A stretch of 64,000 nucleotides of DNA. Origin: a bacterium (lineage in GTDB: Bacteria; Myxococcota; UBA727; JAUIJE01). A program made the position numbers and the translations under genes. Each line of letters opens with the position of its first letter. Position 1 is the first letter of the stretch. The DNA is taken from the NCBI GenBank assembly GCA_030431455.1, contig JAUIJE010000004.1, positions 186,001 to 250,000 of the forward strand. Direction: 5' to 3'. Positions 1-64,000 of this stretch are shown piece by piece. The notes under the pieces were generated by a model. It was not told the DNA's origin and ran no database searches. It worked only from the letters and a program-made list of their open reading frames with translations.

Positions 1-2595
<2,595 letters not shown>

Positions 2596-2612
2596 ACGCC
2601 TCGCTTTTCACG

Positions 2613-2642
2613 AAAAGGCCGCCGTGAGGCGGCCTTTTGTTT
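2613..2642 (+). terminator. Rho-independent terminator of rpoC
   Basis: An 11-bp perfect stem (AAAAGGCCGCC / GGCGGCCTTTT) closed by a GTGA (GNRA-type) loop and continued by a T-rich tail (TTTTGTTTT). It lies 17 bases after the rpoC stop. Flanking A and T runs would let it work weakly on the other strand too. Confidence 0.9.
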
Positions 2643-2744
2643 TGGGCCCGAGATCTGCTGCGTGAAACCACGCGGCCGTGTCAGACCGCGCGCGAGGCTG
2701 GACAAAACCCCTTTTGGTTCAGGGGCATACAAACGGTACGACCT

Positions 2745-2773
2745 TTGATCCGCCGACCGTTGGTGACTATGCT
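2745..2773 (+). promoter_or_regulatory. Candidate sigma70-type promoter for the Ser/Thr kinase gene
   Basis: TTGATC (-35) and TATGCT (-10) separated by exactly 17 bp, lying between the rpoC terminator and the kinase start. The predicted start point is about 2780, so the 5' leader would be only ~17 nt and would begin at the GGAGG ribosome-binding site (2781-2785). Inferred from sequence only. Confidence 0.45.
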
Positions 2774-2796
2774 CGGGCCGGGAGGCAAGTCTATTC

Positions 2797-4788
2797 GTGG
2801 ATGAGGATCCGACATCTGGCGCCTCGGGAGAGGCCGGGTTTGACGAGGTCTCGTCAGAAGAGTTGGTGGACGACAACACCGCCGCCGATGCGGCGGAGTT
2901 GACGTCAATCCGTCGCGTGGCGCCGCCCAACCCGAGCAGCGGCGAGCGCAAACGCGTCTTGGCCGGCAAGTACCTGTTGGAAAGAGAAATCGCGCGCGGG
3001 GCGATGGGTCACGTCTTCCTGGCCACCCAGATCAATCTCAAGCGCCGGGTGGCGGTCAAGGTGCTGTTGCCGCAGAACAGCGGCGTCGACTTCGATCGGC
3101 GGTTTTTGCTCGAGGCCCAAATGGCCGCGGGCCTATCCCACCGCAACATTGTGGTTGTCCACGACTACGGCCAGTCCAAGAACGGCCTGCTGTTCATGGC
3201 CATGGAGTACCTCAACGGACCGACCCTCGGCCGGCTCTTGGCCCGCACCGGGCCGCTTCCCGTCGGACGAGCCTGCAATATCATTCTGCAAGTGGCGCGC
3301 GCGTTGCGTTGCGCGCACCGCGCGGGCGTGGTGCATCGCGACCTCAAGCCCGGAAACGTGATGATCGTGCAGGGGGACGACGAGGAAGGCGAGGTCGCGA
3401 AGGTTCTGGATTTTGGACTGGTCAAGGTGTTCGAACGCGAACCCGCAGCACATCCCAAGAGCTCGGATGAGCCGCTGACCAATGACGGCCTGATGCTGGG
3501 CACCCCGCGGTACATGGCCCCGGAGCAGATCATCGGCAAGGACGTGGACCCTCGGTCCGACATTTATGCGTTGGGGGCGCTCTTCTATCGACTGCTCACC
3601 GGGCGCCACCCGTTCGAGGGCGAGCACGACGTCGAAATTCTCAACGCCCAGTTGAAGACCAACCCCATCCCGTTGCGACAGCAGCCCGGGTGCGAGGCAT
3701 TGCCCCCTGAGCTCGAGGCGCTGATCGCCCACTGCATGCGGCGCAAGATCGAAGAGCGCTTGGATTCGGCGTCCACGTTCATTCATCGACTGCGCGATCT
3801 CATCACCGTCGCGTTGACCGACCCGCAGTTGCGGCCCCTGTTCGACGTGGGCAAGGTCGGCGGCTTGCCTGCGTCGGCATTGGCGTTGTCCAGCTTGAGC
3901 GACCGGGAAGGCTCAAGCTCGGGTTCGCGCGGGGTGTTGCACGAAGACATCAAGAGTTCGCGGCCCCGGCTCGATGGCAGCGGCGTGCTGCAGACCCCCG
4001 ACACCCCGATGACGACGCACTTGCCGGATTCCGTGCCGCCGTCCCCCGCGCCCCAGGTGGAGACCACCGGCATGGCCGCCACGTCAACCGACCACGACCT
4101 CGGCGCGAACCAGTACGAGTACACCACGTCAGGCCCCCCCCCGCGGCGCTGGTTGCCCATGGCCGCGGGCATCGCCCTGGTGCTGTTTGTGTTGATCGGT
4201 GCAATTACATTGCTCAACCACGAACCCGCCCCGGCCGACGGCCCCGGCCCGGATGCACCCACCGCCGCGGTCTCCGGCGAACCGCCCCCGGCGCCCCCGG
4301 CGGCGCCCGACGAGATTCCCGCCACCCGGGCCCCGCCCGACGACGACCCGGCGCCGGAGACCACCGCCCGGGCCGAGGACGCCCCGCCGCCGCCTCCCAC
4401 GGCCGAACCCGACGACAAGCCGCGCACGACGTCGTCGTCGAAGCGCACCTCGCGCCGCAGCACCCGCAAGGCCAAGGCCCGCCAGGCGCGCCGGGTGGCC
4501 CAGAAACGCGCGGACCAGAAGGCGGCCGCGGCCGACGACGACAAGGCCGCGCCGGAGGACCCCGCCGAAGAGACCAGCGTCAGCGTCGGGGACACCTTGC
4601 TCGCCGTCCCCGGGCAGAGCCCCGAGCCCAAGCGGCGCAAACGCCGCGCGGCGGGGGAGAAGGTCGGCGGGGTGTTGCTGGCGTCGCCCGACGACGTCGA
4701 GAGCGTACAGCCGCGGGAGCGCGGCGCCCAATCCGAACCGAGCAAGGTGAACAACGGCGACGTCACGCTCGCCGACGACTACCAATGA
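2797..4788 (+). CDS. Membrane-anchored Hanks-type serine/threonine protein kinase
   Basis: Predicted eukaryotic-like Ser/Thr kinase with a cytoplasmic catalytic domain and a single membrane anchor. The GTG start is chosen because GGGAGG lies 11 nt upstream; in-frame starts further up would run into the promoter. The kinase domain spans about residues 58-335: Gly-rich loop ARGAMG (66-71), VAVK lysine (K88), helix-C Glu (E106), catalytic HRDLKPGN (180-187) and DFG (205-207), so all catalytic residues are present. A Ser/Pro-rich linker leads to one transmembrane helix (about 453-475). The ~190-residue segment beyond it is Pro/Ala/Glu-rich, then very Lys/Arg-rich, and would be periplasmic; it has no PASTA or other sensor domain that I recognise. 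The next gene starts 7 nt after the stop, so the two are probably co-transcribed and the TPR/membrane protein may be a partner or substrate. Target unknown. Confidence 0.95.
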   Translation: MDEDPTSGASGEAGFDEVSSEELVDDNTAADAAELTSIRRVAPPNPSSGERKRVLAGKYLLEREIARGAMGHVFLATQINLKRRVAVKVLLPQNSGVDFDRRFLLEAQMAAGLSHRNIVVVHDYGQSKNGLLFMAMEYLNGPTLGRLLARTGPLPVGRACNIILQVARALRCAHRAGVVHRDLKPGNVMIVQGDDEEGEVAKVLDFGLVKVFEREPAAHPKSSDEPLTNDGLMLGTPRYMAPEQIIGKDVDPRSDIYALGALFYRLLTGRHPFEGEHDVEILNAQLKTNPIPLRQQPGCEALPPELEALIAHCMRRKIEERLDSASTFIHRLRDLITVALTDPQLRPLFDVGKVGGLPASALALSSLSDREGSSSGSRGVLHEDIKSSRPRLDGSGVLQTPDTPMTTHLPDSVPPSPAPQVETTGMAATSTDHDLGANQYEYTTSGPPPRRWLPMAAGIALVLFVLIGAITLLNHEPAPADGPGPDAPTAAVSGEPPPAPPAAPDEIPATRAPPDDDPAPETTARAEDAPPPPPTAEPDDKPRTTSSSKRTSRRSTRKAKARQARRVAQKRADQKAAAADDDKAAPEDPAEETSVSVGDTLLAVPGQSPEPKRRKRRAAGEKVGGVLLASPDDVESVQPRERGAQSEPSKVNNGDVTLADDYQ

Positions 4789-4795
4789 GGATGGC

Positions 4796-5683
4796 ATGAA
4801 CCGGTTGACCGCCAGCGGATGGGCCGCTTGCACCCTGATGTGGACCTTGGCCACCGCCTCGGGCGCGTGGGCCCAGGACACCGGCGACATCGCGCGCCGC
4901 CTCGTGGGCGAAGGCATCGAAGCGGCCCGGTCGCAGGACTGGATCACGGCCCAGGATCGTTTTGCCCGGGCGTACGAGATTCAGCCGTTGCCCTTGACGC
5001 TCTACAACCTCGCCGCGGCCCAAGAGAAGACCGGCGACCTCGTGGGCGCGGACCGTTCGTACCGCATCTTCCTGCGGGAGACCGCCCCCGGCGAAACCGA
5101 CGACTTTCGGCGCATCGCCATCGAACGGCGCAAGGCCCTGAAGGGCCGCATCTGTTACGTGGTGCTCAGCGCCGAGAACCTCGACCCCGACGACGTTGTG
5201 CTCGTCGACGGCAAAGAGATCGCCCACGCCGTGCTCGGGGAGTCGCTGCCCAGCAACCCCGGCGCGCTCAACGTCCGCGTCGAGCGCCATGGCCAAGTGG
5301 TGGCCAACCAACGGGTGGCGTTGTCGGAGGGCGACACCCAGCGGGTCGAGCTCACGCTTCCCGCCTACGAGCCCCCGATGGCCGCGCCCGCGGCCACCAG
5401 CGAGCGCGGCGCGGCACAGAATGGCGCGCCGGCCCCGGCCACGGGCTCGTCTCCTGCCGCCGCCGACAACCCGGGGGCGGCGGCCCCGGCCGCCGCGGCC
5501 GAGGACGAGGAGGGCTCGGTGTTCGCCTCGCCGATTTTGTGGGGCACGGTCGGCGCGGTGGCCCTGGGCACGGTGGTGTTGGTGGCGGCGGGGGCCGCGG
5601 GGGGCGTGATCGCCTACTTCACCCCCAGCGATAAGCCGGTGACGACGTCGACCATCGACCCGGTGGCGATCGAGGGCCGCTGA
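4796..5683 (+). CDS. Secreted TPR-containing protein with C-terminal transmembrane segment
   Basis: 295-residue protein beginning with a Sec signal peptide (about residues 1-27, ending ASGAWAQ). Residues ~30-105 form two helical TPR-like repeats (WITAQDRFARAYEIQP, LYNLAAAQEKTGDLVGADRS). A beta-rich segment (~115-195: YVVLSAENLDPDDVVLVDGK) resembles the PEGA-type surface domains common in myxobacterial envelope proteins. An Ala/Pro-rich linker leads to a hydrophobic helix near the C-terminus (about 242-275). It follows the kinase gene by only 7 nt and is most simply a co-expressed envelope partner. TPR-plus-PEGA-like proteins beside Ser/Thr kinases are a recurring arrangement in Myxococcota. 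The domain calls are by eye; the exact function is unknown. Confidence 0.85.
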   Translation: MNRLTASGWAACTLMWTLATASGAWAQDTGDIARRLVGEGIEAARSQDWITAQDRFARAYEIQPLPLTLYNLAAAQEKTGDLVGADRSYRIFLRETAPGETDDFRRIAIERRKALKGRICYVVLSAENLDPDDVVLVDGKEIAHAVLGESLPSNPGALNVRVERHGQVVANQRVALSEGDTQRVELTLPAYEPPMAAPAATSERGAAQNGAPAPATGSSPAAADNPGAAAPAAAAEDEEGSVFASPILWGTVGAVALGTVVLVAAGAAGGVIAYFTPSDKPVTTSTIDPVAIEGR

Positions 5684-5712
5684 ACCGCAGGGCGCGCCCT
5701 GCACGAGCAAAC

Positions 5713-7179
5713 ATGATCATGAAGAACGAAAAAAATGTATATGCACCCGCTGGCGCACCCCCGGGACGCTGGGCGTTGGGGCTGGCGCTGATCGCGGGCC
5801 TCCTCTCCGGCTGCCCCCAAGATCAGGGCCCGGAGCCGGAGCCGGAGGCCGAGGACGCCGGCGACCCCGACCCGGTCGATGCGGGCGAGGGCGGGTTTTG
5901 TCCCTCGGAGATCCTGTTCTCGAGCCTCACCGATGGCATCGCCCACGTGGGCTGGAGCGGCTTCACGCACAATGTCGGCCCTGCCGACGGGGCTTACTTT
6001 TGGGCCGAGGTGGTGGCGTGCGACGACGATTGTCGGAACTGCCGCTTCGAGGGGCCGATCAACCGCGGCGCGGTCAACCTCCTCCGCTGCGAGAGCGACT
6101 CGTCGGTGCAGTGTGAGGTCGACGGGGACGGCACCCCGACCACGGTGTGCCCCAACTACAAGTGTCTGCCCCACCTCGGGGGCCCTGGCGTCGATTTGTG
6201 CATGAACAACTTCGCGCCCTGCGGCTCGGACGCGGATTGCACCCCCGGCCAATGCAAGATTTTCTGGGGCGGGAACAGCGCGTCCAACATCGCGGTCTCG
6301 TCTTACGGCTTGGTGTTCGGCGCGCCGGACGAAAACCCGCCGGTGCAAGGCACCATCGACTTGTTCAACGGCACAGTGACATTCCAGCGCCTCGGCTTTC
6401 AAATCACCTCGTCCACCGATCGCATCCCGGGCTTCCCCCCGGTGTGCTTGGGCGACACCGTGCGCGGCGACGGGGTCAAAGACGGGGTGTGCAGCCCGAG
6501 CCCGTACAACGAGGGCACCCCCGGCACCGGTTTGCCCGGGGGCGTGACCTGGACCCAACACCTCGACGAGCCCTGCGATGCGCACTCGGGGTCGGGGCTG
6601 CCCAACCGCGCCGGCATCTACTCCCTGGACTGCGGGGTGCACTTCTCGACCACCGTTGGCTTCGACATGAGCAGCAACGGCAATGGCACTGCAGTGCAGG
6701 CGATCTGGTCGTTGGACGAGGACGAGCAGCCGCTGTGTCCCTTGCCCGGCGGGCAGTTCGAGCCCTGCTGGTGCGGGGTGTGTGAAGGCACCGCCCAGCC
6801 GTGCCACAGCCACGACGACTGCATCGGCACGCTCTGCACCGCGGATGTGATTCCCCCGGCCCAGATTCCGCAAAACAACGCGTGCGTGACCCCGTGTGTG
6901 TGGGACAACGACACGTTCGCGGGTTCGTGCCAACGCCCGGTGGGGCTGACCCCCGACGGCGGCGTCATCCTCGCCGAGTTTGGCTGTATGCCGCGGGGCA
7001 CCGACGCCGAGGTCATCGCCCGCGGATTCTCCGAGCGGTTGAGCGACCGCAGCTTCTCGATTCAGACCGGGGTGCTGGGTTGCGCGGCCCCGGGCGGGAA
7101 CCCCGTGACCAACAGCCAGCTGGGTCTGCCCGGACCCAACGTGGGGCTGTACCGGTTCCGGGTGGACTTGCAGGAATGA
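5713..7179 (+). CDS. Cys-rich secreted lipoprotein
   Basis: 488-residue lipoprotein. The N-terminal ~20 polar residues precede a hydrophobic stretch and the lipobox LLSGC (lipidated Cys34), followed by a Pro/Glu/Asp-rich tether. The mature part has many Cys, including DNA-repeat-like motifs of the kind D-x-D-C-x-x-G-x-C (SDADCTPGQC, HDDCIGTLC) that are frequent in myxobacterial surface proteins and probably form disulfides. No catalytic motif is visible. The start has only a weak ribosome-binding site, and a second ATG six bases downstream is equally possible. The stop overlaps the first possible ATG of the next gene, so the two lipoproteins are co-translated. Function unknown; likely a cell-surface protein. 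Confidence 0.85.
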   Translation: MIMKNEKNVYAPAGAPPGRWALGLALIAGLLSGCPQDQGPEPEPEAEDAGDPDPVDAGEGGFCPSEILFSSLTDGIAHVGWSGFTHNVGPADGAYFWAEVVACDDDCRNCRFEGPINRGAVNLLRCESDSSVQCEVDGDGTPTTVCPNYKCLPHLGGPGVDLCMNNFAPCGSDADCTPGQCKIFWGGNSASNIAVSSYGLVFGAPDENPPVQGTIDLFNGTVTFQRLGFQITSSTDRIPGFPPVCLGDTVRGDGVKDGVCSPSPYNEGTPGTGLPGGVTWTQHLDEPCDAHSGSGLPNRAGIYSLDCGVHFSTTVGFDMSSNGNGTAVQAIWSLDEDEQPLCPLPGGQFEPCWCGVCEGTAQPCHSHDDCIGTLCTADVIPPAQIPQNNACVTPCVWDNDTFAGSCQRPVGLTPDGGVILAEFGCMPRGTDAEVIARGFSERLSDRSFSIQTGVLGCAAPGGNPVTNSQLGLPGPNVGLYRFRVDLQE

Positions 7180-7184
7180 TGACC

Positions 7185-8396
7185 ATGTCCCGAGACCTGA
7201 CGACGGGGACCTTGATGTCCAAATACACACCTACGCGGGTTTTGCCCTCCAAATACATTGCGTTGCTGGCCCTGGCCCTTGGGGGCACGGTGGGCTGTAT
7301 GGATCCCACCGAGGTGGTGGTGTTCGCGGACACCACGTTGGGGGTGCCCTGTGAGGTCGACACCCTGCGCATTGAGATCGAGGGCGCGGGGGAGACCGAG
7401 ACCGCCGAGGTCCCCGCGGGGGATGGTCAGGCGTCGTGGACGGTGACCAAAGGCGGCGGGGGCGACGATTTCTCGGTGCGGGTGCTGGCCCTCAAGGAAG
7501 GGGCGGTGGTGGCGGAGGCGACCGCGGACGCGACCTTCGAAGACCGGGTGAGCCGGGAAGTTGTGCTGGTTCTCGACGAGGAATGCACCACGGAGACCTG
7601 CGACCTCGGCACCAGCACGCTGAGTTCGTTGCGCGGCCCGGACCCTGCGACCCGGGCGGAGTGTGTCCCCGAGGTCAACCGTTACCGGTTCACCGACCAG
7701 TCCCTGCTCGTGAACATCATCGATGCATGTACATTTGCGGCGGGCACGTTCCAGTCCTTCACCGGCTTGAGCAACACCGACGCGGCGGTGGATGACGAGG
7801 CGTTGGCCGCGTTTTTGGCCGAGGAGTTTACGTTTGAGTTCTACGGCCAAGTGGTGAACCGTCTGTGGGTGTCCGACGACGGGTACATCTCCTTCGGGGA
7901 CAGTCCCGAACAGGCCACGTTCAACCTGGTCACCAACACCGAAGGCATCACCTCGGCCGGTCACCCGGAGAACGCGGTGTTGGCGTTCTGGGAAAATCTC
8001 GAGTTCCCCGCCAACGGGGAGCTGTGTGCGGCGGTGCAGTCGAGCGGCGGCATCGACACCCTGTGGGTGACCTGGAAAAACGCCTGTCTCGGCAGCGCGT
8101 GCGCCACCGGGGACCGCATCGAATACTCCATCGGTCTCGAGGAGGGCACCAACCGCATCATCGTCGGGTTCTTGACCATGGTGTCCGCCACCGAGCCGGA
8201 TCGCGCCGCCGGGGGCCAAGCGGTGGTGGGCCTGGTCGGACCAAATGGCACAGAGTGTGACGCGGATGAATGCGACGCCGAGGGCCTGTGCGCCGACGGG
8301 GTCACGCCCTGTGGCTTCACCCAGGTGTTCGCCCGAGAACAGCAAACCGGGACTTGGCCCTCGACCTTTGTGTTCACCCCCATCGTCGACGAGTAG
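7185..8396 (+). CDS. Secreted lipoprotein with nidogen-like domain
   Basis: About 403-residue lipoprotein, with lipobox GTVGC and Cys-rich mature region. I chose the ATG at 7185 because AGGA lies 9 nt upstream; ATGs at 7176, 7179 and 7215 are alternatives, and 7215 would give the most standard 28-residue lipoprotein signal. The N-terminal mature part is beta-rich (~85 residues). The C-terminal half has FEFYGQVVNRLWVSDDGYIS, then LAFWENLEF and a W-rich strand (DTLWVTWKN). This pattern resembles the nidogen-like (NIDO) fold found in adhesive extracellular proteins. The gene is the last of the kinase-headed run and is followed by a hairpin terminator. Inference: a surface adhesin or decoration protein; no enzymatic residues are evident. 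Confidence 0.8.
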   Translation: MSRDLTTGTLMSKYTPTRVLPSKYIALLALALGGTVGCMDPTEVVVFADTTLGVPCEVDTLRIEIEGAGETETAEVPAGDGQASWTVTKGGGGDDFSVRVLALKEGAVVAEATADATFEDRVSREVVLVLDEECTTETCDLGTSTLSSLRGPDPATRAECVPEVNRYRFTDQSLLVNIIDACTFAAGTFQSFTGLSNTDAAVDDEALAAFLAEEFTFEFYGQVVNRLWVSDDGYISFGDSPEQATFNLVTNTEGITSAGHPENAVLAFWENLEFPANGELCAAVQSSGGIDTLWVTWKNACLGSACATGDRIEYSIGLEEGTNRIIVGFLTMVSATEPDRAAGGQAVVGLVGPNGTECDADECDAEGLCADGVTPCGFTQVFAREQQTGTWPSTFVFTPIVDE

Positions 8397-8430
8397 GCCC
8401 CGGCCAGGAGCTCGAATCACCCCCAAGAGA

Positions 8431-8457
8431 AAGCCCCTCGTGAGAGGGGCTTTTTTG
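8431..8457 (+). terminator. Rho-independent terminator ending the kinase-lipoprotein run
   Basis: 9-bp stem AAGCCCCTC / GAGGGGCTT with a GTGA loop and a TTTTTT tail. It sits 35 bases after the lipoprotein stop and just before the end of the convergent DUF1501 gene. The loop is identical to that of the rpoC terminator. Confidence 0.9.
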
Positions 8458-8493
8458 TGCACAGCGGCCCGAGCCGGTCCGCGGCCGAGCCGG

Positions 8494-9780
8494 TCAGCTG
8501 ATCATCGCGGTGAACACCGGCGTGAGCGGGAGGTGGGCCCCGGGGTCGACCCCCACCAGCTGCATCAACCCGGCCACGAAGCTCGATGACTCGAGGATCA
8601 GCCCGCCGGTGTCCGCGCTCCCCGAGGCGAAGTCGATGGGCTGCGACACCAGGCTGTTGTCGGTCGATCCGAAGGCGTGGCCGGCGTTGACCCCGCCGCC
8701 AAACACCAACGCGCTGGTGTGCGGCCAGTGGTCCTTGCCGCCCTGCATGTTCTTCAGCGGGGTCCGGGTCATCTCGGACATCACCACCACCACCGTCTCG
8801 TCGATCATCTTCGACCCCGCGGTGGAGCCGTCCCGGGTCTTGAGCTGGTCGGCGAGGTAGCTGAGGGCGGGCCAGAGGTCCTGGTTGCGAAGGCCCTGGG
8901 CCCCGTCGTAGGTGCCGGTGGGCGCCGCGCCGGGGTCGTGGTGGTCCCAGACAAACCCCGTGGACACCGTGACCGACCAAGCCACATTGCGCTCCAGCAT
9001 GGCGAGGGCGTTTTCAATCTGTTGGGCCACGGTGAAGGAGATGCCGAAGGGCTGTCCCAGTGCATCTGCATTGTCGGCGAGGCCCTGCGCCCGTTGGACC
9101 GAGTCTCGGTAGTCCTGGACCTTGCTTTGGTTCTTCCCGTACTGGCCTTTGCTCGCACCCAGCAGCGCGGCCTCGTTGTCGAGGTAGGCGTTGATGAGGT
9201 TCTGCTCGGTGCCGTTGGGAAACACGTCCGCGAAGTCGGGAGACAACGTGGTGTACTGGTGGGCCAGGGCGAGCTGGTTGGTGAGGCCGACCCGCACGCT
9301 GCTGCCCTCCAGGTTGCCGGGGAACGACACCGACCCGAGGGTGAGGTACGGCGCGGCCAGATCCGAGCCGTGGGCGTGGCCGGTGACGACCCCGATGTCG
9401 GGGGCGGTGTCCGATGACGATCCGGTCATCATGCGGCGAATACAGGTGTCGTGGGAGATGGACCGCACCGAGATGCCGCGCACGATGCTGGCCACGTCGT
9501 TGTGGGCGGCGAAGAAGTTGTCCACCACGTTGTTGCAAGCGTCGGCGTTGAAGTAGTTGAGGTTGCCGGAGGTCACGAGGCTTCCGGTGGGCACATCAAC
9601 TGTGGATAGGCCGCTGGGCTTGGGGTCGAGGTGAAAAGAGACATCCCAGCCGCCGTTGCAGGTGACGAGGATGAGCTTCTTGGCCGCCCCGCTTTGGGCC
9701 CGGGCGAGCCGGGGCATGCCGAAGGCGATGCTCCCGAGAATGGTGGCGGAGTGTCCGAGGAACTTACGTCGCGTGGTCAT
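8494..9780 (-). CDS. DUF1501 family protein, Tat-exported
   Basis: 428 residues beginning with a twin-arginine signal (TTRRKFLGHS, Arg4-Arg5, then a hydrophobic stretch ending ARAQ), so it should be exported folded, perhaps with a cofactor. The body matches the DUF1501 family of alkaline-phosphatase/sulfatase-like secreted proteins: WDVSFHLDP near the N-terminus, VVVVMSEMTRTP and DHWPHTSALVFGGGV near the C-terminus. The biochemical role of the family is not established. The gene lies 18 nt after the DUF1588/cytochrome gene on the same strand. This secreted two-gene pair is common in Planctomycetes and Myxococcota, which suggests the two products act together at the cell surface. Confidence 0.88.
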   Translation of the reverse strand: MTTRRKFLGHSATILGSIAFGMPRLARAQSGAAKKLILVTCNGGWDVSFHLDPKPSGLSTVDVPTGSLVTSGNLNYFNADACNNVVDNFFAAHNDVASIVRGISVRSISHDTCIRRMMTGSSSDTAPDIGVVTGHAHGSDLAAPYLTLGSVSFPGNLEGSSVRVGLTNQLALAHQYTTLSPDFADVFPNGTEQNLINAYLDNEAALLGASKGQYGKNQSKVQDYRDSVQRAQGLADNADALGQPFGISFTVAQQIENALAMLERNVAWSVTVSTGFVWDHHDPGAAPTGTYDGAQGLRNQDLWPALSYLADQLKTRDGSTAGSKMIDETVVVVMSEMTRTPLKNMQGGKDHWPHTSALVFGGGVNAGHAFGSTDNSLVSQPIDFASGSADTGGLILESSSFVAGLMQLVGVDPGAHLPLTPVFTAMIS

Positions 9781-9798
9781 GATGAGGCTCCTTCGGTC

Positions 9799-12195
9799 TC
9801 AGTAGGTGGCGAGGCGGATGTCTTGGAACAGGGCGGAGAGCACGATGGTCCAGGAGCCGATCACGTCCTGACCGTTCTGGGCGTGGACGTCGCTCCAGAG
9901 CGCGTAGAGCCGGTCCACCTCCTCGCTGTCCGCGGCGGTGGGCAGACCCAAGAGCTTGCCGTGGACCTCGGCGAGCAGGTCCCGCACCTCCGGTTCCGCG
10001 GTGGCGGTGGTGAAGTCGTGCGCGGTGAGCAGGTAGCGGCTGTTCTGCGGGCGGCCCACCTCGGTGACCACCGCGTACCAGCCGCCGAAGTTGCCGATCC
10101 AGCGGGCGGCCGAGGCGGTGCCCCCGGTGAAGGTGCGCACCGGGCGGGTGACGTTGAACGAGTCGATGCCGCCGAACAGCTCGCGGAAGCCGATGAAGTC
10201 ATCGCGGATGTAGTCGGTCATGCCGTAGGGCAGGGCGATGTCGTCCACCCCATAGACATTGGGATCGAGCAGGTCGATGGGGAACTCACTGAGGAACTCG
10301 ATGTCGACCCCCACCGTCTGGTTGTACAGCCGCGCCATCTGTGACGGACGAACCCGGAGCAGACCGTTGACGTCCTCGGCTCCAACATCGTCGGCGGTGT
10401 GGGAGGTGGTGAACGAGGGGTGGTGGAGGATGGCCTTGATCAAGGTCTTGGCCGAGTAGCCCGAGGACTCCAGCACCTCGACGAGCTCCGCCTCGACGTC
10501 GGCGGGCACCGCGGAGAGCTCGGTCTGGGTGAAGAAGCTGTAGAAGCGCTTGACCGTGCAGCTGGAGAACCGGGGGTCGTCGGCCATGTGACGGCCCAGG
10601 TCCCCGGCATCGACCCGGCCGTTGCCGTCGAGGTCGGCGCCCACCGGGTTGGGGTTGTTGTTGGTGGCTTCGAAGTAACTCGGTTGGCGCATGTTCAGTG
10701 CACCGATGGTGTTGTGGTGAAACACCGGGTTGTACATCGAGTAGGGGTAGCCATCGAGGCCGATGGTCCCGGAGAAAGACGCCGGCCGGTAGGGCTGGAA
10801 GTAGGTGGCCAGCGGGTCGAGGGTGGCGTGACAACCCCAGCACGACGACCCGGTGTCGGTCAACGCCAGTGCCACTGCATCGGGGTCGGACAGGTCGACG
10901 CCGCCTTCGGAGGACACGTCCACCGGCTGGGCCAGGTAGTCGAAGCAGAGGAATGCCTTGGTGGCGGCGTTGGCCCGGCCGCGGTTCTGGTTGGCCCCCG
11001 CCGATTGCCAACGTTGCAGGAACGCGTTGGTGGTCATGAGGCCAGCGGACCCGCGTTCATCCGGCCATTGGTACACGTCAAAATCGGCGTCAGGGCCCAC
11101 CCCGTACGGGTCGGCGGAGCTGACGTAGGTCGCGCCGGTTTCGACGGTGTGCTCGTAGGTGGTGTACCAGGTGGTGGTCTGCACCGAGCCGTCCCCGTAG
11201 ACCGCCTCGAACACAGGGTTGCCCACAATGTAATTGCCACTCACGATGTCGCGGTAGTCCTGATCGGTGGCCACGATGTATTCCGCGGTGCGCAATGGGA
11301 CTTCCTGCAGCTCGCGGTTGATGCGGCGGGCATCGGCGTACTCGGGGTTGGTCTGGGTCAACGTCGCGAGGGGGCCGATGGCGGGATAGAACAGCTGGAA
11401 CAGGAACACGGTGTTGACCAACATCGCGTCGTTGTGGAGGTCGCGGACCGTCTCGCCGAAGGCGGGGTCGGTCATGTAGTCGTCGATGATGCCGTCGAGG
11501 TTGTCCGGGTCTTGCTCCACCGCGGTGATGTCCGCGGGGGAGGGCCGGTGGCCGAGCAACGCCATCGCCACCCGGCGGAGGTGCTCTTTGGGGTTGAGGG
11601 GCACCAGGGTCGCGGTCGGCTCTTCCCCGCAATCGGTGCTGGCCCCGGTGGTGATCCAGTCCTCGACGAGTTGGATCTGTTCGTCGTTGAGCAGGGCGCC
11701 GAGCGGCATGGGCACCCCCAGGCTCGGTTCGAGATCGGTGAACAGCTTCTTGTAAAGCAAGCTGCTGTCGGGGTCGCCGGGCACGACCAACGTCTCGCCC
11801 GCGTACAGACCGCTCGCGGTGTTGACGAGGCCGGTCTTGGCCGCGTCCTCGCGCAGGTCGAACTGGTAGTTGCCGTCGTGGCAGCTCACGCACCGGGTGG
11901 TGAAGACCTGCTCGACGACCTCACAGACGGTGGGATCGCCGTCGCCGTCGCCATCTCCGTCTCCATCTCCGTCTCCATCACCGTCGCCATCTCCATCTCC
12001 ATCGCCATCGCCGTCGCCGTCTCCATCTCCATCACCGTCTCCGTCTCCATCTCCATCACCGTCTCCGTCTCCATCACCGTCGCCGTCTCCGTCTCCGTCG
12101 CCAGGCTCGCCCGGGCAGGCGGTGAGCAACATTGTGCTCGCGGCGCCGGCCAACACCAGCCACAGACTCAACGCGGTCGTCCCGATTCGCAGCAT
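9799..12195 (-). CDS. DUF1588/DUF1592-type cytochrome c lipoprotein with a (Gly-Asp)28 linker
   Basis: 798-residue predicted lipoprotein. The start is the ATG preceded by GGGGATGGG; the open frame extends further upstream but has no better signal. The lipobox LLTAC places lipidation at Cys27. Residues 32-87 are 28 uninterrupted Gly-Asp dipeptides. A small cytochrome-c-like domain follows: heme motif CVSCH at 102-106 and a Met-containing segment (VPMPLG) as possible distal ligand. The long C-terminal part carries the DUF1592/1588 signature, with a second CxxCH (CWGCHATLDPL). Proteins of this kind are fused planctomycete-type cytochromes of unknown substrate and usually pair with DUF1501 proteins, as here. 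The Gly-Asp stretch probably acts as a flexible, acidic, possibly calcium-binding spacer holding the heme domain off the membrane; that is inference. Confidence 0.88.
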   Translation of the reverse strand: MLRIGTTALSLWLVLAGAASTMLLTACPGEPGDGDGDGDGDGDGDGDGDGDGDGDGDGDGDGDGDGDGDGDGDGDGDGDGDGDGDGDPTVCEVVEQVFTTRCVSCHDGNYQFDLREDAAKTGLVNTASGLYAGETLVVPGDPDSSLLYKKLFTDLEPSLGVPMPLGALLNDEQIQLVEDWITTGASTDCGEEPTATLVPLNPKEHLRRVAMALLGHRPSPADITAVEQDPDNLDGIIDDYMTDPAFGETVRDLHNDAMLVNTVFLFQLFYPAIGPLATLTQTNPEYADARRINRELQEVPLRTAEYIVATDQDYRDIVSGNYIVGNPVFEAVYGDGSVQTTTWYTTYEHTVETGATYVSSADPYGVGPDADFDVYQWPDERGSAGLMTTNAFLQRWQSAGANQNRGRANAATKAFLCFDYLAQPVDVSSEGGVDLSDPDAVALALTDTGSSCWGCHATLDPLATYFQPYRPASFSGTIGLDGYPYSMYNPVFHHNTIGALNMRQPSYFEATNNNPNPVGADLDGNGRVDAGDLGRHMADDPRFSSCTVKRFYSFFTQTELSAVPADVEAELVEVLESSGYSAKTLIKAILHHPSFTTSHTADDVGAEDVNGLLRVRPSQMARLYNQTVGVDIEFLSEFPIDLLDPNVYGVDDIALPYGMTDYIRDDFIGFRELFGGIDSFNVTRPVRTFTGGTASAARWIGNFGGWYAVVTEVGRPQNSRYLLTAHDFTTATAEPEVRDLLAEVHGKLLGLPTAADSEEVDRLYALWSDVHAQNGQDVIGSWTIVLSALFQDIRLATY
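11935..12102. repeat. Hexanucleotide repeat tract encoding (Gly-Asp)28
   Basis: 168 bp of in-frame hexamers, on the coding strand GGNGAY, using mixed synonymous codons (GGC/GGA/GGT, GAC/GAT). The hexamer length means unit gain or loss would change linker length but not reading frame. Imperfect codon identity suggests an old tract or selection on the peptide. Confidence 0.95.
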
Positions 12196-12792
12196 CCCAT
12201 CCCCTTTGTGGTTGCGGTCCTGGGTTAGACAGACCAAGCGCCGCAGAGCGAAAAGCACAGGCAAGATTCCCGTGATCTCTTTCGTCGCTGCAAGGGACAC
12301 GCCGCCGCGGGGGGCGCGCACACCGGCCCCGGTCCTGGCTCTGCCTGGCCCGTGTGCGCACCACGCACACCGTTTGCCTTGGCGGGCGATTGCTGGCGCA
12401 CGATTTTGGCGGCCGAGCCCCTCTGGCACGGGGGTTGCGAACTATACAGTTCTGCCCACCTCCGGCCCCCCACCCCATTGGGTGGGGAAAAATTGATGGC
12501 CCCACCCGGGACCGGGCAAACCTCTCCCGGCCGCCGATCGACTCGACGAAAATGTGTGGCGCGCTTTGAGAGGATCCGGATCATCCGCGCCGCGTTTGCG
12601 TCTGGCCTTGCGTGGCCCCTTTAACACGCGGAAAACATTGGACATTTACCGCCTCTCGCCCCACGCGCAGCGCGCAGATCCAGGCGCGGGGCGACCGCCC
12701 ACCGCTCAGATCTGCCGGTCCCTGTCGATCCTGCGGGGCCTCGCGCGTCGCTGGGGTGAACCCGACACGAACCGTGTCACCAGGAGGAACCC
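12196..12792. other. 597-bp intergenic region between divergent genes
   Basis: No convincing gene. It must hold the promoters of the leftward cytochrome gene and the rightward VOC gene. Visible features are a perfect 8-bp inverted repeat CCCCACCC-CATT-GGGTGGGG at 12468-12487, followed by AAAAATT (not a clean terminator on either strand), and ATTGGACATTTACCG at 12637-12651, which partly resembles the upstream element shared by two barrel genes near 35.2 and 51.3 kb. The VOC gene has AGGAGG immediately before its ATG. Base composition is slightly more AT-rich than the flanking genes. Confidence 0.6.
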
Positions 12793-13539
12793 ATGGCCCG
12801 CATCGAAGGCAAGTTTGTTTGGTTTGAAGTGATGAGCGACGACCCCGAAAAAGCGCAGCGGTTTTACACCGACCTGTTCGGCTGGGGGGTGCAGGAGATG
12901 GACATGGACGCGGGCCCGTACACCGCGTTCACCGTCGGCGACCGCCCGGTGGGGGGCTTTTTGCCGGCGCAGGAGGGGCAGACCGGCTGGCTGTCGTACC
13001 TGTCGGTGGGCGACGTGGACAAGGCGGTGACCGCGACCGAGAAGCGCGGTGGCCAGGTGCTCAAGCCCGCGTTCGATGTGCCCGGGGTGGGGCGCGTCGC
13101 GGTGGTGAGCGAGCCCTCGGGCGCGGTGTTTGCGCTCTTCACCGGGACCGGCGACGACCCCGCCGACGGGCCGCAAGGGGCGGGCGACATTCATTGGAAC
13201 GAGCTGTGGACCGCCGACCCATCCCGGGCCGCGGCGTTCTTCCAGGACGCGTACGGCTTCGAGGGCGAGACCATGCCCATGCCCGCCGGGGACTACGTGG
13301 TGCTCAACAAAAAGGCGGTGGGCCGGGCCGGGGTCGCGCACATCCCGCCCGCGCACGGGCCGAGCCACTTTTTGCAGTACGTGCGCGTCGACGACTGCGA
13401 CGCGACCTTGCAGAGGGCGCAACAGCTCGGGGGCAAGGCGGTGGGCGATGTCCAAAAAGTCCCGGGCGTCGGCCGCTTCAGCGTGGTCGAAGACCCCACC
13501 GGAACCCGCATCGGGGTCATCACCCCCGACGCCGTCTGA
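12793..13539 (+). CDS. VOC (glyoxalase/dioxygenase-fold) family protein, two tandem modules
   Basis: 248-residue cytosolic protein with two vicinal-oxygen-chelate modules. The first, from ~residue 6, reads FVWFEVMSDDPEKAQRFY; the second, from ~135, reads IHWNELWTADPSRAAAFF. Each is the start of a beta-alpha-beta-beta-beta half-barrel, and together they would form one complete fold. The ATG is preceded by AGGAGG. Metal ligands are not obvious as the His/Glu set of true glyoxalase I, so the substrate is unknown. The gene is followed by a YCII-type gene and an ECF42-type sigma factor gene; VOC genes are frequent neighbours of this sigma group. Confidence 0.88.
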   Translation: MARIEGKFVWFEVMSDDPEKAQRFYTDLFGWGVQEMDMDAGPYTAFTVGDRPVGGFLPAQEGQTGWLSYLSVGDVDKAVTATEKRGGQVLKPAFDVPGVGRVAVVSEPSGAVFALFTGTGDDPADGPQGAGDIHWNELWTADPSRAAAFFQDAYGFEGETMPMPAGDYVVLNKKAVGRAGVAHIPPAHGPSHFLQYVRVDDCDATLQRAQQLGGKAVGDVQKVPGVGRFSVVEDPTGTRIGVITPDAV

Positions 13540-13610
13540 CCACCCACCGCATATAGTCGCGGCGCGCCCGCCCGCCCGCCGGGGGGCGCGTCGCAGTCAG
13601 GAGCAAACCG

Positions 13611-13988
13611 ATGCAGTACCTCGCGTTGATCTACATGACCGCCCCTTCCGCCGACGCCCCGCCCCCCGACGACGTGGCCGCCACCCTCAAACCGTGGGAC
13701 GACTACGCGGCCTGGCTCACCGAGCAGGGGGTGCCGGTGGTCGGCGAAGCCCTTCATCTGCCCCACACCGCAACCACATTGCGGCGCGAGGGGGGGCAGG
13801 TGGTGACCCACGACGGACCGTTCGCCGAAACCAAGGAGGTCCTCGGCGGCTATTACCTATTTGACTGTGACGACCTGGACGAGGCGCTGCGCTTGGCCGG
13901 CCGCATCCCGATTCTGGAGATGGGCGGGTCGGTCGAGGTCCGGCCGATCATGGATTACCAAGCCCAGCGCGGCGGCCAGCCGGGATGA
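13611..13988 (+). CDS. YCII-related (DGPF-domain) protein
   Basis: 125-residue single-domain protein: MQYLALIYM at the start, then [20 protein letters not shown], which contains the DGPF motif of this family, and a final [14 protein letters not shown] strand. DGPF proteins are ferredoxin-fold and are nearly always encoded beside ECF42 sigma factors, as here: the stop overlaps the sigma ATG (ATGA). Their biochemical role is unknown, but linkage implies a role in or under control of the sigma factor. Ribosome-binding site CAGGAG lies 8 nt before the ATG, and a TATAGT -10-like box lies at 13552-13557. Confidence 0.92.
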
Positions 13989-15247
13989 ACCTGGACGACG
14001 CCGACCGTGCCCTCGCCGAGGCCTTCCGGGCCGAGTCGGGGCGCATCCGCGCGTCGCTCATCCGTCTGCTCGGCGACTTCGAGTCCGCCGACGACGCCAT
14101 GGCCACCGCGTTCGAGCGCGCGGTGGTCCATTGGCGCACCCAAGGGCCACCGGACAACCCCGGCGCGTGGATCCAGACCGCGGCCCGCCGCGCGGCCATC
14201 GACCGGCTGCGCCGCCACCGCACCGCCCGGGACAAAGAAGAAGCGGTGGGGGTGCACGCCGACCAACACGCGCCGCGCAACGATCCAGAGGCATTGCTCC
14301 CGGAGCACGCCTTCGGCGAAGACGACCGGTTGCGGTTGTTGTTCACCTGCTGCCACCCCGCCCTGGCCGAACCCGCCCGGCTGGCGTTGACCCTGACCAC
14401 CCTCGGGGGGCTCACCACCGTCGAAGCGGCGCGGGCGTTTCTCGTCGAGCCCACCACCATGGCCCAGCGTTTGGTCCGGGCCAAACGCAAGATCAAGCTC
14501 GCGGCCATTCCCTACACCGTGCCCGGGCCCCGGGAACTCCCGGAGCGGTTGTCGTCGGTGTTGCGGGTCATCTACTTGATTTTCAACGAGGGCTACGCCG
14601 CCACCGCGGGCGAGAGCCTGGTGCGCACCCAGCTGTGCACAGAAGCGGTCAACCTCGCGGCGATGCTGCGACGACTCCTCCCCGACGAACCCGAGGTGGT
14701 CGGTCTCTACGCCCTGATGTCATTGCACGACGCCCGGCGGGAGGCGCGCACCGACGGGGCCGGCGAGTTGGTGTTGCTGGAGGATCAGGACCGCACGCGG
14801 TTTGATCAGCCTCGCATCCAACGGGCGGCCAAGCTCGTCGAGGACTGCCTGCGTCAGGGCCGGGTGGGCCCCTACCAAATCCAGGCCGCCATCGCCGCCC
14901 TTCACGCCCAGGCCTCGTCGGCGGCGGACACGGACTGGGCCCAGATCGCGGGGCTCTACACAGTTTTGTTGCGGCTCAACCCCTCGGTGGTGGTCGCGAT
15001 CAACCACGCGGTGGCCACCGCGCTGGCCACCACCCCCGCCACCGGCTTGGCCCTGTTGGGCGGGCTGGACCAGGACGGGACCACCGGCCGCTATCACCTA
15101 TTTCACGCCGCCCGGGCGGACCTGCTCGCCCGGGTGGGCGACGTCATCGCCGCCCGGGAAGCCTACGACCGGGCCCTGGCCTTGACCGACAACCAACCCG
15201 AACGGCGCCTGCTGCAACGGAAACGCGCCCGGCTCGACGCGCTCTAA
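13985..15247 (+). CDS. ECF42-type RNA polymerase sigma factor with TPR-like C-terminal extension
   Basis: 420 residues, about twice the size of an ordinary ECF sigma factor. The sigma2 region (~10-80) contains [19 protein letters not shown]; the sigma4 region (~115-170) contains [21 protein letters not shown] long helical C-terminal part (~185-420) includes [13 protein letters not shown] and TPR-like helices near the end ([17 protein letters not shown]). This layout, with a translationally coupled DGPF gene and no anti-sigma gene, matches group ECF42, in which the C-terminal extension controls activity. The ATG overlaps the previous stop by 4 nt. Likely target promoters include its own locus, as for other members. 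Confidence 0.93.
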
Positions 15248-15253
15248 CCCCGG

Positions 15254-16270
15254 CTATTCGGTTTTGCGACCGCGCGAGGGCAGGGCCTTGGCCACCACCG
15301 CTTCGGCCTTGGTGGCCCAGGGGTTGCCGAGGGTCAGGCTCGGCTCGGTGCGCACGGTCTTGAGCACCTGGCCTTTGGTGATGTCAAACACCGCCAGGAT
15401 CAGCACGTACTTGCCCGGGGCCTCTTCGATGAGGTTGTCGAGCTCGGCCTCGTCGAGGTCGCCGGACAGCAGCATGGAATCGGTGGGGATCTTCTTGAGC
15501 TCGCCGGTGACCAGGAACGAGACCCCCTTGTCCCGGGCCGGCTTCTTCAGCCCCTTGAGGTGCGCCTTGAGCGTGGCCCGGCGGCGCCCCCGGGAGGGGC
15601 GGTCGTCGTCGAGTCCCCGCACATCGGTGCGGCGGTTCTCCACCGCCCGGCCGAACTGGTCTTCGAACAGCTCAGCCACGTCTTCGCTCACCCCCGGCCC
15701 GATCACCCACGGCACGAGCACGACCTTTTGGCTCTTGGTGGGCGTGGGCACGTCAAAGGGGCGAAACCCCGCCTTGTCTTCGTCGTCGTCCTGCTTCGCT
15801 TGGACCACCTCAATGTTGCTGCACGACCCGTTGATCGCGGTGGTCTCGGTGTAGCCCTCCACCGGCCCGACCTTGACCCGGGTCCAGTTGCGATCCCGAT
15901 CGAGGATCGACACCGTGGCGCCGGGCTTGATGCGCCAGGCCCGGCCGTCCATGGTGCGTTTTTGTTGTACCTCGATGGCGTCGTAGAGCTTGCACTGCCG
16001 CACCGCTCGACTGCACGCCTCCTCGAGGTCGAGCAGGTCGGCCCGCCCCGACATCTCGTTGCTCTGCACCCGCGCGGCCGAGCCGGCCACGGCCATCACC
16101 TCGATCTTGGTGCCCTTGGCGATGGGGAGCGACGCGCTGCCCTGGCCGGTCTTCACCGACACGTAGAGGTCGCGGCGCAGCGTACACATCTCGCCCGCCT
16201 CGATGTCCGCGCGGGCCGGAGCGGCCAAGCCCACGAGGAGCGCCAAGCACCAACACAGTCGACACCACAT
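15254..16270 (-). CDS. Secreted protein with SH3-like domains
   Basis: 338 residues with a short signal peptide (MWCRLCWCLALLVGLAAPARA). I chose the ATG that starts this peptide; one ten codons upstream is possible. Residues ~25-85 and ~100-160 look like bacterial SH3 domains; the second reads VSILDRDRNWTRVKVGPVEG. Such domains usually bind cell-wall peptides. The C-terminal half (~170-335) is alpha/beta, with AELFEDQFGRAVENRR and KYVLILAVFDITKG, resembling the CsgG-like fold of several myxobacterial envelope proteins; I am not certain. It ends 6 nt from the convergent sigma gene, leaving no room for separate terminators. Function unknown, probably periplasmic. Confidence 0.82.
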   Translation of the reverse strand: MWCRLCWCLALLVGLAAPARADIEAGEMCTLRRDLYVSVKTGQGSASLPIAKGTKIEVMAVAGSAARVQSNEMSGRADLLDLEEACSRAVRQCKLYDAIEVQQKRTMDGRAWRIKPGATVSILDRDRNWTRVKVGPVEGYTETTAINGSCSNIEVVQAKQDDDEDKAGFRPFDVPTPTKSQKVVLVPWVIGPGVSEDVAELFEDQFGRAVENRRTDVRGLDDDRPSRGRRRATLKAHLKGLKKPARDKGVSFLVTGELKKIPTDSMLLSGDLDEAELDNLIEEAPGKYVLILAVFDITKGQVLKTVRTEPSLTLGNPWATKAEAVVAKALPSRGRKTE

Positions 16271-16324
16271 GGCCCCACGGTATGTCAGTGGGCGTTCCAT
16301 TCTCAAGCAGGCCGCCGGGTTGTC

Positions 16325-16354
16325 TTGACACGGCGGGGAGCCCGCGCCGAACCT
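16325..16354 (+). promoter_or_regulatory. Candidate promoter of the cyclic-nucleotide-binding gene
   Basis: A perfect TTGACA -35 box followed after 18 bp by a weak GAACCT -10. It is followed by GGGGAGG and the ATG of the downstream gene. The -10 match is poor, so the call rests on the -35 box and location. Confidence 0.3.
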
Positions 16355-16372
16355 CTCCGTGGGGAGGCCGAC

Positions 16373-16810
16373 ATGACCGTCGACATGGAGACATTTCGCG
16401 CCCAGTCCAAGCTCTTTGCGCTGCTGGACGATGACGGCCGGCAACGCCTGCTCGATGTGGCCGAGGCGCGCACCTTTGCCGACGGCGCGGCCTTGATGCG
16501 CGAGGGGGAGGCCGGTGACGACTTCTTTGTCGTCACCGCGGGCACGGTGCGGGTCCTGATCGACGACGAGGGGCGCGACAAGCAGGTCGCGACCCTGTCC
16601 GCGGGCGCGTTCGTGGGGGAGATCGCGGCCTTGATGGGGGAGCCCCGCTCGGCCACGTTGGTGGCGGAGGGGGAGGTGGAGACGTTGCGTTTTGTCCGCG
16701 ACGCCACCCAGGCCCTGCTCGCCGAGTACCCCAAGGTCCGGGAGGCGTTGGTGAAGCTGGCGCTCAAACGGTCCGAGGACAATCTCCAAGAGATGCTGAA
16801 GACCGACTGA
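16373..16810 (+). CDS. Cyclic nucleotide-binding domain protein
   Basis: 145-residue protein that is essentially one cyclic-nucleotide-binding (CRP-type) domain. The beta-roll begins at MREGEAGDDFFVVTAGTVRV. The phosphate-binding cassette is VGEIAALMGEPRSATLV, with Glu83 and Arg92, the residues that hold the cyclic phosphate and ribose, conserved. There is no helix-turn-helix domain after it, so it is not a CRP-type transcription factor, but a stand-alone sensor or regulatory subunit. The start is fixed by GGGGAGG 6 nt upstream; the longer open frame upstream is a GC-rich artefact. It lies divergent from the SH3-domain gene and convergent with the YceI gene. Confidence 0.9.
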   Translation: MTVDMETFRAQSKLFALLDDDGRQRLLDVAEARTFADGAALMREGEAGDDFFVVTAGTVRVLIDDEGRDKQVATLSAGAFVGEIAALMGEPRSATLVAEGEVETLRFVRDATQALLAEYPKVREALVKLALKRSEDNLQEMLKTD

Positions 16811-16823
16811 GCGCCGGCGCGCG

Positions 16824-17411
16824 CTACTTCTTGGGCACGAAGTTGAGGTCGAAGGTGATGTCCACATCGTCCTTGATGGTGGGCATCAACAGACCGCTCT
16901 CGTACTTGAGCCCGAAGGCTTGGCGCTTGACCCGGAAAGCCCCTTTGGCCCGGGTGTGAACGGTGCCGTCTTTGGTCTCGACCTTGGTGATGGTGACGGG
17001 CACGGTCACGGTCTTGGTCACCCCATGAATCGTCAGGGGGCCAGTGACATTGTAGATGTCGGCTTTCTTGGTCGGTTTGATGCCGGTGGACTCGAAGGTC
17101 GCGTTGGGGAACTTGTCGACGTGAAAGAAGTCCTCCGTGCGCAGGTGGTCGTCGCGGGTGCCGTTGTCGGTGTCGACGGTGGCGACGTCGATGGTGATCT
17201 TGATGCGCGACGCGGGGAGGTTGTCGGGGTCGAGGGTGCCCGACGCCCGGAACGAGGAGAACTTGCCCACCGCGTCAAAGATCTTGGTGTAGGCCACGAA
17301 GCCCACCTTGGAGTGCGCGCGGTCCAGATCGATGGCCACCGGGGCGGCGGACGCGGGCAGGGCGAGCAGGGCGACGAGGGCGGGCAGGGTCAAAAGACGG
17401 CGCAGGGTCAC
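16824..17411 (-). CDS. YceI family periplasmic protein
   Basis: 195 residues. The GTG start is chosen because GGAGGAA lies 4 nt upstream and gives a clean signal peptide (TLRRLLTLPALVALLALPASA). The mature part is a YceI-type lipocalin-like barrel: DLDRAHSKVGFVAYTKIFDA at the start, then FSSFRASGTLD, DDHLRTEDFFHVDKFPNATF and the typical end GLLMPTIKDDVDITFDL. YceI proteins bind long isoprenoid or polyprenyl chains in the periplasm. Divergent to it is an AarF/UbiB kinase gene, a family connected with quinone (isoprenoid) biology, which makes a lipid or quinone link plausible but unproven. Confidence 0.93.
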   Translation of the reverse strand: MTLRRLLTLPALVALLALPASAAPVAIDLDRAHSKVGFVAYTKIFDAVGKFSSFRASGTLDPDNLPASRIKITIDVATVDTDNGTRDDHLRTEDFFHVDKFPNATFESTGIKPTKKADIYNVTGPLTIHGVTKTVTVPVTITKVETKDGTVHTRAKGAFRVKRQAFGLKYESGLLMPTIKDDVDITFDLNFVPKK

Positions 17412-17509
17412 GGTTCCTCCAGAGCGGTCGCAGATACGACGGGTGCAAATCCACCACGATTCAGGGCCGCACCGTGTTACACCAAAACGCAGCAATTTTG
17501 ACACCTTGA

Positions 17510-19171
17510 ATGAGCTCTAAGTCACTGATCCGAACGCTCTACGTGTCCACCCGGGCGGTGCGCACCGTCGTGCAAGACGCCTCCCGCGCGCGGAACATCG
17601 CCGCGATCTTGGTGAAGTACGGATTCGGCGCGCTCATCGATTCGCGCCGCCGCCGGGGGGAGGCGGAGGCGCCCCAAGACCTCGCCACCCGCGCGGTGTT
17701 GATGCTCGAGGAGCTCGGCCCCACGTTCGTGAAGTTCGGCCAGATCCTCTCGACCCGGCCCGACCTCATCCCCGAGCGCCTCGCCGACCGCCTGCAGGCG
17801 TTGCAGGATCATGTGGCCGCGGTCCCCATCGAAGCCGTCGAGCAGACCATCATCGATTCGCTGGGGGAGCCACCGGATCGGTTGTTCAAGACCTTCGATC
17901 GGGTGCCCATCGCCTCGGCGTCCATCGCCCAGGTGCACGCCGCCACCACCCACGACGGGCGCGACGTGGTGGTCAAGGTCCAGCGGCCCAACCTGCGCGC
18001 CACCATCACCGCCGACCTCTCCCTGATGAACTTCCTCGCCGGGCGCGTGCTCGACGTGTACCCCGAGGCCGCCTACTTCGACCTGCCCGGCATGGTCGAG
18101 GAGTTTCAAAAAAGTCTGCTGCGCGAACTCGACTTCGACGTCGAGCGCCAATCCATCCAGCGGTTCCGCGAGAACTTCAAAGACAAACCCTACATCCACA
18201 TCCCCGAGGTGTTCACCGCGTTGTCGTCGTCGACGGTGATCACCATGGACCGCATTCGGGGGCAGAAGCTCACGCGTTTGTCGCCGGACATCGACACCCA
18301 AGAGGTCGCGCGCCTCTACCTCGACGCCGCGTATCAGATGCTGTTCGAAGACGGTTTTTTTCACGGCGATCTGCACCCCGGCAACGTGTTTCTCGAGGAT
18401 GGCGGGCGGCTTGGCATCATTGACTTCGGCATGGTGGGGCGCCTCTCCCGCAGCATGCGCGAGCGGGTCGTGGACATCATTTTCAGCGTGCTGCGCGGTG
18501 ACCTCGAGGGCGTGGCCCGCATTTGGTACTCCATCGGCCGCCCCCTGAAGCAGGTGGACTACGGGTCGTTCGAGGCCGACGTGGTCGAGATTCTCGAGAT
18601 GCACGCGGTGGGCAAACCCCTCGACCAGATCGACATGGGCGCGTTTTTGCGGGAGCTCGCCCAGGGCGCGATGCGGCACGGGATTCGTTTGCCCAGCGAC
18701 TTCACCATGATGTTCAAGGCCATGGTCACCACCGAGGGCCTGGCCAAACAAGTGGCCAAGGGCATCAACCCGGTGGAGGCGGCCCAGCCCTACATCGAGA
18801 CCGTGATCAAAGAACGCTACAGCATGGACCGCATCAAGCAGGTCGCGTTCTCCGAACTCGTGCACCTCACCGAAGTGGGGCGCGAACTCCCGGCCCGGGT
18901 CGAGCGATTGCTCACCCAGGCCGAGGCCGGCGAGCTCGAGATGCGGCTGCGCCACGACGCGTTCGAGGACGTGAGCGTGCGCATGGTTCGCGCGTTCAAC
19001 CGCACCGCGGTGTCCATCGTGGTCGCCGCCGGCCTCCTCGCGGGGGCGCTCACCGTCGAGAGCCACGTGGGGCCGGTGCTGTTCGGCTTTCCAGTCTTGA
19101 GCCTGACGTGTTTTGCCATTTCGGTCCTGGGCATCATCTGGCTCGGGGTCGGGGTGTTGAAGGGGCGGTGA
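17510..19171 (+). CDS. AarF/ABC1/UbiB family kinase-like protein
   Basis: 553-residue atypical protein-kinase-like ATPase of the UbiB/ADCK family, which supports ubiquinone or other prenyl-lipid metabolism at the membrane. Family motifs: the KxGQ element FVKFGQILSTRPDLIP (~residues 80-95), the Ala-rich nucleotide loop SASIAQVHAA, the lysine in VVVKVQRPN, FFHGDLHPGNVF and LGIIDFGMVGR. Two hydrophobic helices close the protein (SIVVAAGLLAGALTV and FPVLSLTCFAISVLG), as in UbiB. The ATG has no clear Shine-Dalgarno. The next gene (YfiH type) starts directly after the stop, implying co-transcription. Confidence 0.95.
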   Translation: MSSKSLIRTLYVSTRAVRTVVQDASRARNIAAILVKYGFGALIDSRRRRGEAEAPQDLATRAVLMLEELGPTFVKFGQILSTRPDLIPERLADRLQALQDHVAAVPIEAVEQTIIDSLGEPPDRLFKTFDRVPIASASIAQVHAATTHDGRDVVVKVQRPNLRATITADLSLMNFLAGRVLDVYPEAAYFDLPGMVEEFQKSLLRELDFDVERQSIQRFRENFKDKPYIHIPEVFTALSSSTVITMDRIRGQKLTRLSPDIDTQEVARLYLDAAYQMLFEDGFFHGDLHPGNVFLEDGGRLGIIDFGMVGRLSRSMRERVVDIIFSVLRGDLEGVARIWYSIGRPLKQVDYGSFEADVVEILEMHAVGKPLDQIDMGAFLRELAQGAMRHGIRLPSDFTMMFKAMVTTEGLAKQVAKGINPVEAAQPYIETVIKERYSMDRIKQVAFSELVHLTEVGRELPARVERLLTQAEAGELEMRLRHDAFEDVSVRMVRAFNRTAVSIVVAAGLLAGALTVESHVGPVLFGFPVLSLTCFAISVLGIIWLGVGVLKGR

Positions 19172-19969
19172 ATGACATTCTTGGGTGAAGCCGCAGCCAA
19201 TCTGTCTGCATTGTCGGGGGTGTCGCATCGGTTCTTCAACCGGGTGGGGGGCACCTCGCCGCCGCCGTTCGACCGGTTGAACACCACCGCCAGCGTGGGC
19301 GATGCCCCCGCTCGGGTCGAGGAGAACCTCGCCCGGTGCCGCTTTCAGATCGGGGTCGGCCGCCAAGCGCTGTACACGGTGTCGCAGGTGCACGGCGACC
19401 GTGTGCTCGAGGTCTCCGCCGGCGACGACGTCGAGCAGGCGGCGGAAGAGAAGGCGGACGCGGTGTTCACCACCAGCCCCGACGTGGCGGTGGCGATCCG
19501 CACCGCGGATTGTGTGCCCATCTTGCTCGCCGACAAGAAAGGCCGCGCGGTGGCCGCGGTACACGCGGGGTGGCGGGGCGCGGTGGGGGGCGTGCTCGAG
19601 GCGACCCTAAAGACCTTCGCCGCCCACGGGTGCGGTCCCGCAGACGTGGTCGCCGCGGTGGGGCCTGCGATCTCGTGGGACAACTTTGAGGTGGGTCCGG
19701 AAGTGGTCGAGGTCGCGGCCCAGGTCGACGACGTGAGCGGCCTGGTCCGCGACGGCGACGGGGACCGGAAGTATTTTGACCTCCCGGGGTTTGTCGAACG
19801 CCGGCTGCGCTCGTCGGGGGTCACCGCGGTGGAGCGCGTGGGGGGCTGTACCGTGGCCGACGACGCGCGCTACTTTTCCCACCGCCGCGACCAGGGCCGC
19901 ACCGGTCGACAACTCAGCGCCATCGCATTGTGCGCCCCGCCCACCATCGACCCGGACATGTTCGGCTAG
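19172..19969 (+). CDS. pgeF: YfiH/PgeF family purine nucleoside phosphorylase (laccase-domain) protein
   Basis: 265-residue copper/zinc-binding enzyme of the YfiH family. Characterised members act as purine nucleoside phosphorylases or adenosine deaminases and as oxidoreductases; in Escherichia coli PgeF the role is peptidoglycan editing. The metal-binding set is present: His74 in SQVHGDRV, Cys114 in RTADCVPILL and His131 in AAVHAGWRG. Length is normal for the family. It begins on the base after the UbiB-type stop, so the two are one transcription unit. The C-terminal region (DDARYFSHRRDQGRTGR) carries the conserved family end. Confidence 0.93.
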   Translation: MTFLGEAAANLSALSGVSHRFFNRVGGTSPPPFDRLNTTASVGDAPARVEENLARCRFQIGVGRQALYTVSQVHGDRVLEVSAGDDVEQAAEEKADAVFTTSPDVAVAIRTADCVPILLADKKGRAVAAVHAGWRGAVGGVLEATLKTFAAHGCGPADVVAAVGPAISWDNFEVGPEVVEVAAQVDDVSGLVRDGDGDRKYFDLPGFVERRLRSSGVTAVERVGGCTVADDARYFSHRRDQGRTGRQLSAIALCAPPTIDPDMFG

Positions 19970-20121
19970 GCCACGCGCGCACCGTGCGGGGGCGAGGGGG
20001 CGGACGTCCCCGCAAGCGTGTCGTAGCCGTCAGGATACGACCCGCTGCGACGCGGCGGAGCCGCCTGGAGCAGCGACATTGGGGGTGGGGCCCCATGAGC
20101 GCTCGCGCGCGCGAGTGGGGC

Positions 20122-20140
20122 GGGGGGAGGAACTCCCCCC
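20122..20140. repeat. Perfect GC-rich hairpin between convergent genes
   Basis: GGGGGGAG-GAA-CTCCCCCC: 8-bp stem, 3-nt loop, lying 9 bases beyond the stop of the PP2C gene in the space between it and the convergent pgeF gene. No T-run follows on either strand, so it is not a canonical intrinsic terminator, although it could stabilise a 3' end. Confidence 0.6.
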
Positions 20141-20148
20141 GCAAAGAT

Positions 20149-20919
20149 TCAGTACACCTCGACGATGACCGCGGTGATGTTGTCCTTGCCCCCGCGGGCG
20201 TTGGCGAGGGCGATGAGGGAGCGGGCCACGTCGGGCATCGAGGTCTGGGCCCCGACGTACCGGGCGACCTCGTCGAGGTCCTGCAGGTAGTCGGACAGCC
20301 CGTCGCTGCACAGCAGGTAGCGGTCGCCGGGCTGGCACTCGATGTCGATGGTGTCGACGTTGACGTAGTCTTTGACCCCCACCGCGCGGGTGATGAGGTG
20401 GCCCTCGCGCGACTTTTTGGCCTGCTCTTTGGTCATGACCCCCATCTTGATCTTGAGGTTGACCAGGGTGTGGTCCTCGGTGATCTGCTCCGCCTCGCGG
20501 TTGCGCACCCGGTAGACGCGGGAGTCGCCGACCTGGGCGACGATCCCGCGGCCGTCACCGAGGTAGATCAGCCCGGAGATCGTCGTGCCCATGCCTTTGT
20601 GGCTGGGGTCGAACTGGCCCATGCCGAAGATCATGTAGGTCGCGGCCTGGACCGCGGCTTCGAGGGCCCGGTGGACCTTGGCTCGGGTCTCCTCGTCGTC
20701 GGGGGCCTCCCGGGCGGCGTCGATGTCAGCGCGCCGTTGGTGCATGACCTCGTAGACCTGTTCGACCGCCTCGGCGGAGGCGACCTCGCCGGAGGCCCGT
20801 CCGCCCATGCCGTCGGCGACGATGAACAGCTGCATTTGGTCGTTGATCAAGTAGCTGTCTTCGTTGTGCTCGCGCACCCGACCGACGTCACTATCGCCAA
20901 ACGCCCGGACAGACACCAT
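20149..20919 (-). CDS. PP2C family serine/threonine protein phosphatase
   Basis: 256-residue cytosolic Mg/Mn-dependent phosphatase of the bacterial PP2C (Stp/PrpC) type, which removes phosphate from Ser/Thr residues and usually opposes Hanks kinases. Motifs in order: SDVGRVREHNEDS (residues ~9-21), VADGMGGRASGE (~35-46), the LCSDGLSDYL block and the final GGKDNITAVIVE. The metal-binding Asp residues are all present, so the enzyme should be active. It follows the barrel-peptidase gene by 55 nt on the same strand. A matching kinase is encoded 15 kb away near rpoC; whether they work on the same targets cannot be told from sequence. Confidence 0.95.
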   Translation of the reverse strand: MVSVRAFGDSDVGRVREHNEDSYLINDQMQLFIVADGMGGRASGEVASAEAVEQVYEVMHQRRADIDAAREAPDDEETRAKVHRALEAAVQAATYMIFGMGQFDPSHKGMGTTISGLIYLGDGRGIVAQVGDSRVYRVRNREAEQITEDHTLVNLKIKMGVMTKEQAKKSREGHLITRAVGVKDYVNVDTIDIECQPGDRYLLCSDGLSDYLQDLDEVARYVGAQTSMPDVARSLIALANARGGKDNITAVIVEVY

Positions 20920-20974
20920 GACCCCTGGAGATACCCAAAAACGCCCCCGAGGGCCAACCCTGTCCCCCGGCGCG

Positions 20975-23872
20975 TCAGTAGGGCACCCCCAGGGTGAAAT
21001 AGGGCTGGTGTTCGCCCCCGGTCATCAGGCCGCGGGCGTAGCCGGCGCGGACGAGGAAATACCCGTAGTAGCCGACGAGCAGCGACAGCTGGACCTCCGC
21101 CCCCACGCTGGCTTTGAACCGGCTCGAGACCGGCACCCCGTCAAAGGCGTCGCCCAGGTCCCCAAACAGCACGCCGGTGAGGCGGGTGAAGTGCAGGGGG
21201 AGGGCGGAAAACCCGCGCTCGAGCTCGAGCAAGGGGAAGCGGTACTCGACGCTGCCCAGCATGTAGCCGTCCCCCACATCGTGGTTTTCGGGGTAGCCGC
21301 GCAGGTAGCCGGAGCCGAACCGCACCTGGGCGAGCAGGTCGGCGGCGAAGTCCCGCCCGGCGAACCCCCCGAGGCGGTAGTTGGTGCGCCGGCGCCGATC
21401 GCCCAAGGCATAGCCACCGTACAGGTACACGCCGACAATGTGGCGGCTCATGCCGGGGACGGGACGGAACGCGCGGGCGGTGACGCTGGTTTCGTACATT
21501 TCCAGTGTCGACAATGTGAATTGGTTGGCCGCCCGGTGGGTCACCGAGATCGCTTGGCCCCCCGCCGAGCCGGGGGCGTCCCGGTCGCTCTGCACGTCGG
21601 AGTAGGACCACCCCACGCTGGCCCAGCCGATGTCTTGCGACACCGGCCAGGCCGGGGCGGCTTGGTCGGGCGAGAACGACGGCGTCTCCCGGCGCAGGTG
21701 CAGGGTGCGGCGGTAGCCGACGGTGAAGTTGTGGGTGCGCAGGCGCCGGCGGATGGGCAGCGACGCGTCGGCCCCCGCGGACAGGGCGACGGTGGTCTGG
21801 GTCGGGGTTTCGTCGTCTTCGATGCGCACGAAGGTGCGGGTGGAGCGGGCGGTGGCCGAGACCCGGACCGGCACAATGGAATTGTTCCACCGCAGGGACG
21901 CGGACAGGTCGGGGCTTTCGAGGTCGGTGTCGTAGAGGGCGTCGAGGTTGTAGTTGAACATGCCCACCGCGTCCTCGCCGACGAGGCTCACGCCCATCAT
22001 CGCCCCCCCGCCGCTGCTGGGGGCGTAGACCGGGGTCCAGGTCTTGGGCAACGCCGACGGCAAGGGGTTGTAGAGCTTGGCCTCCCGGGCGTCGGTGATG
22101 AGCGGGTCCTTCTCCGGGGGCGGGGGCACCGGGCGCGGGGCGAGGGCGACCTGCGTGGTGGCGTGGTCGAACCGCGGGGCGAAGGCGGTGGCGTAGATGT
22201 CGTCGCCCCCGATGTGCACATCGCGGTAAAGCAGGCCGCGTCCGTCGGGGGTAACCACCGGCGAGGTGGCCGCGCCCACCGTGTCGGTGAGCCGCCCGAT
22301 GCGGCCGGTGGCGCGCTCAAGGGCGTAGATGTTGAAGATGCCGTCGCGGTTGGACGAGAACACCACGTACCGGCCGTCGGGTGAATAGCGGGGGGTGAGT
22401 TCGTCGGCGAAGTCGTGGGTCAGGGGTTTGCGCACCCGGGTGGCGATGTCGATCTCGACGAGGTCGCGGCGACCGCCGAGGTCGAGCTGGGCGTAGACGA
22501 CCTTTTTGCCGTCAGGGGACGGGGCCGGGCTGTAGACCACGCTGCCGTCTTGGAAGCTGGCGAGCACGGTCTCGCGCCGGGTGTCGGGGTCGATGAGCAC
22601 CACCGCCGACTCGGTGCCGGTGCGCCGCTCGGCCACCACCCGGCCGTCCGTCAGGGCCCGCGGATCCCGGAGCCGGCCTTTGTGGGTCAGCCGCCAGATC
22701 GCGCCCCCGTCGCGTTGGATGAAGAGGTCGGCGAAGTCGCGGTCGTTGCGCACGCGCTCGAGCTGGTTAAACACCAATGTGCCTGCACCGAGGGGGGCGA
22801 CCGCGCCGAGGGAGTTGGTGCGCACCACCGGTTCGACCACCGGGGTGGCGTGGGGCAGGCCGGGGATGCGGTAGATGCCGAGCACGCCGTTGGGGGGATT
22901 GGCGGAGAAGTACAGCGCCCCGTCGGGGCCGAAGGCGAGGTCGGAGATCTCGCCCCCCAGCCGGGTGAGCCGGCGGGGCCGGGTGAGGCCCCCGCGCGCG
23001 GCGGCGCGGTCGACGACGACTTGGGTCTGGCGCCGGAGGTCGTCGAGGAAATCTTCCCAGGCCCGGCCGAGGTCGAGCCCGGTGGCGTTCCGCAGGGTGT
23101 GGCCGATGCGATAGGGGATGATGTCGTCGCCCATGTCGTGGGCCATGTCGGCGAGCACGTGTTCGCCGTGGCGGGCGACGAGCCACGCGATGAAGTGGGC
23201 CCCGTACACGTAAGCGGCCAAGCCGGCGGGGGGGCGCCGGGAGTAGTTGGCCACGTCGTCGAGGGACCACAGGTCGTTCTGGTGGGCCGCGACCCGCAGG
23301 GGGGCGGAGAACAGGCTGGTGCGGAGCCGGCCCGCGTCGGTGACGCGGCTCTCGGCGTAGGTGGCCATGCCTTCGGTGAGGAAGCGGGGTTGGATGCCGT
23401 TGGGGGGCCAGGTCTTGCCCAGCACGCGGTTCACCAATTGGGGAAAGCCGGAGATGGTGTCGATGTGCACGACGTGAAACAGCTCGTGGAGCAACACCAA
23501 CCGCAGGTGGTCCTCGGTGTGGGCGAGCTCGGACTTGCCGTCCGGCGTGATGGCGAGAATGCCCACGTAGTTGTACGGGGTGGTGCTGGTCACCCCGTTG
23601 GCGCGGTCGTCGACGTCGCTGACCACCACCTCGATGGGCTCGAGGGGGGCGGAATCGAGCATGGTGTTGATCACCCGCACGCCTTCGTCGCACATCGCCG
23701 CCACCCGCCGCGCGGGGGTCTCGGCTTCGAGGTGAAAGTGCACCCGACACCACTCGGTCTCGAGGGTGCGCCACAGCAATCCCGCGGCGGGCACGGCGTG
23801 GGCGGGGACCGCGGCCGCGGCCCAGAGGCAGGCCACCACCCACGCCCCACGGACGCCCCGGCGCCGGCTCAC
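20975..23872 (-). CDS. Metallopeptidase - WD40-like propeller - outer-membrane barrel fusion protein
   Basis: 965-residue exported protein. The GTG start overlaps the previous stop (GTGA) and gives a signal peptide ending AVPAHA. Domain order: an N-terminal 'peptidase MA'-type zinc protease domain with HELFH (129-133) and the downstream Glu of FLTEGMATY (E167); a central PD40/WD40-like beta-propeller (~residues 300-600) with repeats such as YSPDGRYVVFSSN and PSPDGKKVVYAQ; a C-terminal beta-barrel region (~650-965) with the alternating aromatic strands and terminal aromatic residue of Omp85/BamA-type barrels (YFTLGVPY). This suggests a protease and propeller displayed by their own outer-membrane anchor. 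HExxH is intact. It is co-translated with the alpha/beta hydrolase gene upstream. Confidence 0.88.
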   Translation of the reverse strand: MSRRRGVRGAWVVACLWAAAAVPAHAVPAAGLLWRTLETEWCRVHFHLEAETPARRVAAMCDEGVRVINTMLDSAPLEPIEVVVSDVDDRANGVTSTTPYNYVGILAITPDGKSELAHTEDHLRLVLLHELFHVVHIDTISGFPQLVNRVLGKTWPPNGIQPRFLTEGMATYAESRVTDAGRLRTSLFSAPLRVAAHQNDLWSLDDVANYSRRPPAGLAAYVYGAHFIAWLVARHGEHVLADMAHDMGDDIIPYRIGHTLRNATGLDLGRAWEDFLDDLRRQTQVVVDRAAARGGLTRPRRLTRLGGEISDLAFGPDGALYFSANPPNGVLGIYRIPGLPHATPVVEPVVRTNSLGAVAPLGAGTLVFNQLERVRNDRDFADLFIQRDGGAIWRLTHKGRLRDPRALTDGRVVAERRTGTESAVVLIDPDTRRETVLASFQDGSVVYSPAPSPDGKKVVYAQLDLGGRRDLVEIDIATRVRKPLTHDFADELTPRYSPDGRYVVFSSNRDGIFNIYALERATGRIGRLTDTVGAATSPVVTPDGRGLLYRDVHIGGDDIYATAFAPRFDHATTQVALAPRPVPPPPEKDPLITDAREAKLYNPLPSALPKTWTPVYAPSSGGGAMMGVSLVGEDAVGMFNYNLDALYDTDLESPDLSASLRWNNSIVPVRVSATARSTRTFVRIEDDETPTQTTVALSAGADASLPIRRRLRTHNFTVGYRRTLHLRRETPSFSPDQAAPAWPVSQDIGWASVGWSYSDVQSDRDAPGSAGGQAISVTHRAANQFTLSTLEMYETSVTARAFRPVPGMSRHIVGVYLYGGYALGDRRRRTNYRLGGFAGRDFAADLLAQVRFGSGYLRGYPENHDVGDGYMLGSVEYRFPLLELERGFSALPLHFTRLTGVLFGDLGDAFDGVPVSSRFKASVGAEVQLSLLVGYYGYFLVRAGYARGLMTGGEHQPYFTLGVPY

Positions 23873-24792
23873 GCCCCGGCCTTGCCCGACGCCCGCTGCA
23901 GCAGGCGCGACAGTCCCTCGTAGAGGGTGGCGGGGTATTCCAGCGGGGTGGTGTGGGTGCCCGCGGGCAGGACGGTGAGCTCGGCGCGGGGCAGGCGGTG
24001 GGCCATCTCTTCGCTGCGCCAGCGGGGGGTGAAGCTGTCGCGTCCGCCCCCGAGCACCCACGCGGGCACGTCGAGCTGGCGCAGGTAGGGGGCCGCGGAG
24101 TGCTCGGCCAAGGAGCGGGCAAAGCCGAAGAACACCTTGGGCGTCATCGCGGCGAGGTCTTGCATGTACGGGCCGAACTCCCGGATGCCGAGCCGGGTGC
24201 CGTCCACCTCTTGGCGGGTGGCGATCTCATAGGCCAACGGGGTGCGAAACACCGCCCGCCACACCGGGGCCAAGCTCGACGAGCGCCGGATGACAAACTG
24301 TGACAAGGGATCGAACACCGCGCGCAACAGCAGGTTGTCGAGGCGGGCGGGCCCGTTCTTTTCCTGGGCCCCGTGCCACGAGGCGATCGGCTTTTCGTAG
24401 CTGCCGCACAAAAGGCCCAAGCCGCGCACCCGGTGGCCGAGCCGGTGGGCGCACTCCAGCGCGACCTGCACCCCCATGGAGTGGCCGACGAGGACCGCGG
24501 CCGAGAGGTTGAGGGCATCGAGCACGCGGCGCACGTCCGACACCGCCACGTCGACGGTCAGGGTGTCGACCCCGTGGGGCACGTCGCTGTGGCCGTGCCC
24601 ACGGTACTGCATGTGCACCACCGGGTGGCCGTCGAACCAGCGCCACACCTCCCGCCACACAAACCCCGCGCAGCCGAGCCCGTCGAGCAAAAACAGGGGC
24701 AAGCGGGTGGCGTCCCCCGGCCGGTGCTGGACATACAGCCGCTGGCCGGGCGCCACTTCCAGGTATTGCTCGACGACGGGCGCGGGGGTCAT
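23869..24792 (-). CDS. Alpha/beta hydrolase
   Basis: 307 residues with the alpha/beta-hydrolase fold: oxyanion-loop region LLDGLGCAGF, MQYRGHGHSD before the nucleophile, nucleophile elbow GHSMG (Ser105), probable acid Asp in LGGGRDSFTP, and probable catalytic His in GTHTTP. There is no signal peptide, so it is cytosolic. The ATG is fixed by a 4-nt overlap with the amidotransferase stop; the open frame continues upstream only by chance. It also overlaps the next gene (GTGA), so three genes are translationally coupled. Substrate unknown; it resembles general esterase or haloperoxidase-like members. Confidence 0.92.
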   Translation of the reverse strand: MTPAPVVEQYLEVAPGQRLYVQHRPGDATRLPLFLLDGLGCAGFVWREVWRWFDGHPVVHMQYRGHGHSDVPHGVDTLTVDVAVSDVRRVLDALNLSAAVLVGHSMGVQVALECAHRLGHRVRGLGLLCGSYEKPIASWHGAQEKNGPARLDNLLLRAVFDPLSQFVIRRSSSLAPVWRAVFRTPLAYEIATRQEVDGTRLGIREFGPYMQDLAAMTPKVFFGFARSLAEHSAAPYLRQLDVPAWVLGGGRDSFTPRWRSEEMAHRLPRAELTVLPAGTHTTPLEYPATLYEGLSRLLQRASGKAGA

Positions 24793-25553
24793 GCCTGGTT
24801 GCGGCGCCGTTGGGCGAGGTCGGCAAAGGCGGTCAACGTTTGGGGGGCGACCTTGCAGTCTTGGACCCCGGCGAGGCGTTGGTCGGCGGTGCCCCGGCCT
24901 CGCTCGTCGTCGAGGGTGGCGCGCCGGGCCTCGATGTAGGCCCGCATCACCGGCGCAGAAAACTCCGGATGGTACTGCACCCCCCAGGCGGACTCGCCGT
25001 AGCGCACGATGTGGTGCGGGTCGTGGGGGGCGCTCGCGAGCACGGTGAGGCGCGGGCCGGGATCCAAGATCGCGTCCCGGTGGCTGACCTGGGCTTCGAA
25101 GGGGTCGGGGAACGCGCTGAACAGTGCGTCGCTCCGGGCCGCGCTCAGCTTGCGCACCTCGACGGTTCCCATTTCGCGGCCCCGCGGGTTGGGGCCCACG
25201 TCGGCGCCGACGGCGAGGCCGAGGATCTGGTGGCCGAAGCACACCCCCAAAAACGGGACCTCCTCGTCGAGCCAGCGCTGCACCTGCCGTACGGCGAAGC
25301 GCATCCAGGGGGCGTCGTCGCCGACCATGGCCGCCGAGCCGGTCATAATCACCCCCGCGCAATCCCCCACGTCGAGCGGGGCGGCGTCCTCGTCCCGGTC
25401 GCGGATGTCCACCGGCTCGAGCTCATCGCCGGCCTCGCCAAACGGCGCGCGGAACATCGCGGTGAAGTCGCCGGCCAGCGCGGCCGCGTCGGGCACAGCA
25501 TCGCCGGTGAGAACCAACAAGATTTTGCGGGTGCGTTCGCTCTGGTTGTCCAC
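24789..25553 (-). CDS. Class I glutamine amidotransferase-like protein
   Basis: 254 residues of the triad (class I) glutamine amidotransferase fold, the GMP-synthase-like stand-alone type. Nucleophile Cys lies in FLGVCFGHQIL and the His-Glu pair in GVQYHPEF. MTGSAAMVGDDAPWM is the typical loop before the nucleophile. It starts with GTG. No synthase domain or partner gene is nearby, so it may be a stand-alone transferase or act on gamma-glutamyl compounds; the context (hydrolase, barrel peptidase) does not reveal the acceptor. First gene of a leftward run. Confidence 0.92.
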   Translation of the reverse strand: MDNQSERTRKILLVLTGDAVPDAAALAGDFTAMFRAPFGEAGDELEPVDIRDRDEDAAPLDVGDCAGVIMTGSAAMVGDDAPWMRFAVRQVQRWLDEEVPFLGVCFGHQILGLAVGADVGPNPRGREMGTVEVRKLSAARSDALFSAFPDPFEAQVSHRDAILDPGPRLTVLASAPHDPHHIVRYGESAWGVQYHPEFSAPVMRAYIEARRATLDDERGRGTADQRLAGVQDCKVAPQTLTAFADLAQRRRNQA

Positions 25554-25648
25554 CCGCAGACCTTACCAGGAGCCGGGCCGGGCGGGTCCTCTTGCCCCCG
25601 GGGGGCGGCCCGGTTGCCCCCGCCCGCGCAGGGCGACAGAAGGGGCTC

Positions 25649-26221
25649 ATGGATGCCGCCCCGCCTCTTTCGTTGTGGTGCATCGCCGAGCCCGGCGCGT
25701 GGACCTGTGCGTTTGTGCCCGCCGGTCGCGAGCGTCACGAGGTTCACGGTCGGGGGGTGCGGCCACGGACGCCGTTGTTGGACACCGACGCGCTCCCCTT
25801 TCCACTGTTGCTCGCGGTGCCGGAGGGCGCGGCCCCGGTTCGGAAACGGCCGCTGCCGGGACCGTATCGGGTGCGGTTTCGCCTCGTCGGGCCGGACGGC
25901 GAGGCGTTGCTGGCCGCCCCCGTCGACCCCGTGGCGTGGGCCGCCCGCTTGGCCGAGTTTGTGGCGCGCGTGCACGAGCTGCTCGAGCAGCTGCCCCTGA
26001 CGTTGACCGCGGCGCGGCCGGGCGAGGTGGGCGAGGTGGTGCTCGAGCTCGACCCCCAAGAGGGCGACGCCACCGGGATCTGCGATGCCTTGTCGCTGCT
26101 GTGGGTCGGGGTGCGCCTGATCGCGGACGCCCGGCATGTGCGGGCGGCCGAGCCAGTCGTCTTCTTTCGAGACGGTTCGACCCCGTTGGACGCAAACCTG
26201 TACGAGGGTCGCGTACAATGA
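25649..26221 (+). CDS. Hypothetical protein co-encoded with a response regulator
   Basis: 190-residue soluble protein with no signal peptide or membrane segment. I do not recognise the family. The start is the ATG preceded by AGAAGGGG. The N-terminal half is beta-rich (SLWCIAEPGAWTCAFVPAG, then YRVRFRLVGPDGEALL), the C-terminal half helical (FVARVHELLEQLPLTLTAA). It ends 6 nt before a response-regulator gene, which implies co-expression and perhaps a shared pathway. No cofactor or catalytic motif is visible. Confidence 0.75.
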   Translation: MDAAPPLSLWCIAEPGAWTCAFVPAGRERHEVHGRGVRPRTPLLDTDALPFPLLLAVPEGAAPVRKRPLPGPYRVRFRLVGPDGEALLAAPVDPVAWAARLAEFVARVHELLEQLPLTLTAARPGEVGEVVLELDPQEGDATGICDALSLLWVGVRLIADARHVRAAEPVVFFRDGSTPLDANLYEGRVQ

Positions 26222-26227
26222 TGGTGC

Positions 26228-28240
26228 ATGGCCATCAAAGTACTCCTCGTCGAGGATGACCCCACCATCTCGGAGATGATCGAGCGCGCGCTGTCGCGTT
26301 TGGGGTTCGAGGTCCAGGTCGCGGCGGATGGCGACGCCGGGGTGGAGGCGTTCGCGGCCTTCGCCCCCGACGTGGCCCTCGTCGACGGTCTGCTGCCCAA
26401 ACGCGCGGGGGCCGATGTCGCCCGGGCCATCCGGCAGCACCCCCAGGGGGCCCAGGTGGGGCTCATCCTCGTCAGCGCGGTGTACAAGACCGGGCCCGCC
26501 CGCCGCGAGGCCTACGCCGCGGGGTTCGACGCGATCTTCAACAAGCCCTATGTGCTCGGCGACGTGGTGCGCACCATCGCCGAGCTGGCCAAAAAGTACA
26601 CCGGGAAGACCAGTGACATTGCGGCGCAGCTCGGCCAAGCCAAACGGCGCGCGCCCAAGAAGGTCCGCACCCAAGAAAACCCCCGCCTGTCCCCGCGGAC
26701 CGAGCCCGAGACCGCGGCCCCATCTTCGGACGTGCCCCCCACCGACGAGCAAGCGGTGCTCGCCTCCACCGACGAAGCCGGCGAGATCGCGGCCAAGGAC
26801 CAGCCCCTGTTGGTCCGCCCGGGGGACGGGGCCGCCCTGTTGGTCCGCCTGGCCCGTCGTCGGGCCACCGGCATTCTGCGCTTTAAAAACGCCAACGCGG
26901 AGATCGCGTTTGCGTACTCCAAGGGGGTGATCGTCGGGGCGCGGGACACCCTGCGCGAGAACCAGCTGCGCGAGCGGTTGCTCGCGGCCGGCGACGTCGA
27001 GCCGCGCGGCCTCCTCGAGGTCGAAGCGCGGATGAAAGACCGGGGCGAGCGCTTCTTGGAAGCGGCCATCGCCCTCGGGGTGCTCGAGGCGGACGCCGCC
27101 TTTGTCGCCTTGGAGGCGCAGGTCGCGCACCGCGTGGCCCGGGGCGCACTCTGGCCCCCGGCCGCGGTCAACTTTCGGCAAGACCGCACGGAGGTGGCCC
27201 GGTTGTTCACCGCCGGGGTCGAGGTGGTCGACATCGTGCTCGAGGCGTTGCTCGGCTACGACGACCAGGCCTTGTTCGATGGCTTTTTCCAAGCGCACAA
27301 AGATGCCCCCGTGGTGCCCACCCCCGAGCTCGAGCCCGCCCTCCAAGTGCTCGCGCGGCTCCGGCCCTCGTCCCGGCTGCCCCCGGTGATGTTCGAACCC
27401 GACATCACCGTGGGCGCGATCGTGCACCGATTGGGGCATAGCGTGCTTGACGAGCTGTGGGCGCTGCACCGCGCTGGCGCCTGGCACACGGTGCGCAAAG
27501 CCGCCGCCCCCGTGCCGCGGCTCGACGAGGACACCCGGGCGCACCGCCGGTCTAAGGCCCAGCGCACCCGGCTGGACGCCCGGGTGCAGGGCGCGCTCCT
27601 GTCCGCCCGGGGCCGGGGCTACTACGAGGTGTTGGGCTTGGCCCCGTCGGCGGCGGCGATTGAAATCGAAAAGCGGCTGGACGCGCTGGACAAGGAGTTT
27701 GGCCAGGGCGCGCCGGGCATCGACGAGCTCACCGTGGGCATGGCCGCGGCCCGCGAGCTGTGGACCATTTACGCCGACATCCGCGCGGTGCTGCTCGACC
27801 CCGCGCTGCGCCGGGCCTACGACGAGTCGTCGGGCGAGGTCAGCCTCAAGGCCCCGGACCTGTTCGAGGACGAGCGCGATCTCGACATGCGGTTCTTGCA
27901 GGGCATGCTCGCCTACGACGCCGGCGAGCTGGGCGTGGCCGAGCAACACTTCGCCGCGGTCTTGAAGGGCCGGCCCGACGACGTAGACGCAGAAGCATTT
28001 TGCACCATGGCCCGGTTTCGCACCTCGTCGATGTCCGCGGTGGCGGCGCGGGCGGTGCTGTCCGCGTTGCACGAGCACGAGCCGTCGTCGCTCCGGCCCC
28101 TCCTGTTCTGGGTCGATGCGTGCCTGTACGCGGGCGATTCACAAAGCGCGCGCAAAGTGTTCAAGATGGCCCAGGCCCTGGACCCGCACAACCTCGAGGT
28201 CAGGCGACGCCAGGCCCGGATCGAGGAGGCTTCATCGTGA
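26228..28240 (+). CDS. Response regulator fused to DUF4388, J-like and TPR domains
   Basis: 670-residue cytosolic multidomain regulator. Receiver domain at 1-125: acidic pocket VEDD (10-11), phospho-acceptor Asp53 in LVDGLL, Ser83 in LVSAVY and Lys106 in FNKPY, so it should be phosphorylatable. A DUF4388 (PATAN-like) domain follows at ~195-265 (RRRATGILRFKNANAEIAFA). A degenerate J-like domain at ~461-515 begins YYEVLGLAPSAAA; the HPD motif needed to stimulate Hsp70 is absent. The end (~555-670) is helical and TPR-like. DUF4388 response regulators are typical of Myxococcota and often act in motility or development signalling. No output DNA-binding domain is present. Its stop overlaps the GTG of cutA. 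Confidence 0.9.
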   Translation: MAIKVLLVEDDPTISEMIERALSRLGFEVQVAADGDAGVEAFAAFAPDVALVDGLLPKRAGADVARAIRQHPQGAQVGLILVSAVYKTGPARREAYAAGFDAIFNKPYVLGDVVRTIAELAKKYTGKTSDIAAQLGQAKRRAPKKVRTQENPRLSPRTEPETAAPSSDVPPTDEQAVLASTDEAGEIAAKDQPLLVRPGDGAALLVRLARRRATGILRFKNANAEIAFAYSKGVIVGARDTLRENQLRERLLAAGDVEPRGLLEVEARMKDRGERFLEAAIALGVLEADAAFVALEAQVAHRVARGALWPPAAVNFRQDRTEVARLFTAGVEVVDIVLEALLGYDDQALFDGFFQAHKDAPVVPTPELEPALQVLARLRPSSRLPPVMFEPDITVGAIVHRLGHSVLDELWALHRAGAWHTVRKAAAPVPRLDEDTRAHRRSKAQRTRLDARVQGALLSARGRGYYEVLGLAPSAAAIEIEKRLDALDKEFGQGAPGIDELTVGMAAARELWTIYADIRAVLLDPALRRAYDESSGEVSLKAPDLFEDERDLDMRFLQGMLAYDAGELGVAEQHFAAVLKGRPDDVDAEAFCTMARFRTSSMSAVAARAVLSALHEHEPSSLRPLLFWVDACLYAGDSQSARKVFKMAQALDPHNLEVRRRQARIEEASS

Positions 28241-28566
28241 CCGACGTGCGCGTCTTGCTCTGCACCGTGCCCAGCCCCGAGGTGGGCAAGACCCTGGCCC
28301 GGGGGCTGCTCACCGACCGGCTGTGCGCCTGCGTCAACGTCGTGCCCGGCTTGACGTCGATGTACCGCTGGGAGGGCAAGCTGGTCGAGGACCGGGAGGC
28401 GCTGATGGTGATCAAGACGCGGGGCGCGCTCATCGACGACGTGACCCGTCACATCACCGAGAACCACCCGTACACTGTTCCCGAGGTCATCGCGCTCGAC
28501 GTGAGCGCGGGCCACGCCTCTTACCTCGACTGGGTCCGCGCCGAGACGGTCAGTCCTTCTTCTTGA
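28237..28566 (+). CDS. cutA: CutA family divalent-cation tolerance protein
   Basis: 109-residue trimeric ferredoxin-like protein. Family features: LLCTVPSPEVGKTLARGLL, the Cys-containing RLCACVNVVPGLTSMYRWEG, EALMVIKT and the HPYTVPEVIAL motif near the end. CutA was named for copper tolerance but its cellular role is unsettled. GTG start, fixed by a GTGA overlap with the response-regulator stop and GAGGAGG 8 nt upstream. Its 3' end overlaps the convergent zinc-ribbon gene by 17 nt. Coupling of cutA to a response regulator is unusual. Confidence 0.94.
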   Translation: MTDVRVLLCTVPSPEVGKTLARGLLTDRLCACVNVVPGLTSMYRWEGKLVEDREALMVIKTRGALIDDVTRHITENHPYTVPEVIALDVSAGHASYLDWVRAETVSPSS

Positions 28567-28918
28567 ACAGCGCCTCGAGCTTTTTCTTGGCATCGTCCGC
28601 GGTCTGGGGCGAGGACGGGGCCGCGGCCCCGCCGAAGAGCGCAGCGAGTTTTTGTTTGGCCGCGTCGGCCTCGCTTTGGCCGTCGTCATCGTCCGTGGTC
28701 ACCGCTTGGTGGTACTCGCACAGGTTGCGGCGGTCCTTGTTGGCCACCGGGTCCGCGCTCACCTCCCGGCATTCGTTCTCGACGTAGGGGTCGTAGAACC
28801 GGCAGGTCAGGCACACGTGCAGGTCCTGCCCACAGTCACATTCGGCGCGGAACGGGATCTTGCTGTCCACGAAATGAGACGCACCACACGCGGGGCAGGC
28901 GATGTCCAACCGGGCCAT
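28550..28918 (-). CDS. Small zinc-ribbon-like protein
   Basis: 122-residue cytosolic protein. The N-terminal ~75 residues hold three Cys-x-Cys or Cys-x2-Cys pairs (ACPACGASH, CDCGQDLHVCLTCRFYDP), then CREV and LCEYH, consistent with one or two zinc sites. The C-terminal part is a charged, Lys/Ala-rich helix that contains a repeated element (AAKQKLAALFGG and AKKKLEALFKK). Such internal repeats may be short binding motifs. It starts 2 nt after the acyltransferase stop, so it is the third gene of that operon, and overlaps cutA convergently. Function unknown. Confidence 0.85.
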   Translation of the reverse strand: MARLDIACPACGASHFVDSKIPFRAECDCGQDLHVCLTCRFYDPYVENECREVSADPVANKDRRNLCEYHQAVTTDDDDGQSEADAAKQKLAALFGGAAAPSSPQTADDAKKKLEALFKKKD

Positions 28919-28920
28919 GC

Positions 28921-29715
28921 TCAGCTTCCCCCCAGCAGACGAAAGCGCGCGGGGCGGCTGTCTTCGAGCTCGTCGAGGCTCGACTGAATTTGGTCGTGAA
29001 TGGATTGGGCCAGCTCGGTGACATCGGCCGAGCTGGAGTTGTCGTCGAGCCGCGCGCCCACGTCGATGGGGGGCAAGATTCGAATCTTCCACTTGGCGGG
29101 GAGGGGCAGGACCCCGAGGGGCCCCAGCCAGGGGAACAGCGGCGTCACCGGGAGGTAGCTGACAAAGGTGCCGCGGAACAAGAAGCGAAACTTCGTCAGC
29201 AACGGCGCGGTGTCCTCGGCCCCGAGGATCGCCACCGGCACGAGGGGCACGCCCGCCTTCATCGCCAGCCGCACAAAGCCGCCCCGGCCAAACCGCACCA
29301 ACTTGTAGCGGTGCCGGTAGACCTTGCTCAGACCCAAGAACCCCTCGGGGAACACCGCCACCGGCTCGTTGCGGTCGAGGATGCGCAGGGCGTTCTCTTG
29401 GCTCGCCCGCACACAGCCCAGGCGCGACATCCAGGTGCCCAAGAACGGGGCGGTCATGATCGCGTCCTCGAGCAACGGGCGAATCACCGCCTGGCGTTGT
29501 TCGAACGCGCGGATCAGCACCACCGCGTCCCACGGGAATGCCCCTGCATGGTTGCCCACGAGGATGTAGGGCCCGTCGGGAAGGTGCTCTTCGCCCTCGA
29601 TGTCGAGGTCGAACACCTGCTCGATCAACGCGTCCAGCACCTTGCCGAACCGCCGGCCAAACCCGGGGTCCTTGCCGAACACATCAAACGCCACGTCTTC
29701 GAGCGCATCGGTCAT
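28921..29715 (-). CDS. Lysophospholipid acyltransferase family protein (PlsC-like)
   Basis: 264-residue predicted acyl-CoA/ACP-dependent O-acyltransferase acting on glycerolipids at the inner face of the membrane. The catalytic block is GNHAGAFPWDAVVL: His with Asp, in the variant spacing (H-x6-D) used by the DGAT/TMEM68-like branch. The second block is VFPEGFLGLSK, with substrate-binding Glu-Gly, and the third VPLVPVAILG. Start and upstream stop overlap by 4 nt (ATGA), coupling it to the epimerase gene. Partnership of an extended short-chain dehydrogenase with an acyltransferase suggests a common lipid-modification step. Confidence 0.92.
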   Translation of the reverse strand: MTDALEDVAFDVFGKDPGFGRRFGKVLDALIEQVFDLDIEGEEHLPDGPYILVGNHAGAFPWDAVVLIRAFEQRQAVIRPLLEDAIMTAPFLGTWMSRLGCVRASQENALRILDRNEPVAVFPEGFLGLSKVYRHRYKLVRFGRGGFVRLAMKAGVPLVPVAILGAEDTAPLLTKFRFLFRGTFVSYLPVTPLFPWLGPLGVLPLPAKWKIRILPPIDVGARLDDNSSSADVTELAQSIHDQIQSSLDELEDSRPARFRLLGGS

Positions 29716-30734
29716 CGGTCAAACTCCCTCGCCACCAAGTCGAGCAGTGTATCGATGTCGTATTGGACTTCAAATCCCACTGCATCCCGGAACTTCTTGC
29801 CGTCACACACCCAGCTCCACCGCAGGTACTGCATAAACACCGCCGGCATCTCCATGAGCTGGAGGTTCCACAGGCTGGCCAGGGTCGCGGAGAACCACGT
29901 CGCCGGGACCGGGAGGTTGGTGCGCGCGAGCCGCTCGATGACCCGGGACAGCGGCAGCACCCCCTGGCCGGCGACGTTGTAGGCCCCGGTGGCGTCGGAG
30001 CGGAGCGCAAAGTACAGCGCCCGCACCGCGTCGTCGGGATACAAGAACTGAAACAGCGGGTCGTAGCCCATGACGGTGGGCACGACCTTGCGGGTCAAAT
30101 ACCGGGTCCAGAAGTTCCGCGTGCGCGAGCCGCCGAGCATCGCCGACATCCGCAGGGCGATGCAGGACACGCCGGGATTTTCCAGGGCGAAGCGCTCCAG
30201 CTGTTGCTCGGCATCGACCTTGTCTTGGACGTAGCGGCTGCCTTCCATGCCCCGCAGGGGGTGCTCCTCGGTGAGCCACGCGGGGTTGTCGGGGTGGGCG
30301 CCATAGGCGATCGTCGACGAGGACATCACCAACCGCTTCACCGGCGCGGCCTGCGCGGCGTACAAGGCGTGCATGGTGCCGATGGTCTCGACCTCGTGGG
30401 CGAGCTCCTCGCGGTGGGTGGGGTTGGACAAGAACGCCAAGTGGCACAAGGCGTCGGCGCCTTCGCTGGACAGGATCTCGGCCAGCCGCCGGTCCGCCCC
30501 GCGTTCGGCGAGGTCGAGCTGGTGGGCGGACACCTTGGGAAACTCCCGCAACACCACCTGCGGGTCTTCGGGGTGGCCTTCCCGGCGCAAGAGCTCGCGG
30601 GGGTCGCGCACGTCGATGGCGACGATGGTCTCGACCCGTTCGTCCTCGATCAGCAACCGAATGAGCCGGCGCCCCAAAAAGCCAAATGCCCCGGTGAGAG
30701 CGACAACGCGCGGGGCATGAGACAGCTTCACCAT
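29712..30734 (-). CDS. NAD-dependent epimerase/dehydratase (extended SDR) family protein
   Basis: 340 residues. The ATG at 30734 is chosen because GGGGGAGG lies 7 nt upstream. Rossmann nucleotide-binding loop LTGAFGFLGRRL (residues ~13-24), acidic residue for ribose binding in VAIDVRDP, NNAG-like region CHLAFLSNP, Ser in MSSSTIAYG and the Tyr-x3-Lys pair in RYVQDKVDAE. It is therefore likely to be catalytically competent. Substrate cannot be assigned; the neighbouring acyltransferase and its translational coupling point to a lipid or lipid-linked sugar. First gene of a three-gene leftward operon. Confidence 0.93.
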   Translation of the reverse strand: MVKLSHAPRVVALTGAFGFLGRRLIRLLIEDERVETIVAIDVRDPRELLRREGHPEDPQVVLREFPKVSAHQLDLAERGADRRLAEILSSEGADALCHLAFLSNPTHREELAHEVETIGTMHALYAAQAAPVKRLVMSSSTIAYGAHPDNPAWLTEEHPLRGMEGSRYVQDKVDAEQQLERFALENPGVSCIALRMSAMLGGSRTRNFWTRYLTRKVVPTVMGYDPLFQFLYPDDAVRALYFALRSDATGAYNVAGQGVLPLSRVIERLARTNLPVPATWFSATLASLWNLQLMEMPAVFMQYLRWSWVCDGKKFRDAVGFEVQYDIDTLLDLVAREFDR

Positions 30735-30828
30735 CGTGACCTCCCCCGGGGCCACGGGTACGAGAGGAGCGGTGGGGCGTCAAGCGGATGCCACCCGGTG
30801 CCGTGTTTTCGGTATCCTCCAGCGACGA

Positions 30829-32499
30829 ATGTCGCCGTTGCGTCTCTTCCTTTTCGCGATCGTGGGGTGGATGTCGCTGCCAGCGTGGGCGGCGACCACC
30901 TACAAGACGGTGGTGGTGCCGTTCGAGGCCTCACCGGAGATTCGGTACGAGCTCCCGGTGGCGGTGGAGCTGGAGCTGGAGCTCGTCGAGAAGGTGGTGG
31001 TGAAGTCCAACAAGCGTGTGTGGGCGGAGCTGCGGCGCAAAAAAAAGCGGAAGTACGAGCCCCGTGTGCTGCGCAAGGTGATGAAGCGGCGCAAGCTCGA
31101 CATCCTGATCACCGGCAAGGTCGTCGACGACGTCGGTCCAGAGCTCGAGGTGGTGGCCTACGGACGTGACGGCAAGCCCCGCATCATCGAACGTTTTCCG
31201 TATCCCGACAACATCGACGCCAGCGCGGCCGCCATCGTCGAGCGGCTGACCCCGAAGCTGAACACCTTTGGCGAGCTGAAGCCGGTGGATCGTGCGGCCA
31301 TCGCCAAGGCCGCGGACCGGGGTGGCTTTGGCGATGGGGAGGAGCCCACCGACGACGATGATTTGTTCGTGGACCTCGAGGGCGGGGCCAAGAAGAAGGA
31401 CGACGTCAAGCGCGATAAGCCCAAACGCGCGCGCACGAAATCAAAACGCGACGATGATTGGGACCGCGAGGTCGCCGACAAAGGCGACGATCGCGGGGGC
31501 AAGAAAAAGAAAAAGCGGCGGCGCCGCAGCGCGTTCGACGAGGAGCCGCGCGCGGCCCGCGACGACGACAAGCGCAGCCGCCGGCGGTTGGTCGGGGACG
31601 ACGATGACGACGACGAGGCCCGGCGGCGGTCCCGCCTGAAGAACGGTGTCGAAGACGACGACGACGCGGCGCGGTTGACCCACTGGGTGAGCGTGGCCGT
31701 GGCCCCGGAGGCGGGCACGTGGCTCTACCAGTTCAATGCCCAAAAGGCGGGGCAGGACGGGGGGTTTTCCGCCCGGGTGTACCCGTCGTTCAACCTCCGG
31801 CTGGACGCGTGGCCCATCGAGTGGGTGGGCGGCGAGGTCACTTTGCGCGGCGCGGCGGTGCCGTTTTGCATCGGGACCCCGGGGCTGTTCGCGACCTGTG
31901 ACGAGGACGCCAACGCCCGGGTCACCCCTCGCCAGTTCTGGGCCTACCGGGGTTCGGCGCAGGTCGCGGCCAAGGCCCGGTACGTGTTTCACTTCAATAA
32001 CATTGGCTTCGGGGGCGGGGCGCGGGTGGGGTATCGCTACGCGGGCGCCTTCGTGGACCGCCAGAAGAACGTGGACGACAACCAAGACCATACCCTGGTC
32101 CCGGGGTTCAACTGGCATGCTGTGACATTGGGAGCGGAGGGGTATGCCGCGCTGGTCTTGTTCTCGCGCCGGTTCGAGTTTGAGCTGAAGGCGGACCTCA
32201 TCCCCGGGTTCCCCCCGTACTCGTTGCTCTACTACCAAGAGGTCCCCGACAGCCCCGGCCAGTCCTGGTGGGTGCTCGGCGGGGTCGCCTCCGCCACCGC
32301 CCGCTTGGAGGTCATTTTTGGTGTGTTCGTCGACGTGCACCTGTTCGGCGCGGCCGGCTACGTGACCTACGACGGCACCGGCAACCGCCGCGGCGAGCTG
32401 CGCGACGCCAACGACCCCACCCAACGCGAGCTGCTCGTCGGGGGGACGGTGATCAACGCCAACGCCGGCGCGTCGGTGGGCGTGGGCTGGATGTTCTAG
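30829..32499 (+). CDS. Exported protein with charged linker and predicted outer-membrane barrel
   Basis: 556 residues with signal peptide MSPLRLFLFAIVGWMSLPAWA. Residues ~25-150 form an alpha/beta domain (TYKTVVVPFEASPEIRYELP, ILITGKVVDD) resembling the CsgG/DUF-type periplasmic domain of other myxobacterial proteins. A ~120-residue stretch (~175-295) is dominated by alternating Lys/Arg and Asp/Glu blocks, with KKKKRRRR-like runs. The last ~260 residues look like a beta-barrel: alternating strands such as ARYVFHFNNIGFGGGARVGY and a final strand ending VGVGWMF. Such an architecture suits an outer-membrane protein with a periplasmic domain. Function unknown. No good Shine-Dalgarno precedes the ATG; a TATCCT box lies 11 nt upstream. 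Confidence 0.85.
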   Translation: MSPLRLFLFAIVGWMSLPAWAATTYKTVVVPFEASPEIRYELPVAVELELELVEKVVVKSNKRVWAELRRKKKRKYEPRVLRKVMKRRKLDILITGKVVDDVGPELEVVAYGRDGKPRIIERFPYPDNIDASAAAIVERLTPKLNTFGELKPVDRAAIAKAADRGGFGDGEEPTDDDDLFVDLEGGAKKKDDVKRDKPKRARTKSKRDDDWDREVADKGDDRGGKKKKKRRRRSAFDEEPRAARDDDKRSRRRLVGDDDDDDEARRRSRLKNGVEDDDDAARLTHWVSVAVAPEAGTWLYQFNAQKAGQDGGFSARVYPSFNLRLDAWPIEWVGGEVTLRGAAVPFCIGTPGLFATCDEDANARVTPRQFWAYRGSAQVAAKARYVFHFNNIGFGGGARVGYRYAGAFVDRQKNVDDNQDHTLVPGFNWHAVTLGAEGYAALVLFSRRFEFELKADLIPGFPPYSLLYYQEVPDSPGQSWWVLGGVASATARLEVIFGVFVDVHLFGAAGYVTYDGTGNRRGELRDANDPTQRELLVGGTVINANAGASVGVGWMF

Positions 32500-32559
32500 A
32501 GCGCGTCCGGTTTGGCGCCGTTGAGAACGCGCAGGACGCACACAATTGCATTGCGCGGG

Positions 32560-34974
<2,415 letters not shown>

Positions 34975-35281
34975 AGCGCATCTTGAAAGCAATGATGCCG
35001 TGCGCTCGCCGGGGCCACGACGAGCGCCCGATCGGGCGTCTCGTCGCTGGACACCAGAGCACACTGCGTCCTTGATTTTTGGGGTGCGCTCCAGCGGCGT
35101 GCGCCGCGCGCCCCCCCCCCGGGCGTCGGGTGTGGTCGAAATGCGCCACCGGGTTTGTCCCGCGCTTGGTCGACGACGACCAGGGGGCCAGGTGGGGCGA
35201 AATACCGATAGAAATTGACGCTTTACCGATGGGAATTCCTCGGTTAGCGTCCGCCCCGACTCGATCCGTAAGGAGGTGCCG
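34975..35281. other. 307-bp intergenic region upstream of the gliding-type barrel operon
   Basis: No gene is apparent. It contains a run of ten C (35111-35120), then at 35206-35252 the element shared with the GltH-like gene (with a TTTACC-N17-TAGCGT promoter-like core), and the AAGGAGG ribosome-binding site at 35270-35276. No clear terminator follows the small barrel gene. Confidence 0.7.
35206..35252 (+). promoter_or_regulatory. Promoter-like element shared with the GltH-like gene (copy 1)
   Basis: 47-bp segment that aligns without gaps to 51268-51314 (39 of 47 identical) and lies at the same distance (30 nt to ATG) from the start of an acidic-tailed barrel gene. The core reads TTTACC - 17 bp - TAGCGT (35222-35250), the spacing of a sigma70-type promoter, and is fully conserved in both copies. 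Predicted transcription start ~35257. Inference: co-regulation of the two barrel operons. Confidence 0.6.
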
Positions 35282-36241
35282 ATGCGCCGTCACTGGTTCC
35301 GGGGCGCGCGACCCCGGCCATTGTTCCTCGGTGTGCTCACATTGTGTCTGGCGTTGCCGGTGGCGGCCCAGGACGAGTACGAAGACGAATACGAGGAAGA
35401 GTACGAAGACAGCGGCAGTGACGGTGCCGAGGACGCGGCCGCGGCGGAATCTGACGCGCCCGCGCCCGCGCCCGCCGACGAGGGCGACGCCCCCGCAGAC
35501 AAGGCCGGCCCGAAAAAGGACGCGCCCGAGACCATCGACACCTTCCTCGTCGGGGCCATCGACCGCGAGCCCAAGCCGGGCACGCCCATCATCGCGAACA
35601 AGAAGTTCCCGATGTCGCTGACCCTCGAGATCTCGGCGATGTTCGACTACTCGTTCTCGGACCGCTTTTTGAATCACGCCGGCGGCCACCTCTCGCTCGG
35701 CTTTCACATCTTTGACTGGCTGGCGGTCGAAGGCTTCGCCGGCGGTCTTTATCCCCAAGAGCTCAACATCACCCGCACCGTGCGGGTGCAAGGCTATTCG
35801 CGCGACTCCAACGAGGAGCCGGCGCTGTCCGGTCTGTGGCAGACCTTCGCCTTCGGCGGCGCCGGTCTGCAGTGGGCCCCGTTCTACGGCAAGCTGAGCT
35901 TCGCCTCCGACTTCCAGGTCGCGTTCCAGTTCTTCTTCTTTGGCGGCGCCGCGGTCGAGGGCATCGCCAAGCCGAGCGGGATCAACGACGGACAGAACGT
36001 CAACAACCGCCGCGACTTCTACCTCGGGGTCGTCGGCGGACAGACCTACAACTACGCCCCGCGGTTCTCGGCGTACTACGGCGGCGGGGTGCGCATCCTC
36101 CCCTGGAAATGGGTGGCCTTGCGCCTCGAGGTGCGGCAGCTCACCGGGCTCAACCCTGGCGTCGAGAACGACCAGTGGAACGAGTTCATCGACATCAACA
36201 ACATGCCGCTGCTGCAAGCCGGCATCAGCTTCTTGCTGTAG
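35282..36241 (+). CDS. Acidic-tailed outer-membrane beta-barrel protein, GltA/GltB-like
   Basis: 319-residue exported protein. Start chosen at the ATG 5 nt after AAGGAGG; a GTG two codons upstream overlaps the ribosome-binding site. Signal peptide to ~residue 30 (ending PVAAQ), then a very acidic segment (31-51: DEYEDEYEEEYED), an Ala/Pro linker, and from ~95 a beta-barrel with strands such as LTLEISAMFDYSFSD, LSLGFHIFDWLAVEGFAGG and an end MPLLQAGISFLL. This matches the myxobacterial outer-membrane barrel type (TIGR04565 style). Followed by a second, similar barrel and a periplasmic TPR protein; this barrel-barrel-TPR order equals Myxococcus gltB-gltA-gltC, whose products form the outer-membrane part of the gliding complex. 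Assignment by context and architecture. Confidence 0.85.
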   Translation: MRRHWFRGARPRPLFLGVLTLCLALPVAAQDEYEDEYEEEYEDSGSDGAEDAAAAESDAPAPAPADEGDAPADKAGPKKDAPETIDTFLVGAIDREPKPGTPIIANKKFPMSLTLEISAMFDYSFSDRFLNHAGGHLSLGFHIFDWLAVEGFAGGLYPQELNITRTVRVQGYSRDSNEEPALSGLWQTFAFGGAGLQWAPFYGKLSFASDFQVAFQFFFFGGAAVEGIAKPSGINDGQNVNNRRDFYLGVVGGQTYNYAPRFSAYYGGGVRILPWKWVALRLEVRQLTGLNPGVENDQWNEFIDINNMPLLQAGISFLL

Positions 36242-36253
36242 GCGGAGGACCAG

Positions 36254-37282
36254 ATGCAACGGAACGAATCTGTGTTGTCGACCGCACGCGTTTGTCTGCT
36301 CGCCGCCGCCGCGGTGGTGTGCGCCGTCCCCGGGGCGGCCGTCGCCCAAGACGACGATGAGTTCGAAGACGAAGACGTCGACGACGCCCTCGGGGCTGAC
36401 GAAGGCGGCGACGAGGGCGCGGACGACGCCGCCACCGACGACGCCGACGACGCCCTCGGCGACGACGAAGACGACGCCCCCGCGGACAGCAGCGGGGACG
36501 CCGCGTCATCGGAGACCACCGGCCCGGCGCCCGCCGAGGGCGGGACCGGGGGCCGCCAACGCATCGAGACCGAAGAGACGATCTACGCGATCCAGAAAAA
36601 GGCGCGGCTCATCGGCGACAGCATCGAGATCACCCCGCTGTTTTTGCAGTCGGTCAACGACCGCTTCGTGTCCCAGACCGGCGGCATGCTCTCGGTGATG
36701 TACAACTTCCGCGAGAACCTCGCGTTCGAACTGAACGTGGGCACCTTCGGCTGGTGGGACAATCCCGACACCTTTTTCCAGACCTTCGCCCCCACGGCGG
36801 CACCCCGGTTCGGCGGGCACTACACCAACACCACCACCGAGCTGCAGCTGCGCGAGCGCCTGCAGCCCGAGTTCGTGAAGCTCTATTGGATCACCTGGCT
36901 GACCACCGCGGACTTCCAATGGGCGCCCGTCACCGGCAAGGTCTCGATCCACGACTTCCAGCTTGGCACCTTTTCGCTCTACCTCTCGGTGGGCGCGGGC
37001 CTGGCGGGCATGCGCAACGAGCAGGCCCCCGACCTCGCCGGCCCCACCGGCCAGCCCTTCATCGGCCCGGTGCAAATCACCGCCACCGTGGGCGGCGGCT
37101 TGCGCTTTTACATCCTCGACTGGCTCGGGATTCGCCTCGAGGTGCGCGACTACGTGCAGCCGCTGGCGTTGCTCGTCTCCGACGGCCCCGACGTGCCCAC
37201 GTCGACGTTCGAGGTGCGCAACACCATCATGGCCCAAATCGGTCTGAGCTTCGTCATTCCCATGCCCTGGGGGCCGCGATGA
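36254..37282 (+). CDS. Acidic-tailed outer-membrane beta-barrel protein, GltA/GltB-like (second)
   Basis: 342 residues, preceded by GGAGG. Signal peptide to ~31 (PGAAVAQ), then a 45-residue highly acidic stretch (33-77, with repeated DDAL elements), linker, and from ~110 a barrel: ITPLFLQSVNDRFVSQTGGM, LSVMYNFRENLAFELNVGTF, LRFYILDWLGIRLEVRDYV, ending AQIGLSFVIPMPWGPR. It is clearly related to the preceding barrel (shared strand near the end and same layout), so the pair is a duplication. Stop and next start overlap (ATGA), coupling it to the TPR protein. In Myxococcus, GltA and GltB are interacting barrels required for gliding; the same role is inferred here. Confidence 0.84.
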   Translation: MQRNESVLSTARVCLLAAAAVVCAVPGAAVAQDDDEFEDEDVDDALGADEGGDEGADDAATDDADDALGDDEDDAPADSSGDAASSETTGPAPAEGGTGGRQRIETEETIYAIQKKARLIGDSIEITPLFLQSVNDRFVSQTGGMLSVMYNFRENLAFELNVGTFGWWDNPDTFFQTFAPTAAPRFGGHYTNTTTELQLRERLQPEFVKLYWITWLTTADFQWAPVTGKVSIHDFQLGTFSLYLSVGAGLAGMRNEQAPDLAGPTGQPFIGPVQITATVGGGLRFYILDWLGIRLEVRDYVQPLALLVSDGPDVPTSTFEVRNTIMAQIGLSFVIPMPWGPR

Positions 37283-38856
37283 ACCGCATTGTCTCCTCTG
37301 TTTCGCTCGTCGCCCTCACCGCCCTGGTCGCGGGGCCCGCGGCCGCGCAGGACATCGAGCGCGCGGTGAGCGCGTTCAAGGCGGGCAACTTCGCCGAGTC
37401 GGCCCCGCTGTTTTTCGCGGTGATCGAGTTCTCCGACGAGGAGAGCGACATCGCCGACGCCGAGTACGGCTTGGCCCGATCCCTCGAGGGTCTCGAGCTG
37501 TACCAGTCGGCGCTCAAAGAATACGGCGACATCGTCCGCGTGGGCTCCGACCACCCCTTCTTCGCGGAGGCGGTCGAAGGCATGCTCAACGTCGCCGAAA
37601 AGCTCGACGACGAGTTCCAAGCCCCCAAGGTCATCAACGCGATGTACGACGACAACCTCTCGGCCATCTCCAAGATGTCCGGTGAGGTCACCCAGCGCAT
37701 CCACTTCATGCTCGGCAAGTACGCCTACAACCGGGGCGACACCCGGGAGGCGCGCGACTTCTTCAAGACGGTCAAAGAGGGGCACAAGTTCTACCCCCAC
37801 GCCCAATACCTGCTCGGGCTCATCCGCCTCGGGGTGGGCCGCGTCGACAACCCCAAGCCCAAATACGACCAGGCCCTCGAGCACTTCGAGAACGTTCGCG
37901 CCGTCATCCCCGACCAGACCAACGACAACGAGCTGCGCCTGCTGCGCGACCTCGCGTCCATGGGTCTGGCCCGGACCGAGTACGAGATCGCCTACCAATA
38001 CGAGGAGGGCGACGAGCGCCGCATCGCCGGGCTCAACCGCTCGATCTTTGAGTACAAGAAGATTCCCCGCTTCTCCGAAGCTTGGGCCGACGGCCTGTTC
38101 GAGCGCGCGTGGGCCCACACCGTGAACAATGAATATGGAAAGGCCCTCGGTGCGCTGCACACCCTGGGGGCGCCGTACTTCTCCGACGTGTTCTACCCCG
38201 AGGCCGACAACCTCCGCGCCATCGTCTACTACTACAACTGCCAATGGGACCGGGTGAACGAGATTGTCGAGGAGACCAAAGCCAAAAACGGCGCCCTCAT
38301 CGAGAAGCTCGAAGCCCTGCTCGAGTCCGACTACGGGTTCGACGAGTGGTACGCGCTGTTGCAGAAGTCCCTCGAGGCCGGTCCCGACACCAAAGAAGAG
38401 GGCCTCATCCCCTACTTGGTGGCGCGGCACATCAGCATCGACCCCCGCTACGTCAAAATGAACAGCTTCCTCACCCAGCTCGACCGCGAAGCGGACGCGT
38501 TCGCCTCCAACAGCGCGCTCGGCGGGGACCTCGGCCGGGAGATGACCACCATCGTGGTCGATACCCGCGACGAGCTGTTGCTCGTCGTCGGCAAGTACGT
38601 GCGCACCAAGCTCGCGGACACCAACACCGAGCTGAGCGACATCAAGACCCGCGCGTCGCTCATCAGCCTCGAGACCAAGACCGCGGAGACCGAGTGGTTG
38701 GAGCAGGGCCGCGCCATCGGTGGCCGGGCCCGCACCCGCTTGCCCCGGCCGTTCGTGCCCGATGACACCTTCCAGTTCTGGTGGTTCGACGACGAGTACT
38801 GGATCGATGAGCTCGGCTACTACGAGTACAAGCTCAAGACCGAGTGCTTCGAATAG
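37279..38856 (+). CDS. gltC: Periplasmic TPR protein, GltC-like
   Basis: 525 residues with signal peptide (MNRIVSSVSLVALTALVAGPAAAQ). The mature protein is almost wholly helical, with TPR-type repeats beginning DIERAVSAFKAGNFAESAPL and continuing YHPHAQ-like units (FYPHAQYLLGLIRLGVGRVD, YEIAYQYEEGDERRIAGL). The C-terminal ~60 residues contain FQFWWFDDEYWIDELGYYEY, an aromatic and acidic cap. Translationally coupled to two barrel genes and followed by a strong terminator, so it closes a three-gene operon. Order and type match Myxococcus GltC, a soluble periplasmic TPR protein that interacts with GltA/GltB; shorter than the Myxococcus protein. Symbol given by architecture and gene order only. 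Confidence 0.75.
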   Translation: MNRIVSSVSLVALTALVAGPAAAQDIERAVSAFKAGNFAESAPLFFAVIEFSDEESDIADAEYGLARSLEGLELYQSALKEYGDIVRVGSDHPFFAEAVEGMLNVAEKLDDEFQAPKVINAMYDDNLSAISKMSGEVTQRIHFMLGKYAYNRGDTREARDFFKTVKEGHKFYPHAQYLLGLIRLGVGRVDNPKPKYDQALEHFENVRAVIPDQTNDNELRLLRDLASMGLARTEYEIAYQYEEGDERRIAGLNRSIFEYKKIPRFSEAWADGLFERAWAHTVNNEYGKALGALHTLGAPYFSDVFYPEADNLRAIVYYYNCQWDRVNEIVEETKAKNGALIEKLEALLESDYGFDEWYALLQKSLEAGPDTKEEGLIPYLVARHISIDPRYVKMNSFLTQLDREADAFASNSALGGDLGREMTTIVVDTRDELLLVVGKYVRTKLADTNTELSDIKTRASLISLETKTAETEWLEQGRAIGGRARTRLPRPFVPDDTFQFWWFDDEYWIDELGYYEYKLKTECFE

Positions 38857-38871
38857 GCCCCGGTCCACACC

Positions 38872-38906
38872 AAAAAAGGCGCCCCTCCCGGGGCGCCTTT
38901 TTTGTG
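38872..38906. terminator. Bidirectional terminator between the barrel operon and the ECF operon
   Basis: 14-bp perfect stem AAAAAAGGCGCCCC / GGGGCGCCTTTTTT with a TCCC loop. A-run on one side and T-run on the other give a canonical intrinsic terminator in both directions, as needed between two convergent operons. Confidence 0.93.
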
Positions 38907-38913
38907 GCCTCGC

Positions 38914-39651
38914 TCAGCCGCCATCGGGTGCGGCGCGGAGCAGGTCGGCCAGCGCCCGGTACCGATGCCGCAGGCCCGCGGGCAGCGACGGCCAATCCAC
39001 CGCCCACAGATGGGTGGCCGCGGCCGTCCGGTCGCCGGCCTCGACCGCGAGTTCGGCGAGGTTGAGCCGGGCGTCGGTGGCGAGCGCCCCTTGCGGGTAG
39101 GTGGCCAAATAGTGTCCAAAGGCTTTTTGCGCGGCCTGTCGTCGACCATCGGCCCGCGCGGCCTCGGCGCGTTCGTAGAGGCGAAGCTGTGGCCCCAGCG
39201 TGGCCGACGGCGCCGCCGGCTGGGGGGGCGGCGCCGGCTCCGCTGGCGTGGGGCGCGGGGCGGGGGGACGCGCCACGGGGGCGGGGGTCGCGGCGGCATC
39301 GGGCGACGCGGGGCCGGCATCGCGCCCGGCGGCCACGGTCTCGGCGGCGGGGGGGGCGGCCACGCGGGCCGCGGCCACCACCGGGGCGGGGGGGGCCGCG
39401 GGCCGCGGCCTGGACAATAGGGCATAGCCGACGCCCAGCCCCGCGAGCAGCGCGACGGTCCCGGTCACCCCCAGCAAGAGCCAGCGCGGGCCCGTCACCG
39501 AGGGGCCGGCCCCGATCGTGACCCGGTGATCGATGCGCGTCCACAGCGCGTCGAGGGCGGCCGCCTCCGCGCCGGTGGCGGCCGCGTTCGCGAGGTCGGC
39601 GCGGGCTTCGTCGAGGGCGCGGGCCAACCCGGGGGGCCAGGGTTCGCTCAT
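38914..39651 (-). CDS. Anti-sigma-factor-like membrane protein with TPR-like periplasmic tail
   Basis: 245 residues. The first ~45 are cytosolic, helical and acidic (LARALDEARADLANAAATGA); one transmembrane helix follows at ~57-78 (LLLGVTGTVALLAGLGVGYA). A long Ala/Pro-rich periplasmic linker leads to a small helical TPR-like domain (~165-245: RRQAAQKAFGHYLATYPQGA). A small N-terminal cytosolic part next to a membrane helix, encoded directly after an ECF sigma gene with an ATGA overlap, is the usual form of an anti-sigma factor. The zinc-binding HxxxCxxC motif of ZAS-type anti-sigmas is absent, so the call is by context. The tail may sense envelope status. Confidence 0.72.
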   Translation of the reverse strand: MSEPWPPGLARALDEARADLANAAATGAEAAALDALWTRIDHRVTIGAGPSVTGPRWLLLGVTGTVALLAGLGVGYALLSRPRPAAPPAPVVAAARVAAPPAAETVAAGRDAGPASPDAAATPAPVARPPAPRPTPAEPAPPPQPAAPSATLGPQLRLYERAEAARADGRRQAAQKAFGHYLATYPQGALATDARLNLAELAVEAGDRTAAATHLWAVDWPSLPAGLRHRYRALADLLRAAPDGG

Positions 39652-40232
39652 GGTGCGCCCCCGGGGTCCGCTTGCCACAGTTGGGCCAGGCGCCGCCGCC
39701 CGCGCGAGAGCAACGAGTGCACCGCGCCGGAGGAGGTGCCCATCAGGGCCGCGGTCTCGGGCACCGACAGCTGCTCCAGCTCGACAAGGGTCACCGCTTC
39801 CCGTTGCTTGTCCGGCAGCGCGGCCAGACAGCGGGCGAGCTTGCGCCGGCGCTCTTTTCGCTCCACCGGGTGCGCCGGCTCGACGTGGAGGTCGAGCGCT
39901 TGACCCGCGGCTTGTTCGCGCTGGGCGGTGCGCTGGGCGCGCCGGCGGTGCGACCGAATGACATTGCGCATCACCCCGTGCAGGTAGCCGCCCGGGTTGT
40001 GGTCCGGGTCGATGTCGTCGAGCCGCCGCTGGGCGATCAAGAACACGTCCTGCACCACGTCGTCCGCGGACACGCCCGGCCCACACAGCCGTTGGGCCTG
40101 GCGGCGCAGCAAGGGCGCGTGGGCCCGGTACAAGCCCTCGAGGGTCAGTGCGGCCCGGCGGGCGACCTCGGCGAGAAAGATCAACACCTGGTCGAGGTAG
40201 CACAGCCGGAAAGCGGCGGCACCGCCGGTCAC
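39648..40232 (-). CDS. ECF-type RNA polymerase sigma factor
   Basis: 194 residues. The sigma2 region contains the DNA-recognition and core-binding block VSADDVVQDVFLIAQRRLDD and GYLHGVMRNVIRSHRRR. The sigma4 region holds a helix-turn-helix: PDKQREAVTLVELEQLSVPE, then TAALMGTSSGAVHSLLSRGR. It is of the RpoE-like ECF class. Start and stop overlap with both neighbours (ATGA on each side): an upstream lipoprotein gene and a downstream anti-sigma-like gene. This three-gene unit lies between the two parts of the gliding-type locus; targets unknown, but the shared promoter element upstream of the barrel genes would be a natural candidate to test. Confidence 0.93.
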   Translation of the reverse strand: MTGGAAAFRLCYLDQVLIFLAEVARRAALTLEGLYRAHAPLLRRQAQRLCGPGVSADDVVQDVFLIAQRRLDDIDPDHNPGGYLHGVMRNVIRSHRRRAQRTAQREQAAGQALDLHVEPAHPVERKERRRKLARCLAALPDKQREAVTLVELEQLSVPETAALMGTSSGAVHSLLSRGRRRLAQLWQADPGGAP

Positions 40233-41353
40233 CGCAGCTGACCTCGCAACGATTGAACCATCAAGCGTTCGACCTCTTCACAGTCGGAGGGGGCGATGGT
40301 GACGGACTTTTCCGCGAGCATCACGCCGCCCGCGTCCTCGACCGTGACCTGGACCGCCACACTCATTGCATCGGCATTGTGCGACCGTGCCCGCACCCGC
40401 AACTCATCGTGTCCGGCGGGGTCGAGAAATGCTTCGACCTCGCGGCGCAGCCGGGATTCGTCGAGGCAGTTTGCGTCGTCGGCGATGTCGAACGCCCATC
40501 GTGAGGTCGCCGACTCGGCGGGATCGGGCGCGGCGGTCACAGGAGGTGCGGCGGTCAGAGGAGGTGCGGGGGGCGCGGTGTGGGTCTTCGTGGCCGGCCG
40601 CGTAGCCCGCAGCACCGCGTGGGCGTGTTCGAGCACAACCTCGGCCAACAGCTCGTCGACTTCGCCGGTCTGGAGCACGGTGTCGGCCACCATCACCGGG
40701 ACCGTGCCGCCGAAGATGATAAGGCTGGCCAAGCCCGTCGCCACCGCCGTGCCCCACCCGCCGAGCACCAGCGGGTGGGACAGCGCGGTGAGCGAGTCGG
40801 CGCCGGTGAAACTCAGGGCGGCGTAGGTCACCGACCCGACCGCGCCCATCACCGCGCCGCCCACGACAAAACCCGTGGCCAAGAGCAGGACAACATGGCC
40901 CGCCATGGTGAGGTTGTCCGGATTCGGAAACCCGCTTTCGCGGACGGTCTTGACCGTCTCGCCCGACGGCAGGGTCGACTCGATGGTGATGGTGAGGTCC
41001 CGACGATAGGTGAAATCGTCGTCGGGCGGCGCAGCGGCGTGCAGGGTGATCTTGGTCAGCAAGCGCGTCGCATCAGGCCGCGGGGGGCCGAGGTGGGTTT
41101 GTAACCGGTGCGCCACTGACGCCCGCAGCGCCTCCTGGTCACGGACAAAAAGCGGCGAACTGTTGCCGGCCTCGACCAGCACCTCCCCGGGCCCGATGCG
41201 GTGGCCGCTGGTCCCCGCTTGCAGGGGCTCGGGGGCGTCGACTTCGATGTCGCCGATCCACGCGCGCGGGGTGTAGCAGCCGGTGCAGGCCAGCAAGGCG
41301 AGGGCCGCGAAGGCGAGCAGAGAGCGGGGCAAGCGGAAAGCAAAACGACACAT
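40229..41353 (-). CDS. Lipoprotein co-transcribed with an ECF sigma factor
   Basis: 374 residues. AAGGAG precedes the ATG by 7 nt. The lipobox is TGC-type (LLACTGCYTPR; Cys26). An N-terminal beta-rich region (~30-130) is followed by a hydrophobic span with two probable membrane or amphipathic helices (~140-230: GHVVLLLATGFVVGGAVMGA, LVLGGWGTAVATGLASLIIF), an Ala/Thr/Pro linker and a C-terminal beta domain (~285-374: WAFDIADDANCLDESRL, APSDCEEVERLMVQSL), a type common in myxobacterial signalling proteins. Its stop overlaps the sigma factor ATG. A lipoprotein that heads a sigma/anti-sigma operon may be the envelope sensor; that is inference. Confidence 0.8.
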   Translation of the reverse strand: MCRFAFRLPRSLLAFAALALLACTGCYTPRAWIGDIEVDAPEPLQAGTSGHRIGPGEVLVEAGNSSPLFVRDQEALRASVAHRLQTHLGPPRPDATRLLTKITLHAAAPPDDDFTYRRDLTITIESTLPSGETVKTVRESGFPNPDNLTMAGHVVLLLATGFVVGGAVMGAVGSVTYAALSFTGADSLTALSHPLVLGGWGTAVATGLASLIIFGGTVPVMVADTVLQTGEVDELLAEVVLEHAHAVLRATRPATKTHTAPPAPPLTAAPPVTAAPDPAESATSRWAFDIADDANCLDESRLRREVEAFLDPAGHDELRVRARSHNADAMSVAVQVTVEDAGGVMLAEKSVTIAPSDCEEVERLMVQSLRGQLR

Positions 41354-41490
41354 GACGAACTCCTTTTGCCCTTCCTTGTCCGGCCGGGCCCAGATCCTGT
41401 CATGCGGCGGATCAGATCTGCCCCACGGCCGCATTTGGCCGCTTTGGTGGACATTTCGCGTAGGCCGGGTCCCCGTGTCAGAATTGGCAA

Positions 41491-42363
41491 ATGCGCATGT
41501 TGGTTTGGCTTTGGGTGGGGTTGTGGGCGCCGGGGGCGCTCGCCCAGGCCCCCGCGCCGGCCCCGGCGGAAGCGGCGCCGCCGCGCGCGTTGCGGGTGGC
41601 GGTGATGGACTTCGAGGTCAGTGACATTGACCCCACCGTCGCGCGCATCACGTCCGAGTCGTTGCTGCAGGAGATTCGCAAGCTCGAACGGGTCAGCGTC
41701 ATCAGCCTCGACGAGGTCCGGGCGATGTTGTCCCTCGAGGAGCAACGTCTGATGGCGGGCTGTGAAGCCTCGAGCTGTCTGGCCGACATCGCGGGCGCGC
41801 TCGGCGCCGACGTGGTCGTGATCGGGAGCTTGGCCAAGGTGGGCGACGAGCACGTCATCGGGCTGCGCGCCATCGACCAGAACGAGGGCGCGGCCTTGGG
41901 CAGCTACTCCGCGCGGCTGACCCCGGCGGGCGGCGAGGAGTTTCTCGCCGCGGTGGGGCCGGCGGTGGCGGAGATCTTTCCCGGGCGGGGCCTGCGCGAA
42001 GGCCAGACCCGCGGGGTGAGCGATGAAGTGGCATTGCGCCTTCACCCCCCGCCGCTCGACCCCTGGACGGTCTACAGCGCGGGCGGGGTGGGGGCGGGCT
42101 TCGCGGCGTTGGCCGTCGTCGGGCTCGGGCTCAACCTGCTGTTCGGGGGGGTGATGAGCGCGGCGGTGGCGGACGCGGGCCCCGACGGGGGCAGCACGAT
42201 CGACAAGCGACAGCTCGACGCGCTGTTCACCGCCACCAACGTCTCCCTGGGCGCGGCCGCGGTCGCGGGGGCGGGGGCGTTGGCCGGGTTTGGCGGCGCG
42301 GCGTTGCTGGCGTTGTTCACCGATTGGGACGGCTCGCGCGCGGCCAGCGCACAACCGGAATAG
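41491..42363 (+). CDS. CsgG-like / FlgO-like exported protein with two C-terminal membrane helices
   Basis: 290 residues with a signal peptide ending GALAQ. The ~35-160 region is an alpha/beta domain: LRVAVMDFEVSDIDPTVARI, SVISLDEVRAML, ADIAGALGADVVVIGSLAKV. It resembles the CsgG/FlgO-type fold (adaptor domain of outer-membrane assemblies) found widely in myxobacterial genomes. Two hydrophobic helices follow (~195-225 and ~245-272). A CAGAAT box 6 nt before the ATG and no Shine-Dalgarno suggest a leaderless transcript. It lies divergent from the ECF operon and 345 bp before the large TPR gene. Role unknown. Confidence 0.82.
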   Translation: MRMLVWLWVGLWAPGALAQAPAPAPAEAAPPRALRVAVMDFEVSDIDPTVARITSESLLQEIRKLERVSVISLDEVRAMLSLEEQRLMAGCEASSCLADIAGALGADVVVIGSLAKVGDEHVIGLRAIDQNEGAALGSYSARLTPAGGEEFLAAVGPAVAEIFPGRGLREGQTRGVSDEVALRLHPPPLDPWTVYSAGGVGAGFAALAVVGLGLNLLFGGVMSAAVADAGPDGGSTIDKRQLDALFTATNVSLGAAAVAGAGALAGFGGAALLALFTDWDGSRAASAQPE

Positions 42364-42707
42364 GTGGCGCCCCATCGGTCGGTCGCCCGACGACCAGCGG
42401 CCGACGGCCTGGCGCAAATGCGCCACACCGCTGAAACGACGCTGAAGCGCACGCGGGCATCGACCGCGCCCTGGGGCGCGGCGCGCCGGTCGGATTGTGC
42501 TGTGCGATCAAACGCTTAGGGGGCCGGGAATCCCGTGTGGTCGTCGACGGTTGCGCGGTGGGGTGGCAGGAGAGATGTAGGATGTTGTCGGACACCCGAC
42601 GGGCACCCCGCTTGCTCAAGCCCCTCATATTGCCTACGTGTGGTGCGTCACACGCGCACAGCACGCGATCCCGACCCTTTTGCTCTTCCTTCCGAGGCTT
42701 CCGCGCA
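42364..42707. other. 344-bp intergenic region upstream of the GltD-like gene
   Basis: No supported gene. A perfect 6-bp inverted repeat GGCGCA-AA-TGCGCC lies at 42411-42424, 48 bases after the preceding stop, without a T-run. The remainder should hold the promoter of the large TPR gene but I see no confident -35/-10 pair. GAGG occurs about 10 nt before the chosen ATG. An in-frame extension to 42495 exists but would place ~70 unlikely residues before the signal peptide. Confidence 0.6.
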
Positions 42708-45700
42708 ATGCAGCATCCGGTCACCCGTCGCCTTCGTTACCTGTTCCTTTTCTTCTTGTTCTTCGCCGTGGGCGCGCCCCTCGCGCTCGACGCCGAGCCG
42801 GTGCCCGCCGCGCACGCGAAGAAGAAGCGCAAGAAGCGCAAAAAGAAGAAGAAGAAGAAAAAGTCCAAGAAGGCGTCGACCGCCGACGACAAGGCCGAGG
42901 ACGACGACGGCAAGAAGTCCGCGGGCGGTTCGGTCCCGGAAAAGGAGCCGGAGAAAGAAGAAGAGCTTCGGACCACCGGCCCGGCCGACATCAAGGCCCC
43001 GGTGGGCGAGAAGAAGGTCAAGAAGAAGGACCTCACCGCCGAGGCGGACAAAAAGCGCGACGAGTCCATCGCCGAGATCGCCAGCGTGTTGCCCAAGGTG
43101 AAGGGCGGCCAAAAAGGCGAGCTCGTGTTCCGTCTCGCCGAGCTGTACTGGGCGAAATCCAAGTACATCTACCAGACCGAGTTTGAGGACTTTGACGCGG
43201 CCTACCAAAAGTGGGTCGACACCGGGCGCCAGGGCAAAGAGCCCACCCTCGAGGGGTACACGAAAAAGTCAGAGGCCTACAAAAAGCAGGCCCTGAAGAA
43301 CTACAAAGTCGTGCTCAAGGACTACCCCGAGTACCCCCGTCTCGACGAGGTGCTCTACATCATGGCGTACAACGAGTACCAAGCGGGCAAGAAGAAAGCC
43401 GGCATCAAGAACTACTCGAAGCTCATTCGCCAGTTCCCCAACAGTGAATACGTGGCCGACAGCTACCTCGCCCTCGGGGAGCACTACTTCACCGCCAACG
43501 ACCTGTCCCGCGCGACCAAGGCGTACACCAAGGCCTACGACAAGGGCCGCGAGATCAACAAGCCCATCACCTACCGCTACGCCGAGTACAAGCTCGCGTG
43601 GTGTGACTACAACGCAGAGAACTACGACAAGGCGCTCACGAAGTTCAAAAACGTCGTCGAGGAATCCGAAAAAGCGGCCCAAGGGGACAAGGACGGCGCC
43701 CAGCTCAAGGGCGAGGCCCTCAACGACATGGTGCTGACCTACAGCCAGCTCAACGAGGTGGACAAGGCCTACAAGTACTTCAAGAAAAAGGCCGGCGGCG
43801 AAAAGAGCTATCACCTGATGAGCAAGCTCTCGGGGGTGTACGAGAGCCAAGGCAAGTTCGACAACCAGATCAAGACCCTGCGCCGGCTGATCAACATCGA
43901 CCCCGACAATGCCTCTGCGCCGGACTACCAGGCGCGCATCGTCTCCGCCTACTCCAAGCTCGGCAAACGCGACAAGGTCCGCAAGGAGATCACCCGACTT
44001 GTCGAGCTCTACCGCCCGGGCAGCCCCTGGTGGAACAAGAACAAAGACAACGAGATGGCCACCGAGCGCGCCCTCGTCGTCGCCGAGCAACGCATGCGCG
44101 AGCTCGTGACCGACTACCACCGCTACGCGGACAAGCACAAAACCTACGACGACTACGAGCTGGCCCGCGACCTCTACGGGCAATACCTGCAAGCGTTCCC
44201 CACCAGCGAGCAGGCCTACACCCTCAACTTCTACTACGCGGAGATCCTCTGGGACCTCGGCCAGTGGCGTGACGCCGCTGAGCAGTACGACGCGGTGGTG
44301 GCCCGTGACGCCAAGGGCCGCTACACCCGCGACTGCGCGTACAACGCGATTTTGGCCTGGGAGAAAATCGTGGCCAACGAGCCCAAGCCGGTCCGCAACA
44401 AGGACGGCCTGCTGGTCAAGAACAAGAAGAAGCAGAAGGGCAAGATCGCCAACAAGAAGGTCAAGCTCGAGAAGGTCGAGAAGAACAAAGAGTACAAGCC
44501 CGAGGACATCCCCGAGCCGGAGCAAAAGCTCGCCGACGCCTGTGACGCCTACGTCCGGGTGGTGCCCGAGGAGCTGTCCAAGAAGGACCCGAAGCTTGAA
44601 GAAGAGCTGATCGTGGTCAAGTTCAAGTCGGCCTACACCTACCACAAGTACTTCCACTTCGACCAAGCCGCCGAGCGCTTCGGCGAGCTCATCGGCCGCT
44701 GGCCCGACAATGAATATGCACGCCGGGGCGCGGACTCGATCCTCGACTCCTACGCCGCGCGCGAAAAGTGGAAGCCCCTCGAGAAGTGGTCCCGCGAGTT
44801 CGCCGCGGTCAAGCCGCTCATGAAGGACAAGGACTTCGCCAAGAGCGTGTTCAAGTTCATGCAGGGCGCGAGCTTCAAGTCGATCCAAGAGGACTACAAC
44901 CAAGGCTTGGCCCTCGAGAAGAAAGAGAAGAAGAAGACCCCCGAGGTGGTGGCGATCTACACCCAGAGCGCCGAGCGTTTCGAGGGCTTCGTGAAGGAGT
45001 TCCCCGATTCCGAGTTCGCGCCCATCGCGATGTTCAACGCCATGGACATCTACGACGGGGCCAACAAGCTCGACCTCGCGATCCGGGCCACCAACCATCT
45101 GCTCGAGAAGTACCCGAAGGAAATCGGCAAGGACCAACTCGGGGAGATCAACGCCGAGCGGAAGTGCCGCCTCAACCTCGTGCGCTATCACGAGAAGATC
45201 GCGGACTACGAAAACAGCGCCAAGTACGCCCTCGAGTACTTCGAGAAGTACAAGGACGACGACAAGGCCCCCGACGTGCTCTACAACTCGGGCATCTTCT
45301 ACCTCGGCCTCGGTGACACCAAGCGGGCGGTGGAGAGCTTCAAGACCTACCTCGAGAAGTTCAAGGACGCCAAAGACACCCCCGACGTCTACCTGCGCAT
45401 GGCCGCGGTGTACGAGGACGCCGAGGAGTGGGTGACCGCGTCCGGGCTGTACGACGGCTTCGAACAGAAATACGGCAAGAAGGCGACCAAAGAACAAATC
45501 ATGAACAGCCGGTACAAGACCGCGCTGTTGCAAGAGAAGGCCGGTCGCGCCGACCAGTCGTTGGCCACCTGCGAGGACATCCTCAAGCGGTACAAAAAGG
45601 ACGTGCTCAAAAAGAGCGACGTCGGTCAGCTCGCGGGCGGCTACTGCGCGTTCAAGGTGCTCGAGTCGGAGTGGGAGGCGTACAAGCAGATCAAGATCGC

Positions 45701-46205
45701 CACCACCAAGAAGGGCAAGAAGGGCATGAAGGAGATCAAGGACAACCTTGATGCCAAGCTCAAGCAGCGCGACATCATCGGCAAGAAGTACTTCGATGTG
45801 TTGAGCTACGGCAACGGCGAGTGGGGTGTGGCCGGTCTGTACCGCGCGGCCGAGGTGCTGCTCGAGTACGTCGACGCCCTCCGCAACGCCCCCGACCCGC
45901 CCGCGTTGGCCAACAACTTCGACGCCCTCGACATCTTCCGGGCCGAGCTCGACAACAAGCTCCTCCCCGTCGAGGACCAGGCGATTCAAGCCCTCGAGTC
46001 GGCGCTGCAAAAAGCGTTCGAGCTCGGCATCTACTCGCCCTACACCCTGGCCATCGAGGACCGCCTGCGCACGTTCAAGCCGTCGGCGTTCGGCGAGGTG
46101 CACGGGTTGCCCTTCTACGATGCGTCGGGCACGAGCGATAAGGGCGACAACAAACAGGCCGCGGACGACAAGGACGCGGACAAGAAAAAGACGGCCCGTC
46201 GGTAA
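42708..46205 (+). CDS. gltD: Large periplasmic TPR protein, GltD (AgmU)-like
   Basis: 1165 residues. Signal peptide about 1-37 (RRLRYLFLFFLFFAVGAPLA, ending AAHA). The mature protein begins with an extraordinary polybasic tract (residues 38-55, 17 of 18 Lys/Arg) and then an acidic linker. From ~110 to ~1100 it is a long helical array of TPR-type repeats, e.g. ALKNYKVVLKDYPEYPRLDE, KKKAGIKNYSKLIRQFPNSE, AVESFKTYLEKFKDAKDTPD. The last ~25 residues are again very charged. Size, export and TPR make-up, and the following TPR lipoprotein, small protein and FHA/TonB-like gene, correspond to Myxococcus gltD-E-F-G, where GltD/AgmU is a periplasmic scaffold of the gliding complex. 15 nt to the next gene. 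Symbol assigned on architecture and order. Confidence 0.82.
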   Translation: MQHPVTRRLRYLFLFFLFFAVGAPLALDAEPVPAAHAKKKRKKRKKKKKKKKSKKASTADDKAEDDDGKKSAGGSVPEKEPEKEEELRTTGPADIKAPVGEKKVKKKDLTAEADKKRDESIAEIASVLPKVKGGQKGELVFRLAELYWAKSKYIYQTEFEDFDAAYQKWVDTGRQGKEPTLEGYTKKSEAYKKQALKNYKVVLKDYPEYPRLDEVLYIMAYNEYQAGKKKAGIKNYSKLIRQFPNSEYVADSYLALGEHYFTANDLSRATKAYTKAYDKGREINKPITYRYAEYKLAWCDYNAENYDKALTKFKNVVEESEKAAQGDKDGAQLKGEALNDMVLTYSQLNEVDKAYKYFKKKAGGEKSYHLMSKLSGVYESQGKFDNQIKTLRRLINIDPDNASAPDYQARIVSAYSKLGKRDKVRKEITRLVELYRPGSPWWNKNKDNEMATERALVVAEQRMRELVTDYHRYADKHKTYDDYELARDLYGQYLQAFPTSEQAYTLNFYYAEILWDLGQWRDAAEQYDAVVARDAKGRYTRDCAYNAILAWEKIVANEPKPVRNKDGLLVKNKKKQKGKIANKKVKLEKVEKNKEYKPEDIPEPEQKLADACDAYVRVVPEELSKKDPKLEEELIVVKFKSAYTYHKYFHFDQAAERFGELIGRWPDNEYARRGADSILDSYAAREKWKPLEKWSREFAAVKPLMKDKDFAKSVFKFMQGASFKSIQEDYNQGLALEKKEKKKTPEVVAIYTQSAERFEGFVKEFPDSEFAPIAMFNAMDIYDGANKLDLAIRATNHLLEKYPKEIGKDQLGEINAERKCRLNLVRYHEKIADYENSAKYALEYFEKYKDDDKAPDVLYNSGIFYLGLGDTKRAVESFKTYLEKFKDAKDTPDVYLRMAAVYEDAEEWVTASGLYDGFEQKYGKKATKEQIMNSRYKTALLQEKAGRADQSLATCEDILKRYKKDVLKKSDVGQLAGGYCAFKVLESEWEAYKQIKIATTKKGKKGMKEIKDNLDAKLKQRDIIGKKYFDVLSYGNGEWGVAGLYRAAEVLLEYVDALRNAPDPPALANNFDALDIFRAELDNKLLPVEDQAIQALESALQKAFELGIYSPYTLAIEDRLRTFKPSAFGEVHGLPFYDASGTSDKGDNKQAADDKDADKKKTARR

Positions 46206-46220
46206 GCGAAGGTGAAGAAC

Positions 46221-47468
46221 ATGAAGTCCACATCCATGGTTCGAATCGTGTGTTCGCTCGGCGTGGCCGGCGGTCTGTTGATGTCGGTGGCGTGCGGGAG
46301 CGACGAGTCCGCGAAGAAGCCCGACAAGCCGGTGAAGCAAGAGGTCAAAAAGCCGCCCACCAAGGAAGAGGCGGTGGCCGCCCTCATCGGCGACGCCAAG
46401 AAGCTGATGGCCCGGGCGGACTACGCCGCGGCCAAAGGCAAGTACGAGGCGGCGCTGCAAAAAGACCCGGGCAACTTCGACGCGCGCTTCGGCGTGGCCC
46501 AAGCCCAAGTGGGGCTCAAGGACACCGCCAACGCCGAGGCCGCCCTGGTCGAGCTGCGCAAAGAAAAGCCTGACCACAAGGGCGTGTTGTTTGCGCTCGG
46601 TGACCTGTACTCGATTACGGAGCAGCACAAAAAAGCCATCGAGCTGTTCCAAGAGCAGCTCAAGAGCGACGAGTACAACACCGAGATGCTCAACCGCCTC
46701 ATCGTCGCCTACCGCCTGAGCGGCGACTTCCCCAAGGCCGAGGAGAACATCACCAAGCTGCTCTCCCGCGACCCCGACAACGGCGATGCCCTGAAGAACC
46801 TCTCGTTGATTTATTACGACCAAGGCAAATTCGCCCTGTCCGAGACCATCGCCATCAACAGCCTCAAGCTCGACGACAAAGACGCGGCCCTTTACAACAA
46901 CCGCGGCATGATCCGGGTCAAGAAGGGGCGCTACCCCGAGGCGATGAGCTTCTTCCGCAAGTCGGTCGAGCTCGATCCCAATCTCATTGCCCCGCACCTC
47001 AACATCGGCGCCATCGCCCTGCGCTACCGCGACTACGACACCGCGGCCAAACACTACGGCGACGCGGTGAAGCTCGACTCGGGCCACCCCGCGGCCAACC
47101 TCGGCCTCGGTCTTGCCCTCTCGGGCCAAGAAAAAGGCGACGAGGCGGTGACACAACTGGAGCGCGCGCTCAAGCTCGACCCCAAGGCCAACGTGGCCAT
47201 GGCCGAGCTCGCCCGCGTGTACAAACACCAAAAGAACGAGCTGCAGCCGGCCAAGGACTGGGCGGAGAAGTACATCGCGGCCGAAGGCAGCGTGGCCGAC
47301 GACCACCCCATCAAGGTGTTGCTGTCCAACATCGAGATCGAACTCGAGCAGGAGCGCATGCTCAAGGAGACCCAGGCCGAGGCGGCCAACGCGGCGGCCA
47401 ACGCGCCGACCGAGGGCGCGGCCCCCGCCGAAGGGGCGCCCGCCGAAGGGACGCCCCCCGCGTCCTGA
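46221..47468 (+). CDS. gltE: TPR lipoprotein, GltE (AglT)-like
   Basis: 415 residues. The ATG is preceded at 8 nt by GAAGG; an in-frame GTG three codons earlier is less likely. Lipobox SVACGSDES (Cys28). A Lys/Glu-rich tether is followed by about nine TPR units from ~residue 50 to 365: YAAAKGKYEAALQKDPGNFD, AEENITKLLSRDPDNGDALK, AMSFFRKSVELDPNLIAPHL, DEAVTQLERALKLDPKANVA. The end is an Ala/Pro/Glu-rich tail. It starts 15 nt after the GltD-like gene. The same pair is found in Myxococcus, where GltE is an outer-membrane lipoprotein with TPRs needed for adventurous gliding. Probably acts as a docking subunit between periplasm and outer membrane. Confidence 0.82.
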   Translation: MKSTSMVRIVCSLGVAGGLLMSVACGSDESAKKPDKPVKQEVKKPPTKEEAVAALIGDAKKLMARADYAAAKGKYEAALQKDPGNFDARFGVAQAQVGLKDTANAEAALVELRKEKPDHKGVLFALGDLYSITEQHKKAIELFQEQLKSDEYNTEMLNRLIVAYRLSGDFPKAEENITKLLSRDPDNGDALKNLSLIYYDQGKFALSETIAINSLKLDDKDAALYNNRGMIRVKKGRYPEAMSFFRKSVELDPNLIAPHLNIGAIALRYRDYDTAAKHYGDAVKLDSGHPAANLGLGLALSGQEKGDEAVTQLERALKLDPKANVAMAELARVYKHQKNELQPAKDWAEKYIAAEGSVADDHPIKVLLSNIEIELEQERMLKETQAEAANAAANAPTEGAAPAEGAPAEGTPPAS

Positions 47469-47484
47469 TCGAGCGGTTCGCGGC

Positions 47485-47512
47485 TTTGTCCGCGCGCGAG
47501 AGTTGCTAGACT
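47485..47512 (+). promoter_or_regulatory. Possible internal promoter upstream of the first CglF-like gene
   Basis: TTTGTC, 16 bp, TAGACT, located in the 68-bp gap between the GltE-like and CglF-like genes and followed by GGAGG. The spacing is slightly short and the -35 is weak. It would allow extra expression of the small protein. Confidence 0.3.
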
Positions 47513-47536
47513 GTTCAGGTTGTTTGGAGGTTTGTG

Positions 47537-47803
47537 ATGAAACGGATCGTGACGGTGATGTTCGGCGTGGCTTTGTTTGTGTCGGGGGCGGCCATTGCCC
47601 AAGACAACGTGGTCGAAGAGCCCGACCGCGTCGAGTACAACAAGAAGACGGTCATCGATTTCTCCGACGTGAACATCGAAGGTGAGCTCACCAAGCCGGA
47701 GGGCTCCTACATCAAGAACCGCAAACGCACGAAGTTCCGCAATCTCATTGAGCTGCGCGGCAACTTCCGCCCCGAGATGCGCCGGTCGGTGTCCAAGCTC
47801 TGA
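47537..47803 (+). CDS. cglF: Small exported protein, CglF (GltF)-like
   Basis: 88 residues with a signal peptide (MKRIVTVMFGVALFVSGAAIAQ) and ~66 mature residues that are basic and rich in Arg/Lys. The core is KKTVIDFSDVNIEGEL, SYIKNRKRTKFRNLIELRGN and the end FRPEMRRSVSKL. GGAGG lies 6 nt before the ATG. Its place, directly after a TPR lipoprotein and before an FHA/TonB-like gene, is that of Myxococcus cglF/gltF, a small protein needed for gliding complex function. A paralogue is encoded ~900 bp downstream. It is followed by a strong terminator, so transcription of the downstream genes needs read-through or another promoter. Confidence 0.72.
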   Translation: MKRIVTVMFGVALFVSGAAIAQDNVVEEPDRVEYNKKTVIDFSDVNIEGELTKPEGSYIKNRKRTKFRNLIELRGNFRPEMRRSVSKL

Positions 47804-47826
47804 TCGGTTTTTGTCGTCGAGTGAAG

Positions 47827-47852
47827 CGGGCCGCACATGCGGCCCGTTTTTA
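47827..47852 (+). terminator. Rho-independent terminator after the first CglF-like gene
   Basis: 8-bp perfect stem CGGGCCGC / GCGGCCCG, loop ACAT, tail TTTTTA. Located 24 bases after the stop. It separates the gltD-gltE-cglF unit from the tail-anchored gene. Confidence 0.9.
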
Positions 47853-47903
47853 CTTGGGGCCCACGACGCGTTCAGCCCCGTTTGGGGGCCAAGGGGTTTT
47901 GCG

Positions 47904-48650
47904 GTGTTGCACGAAAGTTGGGTCGCGGCCGGTGACGACGACCAGCTGGCGCTGTTTTCGCCCGAGGGGGTGCTGCCCCAGGCCGCGGCCCCCCTCACCG
48001 GACAGGACTTGATGCGGGGGCTGCTCGACCGGGCGCAGGTGCGGGTGGCCGAAGCGCACCTCGACCAGCCGCTGCCCGCGGGGGGCCAGTTCGTGCCCGC
48101 CCTCGCGGTGGCCGAGGACGCGGCCGCGCTCGCGGGCTGTGCCCCGAAGACCGTGCGCGGGGGGGCGGTGGCCCGGCTCGACGACGAGACCGATCGCGAG
48201 CGCCTGGAGCGGTTGTATCTCGACGACCGGGTGACGTTGTTCGATTACGAGCCCCGCGCCCTCGATGCGCTCGCGGCCCTCGCGGGCCTGTTGGTGTTCG
48301 ACCCCGACCAGACCACCGCCGGCGGCTACGTCAAAGCCGTGCCCGCCGCGGACCCGACGGTGCGGCCCGCCTTCGCCGAGGTGCTGCGGCGGGGCGCGCC
48401 CGCCCCGTGGCGGGTCTCGGACCTGCCCGCGGGCCTGCGCGATCGGGTGGTGCGCCTGACCGGCGTGCGCCTGTCGGAGCGGAACCACGTGGTGCCCGCC
48501 GAGCACGGGGCCATGCGCGCGCTCGACGCCTACGAGGGGCCACGTCACCTCGCCGACCAGGGAGAGCCCGCGCGCTGGCCGTGGTGGGCCGCCCTCGGCG
48601 CGGCCGCGATCGGGCTGCTTGTGTTTTTGTGGTTGCGCGCTGGGCTGTGA
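47904..48650 (+). CDS. Unknown tail-anchored membrane protein inside the gliding-type locus
   Basis: 248 residues, GTG start with AAGGGG 7 nt upstream; no N-terminal signal. Residues 1-222 are soluble and, given the C-terminal hydrophobic helix (about 225-245, RWPWWAALGAAAIGLLVFLW) followed by a short tail, should face the cytosol. I do not recognise the soluble domain; it is rich in Asp/Arg/Ala and has clear strand-helix patterning (FVPALAVAEDAAALAGC, RLERLYLDDRVTLFDYEP, LDALAALAGLLVFDPDQT). A longer frame upstream overlaps the terminator and the cglF gene and is unlikely. It sits between two paralogous CglF-like genes and directly before the GltG-like gene, so it is a good candidate for an undescribed inner-membrane component or regulator of the same machine. 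Confidence 0.75.
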   Translation: MLHESWVAAGDDDQLALFSPEGVLPQAAAPLTGQDLMRGLLDRAQVRVAEAHLDQPLPAGGQFVPALAVAEDAAALAGCAPKTVRGGAVARLDDETDRERLERLYLDDRVTLFDYEPRALDALAALAGLLVFDPDQTTAGGYVKAVPAADPTVRPAFAEVLRRGAPAPWRVSDLPAGLRDRVVRLTGVRLSERNHVVPAEHGAMRALDAYEGPRHLADQGEPARWPWWAALGAAAIGLLVFLWLRAGL

Positions 48651-48695
48651 GGAACCTTCGCCCCGGCCCCGCGGTCTCAGGCCCAGGAGGTGCAC

Positions 48696-48968
48696 ATGCA
48701 CAGATGGGTCATCGCCGCGGTCGTCGGGTTGTTGTCCATGGGGGCGGCCGCGCAGCGAGCGCCCGCGGCCGCGCGGGACGAGCCCGAGGCCGAGGTCCGC
48801 TACCTGCGCAAAACGATCGTGCCGTTTGACCCGGCCGAGGTGCGCGGGGACGTCCACGGTCCCGGGGGGGACACGATCCGCGCGCGACCGACGGTCAAGT
48901 TCGCGCCCCGGCTGCCCCTGCGGCTCAGTTTCCGACGAGAAATGCTCTCGTCCGTCGGGGAGCTGTGA
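48696..48968 (+). CDS. Second CglF-like small exported protein
   Basis: 90 residues with signal peptide (MHRWVIAAVVGLLSMGAAAQ). AGGAGG lies 5 nt before this ATG; an in-frame GTG two codons earlier overlaps the site. The mature part aligns with the first CglF-like protein along its whole length: RKTIVPFDPAEVRGDV against KKTVIDFSDVNIEGEL, then TVKFAPRLPLRLSFRREM against RTKFRNLIELRGNFRPEM, and SSVGEL against RSVSKL at the end. It is therefore a paralogue. It precedes the GltG-like gene. Two copies may form a hetero-oligomer or serve different states; no data here decide. Confidence 0.78.
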   Translation: MHRWVIAAVVGLLSMGAAAQRAPAAARDEPEAEVRYLRKTIVPFDPAEVRGDVHGPGGDTIRARPTVKFAPRLPLRLSFRREMLSSVGEL

Positions 48969-49003
48969 TCCGGGTCGCGATGACGCGTGGCGTCAAGGTC
49001 TCG

Positions 49004-49022
49004 ATCGGGAACTTTTCCCGAT
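49004..49022. promoter_or_regulatory. Perfect inverted repeat upstream of the GltG-like gene
   Basis: ATCGGGAA-CTT-TTCCCGAT: 8-bp perfect arms, 3-nt spacer, in the 158-bp gap before the FHA/TonB-like gene and 35 bases after the preceding stop. There is no T-run, so it is not a typical terminator; a dimeric regulator site is possible. Shortly downstream GTCGA-TTTTG-TCGAC is a second, shorter inverted repeat. Confidence 0.4.
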
Positions 49023-49126
49023 GGGTCATGTCGATTTTGTCGACGACCAGAGCGCGGATGGGCCTTTGCCTGCCGCATTTGGTGGGGTAACGGTTTTTGC
49101 GGCGCCCCGCTGAGAAAGGCCGAGAC

Positions 49127-51184
49127 ATGGAAGCAGATTTCTCCATCAGTCTGACCATCGATCTCCCCAGCGGGGAGACCAAGACCCAGGAGTTCACCAG
49201 CGGGGAGCCGATCATGATCGGCTCGGGCGGCTCGGCCCACGTGAAGATTGTCGACGACGAAGTGTCTTCGCTCCACTGCATGATCAAGCCCAACAACCAG
49301 GGCGGCCTGGTGGTGCTCGACCTCGGGTCCGACGAGGGCACCTTCGTCAACGGCAAGGAAATCACCGGTGATCGGGTGCTCGCGGACAGCGAGGTGATCA
49401 AGATCGGCAACACCCGCATCGCGGTGCACTTCGGCGGCGACATGCTCGCGCCCACCGTGCCGATCCGCAGCGCCCAAGCCCAGCCCGCCAAAGACGCGCT
49501 GGCCGACACCCACCTCGATCTCGCCACCACCACCCGGCAGGACGCGCCCCCCGACGTGACCGCCCCCGAGCCCCCCAGCGTGCTCGAGGAGCGCGCCACC
49601 CGCGCGGAGGCCAAAGCCAAAGCGGAGAAAGCCAAGCAGCCCCCCGCGCCTCCCGTCGACGACGACCGCACCCTCAAGCAGGAAGCGGCTCCGGCGGTGA
49701 CCGAGGAGCCGGACTTTGTGCCCGCCCCGCCGCCGGAATCGAAAAAGAGCAAGCGCAAAGGACCGCCCATGCCCAAGAAGGGCGCCAATGCTCCTGCATC
49801 ATCCTCTGCCCAACCTGACACTGCCCAACCTGGGGGCCATCACGTGAAAAAAGAAGCCCACGTCCACTCCGGCGACCTGTCGACCGACCTCAACAACGAG
49901 GAAAAGGCGTCCGACAAGCAGCACCTCGAAGTCACCATGCTTTGGGGCGGCTCGGTGATGGGGGTGCAACGCATCGCCGGCTCCGGGGAGATCACCATCG
50001 GCGACAGCCCGGCGGCGACCTTCCAGGTGTCCGACAAGTCGATCCCCTCGAGCGCCTTCGCTCTGGTCAAGTTTGGCGGGGGCGTGGCCACCGTCAACAC
50101 CGCCGGGGGCATGGAGCTCGAGGTCGACGGCAAGAAGGCCTCCGGGAGCCACACCCTCGAGGTGGGCCAAAAAGCGGTGGTCCGGTTCGGCGCGCTCGAG
50201 TTCGTGGTGCAGTACTCCAAGCGGTACCTGCCCATCGCGGTCAGCCTGTCGGAGACGATGGACTACCTCGCGACCAAGATCACGGCCATCGCCCTGATTC
50301 TCCAGACCGCGATGATCATCGCGTTCTTGTTCACCCCGCACATCGATGAGTCCGACGAGGACGACCTGATGGCCAACCTCAACGAGTTCCAGCAGCTCAT
50401 TCTCACTCCCCCGGAGAAGAAGAAAGAGAAGAAGCAGGACCTCTCGGGGAAAAAGGGTGCCAAGCACAAAGACGACGAAGGTCTGTTCGGCAAGAAAGAC
50501 AAGCCGAAGGAAGACAAAGCCGCGTCGAAGAAAGGCGCGCCCACCGTCGACAAAGACAAACGTGAAGAGGACCGCAAGATCGCGTTCGACACCCTGGCCG
50601 CCCTCGGGTTGTCCAGTGACAATGCGGCCGTCTCCAATGTGTTTGGACCGGGTGGTCTCGGCACCGGCATCAACAACGCCCTCGGCGGCCTCAAAGGCGC
50701 CTCGATGGGTGACGCCGGCGGCGCGGGCGGTCTCGGCTCCCGCGGCACCGGCGCGGGCGGCGGCGGCAACGCCCTCGGCATCGGCGGCATCGGCTCTGGC
50801 ACCGGTCGGGGTTCGGGCGGCCGCGGCGGCATCGACCTCGGGGGACGCGGCAAAGGGCGCACCAAGATCAAGCCCGGCAAGGTCACGTTCAAAGGGTCAC
50901 TGTCGCGCGAAGAGATCGAGCGGGTGCTCCGCCGCGTGAAGAACCAAATCAAACACTGCTACGACAAAGAGGTCGCCAAAGACCCCAACCTCGCGGGCAA
51001 GGTGGTGATGCAGTGGGTGATCACCGGCACCGGGTCGGTGACGTCGGCGAAGGCCGCGCAGAACACCCTCGGCAACGCCGCGGTCGGCGCGTGCGTGACC
51101 CGGGTGATCGCCCGCCTGCGCTTCCCCAAACCGCGGGGTGGTGGACAGGTGCTCGTCACCTATCCCTACGTGTTCAGTTTGTGA
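49127..51184 (+). CDS. gltG: FHA / AgmX-PglI (TonB-like) transmembrane protein, GltG-like
   Basis: 685 residues spanning the inner membrane. N-terminal FHA-type domain (~8-105): IGSGGSAHVKIVDDEVSSLH then LGSDEGTFVNGKEI. The usual Gly-Arg is Gly-Ser (32-33) and the usual Asn before GT is Glu70, so phosphothreonine binding may be lost. A Pro/Ala/Lys linker precedes a second FHA-like beta-sandwich (~265-365: LEVTMLWGGSVMGVQRI). The membrane helix is ~384-402. A periplasmic Lys/Glu linker (EKKKEKKQDLSGKKGAKHK) and a ~80-residue Gly-rich segment lead to the AgmX/PglI C-terminal TonB-like domain (~590-685: IERVLRRVKNQIKHCYD, LRFPKPRGGGQVLVTYPYVF). This is the GltG architecture, linking cytosol and outer envelope in gliding. 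A terminator follows. Confidence 0.88.
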   Translation: MEADFSISLTIDLPSGETKTQEFTSGEPIMIGSGGSAHVKIVDDEVSSLHCMIKPNNQGGLVVLDLGSDEGTFVNGKEITGDRVLADSEVIKIGNTRIAVHFGGDMLAPTVPIRSAQAQPAKDALADTHLDLATTTRQDAPPDVTAPEPPSVLEERATRAEAKAKAEKAKQPPAPPVDDDRTLKQEAAPAVTEEPDFVPAPPPESKKSKRKGPPMPKKGANAPASSSAQPDTAQPGGHHVKKEAHVHSGDLSTDLNNEEKASDKQHLEVTMLWGGSVMGVQRIAGSGEITIGDSPAATFQVSDKSIPSSAFALVKFGGGVATVNTAGGMELEVDGKKASGSHTLEVGQKAVVRFGALEFVVQYSKRYLPIAVSLSETMDYLATKITAIALILQTAMIIAFLFTPHIDESDEDDLMANLNEFQQLILTPPEKKKEKKQDLSGKKGAKHKDDEGLFGKKDKPKEDKAASKKGAPTVDKDKREEDRKIAFDTLAALGLSSDNAAVSNVFGPGGLGTGINNALGGLKGASMGDAGGAGGLGSRGTGAGGGGNALGIGGIGSGTGRGSGGRGGIDLGGRGKGRTKIKPGKVTFKGSLSREEIERVLRRVKNQIKHCYDKEVAKDPNLAGKVVMQWVITGTGSVTSAKAAQNTLGNAAVGACVTRVIARLRFPKPRGGGQVLVTYPYVFSL

Positions 51185-51208
51185 TGAGCTGACCTCGACC
51201 GAACAAGA

Positions 51209-51236
51209 AGGGCGCCCTTCGGGGCGTCTTTTTTGT
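51209..51236 (+). terminator. Rho-independent terminator of the GltG-like gene
   Basis: 7-bp stem GGCGCCC / GGGCGTC (one G-U pair) with a stable TTCG tetraloop and a TTTTTT tail, beginning 25 bases after the stop. Confidence 0.9.
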
Positions 51237-51267
51237 GTCGACGAGACCCCCGGGGTGCGCCGAAAAT

Positions 51268-51314
51268 CGATTGGAATTGGCGCTTTACCGGCGGGGTTTC
51301 GTCGGTTAGCGTCC
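51268..51314 (+). promoter_or_regulatory. Promoter-like element shared with the GltA/B-like operon (copy 2)
   Basis: Ungapped partner of 35206-35252, 39 of 47 bases identical, and again exactly 30 nt from the ATG. Core TTTACC (51284-51289) - 17 bp - TAGCGT (51307-51312). It follows the GltG terminator, so the GltH-like gene has its own promoter that is probably regulated with the distant barrel operon. Confidence 0.6.
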
Positions 51315-51343
51315 CGCGACCCTCAAGGCAGATGGAGGAGCGG

Positions 51344-52396
51344 ATGCGGCGTCGCGTGCTCGAGCCTGGTTGTTTTCTCTGGATGAGCCTGACCCTCAGC
51401 GTGGCGGTGGCCGCGCTGCCGGCGGCGGCCCAGGACGACGAGTTCGAAGAGGACGACGACATCACCGACGACGGTGGTGATGACGCACTCGCGGACGACG
51501 CCGGCGCCGAAGACGAGGCGTCCGACGACATCGGCGACGCCCTCGACGAGGGCGACGGCGAAGGGGCGATCGAGAAGAAGGAAGAGGTCGATCCCGAGAT
51601 TCCCGAGGGCGGCGAGACCGTCGGCGAGTCCCTGGGCGGCGCGACCAACTTCGTGTTCCCCACCGGCTTTTACATCTCGTCCGACCTCGGCGGCTTCGTG
51701 CGCTTTGGCGGGTATGGTGACGCCACCGGCGAAGGCGCGTGTTTCCGCTGCGTGCCGCGCCTGACCTCGGACTTCCAGCCCTGGGTCGGGGTCAACATCG
51801 GTTACGACATCATCCCCAACTTCGGCGTCGAAGCGACCCTGGGCACCGGCTTCATCGGCAACGCCGCCCCCCGCGGCTACAGCCAACCCAACTTGGAGAC
51901 CGCGCCCCCGGACCTCGCCAACGCGCGGGGCGTCGTGGTGCCCGAGCACATGGCCATCACCATGCTCAACGTCGCCCTCACCGGGTCTTGGTACTTCCTC
52001 GACCGCCTCGCCATCCAGGGCAAGGTGTTCGTCGGCGGCGCGTTCCTCACCCCCGACCCCGACCCCGCCCGGCTGAACTTCGTGCGCGGCCTGACCTGCG
52101 ACGCCGGCTTCTGGGGCGCGCCGTCGCCCGATCAGACCTGCGGCGGCGAGTTTTCCGGGGACTTCGGGGCCCTCGGGGGCTTCGGCCTCGGCCTGCGCTA
52201 CGCGACGTTGTTGCCCGGGATGGTCATCGGCTTCGACGTCAACAGCTACGCGGTCTGGAGCATGAACGTCGCCACCGCCCACACCGGCGGGGTGAGCGCG
52301 TTCGGCACGTATCTGCCGCCGCCGATTCCCCTCGGCTTTGCCCTGCCGATCATCCCGGCGGTGAGCTTTGCCCCGGTCATCAAGTACGTCTTCTAA
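51344..52396 (+). CDS. Acidic-tailed outer-membrane beta-barrel protein, GltH-like
   Basis: 350 residues. The ATG 5 nt after GGAGG is used; an ATG four codons upstream overlaps the Shine-Dalgarno. Signal peptide to ~30 (LPAAAQ), then a 43-residue acidic segment (31-73: DDEFEEDDDITDDGGDDAL). From ~95 a beta-barrel follows: FYISSDLGGFVRFGGYGD, WVGVNIGYDIIPNFGVEATL, LTGSWYFLDRLAIQGKVFVG, ending VSFAPVIKYVF. Three Cys pairs (CFRC, TCDAGF, TCGG) could give extracellular disulfides. Layout and acidic tail match the two barrels at 35-37 kb. Position directly after a GltG-like gene equals Myxococcus gltH, an outer-membrane barrel of the gliding complex. Confidence 0.83.
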   Translation: MRRRVLEPGCFLWMSLTLSVAVAALPAAAQDDEFEEDDDITDDGGDDALADDAGAEDEASDDIGDALDEGDGEGAIEKKEEVDPEIPEGGETVGESLGGATNFVFPTGFYISSDLGGFVRFGGYGDATGEGACFRCVPRLTSDFQPWVGVNIGYDIIPNFGVEATLGTGFIGNAAPRGYSQPNLETAPPDLANARGVVVPEHMAITMLNVALTGSWYFLDRLAIQGKVFVGGAFLTPDPDPARLNFVRGLTCDAGFWGAPSPDQTCGGEFSGDFGALGGFGLGLRYATLLPGMVIGFDVNSYAVWSMNVATAHTGGVSAFGTYLPPPIPLGFALPIIPAVSFAPVIKYVF

Positions 52397-52402
52397 GCGC
52401 GC

Positions 52403-52605
52403 CTGAGACGGCCCCAGACACGCCCCTCGCGGCGTTGCTTCCGTGCTCGGTCGGTCACGTACATGAGTACGCTCCCTCCCTGCGCGCGTCGCGCCTAGCG
52501 ACGGACGCGCTGGAACCGTCTCAGACACACTCAGCCTAGTTCGCGTTCGCGTTGCCCCGAGCGACGGACGCGGAACCGTCTCAGACGCGCTCAGCTTGAT
52601 TCGCG
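52403..52605. repeat. Imperfect tandem and inverted repeats after the GltH-like gene
   Basis: Two ~46-49-bp direct repeats start at 52497 and 52560 (AGCGACGGACGCG, then GAACCGTCTCAGAC, CTCAGC, TTCGCG), differing by a 3-bp insertion and a few substitutions. The CCGTCTCAG in each copy is complementary to CTGAGACGG at 52403-52411, so long hairpins can form. Between them CGTAC-ATGA-GTACG (52458-52471) is a further hairpin. The block fills the 263-bp space between the convergent GltH-like and thioesterase genes. Confidence 0.75.
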
Positions 52606-52659
52606 CGCGAGGGCACGCCGGTCGGTGCTGGCGTGGGCGAAACTGTGGAGAGCGTGCCC

Positions 52660-53085
52660 CTAGAGGGACGTGATCGTGACTTTGTCGCGGAAAGTCTGGG
52701 GGACTTTGACCGGGCGGAGGTCTTTGTTGAGGCTGGCGTGCACCGTCGAGCCGGTGCACACGACGTCGCCGCGCTCGTTGGTGATGCGGTAGGCGAAGTG
52801 CACCTTGACGAACGACATGCGTTCGATCGCGGTGTCGATGGACAACAAATCGTCGAACCGCGCGGGGGTCTTGTACGAGACGTGGGCGTCGGCCACGGGC
52901 AGGATGAAGCCCGCGTCCTCGACGGATTGGTAGGACACGCCGAGGGCGCGCAGGTATTCGCACCGGCCGCGCTCAAAAAAGCGCAGGTGGTTGGCGTAGT
53001 AGACGATGCCCATCTGATCGGTGTCGCCGTAGATGACGCGGTAGGGCGCGCGCACCACGCCGTCGGGCAGGTCGGGGCTTGTCAT
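52660..53085 (-). CDS. YbgC-type acyl-CoA thioesterase
   Basis: 141 residues, hot-dog fold. The family active-site region reads VIYGDTDQMGIVYYANHLRF: catalytic Asp in GDTDQMG, then YYANHLRFFERGR. The C-terminal strands (FVKVHFAYRITNERGDVVCT) are typical. YbgC-type enzymes hydrolyse acyl-CoA thioesters and are often linked to Tol-Pal; no tol genes are in the window. Start overlaps the I9-like lipoprotein stop (ATGA). Last gene of a long leftward run that also holds phosphatidylserine decarboxylase. Confidence 0.93.
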   Translation of the reverse strand: MTSPDLPDGVVRAPYRVIYGDTDQMGIVYYANHLRFFERGRCEYLRALGVSYQSVEDAGFILPVADAHVSYKTPARFDDLLSIDTAIERMSFVKVHFAYRITNERGDVVCTGSTVHASLNKDLRPVKVPQTFRDKVTITSL

Positions 53086-53498
53086 TCGACGAGCGTGTCC
53101 GGCTTGACCTCGGCCACGCCGTCCATGTGTTGGAGCGAGCCGACGTTGCCGGAGGGGAGCTCGACGGTGACCGCGTTGGTCATCCACCAGCGTTCGACCA
53201 CTTTGCCCTCGAGCTCCTTGAGCCCCTTCTCGAACCCCTTGTGGCGGGTCTGGGCGTCGGCCCGGAGCTTGGCCTCGGCGGCGGCGAGGCCTTTGCCGGT
53301 GGCCTGGGCTTTTTTGTAGTCGGTGAGGTCGGGGGCATCGCCTTCGAAAAGCACCACCCAACGTTCGGTCCCGGGGCTCGAGCCTTTGATCGCCTCGCCC
53401 GCGTCGTCGCTGCAGGCGACGCCGAGCTGGGTCAGCACGCCCACAAGGGCGAACACACACACGGCGCGCAGGAGGTCTCGGAACAACACTGGGGGCAT
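53082..53498 (-). CDS. Lipoprotein with stand-alone inhibitor-I9-like domain
   Basis: 138 residues. I chose the ATG that gives a 29-residue lipoprotein signal with lipobox LGVAC; its ribosome-binding site is weak, and a GTG 12 codons upstream is possible. The mature region resembles the peptidase-inhibitor I9 / subtilisin propeptide fold: RWVVLFEGDAPDL, a helix RHKGFEKGLKELEGK, then WWMTNAVTVELPSGNVGSLQ and the end MDGVAEVKPDTLVE. Such domains normally form the N-terminal part of subtilisin-like proteases as chaperone-inhibitors. No protease domain follows here, so this is either a free inhibitor or a decoy. Confidence 0.75.
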   Translation of the reverse strand: MPPVLFRDLLRAVCVFALVGVLTQLGVACSDDAGEAIKGSSPGTERWVVLFEGDAPDLTDYKKAQATGKGLAAAEAKLRADAQTRHKGFEKGLKELEGKVVERWWMTNAVTVELPSGNVGSLQHMDGVAEVKPDTLVE

Positions 53499-53524
53499 CC
53501 TAAACGGTTTTGACGTCGAATGGG

Positions 53525-53968
53525 TCAACGGCACCCGGTCCAGGTCTTGTATTTGTCAGCCGGGCCCGGGCCCGCGAACACCTGGATCGCGGACAGCGCG
53601 GTGTCGTCGCCGTCGAAGTGCACCTCGGCCCCCGCGGGCATAAACACGGTGCTGCCGGGGCCGATTTTGTGGGCTTTGCCATCGATGGTCAGGGTGCCGC
53701 CGCCGGCGAGCACGTGGATGTACTCCTCGGTGGGGTCGCGGTGTTTGGGCACTTTGCCGCCCGGGTTCATTTCGAGGCGGGCGAGGAAGGCGTTGTTGCC
53801 GCGGGCGAGCTCGGTGACGCGGGCTTTGCCGCTGGGGGCGACCTGGGTGCACAGGTCATCGGGGCCGCGCACGCTGGCGGCGGGGCCCTTGGCTTTGGCG
53901 TAGCCCACGGACACCGCGCCCACGAAGCTCGCGCCGATGATGAGGCCGATGGCGAACGATCGGTTCAT
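53525..53968 (-). CDS. Exported or membrane-anchored cupin-domain protein
   Basis: 147 residues with an N-terminal signal or anchor (SFAIGLIIGASFVGAVSVGY). The cupin barrel carries the metal-binding motif 1, KHRDPTEEYIHVLAGGGTLT, and motif 2, GPGSTVFMPAGAEVHFDG; one or two of the His/Glu ligands (His in KHRD, Glu-Glu, His in EVHF) are in place. The C-terminal part ends KTWTGCR. Substrate unknown; exported cupins often act in redox or sugar binding. It lies 32 nt after the HExxH lipoprotein gene and 26 nt before the I9-like gene. Confidence 0.9.
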   Translation of the reverse strand: MNRSFAIGLIIGASFVGAVSVGYAKAKGPAASVRGPDDLCTQVAPSGKARVTELARGNNAFLARLEMNPGGKVPKHRDPTEEYIHVLAGGGTLTIDGKAHKIGPGSTVFMPAGAEVHFDGDDTALSAIQVFAGPGPADKYKTWTGCR

Positions 53969-54000
53969 GTCTTGTCCTCCACGACCGCGTGTAACGCGAT

Positions 54001-55500
54001 TCAGGGCGCGGGCGAAGGGCCGAACGACGGAGGGGATGTGATCGCGTCACGCAGCGCGCGCCCGGCGTCGGAGAAGCGCAGGTCGTCCCCGTCGGGGACG
54101 AGGCCGAGGGCGGTGTAGGCGGCGCGCAGGTCGGGGGGAGCGGTGTCCTCCCCGAGGGCGCGGGCGAGGTCGGTGAGCCGGGTGCCGCCGAGCTGTTGGT
54201 CGACGGCGCGGGTGAGGTCGGTGACGCTGTAGCCTCGGTCTTCGTCGAGGCAGCAGTCGCCGATGATGCGCACGACCTCGTCGACCGAGCCCGGCGGGTT
54301 GGCGGTGCGCAGGGCGACGTCGGCGAGCAGGAAGTAGGCGGTGCCGCCCCAGTAGACCCGCATGTAGTTTCGTTCGCGGCGCATGCGGCGGGCGTTCTCG
54401 TCGAGGCTGAGCCCGTTGGCGGCGTCGGCCCCGCGCACGAATCCCTCGTGCAGGTTGCGCCAGGCCTCGTTCGCGGGGATGCGGCCGGCCCGGGCCCGGA
54501 GGATGTTCTGGTAGTAGGTGGCCAGCCCCTCGGAGAACCAAATGTGGCGCGGGGGCATGTAGGGCAAGAACATGTGACTGAGTTCGTGGGTGGGGACCCA
54601 CTCGTCGGCGAGGGTCCGGGCGGACGCGCCGGCGGCGACGATGAGGTGGGCCCCGGGGCTGCCCCCGCGCACCACCCGGCCGAAGAGCACGCCGGTGGTG
54701 AAGAACGTCGGCTCCAGTGTCATTTGGGCGCGGCGCCGGGGGAAGTGCCCGGTGGCCATGGTGAGGGTACGGCCCAATTCCGCCGCGAACACCTCGGCCA
54801 CCGCGAGGGAGGGGCCGCGCTCGGGATCGAGCACCGCGACCTCGAGGATGCGGTCCCGCACCGGCACCGCGGCCTTGCGCAGCGGACCGAACGCCACCCG
54901 CGACAGCCAGAAGAACGCGCTGCGGGTGAGCACGTAGCGCCCTTGGTCGTCGAGGGGGAACGGCGCGGAATGGGTGAGGCCAGAGGGGGTGTCGATCACC
55001 AAGCGGGCATCGAGGTCGTCGGGGAAATCCGCGGGGCGGTACAGCCAGAGGTCGGGGCAGGTCACGAGGGTGGGGCCGGTCCACTCCGCGGCCCGGGGGC
55101 TGTTTTCGGTGTCGGCGGCCTCGTCGAGGTCGATGGCGAACACCAGACACCCCGCGACGTCGGCGGGCACGGTGACGCCGTTTTCGGCACGACCGAGCGG
55201 CGCTTCAGCCGGGCCCGCGGCGCGGGCCTCGAGCAGGTAGGGGTGCAGCTCGTCTTCGCCCGCCCGCCAGCGGCCGGGGGGAATGGCCTGCGGGCACGCG
55301 GCCAACGTGGCGGTGTGGAGGTCTCGGGCCACGGTGAGGTGGTAGTCGATGCGGGGCCGCGGCGGGGGGGCGTGGGGCGGGGCCGGTGGCGCGGTCACCG
55401 CCGCGGGCGGGGGCGGGGGCGGGGCGGGGGTGGAGCAGCTGCCCAGGGCGGCGAGGGTGCCGGCGACGAGGAGGACGAGGCCCGCGCCGCGCAATGTCAT
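54001..55500 (-). CDS. HExxH metallopeptidase-like lipoprotein (M61-like)
   Basis: 499 residues; ATG overlaps the Psd stop (ATGA). Lipobox LGSCS (Cys22), then a Pro-rich tether. The N-terminal mature half is beta-rich (YHLTVARDLHTATLAAC, VPADVAGCLVFAIDLDEA), as in the M61/gluzincin N-terminal domain. The catalytic region is THELSHMFLP (HELSH, 305-309) and the third ligand is Glu324 of WFSEGLATYY, so the zinc triad H-H-E is intact. The C-terminal part is helical. M61 enzymes are aminopeptidases; this one would be anchored to a membrane and act in the envelope. It is co-translated with a phospholipid enzyme. Confidence 0.88.
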   Translation of the reverse strand: MTLRGAGLVLLVAGTLAALGSCSTPAPPPPPPAAVTAPPAPPHAPPPRPRIDYHLTVARDLHTATLAACPQAIPPGRWRAGEDELHPYLLEARAAGPAEAPLGRAENGVTVPADVAGCLVFAIDLDEAADTENSPRAAEWTGPTLVTCPDLWLYRPADFPDDLDARLVIDTPSGLTHSAPFPLDDQGRYVLTRSAFFWLSRVAFGPLRKAAVPVRDRILEVAVLDPERGPSLAVAEVFAAELGRTLTMATGHFPRRRAQMTLEPTFFTTGVLFGRVVRGGSPGAHLIVAAGASARTLADEWVPTHELSHMFLPYMPPRHIWFSEGLATYYQNILRARAGRIPANEAWRNLHEGFVRGADAANGLSLDENARRMRRERNYMRVYWGGTAYFLLADVALRTANPPGSVDEVVRIIGDCCLDEDRGYSVTDLTRAVDQQLGGTRLTDLARALGEDTAPPDLRAAYTALGLVPDGDDLRFSDAGRALRDAITSPPSFGPSPAP

Positions 55501-56375
55501 TGGGCCGCGGGGGTGGTGCCGATGCGGGTGCCGAGGCGCAGGGGGGTGCCGGCGGGCTTGATGTCGAGCTCGACGAGGCCAGGTTCGGCCACGAGCACCA
55601 AGGTCGAGCCGAACATGAAGCGGCCCCACTCCGCGCCCTTGGCGAAGGGCACCGGGGGCGTGTGCACGTGCTCGACCGGGGCGCGTTGGCCCTCGTTGGT
55701 GGTGAGGTCGTCGTAGGTGGTGAGCACCTTGCCGACCATGGTCGCGCCCACCGCGACCATGGCGATGCGCTTGGCGGTGTCGCCGTCGCCCACGCGGCCG
55801 ATGGCCACGATGCGTTCGTTGAGGGCGAACAGGCCTTTGACCCCGTGCACGCCGGCTTGGTTGACCGGCCAGAGGGCGCCGGGGATGTAGCGGGTGCGTT
55901 CGATGACGAGGTCACAGGGCACGTGGAAGCGGTGGTAGTCCTTGGGGCTGAGGTACAGCGTGGCGAAGGTGCCGCCGTGGTAGCGCCCGCGGTCACCGGC
56001 GGGGTCGTCGAGCAGCTTTTGCACCGAGTAGGGGATGCCCTTGACCTGGATCGCGACGTCGTCGTCGACGGCGCCGCACGAGCCCCAGGCCCCGTCACAC
56101 GGGGACACGAACGCGTCGGGGGCGGGATCGACCGGCCTTGCCCCGTCGACCAGCTCGCGCACGAAGAACTCTTGGATGTTGCCAAAGGTGGACAGCGGGG
56201 CTTTGACCTCCGCGAAGTTCACGCCAAAGATCTTGCCAAACATCCAGACGTTGAGCTTCATCAGCGGCTGCGGCCAACGGATGGCGGCGATGACGCCGGC
56301 GATGCGCGACATGAGGTTCTTGGGGAGCACCCGCAAGAACAGGATGATGGAAAATCCGAGAGGCGATTGGGCCAT
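55497..56375 (-). CDS. psd: Phosphatidylserine decarboxylase
   Basis: 292 residues. Converts phosphatidylserine to phosphatidylethanolamine at the inner membrane using a pyruvoyl group made by self-cleavage. The cleavage site is FGST (Gly256-Ser257-Thr258; canonical LGST), and the catalytic residues are in SPCDGAW (Asp94) and KDYHRFHVPCD (His148). The N-terminus (RVLPKNLMSRIAGVIA, then FVREL) carries the membrane-association and conserved family elements. It is followed with a 4-nt overlap by the HExxH lipoprotein. Length is normal, and all processing residues are present, so it should be active. Confidence 0.95.
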   Translation of the reverse strand: MAQSPLGFSIILFLRVLPKNLMSRIAGVIAAIRWPQPLMKLNVWMFGKIFGVNFAEVKAPLSTFGNIQEFFVRELVDGARPVDPAPDAFVSPCDGAWGSCGAVDDDVAIQVKGIPYSVQKLLDDPAGDRGRYHGGTFATLYLSPKDYHRFHVPCDLVIERTRYIPGALWPVNQAGVHGVKGLFALNERIVAIGRVGDGDTAKRIAMVAVGATMVGKVLTTYDDLTTNEGQRAPVEHVHTPPVPFAKGAEWGRFMFGSTLVLVAEPGLVELDIKPAGTPLRLGTRIGTTPAAQ

Positions 56376-56398
56376 GAATGTGGTCCTGGTCGTCGGGG

Positions 56399-56659
56399 CT
56401 ACTTGGGCAGCTTGTCTTTAAGCCGTTCGACCCGCTTTTTGTAGTCCTCGGGCGCGCAATAGGGGCAGGGGACAAAATCGTAGTCGCGGCCCATGCGGAC
56501 CTCGATGTTGGGCTTGAAGCCGGTGCCGGCGCAGGACGCGCAGTCCTCGTCCTGGGGGCAATAGCCGTAGACGATGGGCCGGTAGCCGTCGACCTGGATT
56601 TGGCGGTTGCGCTTGTGGGTGGGGCGGGTCTGCCAGGGACATTGCGCCACCCGCTTCAC
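56399..56659 (-). CDS. Small Cys-rich protein downstream of a helicase gene
   Basis: 86 residues, GTG start with a GTGA overlap with the helicase stop. Cys pattern: CPWQ, YCPQDEDCASCAGTGF and VPCPYCAP, consistent with a zinc or iron site like the CxxCxGxG type of DnaJ-like zinc fingers. The C-terminus is a basic helix (YKKRVERLKDKLPK). Not recognised as a named family. Coupling to a UvrD-type helicase suggests a DNA-related helper, unproven. Confidence 0.82.
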   Translation of the reverse strand: MKRVAQCPWQTRPTHKRNRQIQVDGYRPIVYGYCPQDEDCASCAGTGFKPNIEVRMGRDYDFVPCPYCAPEDYKKRVERLKDKLPK

Positions 56660-58779
56660 GGCAGGTCCTCGTCGTCGCCCGGCCCGAACAGGGGCAGGGT
56701 CTCGCCGGGGCCGAGCTCGTCGAGTTCGGCCAGGAGGGGGTCCACCTCCTGGATTTGCCACACCTCGTACAGGCCAAAGGTCTGGCCGTCCTCTTCTTCG
56801 GGGGGCGGCAGCTCGTCGACAAAACGGGACCGGCGCAGCAGCGTCTGGCTCAGGTCCCGCGTGCGGTGCACCTGGGGATAGGTCAAAAACAGCTCGTCTT
56901 TGGCCCGGGTCACGGCCACGTAGAACAGCCTGCGCTCTTCTTCGTCGCCGTCCACGTCGCGCAGGGCGAGGTCGGAGGGGAACCGCCCGTCGGTGAGCCA
57001 GGGCAAAAACACCCGGCTCCATTCGAGGCCCTTGGCCTGGTGCACGCTCGAGAGCGTGACCTTCTCGTCGGGGTCGTCCGCGCCCTCGACGTCCTCGGCC
57101 GCGAAGTTCTGCAGCAGGGAGATCTCGCTCAAGAACTCCTCGAGGGTGCCGAAGGTGCCGGCGTAGTCCGCGAGCTGTTCGATGTCGTCGATGCGGTCTT
57201 TGTCGTTCTTGAAATGTTGCTTCAGGTAGCCGCGGTAGCCGCCCCCCGCGGGGGGATCATCGAGCACCAGCCGCACCATGTCGCCGGGGGCGCGCTGCAT
57301 CGACGGCTGCTTGAGGGCAAACATGAGCCGAACGAACGTCTCGACCCCGCGCTTGGCCCGCTTGCCTGCGCCGTCGGTGAGGGCCGCCAACAATGTCTGT
57401 GGATTCTGGTGGTCACCGACGATCATCGCGTCGGTCATGGCCCGGAACACTTGGTCGCAGGTGGCGTTGCCGATGCCTTCTTGGAGCTTGATCGCCCGGC
57501 GAAAGGACAGCTCGTCCTCGGGGTTGAACACCGCCTTGAGCACGGCCACGATGTCCTTGATGTGGGCTTGCTCGAAAAAGCGCAGGCCCGAGCGCACGAT
57601 GAAGGGAATGCCGCGCTTTTGGAACTCCACCTGGATTTCCATCGAGTGGCTGTGGGCCCGGTACAGCACCGCGACCTCCGAGAGCGGCACGCCCTCGTCG
57701 CGCAGCTCCAGGGTGCGCTGGGCCACGAACTCGGCCTGCATCTCCACGTCGCGGCAGGGCACCACCGCCGGCAATGCCCCTGCAGGCCGGTGGGTGCGGA
57801 GCCGCTTGTTGAACCCTACGCGGCTCTTGGCCAGCGAAGCGTTGGCCAGCTCGAGGATCTCCGGGGTGGATCGGTAGTTGAGGGTGAGGGGCAGGATCTC
57901 GGCGTCGGGGTAGCGCGCCTTGAACTCCAGCATGTTCTTTACTTCCGCGCCGCGAAAGCCATAGATGCACTGCGCGTCGTCGCCCACCACGGTGACGTTC
58001 TGGTGATGGCCCGCGAGCAGGTCGACGAGGGTGCCCTGCAGCTTGTTGGTGTCCTGGTACTCGTCGACGAACACCGCTTGGGCGTTGGTCTGGATGTGCT
58101 TGGCGATCTGCGGAATCTCCTCGAGGAGCACCCGGAGATTCATGAGCAGGTCATCGAAGTCCATGAGGTTCATCGCGACTTTGCGCTCGATGTAGGCGCG
58201 GCAGGCAGCGGCGATGTTGTCCGCCTGCTGAAAAAACCGCGGGGCGCGTTTGACCACGACCTCGCGCACCGGGGTCTCGGTGTTGACCGCCATCGAGGCG
58301 AGGTCGACGAGCAGGTCGGGCTTGGGGAAGCGGCCCTTCTTGATCTGGATGTCCGCGTCCACGATCGCCGCGCCCATGACCTCCCGGCAGTCGTCGCGGT
58401 CGAGGATGGTGAAGTTGCTCTTGTAGCCGATGGCCTCGGCGTGTTTGCGCAACAGCACGTTGGCCACGTGGTGGAAGGTGCCCCCGAGGATGCGGGAGGC
58501 GTGGCCCCCGACGAGCTCCTCGCAGCGCTCGATCATTTGGGCCGCGGCCCGGTTGGTGAACGTCAGCAACACGATGCCCGCGGGATCGATCCCGTCGTCG
58601 ATCATCTTGGCCACGCGGTAGGTCAGGGTCCGGGTCTTGCCGGTGCCGGCCCCGGCCAACACCAGCAACGGGCCCTTTTTCGCGGCCACGATGCGTCGCT
58701 GCTCGTCGTTGAGGTGGTCTTGGTACCGGATCTGGAGCCGGCTCTTGGGCCGCGTTTTCAGCTGGTAGGTGCGCGCCAT
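56656..58779 (-). CDS. UvrD/Rep/PcrA-type superfamily 1 DNA helicase
   Basis: 707 residues, typical of Rep/PcrA/UvrD 3'-5' helicases that work in replication restart and repair. Motifs: LNDEQRRIVAA (Q motif), Walker A LAGAGTGKTRT (residues ~41-51), Ia LLTFTNRAAAQMIER, Walker B AVFVDEYQDTN, III VVGDDAQCIYGFRG, IV LTLNYRSTPEI, V LSSVHQAKGLEWSRVFLP and VI FYVAVTRAKDELFL. All residues for ATPase activity are present. The last ~60 residues are acidic (PPPEEEDGQTFGL). No AddAB-type nuclease domain. Cannot be split between Rep and UvrD from motifs only. Confidence 0.95.
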   Translation of the reverse strand: MARTYQLKTRPKSRLQIRYQDHLNDEQRRIVAAKKGPLLVLAGAGTGKTRTLTYRVAKMIDDGIDPAGIVLLTFTNRAAAQMIERCEELVGGHASRILGGTFHHVANVLLRKHAEAIGYKSNFTILDRDDCREVMGAAIVDADIQIKKGRFPKPDLLVDLASMAVNTETPVREVVVKRAPRFFQQADNIAAACRAYIERKVAMNLMDFDDLLMNLRVLLEEIPQIAKHIQTNAQAVFVDEYQDTNKLQGTLVDLLAGHHQNVTVVGDDAQCIYGFRGAEVKNMLEFKARYPDAEILPLTLNYRSTPEILELANASLAKSRVGFNKRLRTHRPAGALPAVVPCRDVEMQAEFVAQRTLELRDEGVPLSEVAVLYRAHSHSMEIQVEFQKRGIPFIVRSGLRFFEQAHIKDIVAVLKAVFNPEDELSFRRAIKLQEGIGNATCDQVFRAMTDAMIVGDHQNPQTLLAALTDGAGKRAKRGVETFVRLMFALKQPSMQRAPGDMVRLVLDDPPAGGGYRGYLKQHFKNDKDRIDDIEQLADYAGTFGTLEEFLSEISLLQNFAAEDVEGADDPDEKVTLSSVHQAKGLEWSRVFLPWLTDGRFPSDLALRDVDGDEEERRLFYVAVTRAKDELFLTYPQVHRTRDLSQTLLRRSRFVDELPPPEEEDGQTFGLYEVWQIQEVDPLLAELDELGPGETLPLFGPGDDEDLP

Positions 58780-58859
58780 GGGGCGAGGTTGTACCGCCCT
58801 GAACAGATTTTCAGAAGCAAGAACCGAACGGCGGCCCGCGCGCCTGCTAAACCCCGCGC

Positions 58860-59507
58860 ATGGGGCGGGGACGCAAACGACGACAACGGGGGGCCGGGCG
58901 CCACGGCCGGCGCTTCACCGTGGACGTGCGGGTGCTCGACCTCGAGGTCGCCAAAGGCCACGACGGTCTTTTGCGCGGCCCGCCGGACCCCGCGATCTGT
59001 CTCGGCCTGTTCGCGGTGCACGAGCGGCGGGCCACGCCGTTGGGGCGCGCGGTGGTGCGGGTCCGGTTGACGACCAAGACCGGGCCCGAGCGGGCCAGCG
59101 TCGACGGGGAGCCCCCGGTGCGCACCAAGTTCACGTTCCCCACCGGGTCATCGGTGGTGGTGGTGATGGTCGCCCTCGAAGAGGACAGCGGCCACGCGGT
59201 GCGGGATGTGTTCGCGGCCCTGGGCGACGTGGAGGACCTGTGTCTGTGGCGTCCGGATCGGGATGTGATGCCACTGCATGTCAACACCCTCGACGACGTC
59301 GTGGCCCCCGCCGGCGCAGCGGTGGGGGTGGACGTGGCCCACACCGCCGACGGACGCGGGGCGTTTGTGGGGGACAAGTGGGTCGGCGCGGGGGTGGTGC
59401 GCCTGCCGGTGCAGGACGGGCGCTTCGAGCGCACGGTGCGCTTCGCGGTCACCGCCCCGGACGGCAAAAACGAATGGACGGTGGGGGTCGGGGTCCGCTG
59501 GCGCTGA
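58860..59507 (+). CDS. Hypothetical protein with basic N-terminus
   Basis: 215-residue soluble protein that I do not recognise. It begins with 18 residues rich in Arg/Lys (RGRKRRQRGAGRHGRR), then two beta-rich halves: FTVDVRVLDLEVAKGHDGLL to VVVVMVALEEDSG, and VNTLDDVVAPAGAAVGVDVA to VTAPDGKNEWTVGVGVRWR. The pattern could be a beta-sandwich. TGC-TAAACC ends six bases before the ATG (extended -10 type) and there is no Shine-Dalgarno, so it is a leaderless candidate. It lies divergent from the helicase gene. Confidence 0.72.
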   Translation: MGRGRKRRQRGAGRHGRRFTVDVRVLDLEVAKGHDGLLRGPPDPAICLGLFAVHERRATPLGRAVVRVRLTTKTGPERASVDGEPPVRTKFTFPTGSSVVVVMVALEEDSGHAVRDVFAALGDVEDLCLWRPDRDVMPLHVNTLDDVVAPAGAAVGVDVAHTADGRGAFVGDKWVGAGVVRLPVQDGRFERTVRFAVTAPDGKNEWTVGVGVRWR

Positions 59508-59514
59508 GCCCCCC

Positions 59515-59543
59515 TTTTGCGTGAGGCGGCGACGGGCTAGACG
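59515..59543 (+). promoter_or_regulatory. Promoter-like pair directly before a lipoprotein ATG
   Basis: TTTTGC and TAGACG with a 17-bp spacer; the -10-like box begins 12 nt before the ATG at 59550, so transcription would start at or next to the first codon. No ribosome-binding site is visible. The -35 match is weak. Confidence 0.35.
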
Positions 59544-59549
59544 AGACCG

Positions 59550-60503
59550 ATGACGGTTCGACCCCTTTCGCCCACCATCGTGTCCCCTTGGCTGCGGGCC
59601 ACGCCGCCAACCCTGTACAGCGGGACCGCGTTGGCCCTGCTCGCGCTCGCCCTCAGCGCGTGTCCGGCCGACGACGACCCACCGGTGAACAACGACGGGT
59701 GTGACGGGGCGTGGTACGTCGATTTTCTCGGCGACACCGAGCCCTTCGCCGGCGACCTGGGGTGTTTTGATGGCAGCATCGCCAACACGCCCCCCGCGGC
59801 CGAACACCAGGTCAACGTGGGGCTCGACGGCACCTGCGTCGACCACCAGAGCTCCGACGGCGCGCCGGACATCGACGTCGAGGTGTATTTCAACAACGAT
59901 CACACCGGGACCCCGGACCTGACGTTCGGGTGCGACGGCGCGGGCATGGCCCCCGCGGGCAACGACGTGCCCGCCTGCCAACCCATCAGCTACACCACCA
60001 CCCGCGACGGCAACGACCCGGCGCGGCCGACGCTGGTGCAACACAAGGTGTGGGACGTGGCCGACGATCCCCTGCAGTATGATTTTCGCTCGGTGGCGGT
60101 CTCGACCACCAACCTCATCACCTCGCCGCTGTTCTATGGGGTGGAGATCGAAGAGGGCAAAGGCATGCTCTTCGGCAAGGCCATCGGGTGCAATTTCGAG
60201 GCGTTGGTGAACGCCCAGATCGTGATCCGCGACGACGAATGCCGCGTCGATCCGGACATGCTGGTCGGCTACACCACCAACGAGCTGCCCGACGTGTTCG
60301 CCCGGGCCACCACCGAGGATGGGTTCTATTTCGGCATCAACGTGCCCGCGGGCTCGTGGACGGTGGAGATGTACCGGCAAATCGACGACGGGTTCGAATT
60401 CCTGGGATCGACCCCGGCCACGGTGGAGCCCGACGGGGTGACCCTCGTCGACGTGTTCATCGGGCGCACCGACGGACAAGTGATCCCCGAAGCCTGCCAG
60501 TAG
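59550..60503 (+). CDS. Secreted lipoprotein of unknown function
   Basis: 317 residues. Signal with lipobox LSAC (Cys38) after a polar N-terminus, followed by an Asp/Pro tether (PADDDPPVNN). Mature part: several Cys and beta strands (WYVDFLGDTEPFAGDLGCFD, DIDVEVYFNNDHTG). The C-terminal third resembles a carboxypeptidase-regulatory-like (Ig-like) domain: GYTTNELPDVFARATTEDGF, FYFGINVPAGSWTVEMYRQI, VTLVDVFIGRTDG. No catalytic motif. Probably a surface or periplasmic binding protein; leaderless start suspected. Confidence 0.82.
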   Translation: MTVRPLSPTIVSPWLRATPPTLYSGTALALLALALSACPADDDPPVNNDGCDGAWYVDFLGDTEPFAGDLGCFDGSIANTPPAAEHQVNVGLDGTCVDHQSSDGAPDIDVEVYFNNDHTGTPDLTFGCDGAGMAPAGNDVPACQPISYTTTRDGNDPARPTLVQHKVWDVADDPLQYDFRSVAVSTTNLITSPLFYGVEIEEGKGMLFGKAIGCNFEALVNAQIVIRDDECRVDPDMLVGYTTNELPDVFARATTEDGFYFGINVPAGSWTVEMYRQIDDGFEFLGSTPATVEPDGVTLVDVFIGRTDGQVIPEACQ

Positions 60504-60547
60504 CGCACCGCGGCAGAGAGAAAACCGCGCCCGGCCGCGTTCCACGC

Positions 60548-60575
60548 TTGCGCGTGAAGGCTCGGCGCCTATGCT
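60548..60575 (+). promoter_or_regulatory. Candidate promoter of the OPA-family transporter
   Basis: TTGCGC, 16 bp, TATGCT (4 of 6 to TATAAT). The -10 box ends 9 nt before the ATG at 60585, and no ribosome-binding site is visible, so the mRNA may be leaderless or nearly so. Confidence 0.45.
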
Positions 60576-60584
60576 CGCCGCTCC

Positions 60585-61931
60585 ATGAACGCCCTGGTGC
60601 GCTTTTTTGCCCCCCGGCCGGCCGCGTCGCCGTTGACCGACCCCGATGAAGTGGACCGCGTCTACCGCCGGTTCCGCTGGTCGGTGATCATCACCCTCAC
60701 GCTCACCTACGGCATGGCCTACACCTGTCGCCTGGGGCTGAGCGTGGTGAAAAAGCCGCTCATCGACCAGGGCGTGTTCACCGCCCTCGAGCTTGGCGTC
60801 ATCGGCGCGGCGTACAAGTGGAGCTACGGCGCGGGCAAGCTGTTCAACGGGTTCATCGCCGACCGGGTGAACATCAAGGCGTTCATCCCCGCGGGCCTCG
60901 CGGTGTCCGCCCTGCTCAACCTGGTGATGGGCAATAACATTCTGTTCGCGCTGGGGGTGGTGGTGTGGGCCCTCAACGGGTGGTTTCAAGGGTTCGGCGC
61001 GCCGGCGTCGGCGGTGTCGATCACCCAGTGGTTCTCTCGACGAGAGCGCGGCACTGCCTACGGCATCTGGTCCGCGGCCCACGCCATCGGGGAGGGGCTG
61101 ACCTTCTCGGTGACGGCCTGGCTGGTGGCCCACACCGTGTGGAACTCCGCGTTCGTGGTGCCGGGGGTGGCCTGCTTCGTGGTCGCGGTGCTCGCCTACC
61201 GCGGGTTGAAGGATCGGCCCGCCGCCTATGGTCTGCCCTTGGTCAACGACTACAAAGGCGAGAGCGTCAGCGTCGACACCCAGGCGGTCTCGGCCCCGCA
61301 GTTCAAAGATCAGTTGTCGATCCTCAAGCTCCCGGCGGTGTGGATCATCTGCTTGTCGTCGGCCGCGATGTACGTGACCCGGTACGCGATCAACGACTGG
61401 GGCGTGCTGTACCTCCAAGAGGAACACGGGTTCTCGACGGTGAAGGCGGGCACGTTCATCGCGATCAACACCGTGGCGGGCATCTTTGGCTCCGGGGTGT
61501 ACGGCTGGATCTCGGACCGCTTCTTCGATGCCCGCCGCCCTCCTGTGACATTGGTGTTTGGCCTGTGCGAAATCGTCGGCCTGTGGCTCATCTTCTCGGA
61601 CCTGGGCAAGGACCCGGTGTGGCTTGGGCTCGGTTACGCCATCTACGGATTCACCCTCTCCGGCATCCTCGCGGTCTTGGGCGGGCTGTTCGCCGTCGAC
61701 CTGTCGCCCAAAAACGCCGCGGGCACGGCCATGGGGGTGGTGGGCATCTTCTCGTACGTCGGCGCGGGCCTGCAGGACGTGGTCTCGGGCTACCTCATCG
61801 AGGCCCACTCCACGCTGGTGGACGGCGTGCGGGTCTACGACTTCACCGTGCCGGTGGCGTTCTGGGTGGGGGCCTCGGTGCTGTCCATGGTCCTGGCCGC
61901 GACTTTGTGGAACGCGCGCGCCCCCGATTGA
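60585..61931 (+). CDS. Organophosphate:phosphate antiporter-family (GlpT/UhpC-like) MFS transporter
   Basis: 448 residues with about 12 hydrophobic helices. Sequence features of the OPA branch of the MFS (glycerol-3-phosphate, hexose-phosphate): YGMAYTCRLGLSVVKKPLID in helix 1, GVIGAAYKWSYGAGKLFNGF with GKLFNGFIADRVN in the first cytoplasmic loop, and GWFQGFGAPASAVSITQWFS. The substrate is probably a phosphorylated sugar, polyol or glycerol-3-phosphate, exchanged for phosphate; it cannot be fixed by eye. Downstream are an IolG-like dehydrogenase, a HAD phosphatase and an inositol-monophosphatase-family gene, which suggests an inositol- or sugar-phosphate uptake and use module. Confidence 0.9.
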   Translation: MNALVRFFAPRPAASPLTDPDEVDRVYRRFRWSVIITLTLTYGMAYTCRLGLSVVKKPLIDQGVFTALELGVIGAAYKWSYGAGKLFNGFIADRVNIKAFIPAGLAVSALLNLVMGNNILFALGVVVWALNGWFQGFGAPASAVSITQWFSRRERGTAYGIWSAAHAIGEGLTFSVTAWLVAHTVWNSAFVVPGVACFVVAVLAYRGLKDRPAAYGLPLVNDYKGESVSVDTQAVSAPQFKDQLSILKLPAVWIICLSSAAMYVTRYAINDWGVLYLQEEHGFSTVKAGTFIAINTVAGIFGSGVYGWISDRFFDARRPPVTLVFGLCEIVGLWLIFSDLGKDPVWLGLGYAIYGFTLSGILAVLGGLFAVDLSPKNAAGTAMGVVGIFSYVGAGLQDVVSGYLIEAHSTLVDGVRVYDFTVPVAFWVGASVLSMVLAATLWNARAPD

Positions 61932-61956
61932 ACGCGGTTCGGTGCGGGCGTAGACC
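61928..61956 (+). promoter_or_regulatory. Candidate leaderless promoter of the IolG-like gene
   Basis: TTGAAC - 17 bp - TAGACC; the -10 box begins 12 nt before the ATG at 61963 and there is no Shine-Dalgarno. Its -35 overlaps the stop of the transporter gene. Confidence 0.45.
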
Positions 61957-61962
61957 GCGGTC

Positions 61963-62952
61963 ATGAACATCGCACTGCTCGGCGCCGGTCGCATCGGCCA
62001 GGTCCACGCTCTCAACATCCAGCAACATCCCGCGCTCGACCTCGCGGTGGTGGTCGACACCCGGCGGGAGTCGGCCGAGGCGGTGGCGGGCCCGGCGGGG
62101 GCGGAGGTGGTGGACGACCCCGCCGACGCGGTGGCGCGCGACGACATCGACGCGGTGATGGTGTGCACGTCCACCGACACCCACGTGCAGATGATCGAGC
62201 TCTGCGCGGCGCACAAAAAGCCGGTGTTTTGTGAAAAGCCGGTGGACCTCGACTTCGCCCGGGCCGAAGCGGGGGTGGCGGCGGCGAAAAAGGCGGGGGT
62301 GCCGTTGATGATCGGGTTCAACCGGCGCTTCGACCCCCACTTCGACGCGCTCAAAGAGGCGTTGGCCCGGGGCGAGCTCGGTCAGCTCGAGACCCTGAAG
62401 ATCGTGAGCCGGGACCCGACCCCGCCGCCGGCGGACTACGTCAAGGTCTCGGGGGGCATCTTCCGCGACATGATGATCCACGACCTCGACATGGCGCGGT
62501 TTCTCCTCGGCGAAGAGCCGACCTCGGTGTACGCGGTGGGCTCTTGCCTCGTCGACGAAGCCATTGGCCAAGCCGGGGACGTGGACACCGCGATGGTGGT
62601 GCTGACGACAAAAAGCGGCGTGCTCTGCCACATCGAGAACAGCCGCCGGGCGGTCTATGGCTACGACCAGCGCGTCGAGGCGTTCGGGCAGCAGGGCATG
62701 TTGCGGGTGGAAAATCCGCGCCCCACCACCCTCGAGCGAAGCAATGACATGGTGGTGGCCACCGACCGGCCCCCCTACTTTTTTCTCGAGCGGTACCAAG
62801 AGGCTTACCGCGAAGAGCTCGACCACTTTGTGCAGGCCCTGCGGGGCGAACACCGGCCGTCCCCCGACGGGGACGATGGGCTCTGGGCGCTCAAACTCGC
62901 CGACGCCTGCCACCGTTCGCAACAGACCGGCCAGCGGGTGGACGTGGCGTGA
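61963..62952 (+). CDS. iolG: Gfo/Idh/MocA family dehydrogenase, inositol 2-dehydrogenase-like
   Basis: 329 residues. NAD-binding GAGRIGQVHA (7-16), CTSTDTHVQM, FCEKPVDLD with the conserved Lys of the EKP motif, GFNRRFDPHF and the catalytic region RDMMIHDLDMARFLLGEEP with the conserved Asp and His. These are the features of inositol 2-dehydrogenase (IolG), which oxidises myo-inositol to scyllo-inosose with NAD. Substrate among Gfo/Idh/MocA enzymes cannot be guaranteed, but the neighbouring genes fit inositol or a related polyol. The stop overlaps the next GTG (GTGA). Confidence 0.85.
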   Translation: MNIALLGAGRIGQVHALNIQQHPALDLAVVVDTRRESAEAVAGPAGAEVVDDPADAVARDDIDAVMVCTSTDTHVQMIELCAAHKKPVFCEKPVDLDFARAEAGVAAAKKAGVPLMIGFNRRFDPHFDALKEALARGELGQLETLKIVSRDPTPPPADYVKVSGGIFRDMMIHDLDMARFLLGEEPTSVYAVGSCLVDEAIGQAGDVDTAMVVLTTKSGVLCHIENSRRAVYGYDQRVEAFGQQGMLRVENPRPTTLERSNDMVVATDRPPYFFLERYQEAYREELDHFVQALRGEHRPSPDGDDGLWALKLADACHRSQQTGQRVDVA

Positions 62953-63797
62953 GGGGGGCCCGCGCAACCTTCGACTGGTTGCTGTTCGACCTTGACGGCA
63001 CCCTGCTCACCCCGTCGCGTGCGCTGCATGTCGACAATGTTGCTGTCCTGCGCGGGCTGATGGACGCCGGCCTCACCGTGAGCCTCGCCACCGGGCGGCC
63101 CCCGCGCGCGGCCTGGCCTTACGTCGAGGCGGTGGGCGCCAACGGGCCCATCATCTGTTTCAATGGGGGCGCGGTCTGTGACCCGGTGACCGAGGCGCGC
63201 CTTCACTCGGCCACCCTCGAGAAAGCCGCCGCCCTCGACGCGCTCACCCGCGCGGCCGCCCGCGGGCTGCACGCCAATGTGTATGTGGGGGACGACATCT
63301 GCGTGGCGGAATCGAACGCCATCGCGCGACAGAGCGAACAAAAAGACGGCGTGGCCCAGACCGTGGTCGGGCCGCTTGTCCCGTTTGTGCAAATGCTGGA
63401 ACCGGCGCTCACCAAGGTGCTGTTCATCGCGTCCCCCGACGAGGTGCGCGCGCTCGCGTCCGACATTCGACAAGGGCCGTACGGTGCGTCCGTGGGGCTG
63501 GTGCACTCCGAACCGGACTATCTCGAGCTGTTGCCGCCCGGGGTGCACAAGGCCGCGGGGGCGGCCGCGATCGAAGCGCGCACCGGGCTCTCTCTGTCCC
63601 GTGCGGTGGCGTTCGGCGACAACCTCAACGACCTCGAGCTTCTGCGCGCGGCCGGGCACGGGGTGGCGATGGGCAACGCCCACCAAGAGCTGCGCGCGGT
63701 GGCGGACGCGGTCATCGGCGCACACGATGGCCCGGCCATCGCTCACTATTTGAACACCGCGTTTGTCGTCGAGGACGGGGCGCTCAGATTCCGCTGA
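62949..63797 (+). CDS. HAD-superfamily Cof-type phosphatase
   Basis: 282 residues. HAD motifs: LLFDLDGTLLTPS (nucleophile Asp14, acid Asp16), SLATGRPPRA, the conserved Lys region near KAAGAAAI and AFGDNLNDLELL with the metal-binding Asp pair. The cap domain of class C2b type is inserted between motifs (residues ~90-200), as in Cof/YbiV sugar phosphatases. GTG start fixed by a GTGA overlap with the dehydrogenase. Its 3' end overlaps by 14 nt the convergent inositol-monophosphatase-family gene. Likely dephosphorylates a sugar or polyol phosphate. Confidence 0.92.
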   Translation: MRGARATFDWLLFDLDGTLLTPSRALHVDNVAVLRGLMDAGLTVSLATGRPPRAAWPYVEAVGANGPIICFNGGAVCDPVTEARLHSATLEKAAALDALTRAAARGLHANVYVGDDICVAESNAIARQSEQKDGVAQTVVGPLVPFVQMLEPALTKVLFIASPDEVRALASDIRQGPYGASVGLVHSEPDYLELLPPGVHKAAGAAAIEARTGLSLSRAVAFGDNLNDLELLRAAGHGVAMGNAHQELRAVADAVIGAHDGPAIAHYLNTAFVVEDGALRFR

Positions 63798-64000
63798 TGC
63801 CGCTCAGGGCGAGCAACGGACCGAACAAGTCCGGGGCCGCGGCGAGGAACGGGCCGCCGTCTTTGAGCACGGCCTCGTCAAAGCCGGTGTTCACCTTGCC
63901 CCCCGCTTCCTCGATGAGACACGCGACCGCGGCCATGTCCCAGGCGTTGAGGTGCATCTCGAGGTAGGCGTCGACGCGGCCGGCGGCGACATAGGTCGAG
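63784..64000 (-). CDS. Inositol monophosphatase family protein (3' end, gene continues past window)
   Basis: The final 71 codons and the stop of a leftward gene; the 5' part is beyond the window. The reverse-strand translation contains GRVDAYLEMHLNAWDMAAVA, with the W-D-x-A-A metal-binding signature of inositol monophosphatase / fructose-1,6-bisphosphatase-like phosphatases, then LIEEAGGKV and the end LLALSGISGI. It is too short to tell IMPase from histidinol-phosphatase (HisN) or 3'-nucleotidase (CysQ). Convergent overlap with the HAD gene. Confidence 0.85.
   Translation of the reverse strand, partial: STYVAAGRVDAYLEMHLNAWDMAAVACLIEEAGGKVNTGFDEAVLKDGGPFLAAAPDLFGPLLALSGISGI

Follow-up and report, generated by a model that had tools for sequence, protein, structure and literature searches.

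Does this locus hold the gliding (Glt) machinery of its organism, gathered into one place, or a different member of the same family of envelope machines? The first-pass annotation took the first view: it read the two paralogous barrels, the TPR proteins, the FHA/TonB-like protein and the third barrel as two adjoining Glt modules, in either an ancestral or a secondarily merged arrangement. Nfs is the sister machine of Glt, and is known for wrapping the spore coat. We found that the locus is very probably an nfsA-H cluster, whose products would form the envelope-spanning transducer in a surface transport machine of the Agl-Nfs kind, a paralogue of the gliding Glt complex. Here "the window" means the whole 64,000-nucleotide stretch of DNA that was analysed (C28:186001-250000 of a 7.72 Mb genome in 28 contigs).

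All of the genes named in the first-pass annotation are present and intact where it had placed them, and their products resemble GltC, D, E, F, G and H (Table 1). The separators are likewise those it described, namely a set of minus-strand TPR, ECF sigma factor and lipoprotein genes and a single DUF2380/CsgG-like gene, but a 248-aa ORF between F and G was left off its list. The eight genes A-H thus lie in order in one region, all on the plus strand, interrupted by four genes between C and D and by one ORF between F and G. Reading frames are open across the locus genes (35.3-52.4 kb), with coding-like codon usage (GC3 0.85-0.92).

Table 1. Predicted genes of the locus, with probable assignments and family matches (positions are those of the window).
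Feature	Position	Strand	Evidence
NfsA-like outer-membrane barrel, acidic N-terminal region, first of two paralogues	35282..36241 (starts 35276/35360)	+	TIGR04565 73.6 bits
NfsB-like outer-membrane barrel, acidic N-terminal region, second paralogue	36254..37282 (starts 36254/36314)	+	TIGR04565 71 bits
NfsC, GltC-like periplasmic TPR protein	37279..38856	+	NF033756 228 bits (cutoff 450); C tree
Lineage-specific C-D insert, three genes	38914..41434	-	Pfam sigma70 r2/r4 for ECF sigma
TPR/membrane protein of C-D insert	38914-39651	-	
ECF sigma factor of C-D insert	39648-40232	-	Pfam sigma70 r2/r4
Lipoprotein of C-D insert	40229-41434	-	
DUF2380/CsgG-like exported protein, inserted, outside Nfs set	41491..42363	+	PF11684 E 0.001
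NfsD, GltD-like large TPR protein, signal peptide, 1149-1236 aa	42708..46205	+	D tree, AU test
NfsE, GltE-like TPR lipoprotein	46212..47468	+	NF033758 120 bits (cutoff 225)
NfsF, GltF/CglF-like small basic exported protein	47537..47803	+	NF033764 74 bits (cutoff 90)
248-aa ORF, C-terminal hydrophobic segment, between F and G	47904..48650	+	ORF call
NfsG: FHA domain, FHA-like sandwich, one TM helix, Gly/Pro-rich linker, TonB-like tail	49127..51184	+	NF033760 333 bits (cutoff 650); NF033768 104 bits (cutoff 40)
NfsH, GltH/CglE-like barrel, acidic N-terminal region	51383..52396	+	NF033755 52 bits (cutoff 70)

Both of the first two barrels exceed the 60-bit cutoff of TIGR04565 (OMP_myx_plus). The domain layout of the G product draws on the family matches and on an AlphaFold model with a low overall pLDDT of 64 and a disordered linker. 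All of the listed PDB fold matches of this model are FHA domains; its TonB-like tail found no support in the fold search, and is predicted from NF033768, the model of the AgmX/PglI C-terminal domain (the GltJ/GltG tail). No partner for GltI, GltJ or GltK was found in the window cluster (GltI was sought by ORF size, and GltJ by the GltJ/GltG tail, which was seen in the G gene only).

We next considered what the family matches say about identity. The C, E, F, G and H products do match Glt/Cgl families best, as the first-pass annotation anticipated, yet they fall short of every Glt equivalog cutoff (Table 1). Their scores against the Glt models (C/E/F/G 228/120/74/333 bits) are close to those of the M. 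xanthus Nfs proteins (210/121/70/338) and unlike those of a second set of genes on contig C1 of the same genome (518/243/100/507). With NF033764, for example, M. xanthus NfsF scores 70 bits and GltF 145. NCBIfam yielded no model for Nfs, including with the M. xanthus Nfs proteins as queries. The best named family is therefore misleading here, and since the curated models seen cover Glt only, Nfs clusters come to resemble gliding loci; the present assignment corrects a likely misannotation of this sort.

The same genome encodes three further Glt/Nfs-type clusters, on C1, C8 and C4. The C1 cluster (C1:268000-303200; L033, L034) runs without a break through two barrels, GltC, GltD, GltE, GltF, GltG, a 778-aa protein, GltH, GltI and GltJ, and its C, E, F and H products pass the curated Glt cutoffs. 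Its GltI is a giant of about 4000 aa, and the gene for the 778-aa protein between G and H is an extra one. The C8 cluster (C8:472000-484000, L038) contains C, D, E, R, Q, S and G genes and is of the G4 type; its own R, Q and S motor genes lie inside it, which is not so in the M. xanthus G4 cluster. The C4 cluster (E, D, C, barrel and G genes) is of the G5 type. As the first-pass annotation had noted, GltI, GltJ and AglRQS are missing from the window, and our search of the whole genome located all of them: gltI and gltJ adjoin the C1 cluster, and aglRQS is on C18.

A complete Myxococcus genome (G137) also holds four clusters, which by chromosome order and protein lengths are the glt, nfs, G4 and G5 clusters of PMC3169522; over the nfs region it shares 97% identity with the record named Myxococcus xanthus AM003. 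These four pair one-to-one with the four found here, the window being the partner of nfs, and the pairing recurs across the phylum. M. xanthus GltD matches C1 better (603 bits, against 281 for the window), whereas NfsD matches the window better (531 bits, against 343 for the C1 GltD); the window and C1 D proteins are 31% identical to each other. The other M. xanthus queries likewise prefer the window over C1 (NfsC 208 vs 104 bits, NfsE 127 vs 64, NfsF 90 vs 50, NfsG 200 vs 114). Identity between the window and M. xanthus Nfs proteins is low, 24-51% by component, with NfsF at 51%. The M. xanthus ORF in the NfsB position has the second window barrel as its best match, though weakly. NfsA orthologues hold the first position in three relatives from the same order (L072, L075, L145), and NfsH orthologues hold the same place as in the window in L072, L075 and L160.

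Phylogenetic trees gave the same pairing, the window falling with its Nfs counterpart at bootstrap 100 in each of the three. In the D tree, built from 44 clusters, there were four clades: the window fell with NfsD in a clade of 13 rows (support 100/100), and 12 Glt rows formed a separate one (100/99). Holding the window D protein with Glt cost 325 log units and was rejected by the AU test (p-AU 2e-68). The window was also placed in the Nfs clade of the C tree (12 rows, 100/98) and of the G tree (10 rows, 100/99). The Nfs assignment draws on trees for C, D and G, and on best match and position for A, B, E, F and H. The homology to Glt machinery claimed at first is real, but the genes are orthologous to nfsA-H instead, as judged by the pairing and the three trees.

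The trees also bear on the age of the two machines. Because both the Glt and the Nfs clades include members of the window's order together with at least five families related to the window only at the phylum level, the split between Glt and Nfs appears to be old and deep in the phylum. In PMC3858216 the split is instead given as a duplication that took place recently, on a terminal branch. Nfs-type clusters were found in many families of the phylum, uncultured lineages included. Within the window's order, members of one family (G173-G180, f3) have very small genomes (0.3-1.8 Mb) and gave no GltG-type match at the threshold used.

We then asked whether the neighbouring position of A-C and D-H is unusual, as the first-pass annotation supposed. 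It is not: the nfsA-H genes were already known to occupy a single region (PMC3169522, PMC3858216), so a neighbouring layout is to be expected of an nfs counterpart, and joined genes are also the usual glt layout in the sampled genomes outside the Myxococcaceae. Nfs-type loci in named records were found by searching with 11 aligned D proteins of the Nfs type; a contig scan with the single window D protein as the query gave no match. In 62 of the 65 assessable loci, C ends no more than 446 bp from D. The three other records are a split relative (L159), one in which C adjoins D but is typed as Glt (L237), and L184. One record, titled Comamonas sp. KCTC 72670 (L207), shows 89-93% identity to Myxococcus in its nfs region and is probably mislabelled or contaminated. 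Within the window's order, four relatives carry uninterrupted nfs clusters (L070, L072, L075, L077), and two have A-B-C apart from D-E (L145/L066 and L146/L063).

Joined Glt genes were seen in this genome, in relatives from its order, in G011 (where one barrel was found), G057, G162 and G192, and in Anaeromyxobacter, for which grouped G1 and G2 homologues have been described (PMC3169522). A Glt D gene without an adjoining C was seen in Myxococcus and G065. This answers the evolutionary question: since Glt and Nfs clusters alike widely show the joined A-H layout, the simplest reading makes that layout ancestral in each case and the split gltA-C/gltD-J arrangement of Myxococcus derived. The locus is not a merged Glt locus, and no secondary merger is involved. 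The window is interrupted rather than newly compact, and if anything represents a step towards splitting, its insertion falling at the same C/D boundary where Myxococcus Glt is split. The four-gene insert is unrelated to the machine and lineage-specific: no such insert was present in the other Nfs loci examined, and its lipoprotein had no match in 38 other genomes. The inserted DUF2380/CsgG-like gene has a 33% identical relative elsewhere in the same genome. The 248-aa ORF between F and G has no Pfam or NCBIfam match; it was not seen in most related clusters, whose F-G gap is mostly under about 300 bp. The C-D insert and this ORF could alter expression of the cluster.

The AglRQS orthologue on C18 is the triad that best matches M. 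xanthus AglR, AglQ and AglS (245, 162 and 194 aa). There, the genes that follow aglR-aglQ-aglS encode an outer-membrane barrel, next a short Wza-type exporter and last a Wzc kinase (L041:1515-8917, minus strand). The same succession, on one strand, recurs in the window's order (L041, L257, L259, L260, L261), except that other ORFs intervene before the more distant exporter and kinase of L261; a truncated record (L256) ends after the barrel. This linkage was scored with models built from verified proteins of the order, and no barrel, Wza-type or Wzc-type genes adjoining aglRQS were found in 14 other genomes or in M. xanthus. Two Wza-type proteins were found in the source genome, as no more than candidates for ExoA of the spore-coat pathway; Nfs of M. 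xanthus is needed for assembling the spore coat with the Exo polymer. Among the three M. xanthus exporters the best match was the one beside the G4 cluster (L058; 163 bits, vs 112 and 73), the position of WzaB/WzpB (MXAN_1915/1916; PMC9603273). The Wzp-Wza-Wzc-like exporter genes behind aglRQS suggest a polysaccharide as the cargo, by guilt by association and with the members of the order counting as one event.

Starting from the gene content, the orthology to Nfs, the domain layout of NfsG and the motor genes, we can propose interactions, movement and cargo by analogy with the Agl-Nfs machine of M. xanthus (PMC3858216). In this model, AglRQS, the proton-driven motor encoded on C18, would act at the inner membrane on NfsG, engaging its only TM helix. 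Motion would then pass along NfsG, by way of the flexible linker in the periplasm and the TonB-like tail, and reach the TPR proteins (NfsC, D and E). The outer-membrane barrels (NfsA, B and H), to which the TPR proteins would be connected, may grip a polysaccharide on the surface and carry it along the cell.

How do other explanations fare? That the locus is the organism's gliding machinery in a merged arrangement is extremely improbable. It draws on the Glt/Cgl names of the best families and on the existence of AglRQS, GltI and GltJ in the genome; against it stand the missed cutoffs, the misleading nature of those names, the better scores of the complete A-J Glt cluster on C1, and the trees and AU test that put the window outside the Glt clade. 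Three more readings were considered and rejected: a second machine for gliding, two glt loci that had recently merged, and a chance collection of TPR and FHA genes. It is very unlikely, too, that we are looking at a decaying or misassembled nfs locus, broken between C and D by the insertion. The absence of the insert from nearly all other Nfs loci and the distance between C and D-E in two relatives from the order would fit such a history, but every frame is open and coding-like in its codon usage, the stretch has no N bases, and the D protein is 55-61% identical to those of order relatives.

A further possibility refines the nfsA-H assignment rather than excluding it, and to this we give not quite even credence: a machine of the Nfs lineage may perform a task outside sporulation, e.g. 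handling capsule or slime polysaccharide on vegetative cells. The spread of Nfs-type clusters through many families, uncultured lineages among them, and the polysaccharide exporter behind aglRQS in this order both point this way, but it is with the motor that the exporter is linked, and this motor could also serve Glt. The deep split between Glt and Nfs makes Nfs action outside sporulation testable. More tentatively, and as somewhat less likely than not, we propose that Glt and Nfs parted before the main lineages of the phylum, that Nfs is much older than, and not tied to, the formation of myxospores, and that the cargo of an Agl-driven machine in this order is a polysaccharide exported by Wzp-Wza-Wzc, with exporter genes placed directly behind those of the motor.

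The nfsA-H cluster of the window can finally be set beside the known systems. It shares with the M. xanthus Nfs complex the gene set, the order A-B-C-D-E-F-G-H in one region without I, J or K, a common clade in the C, D and G trees and the same sub-cutoff Glt-model scores, and differs from it in the four-gene C-D insert, the F-G ORF and the low identity of the components (24-51%). With the M. xanthus Glt complex (gltA-C plus gltD-J) it has in common paralogous proteins, the motor family and a GltG-type FHA/TM/TonB-like transducer, but it belongs to a different clade and lacks GltI, GltJ and GltK, the true Glt orthologues being on C1. The Glt-like G4 (MXAN_1922) and G5 (MXAN_1327) clusters share the C-D-E-G core; they form separate clades, and their types are represented in this genome on C8, where the G4 type has its own R-Q-S motor genes, and on C4.
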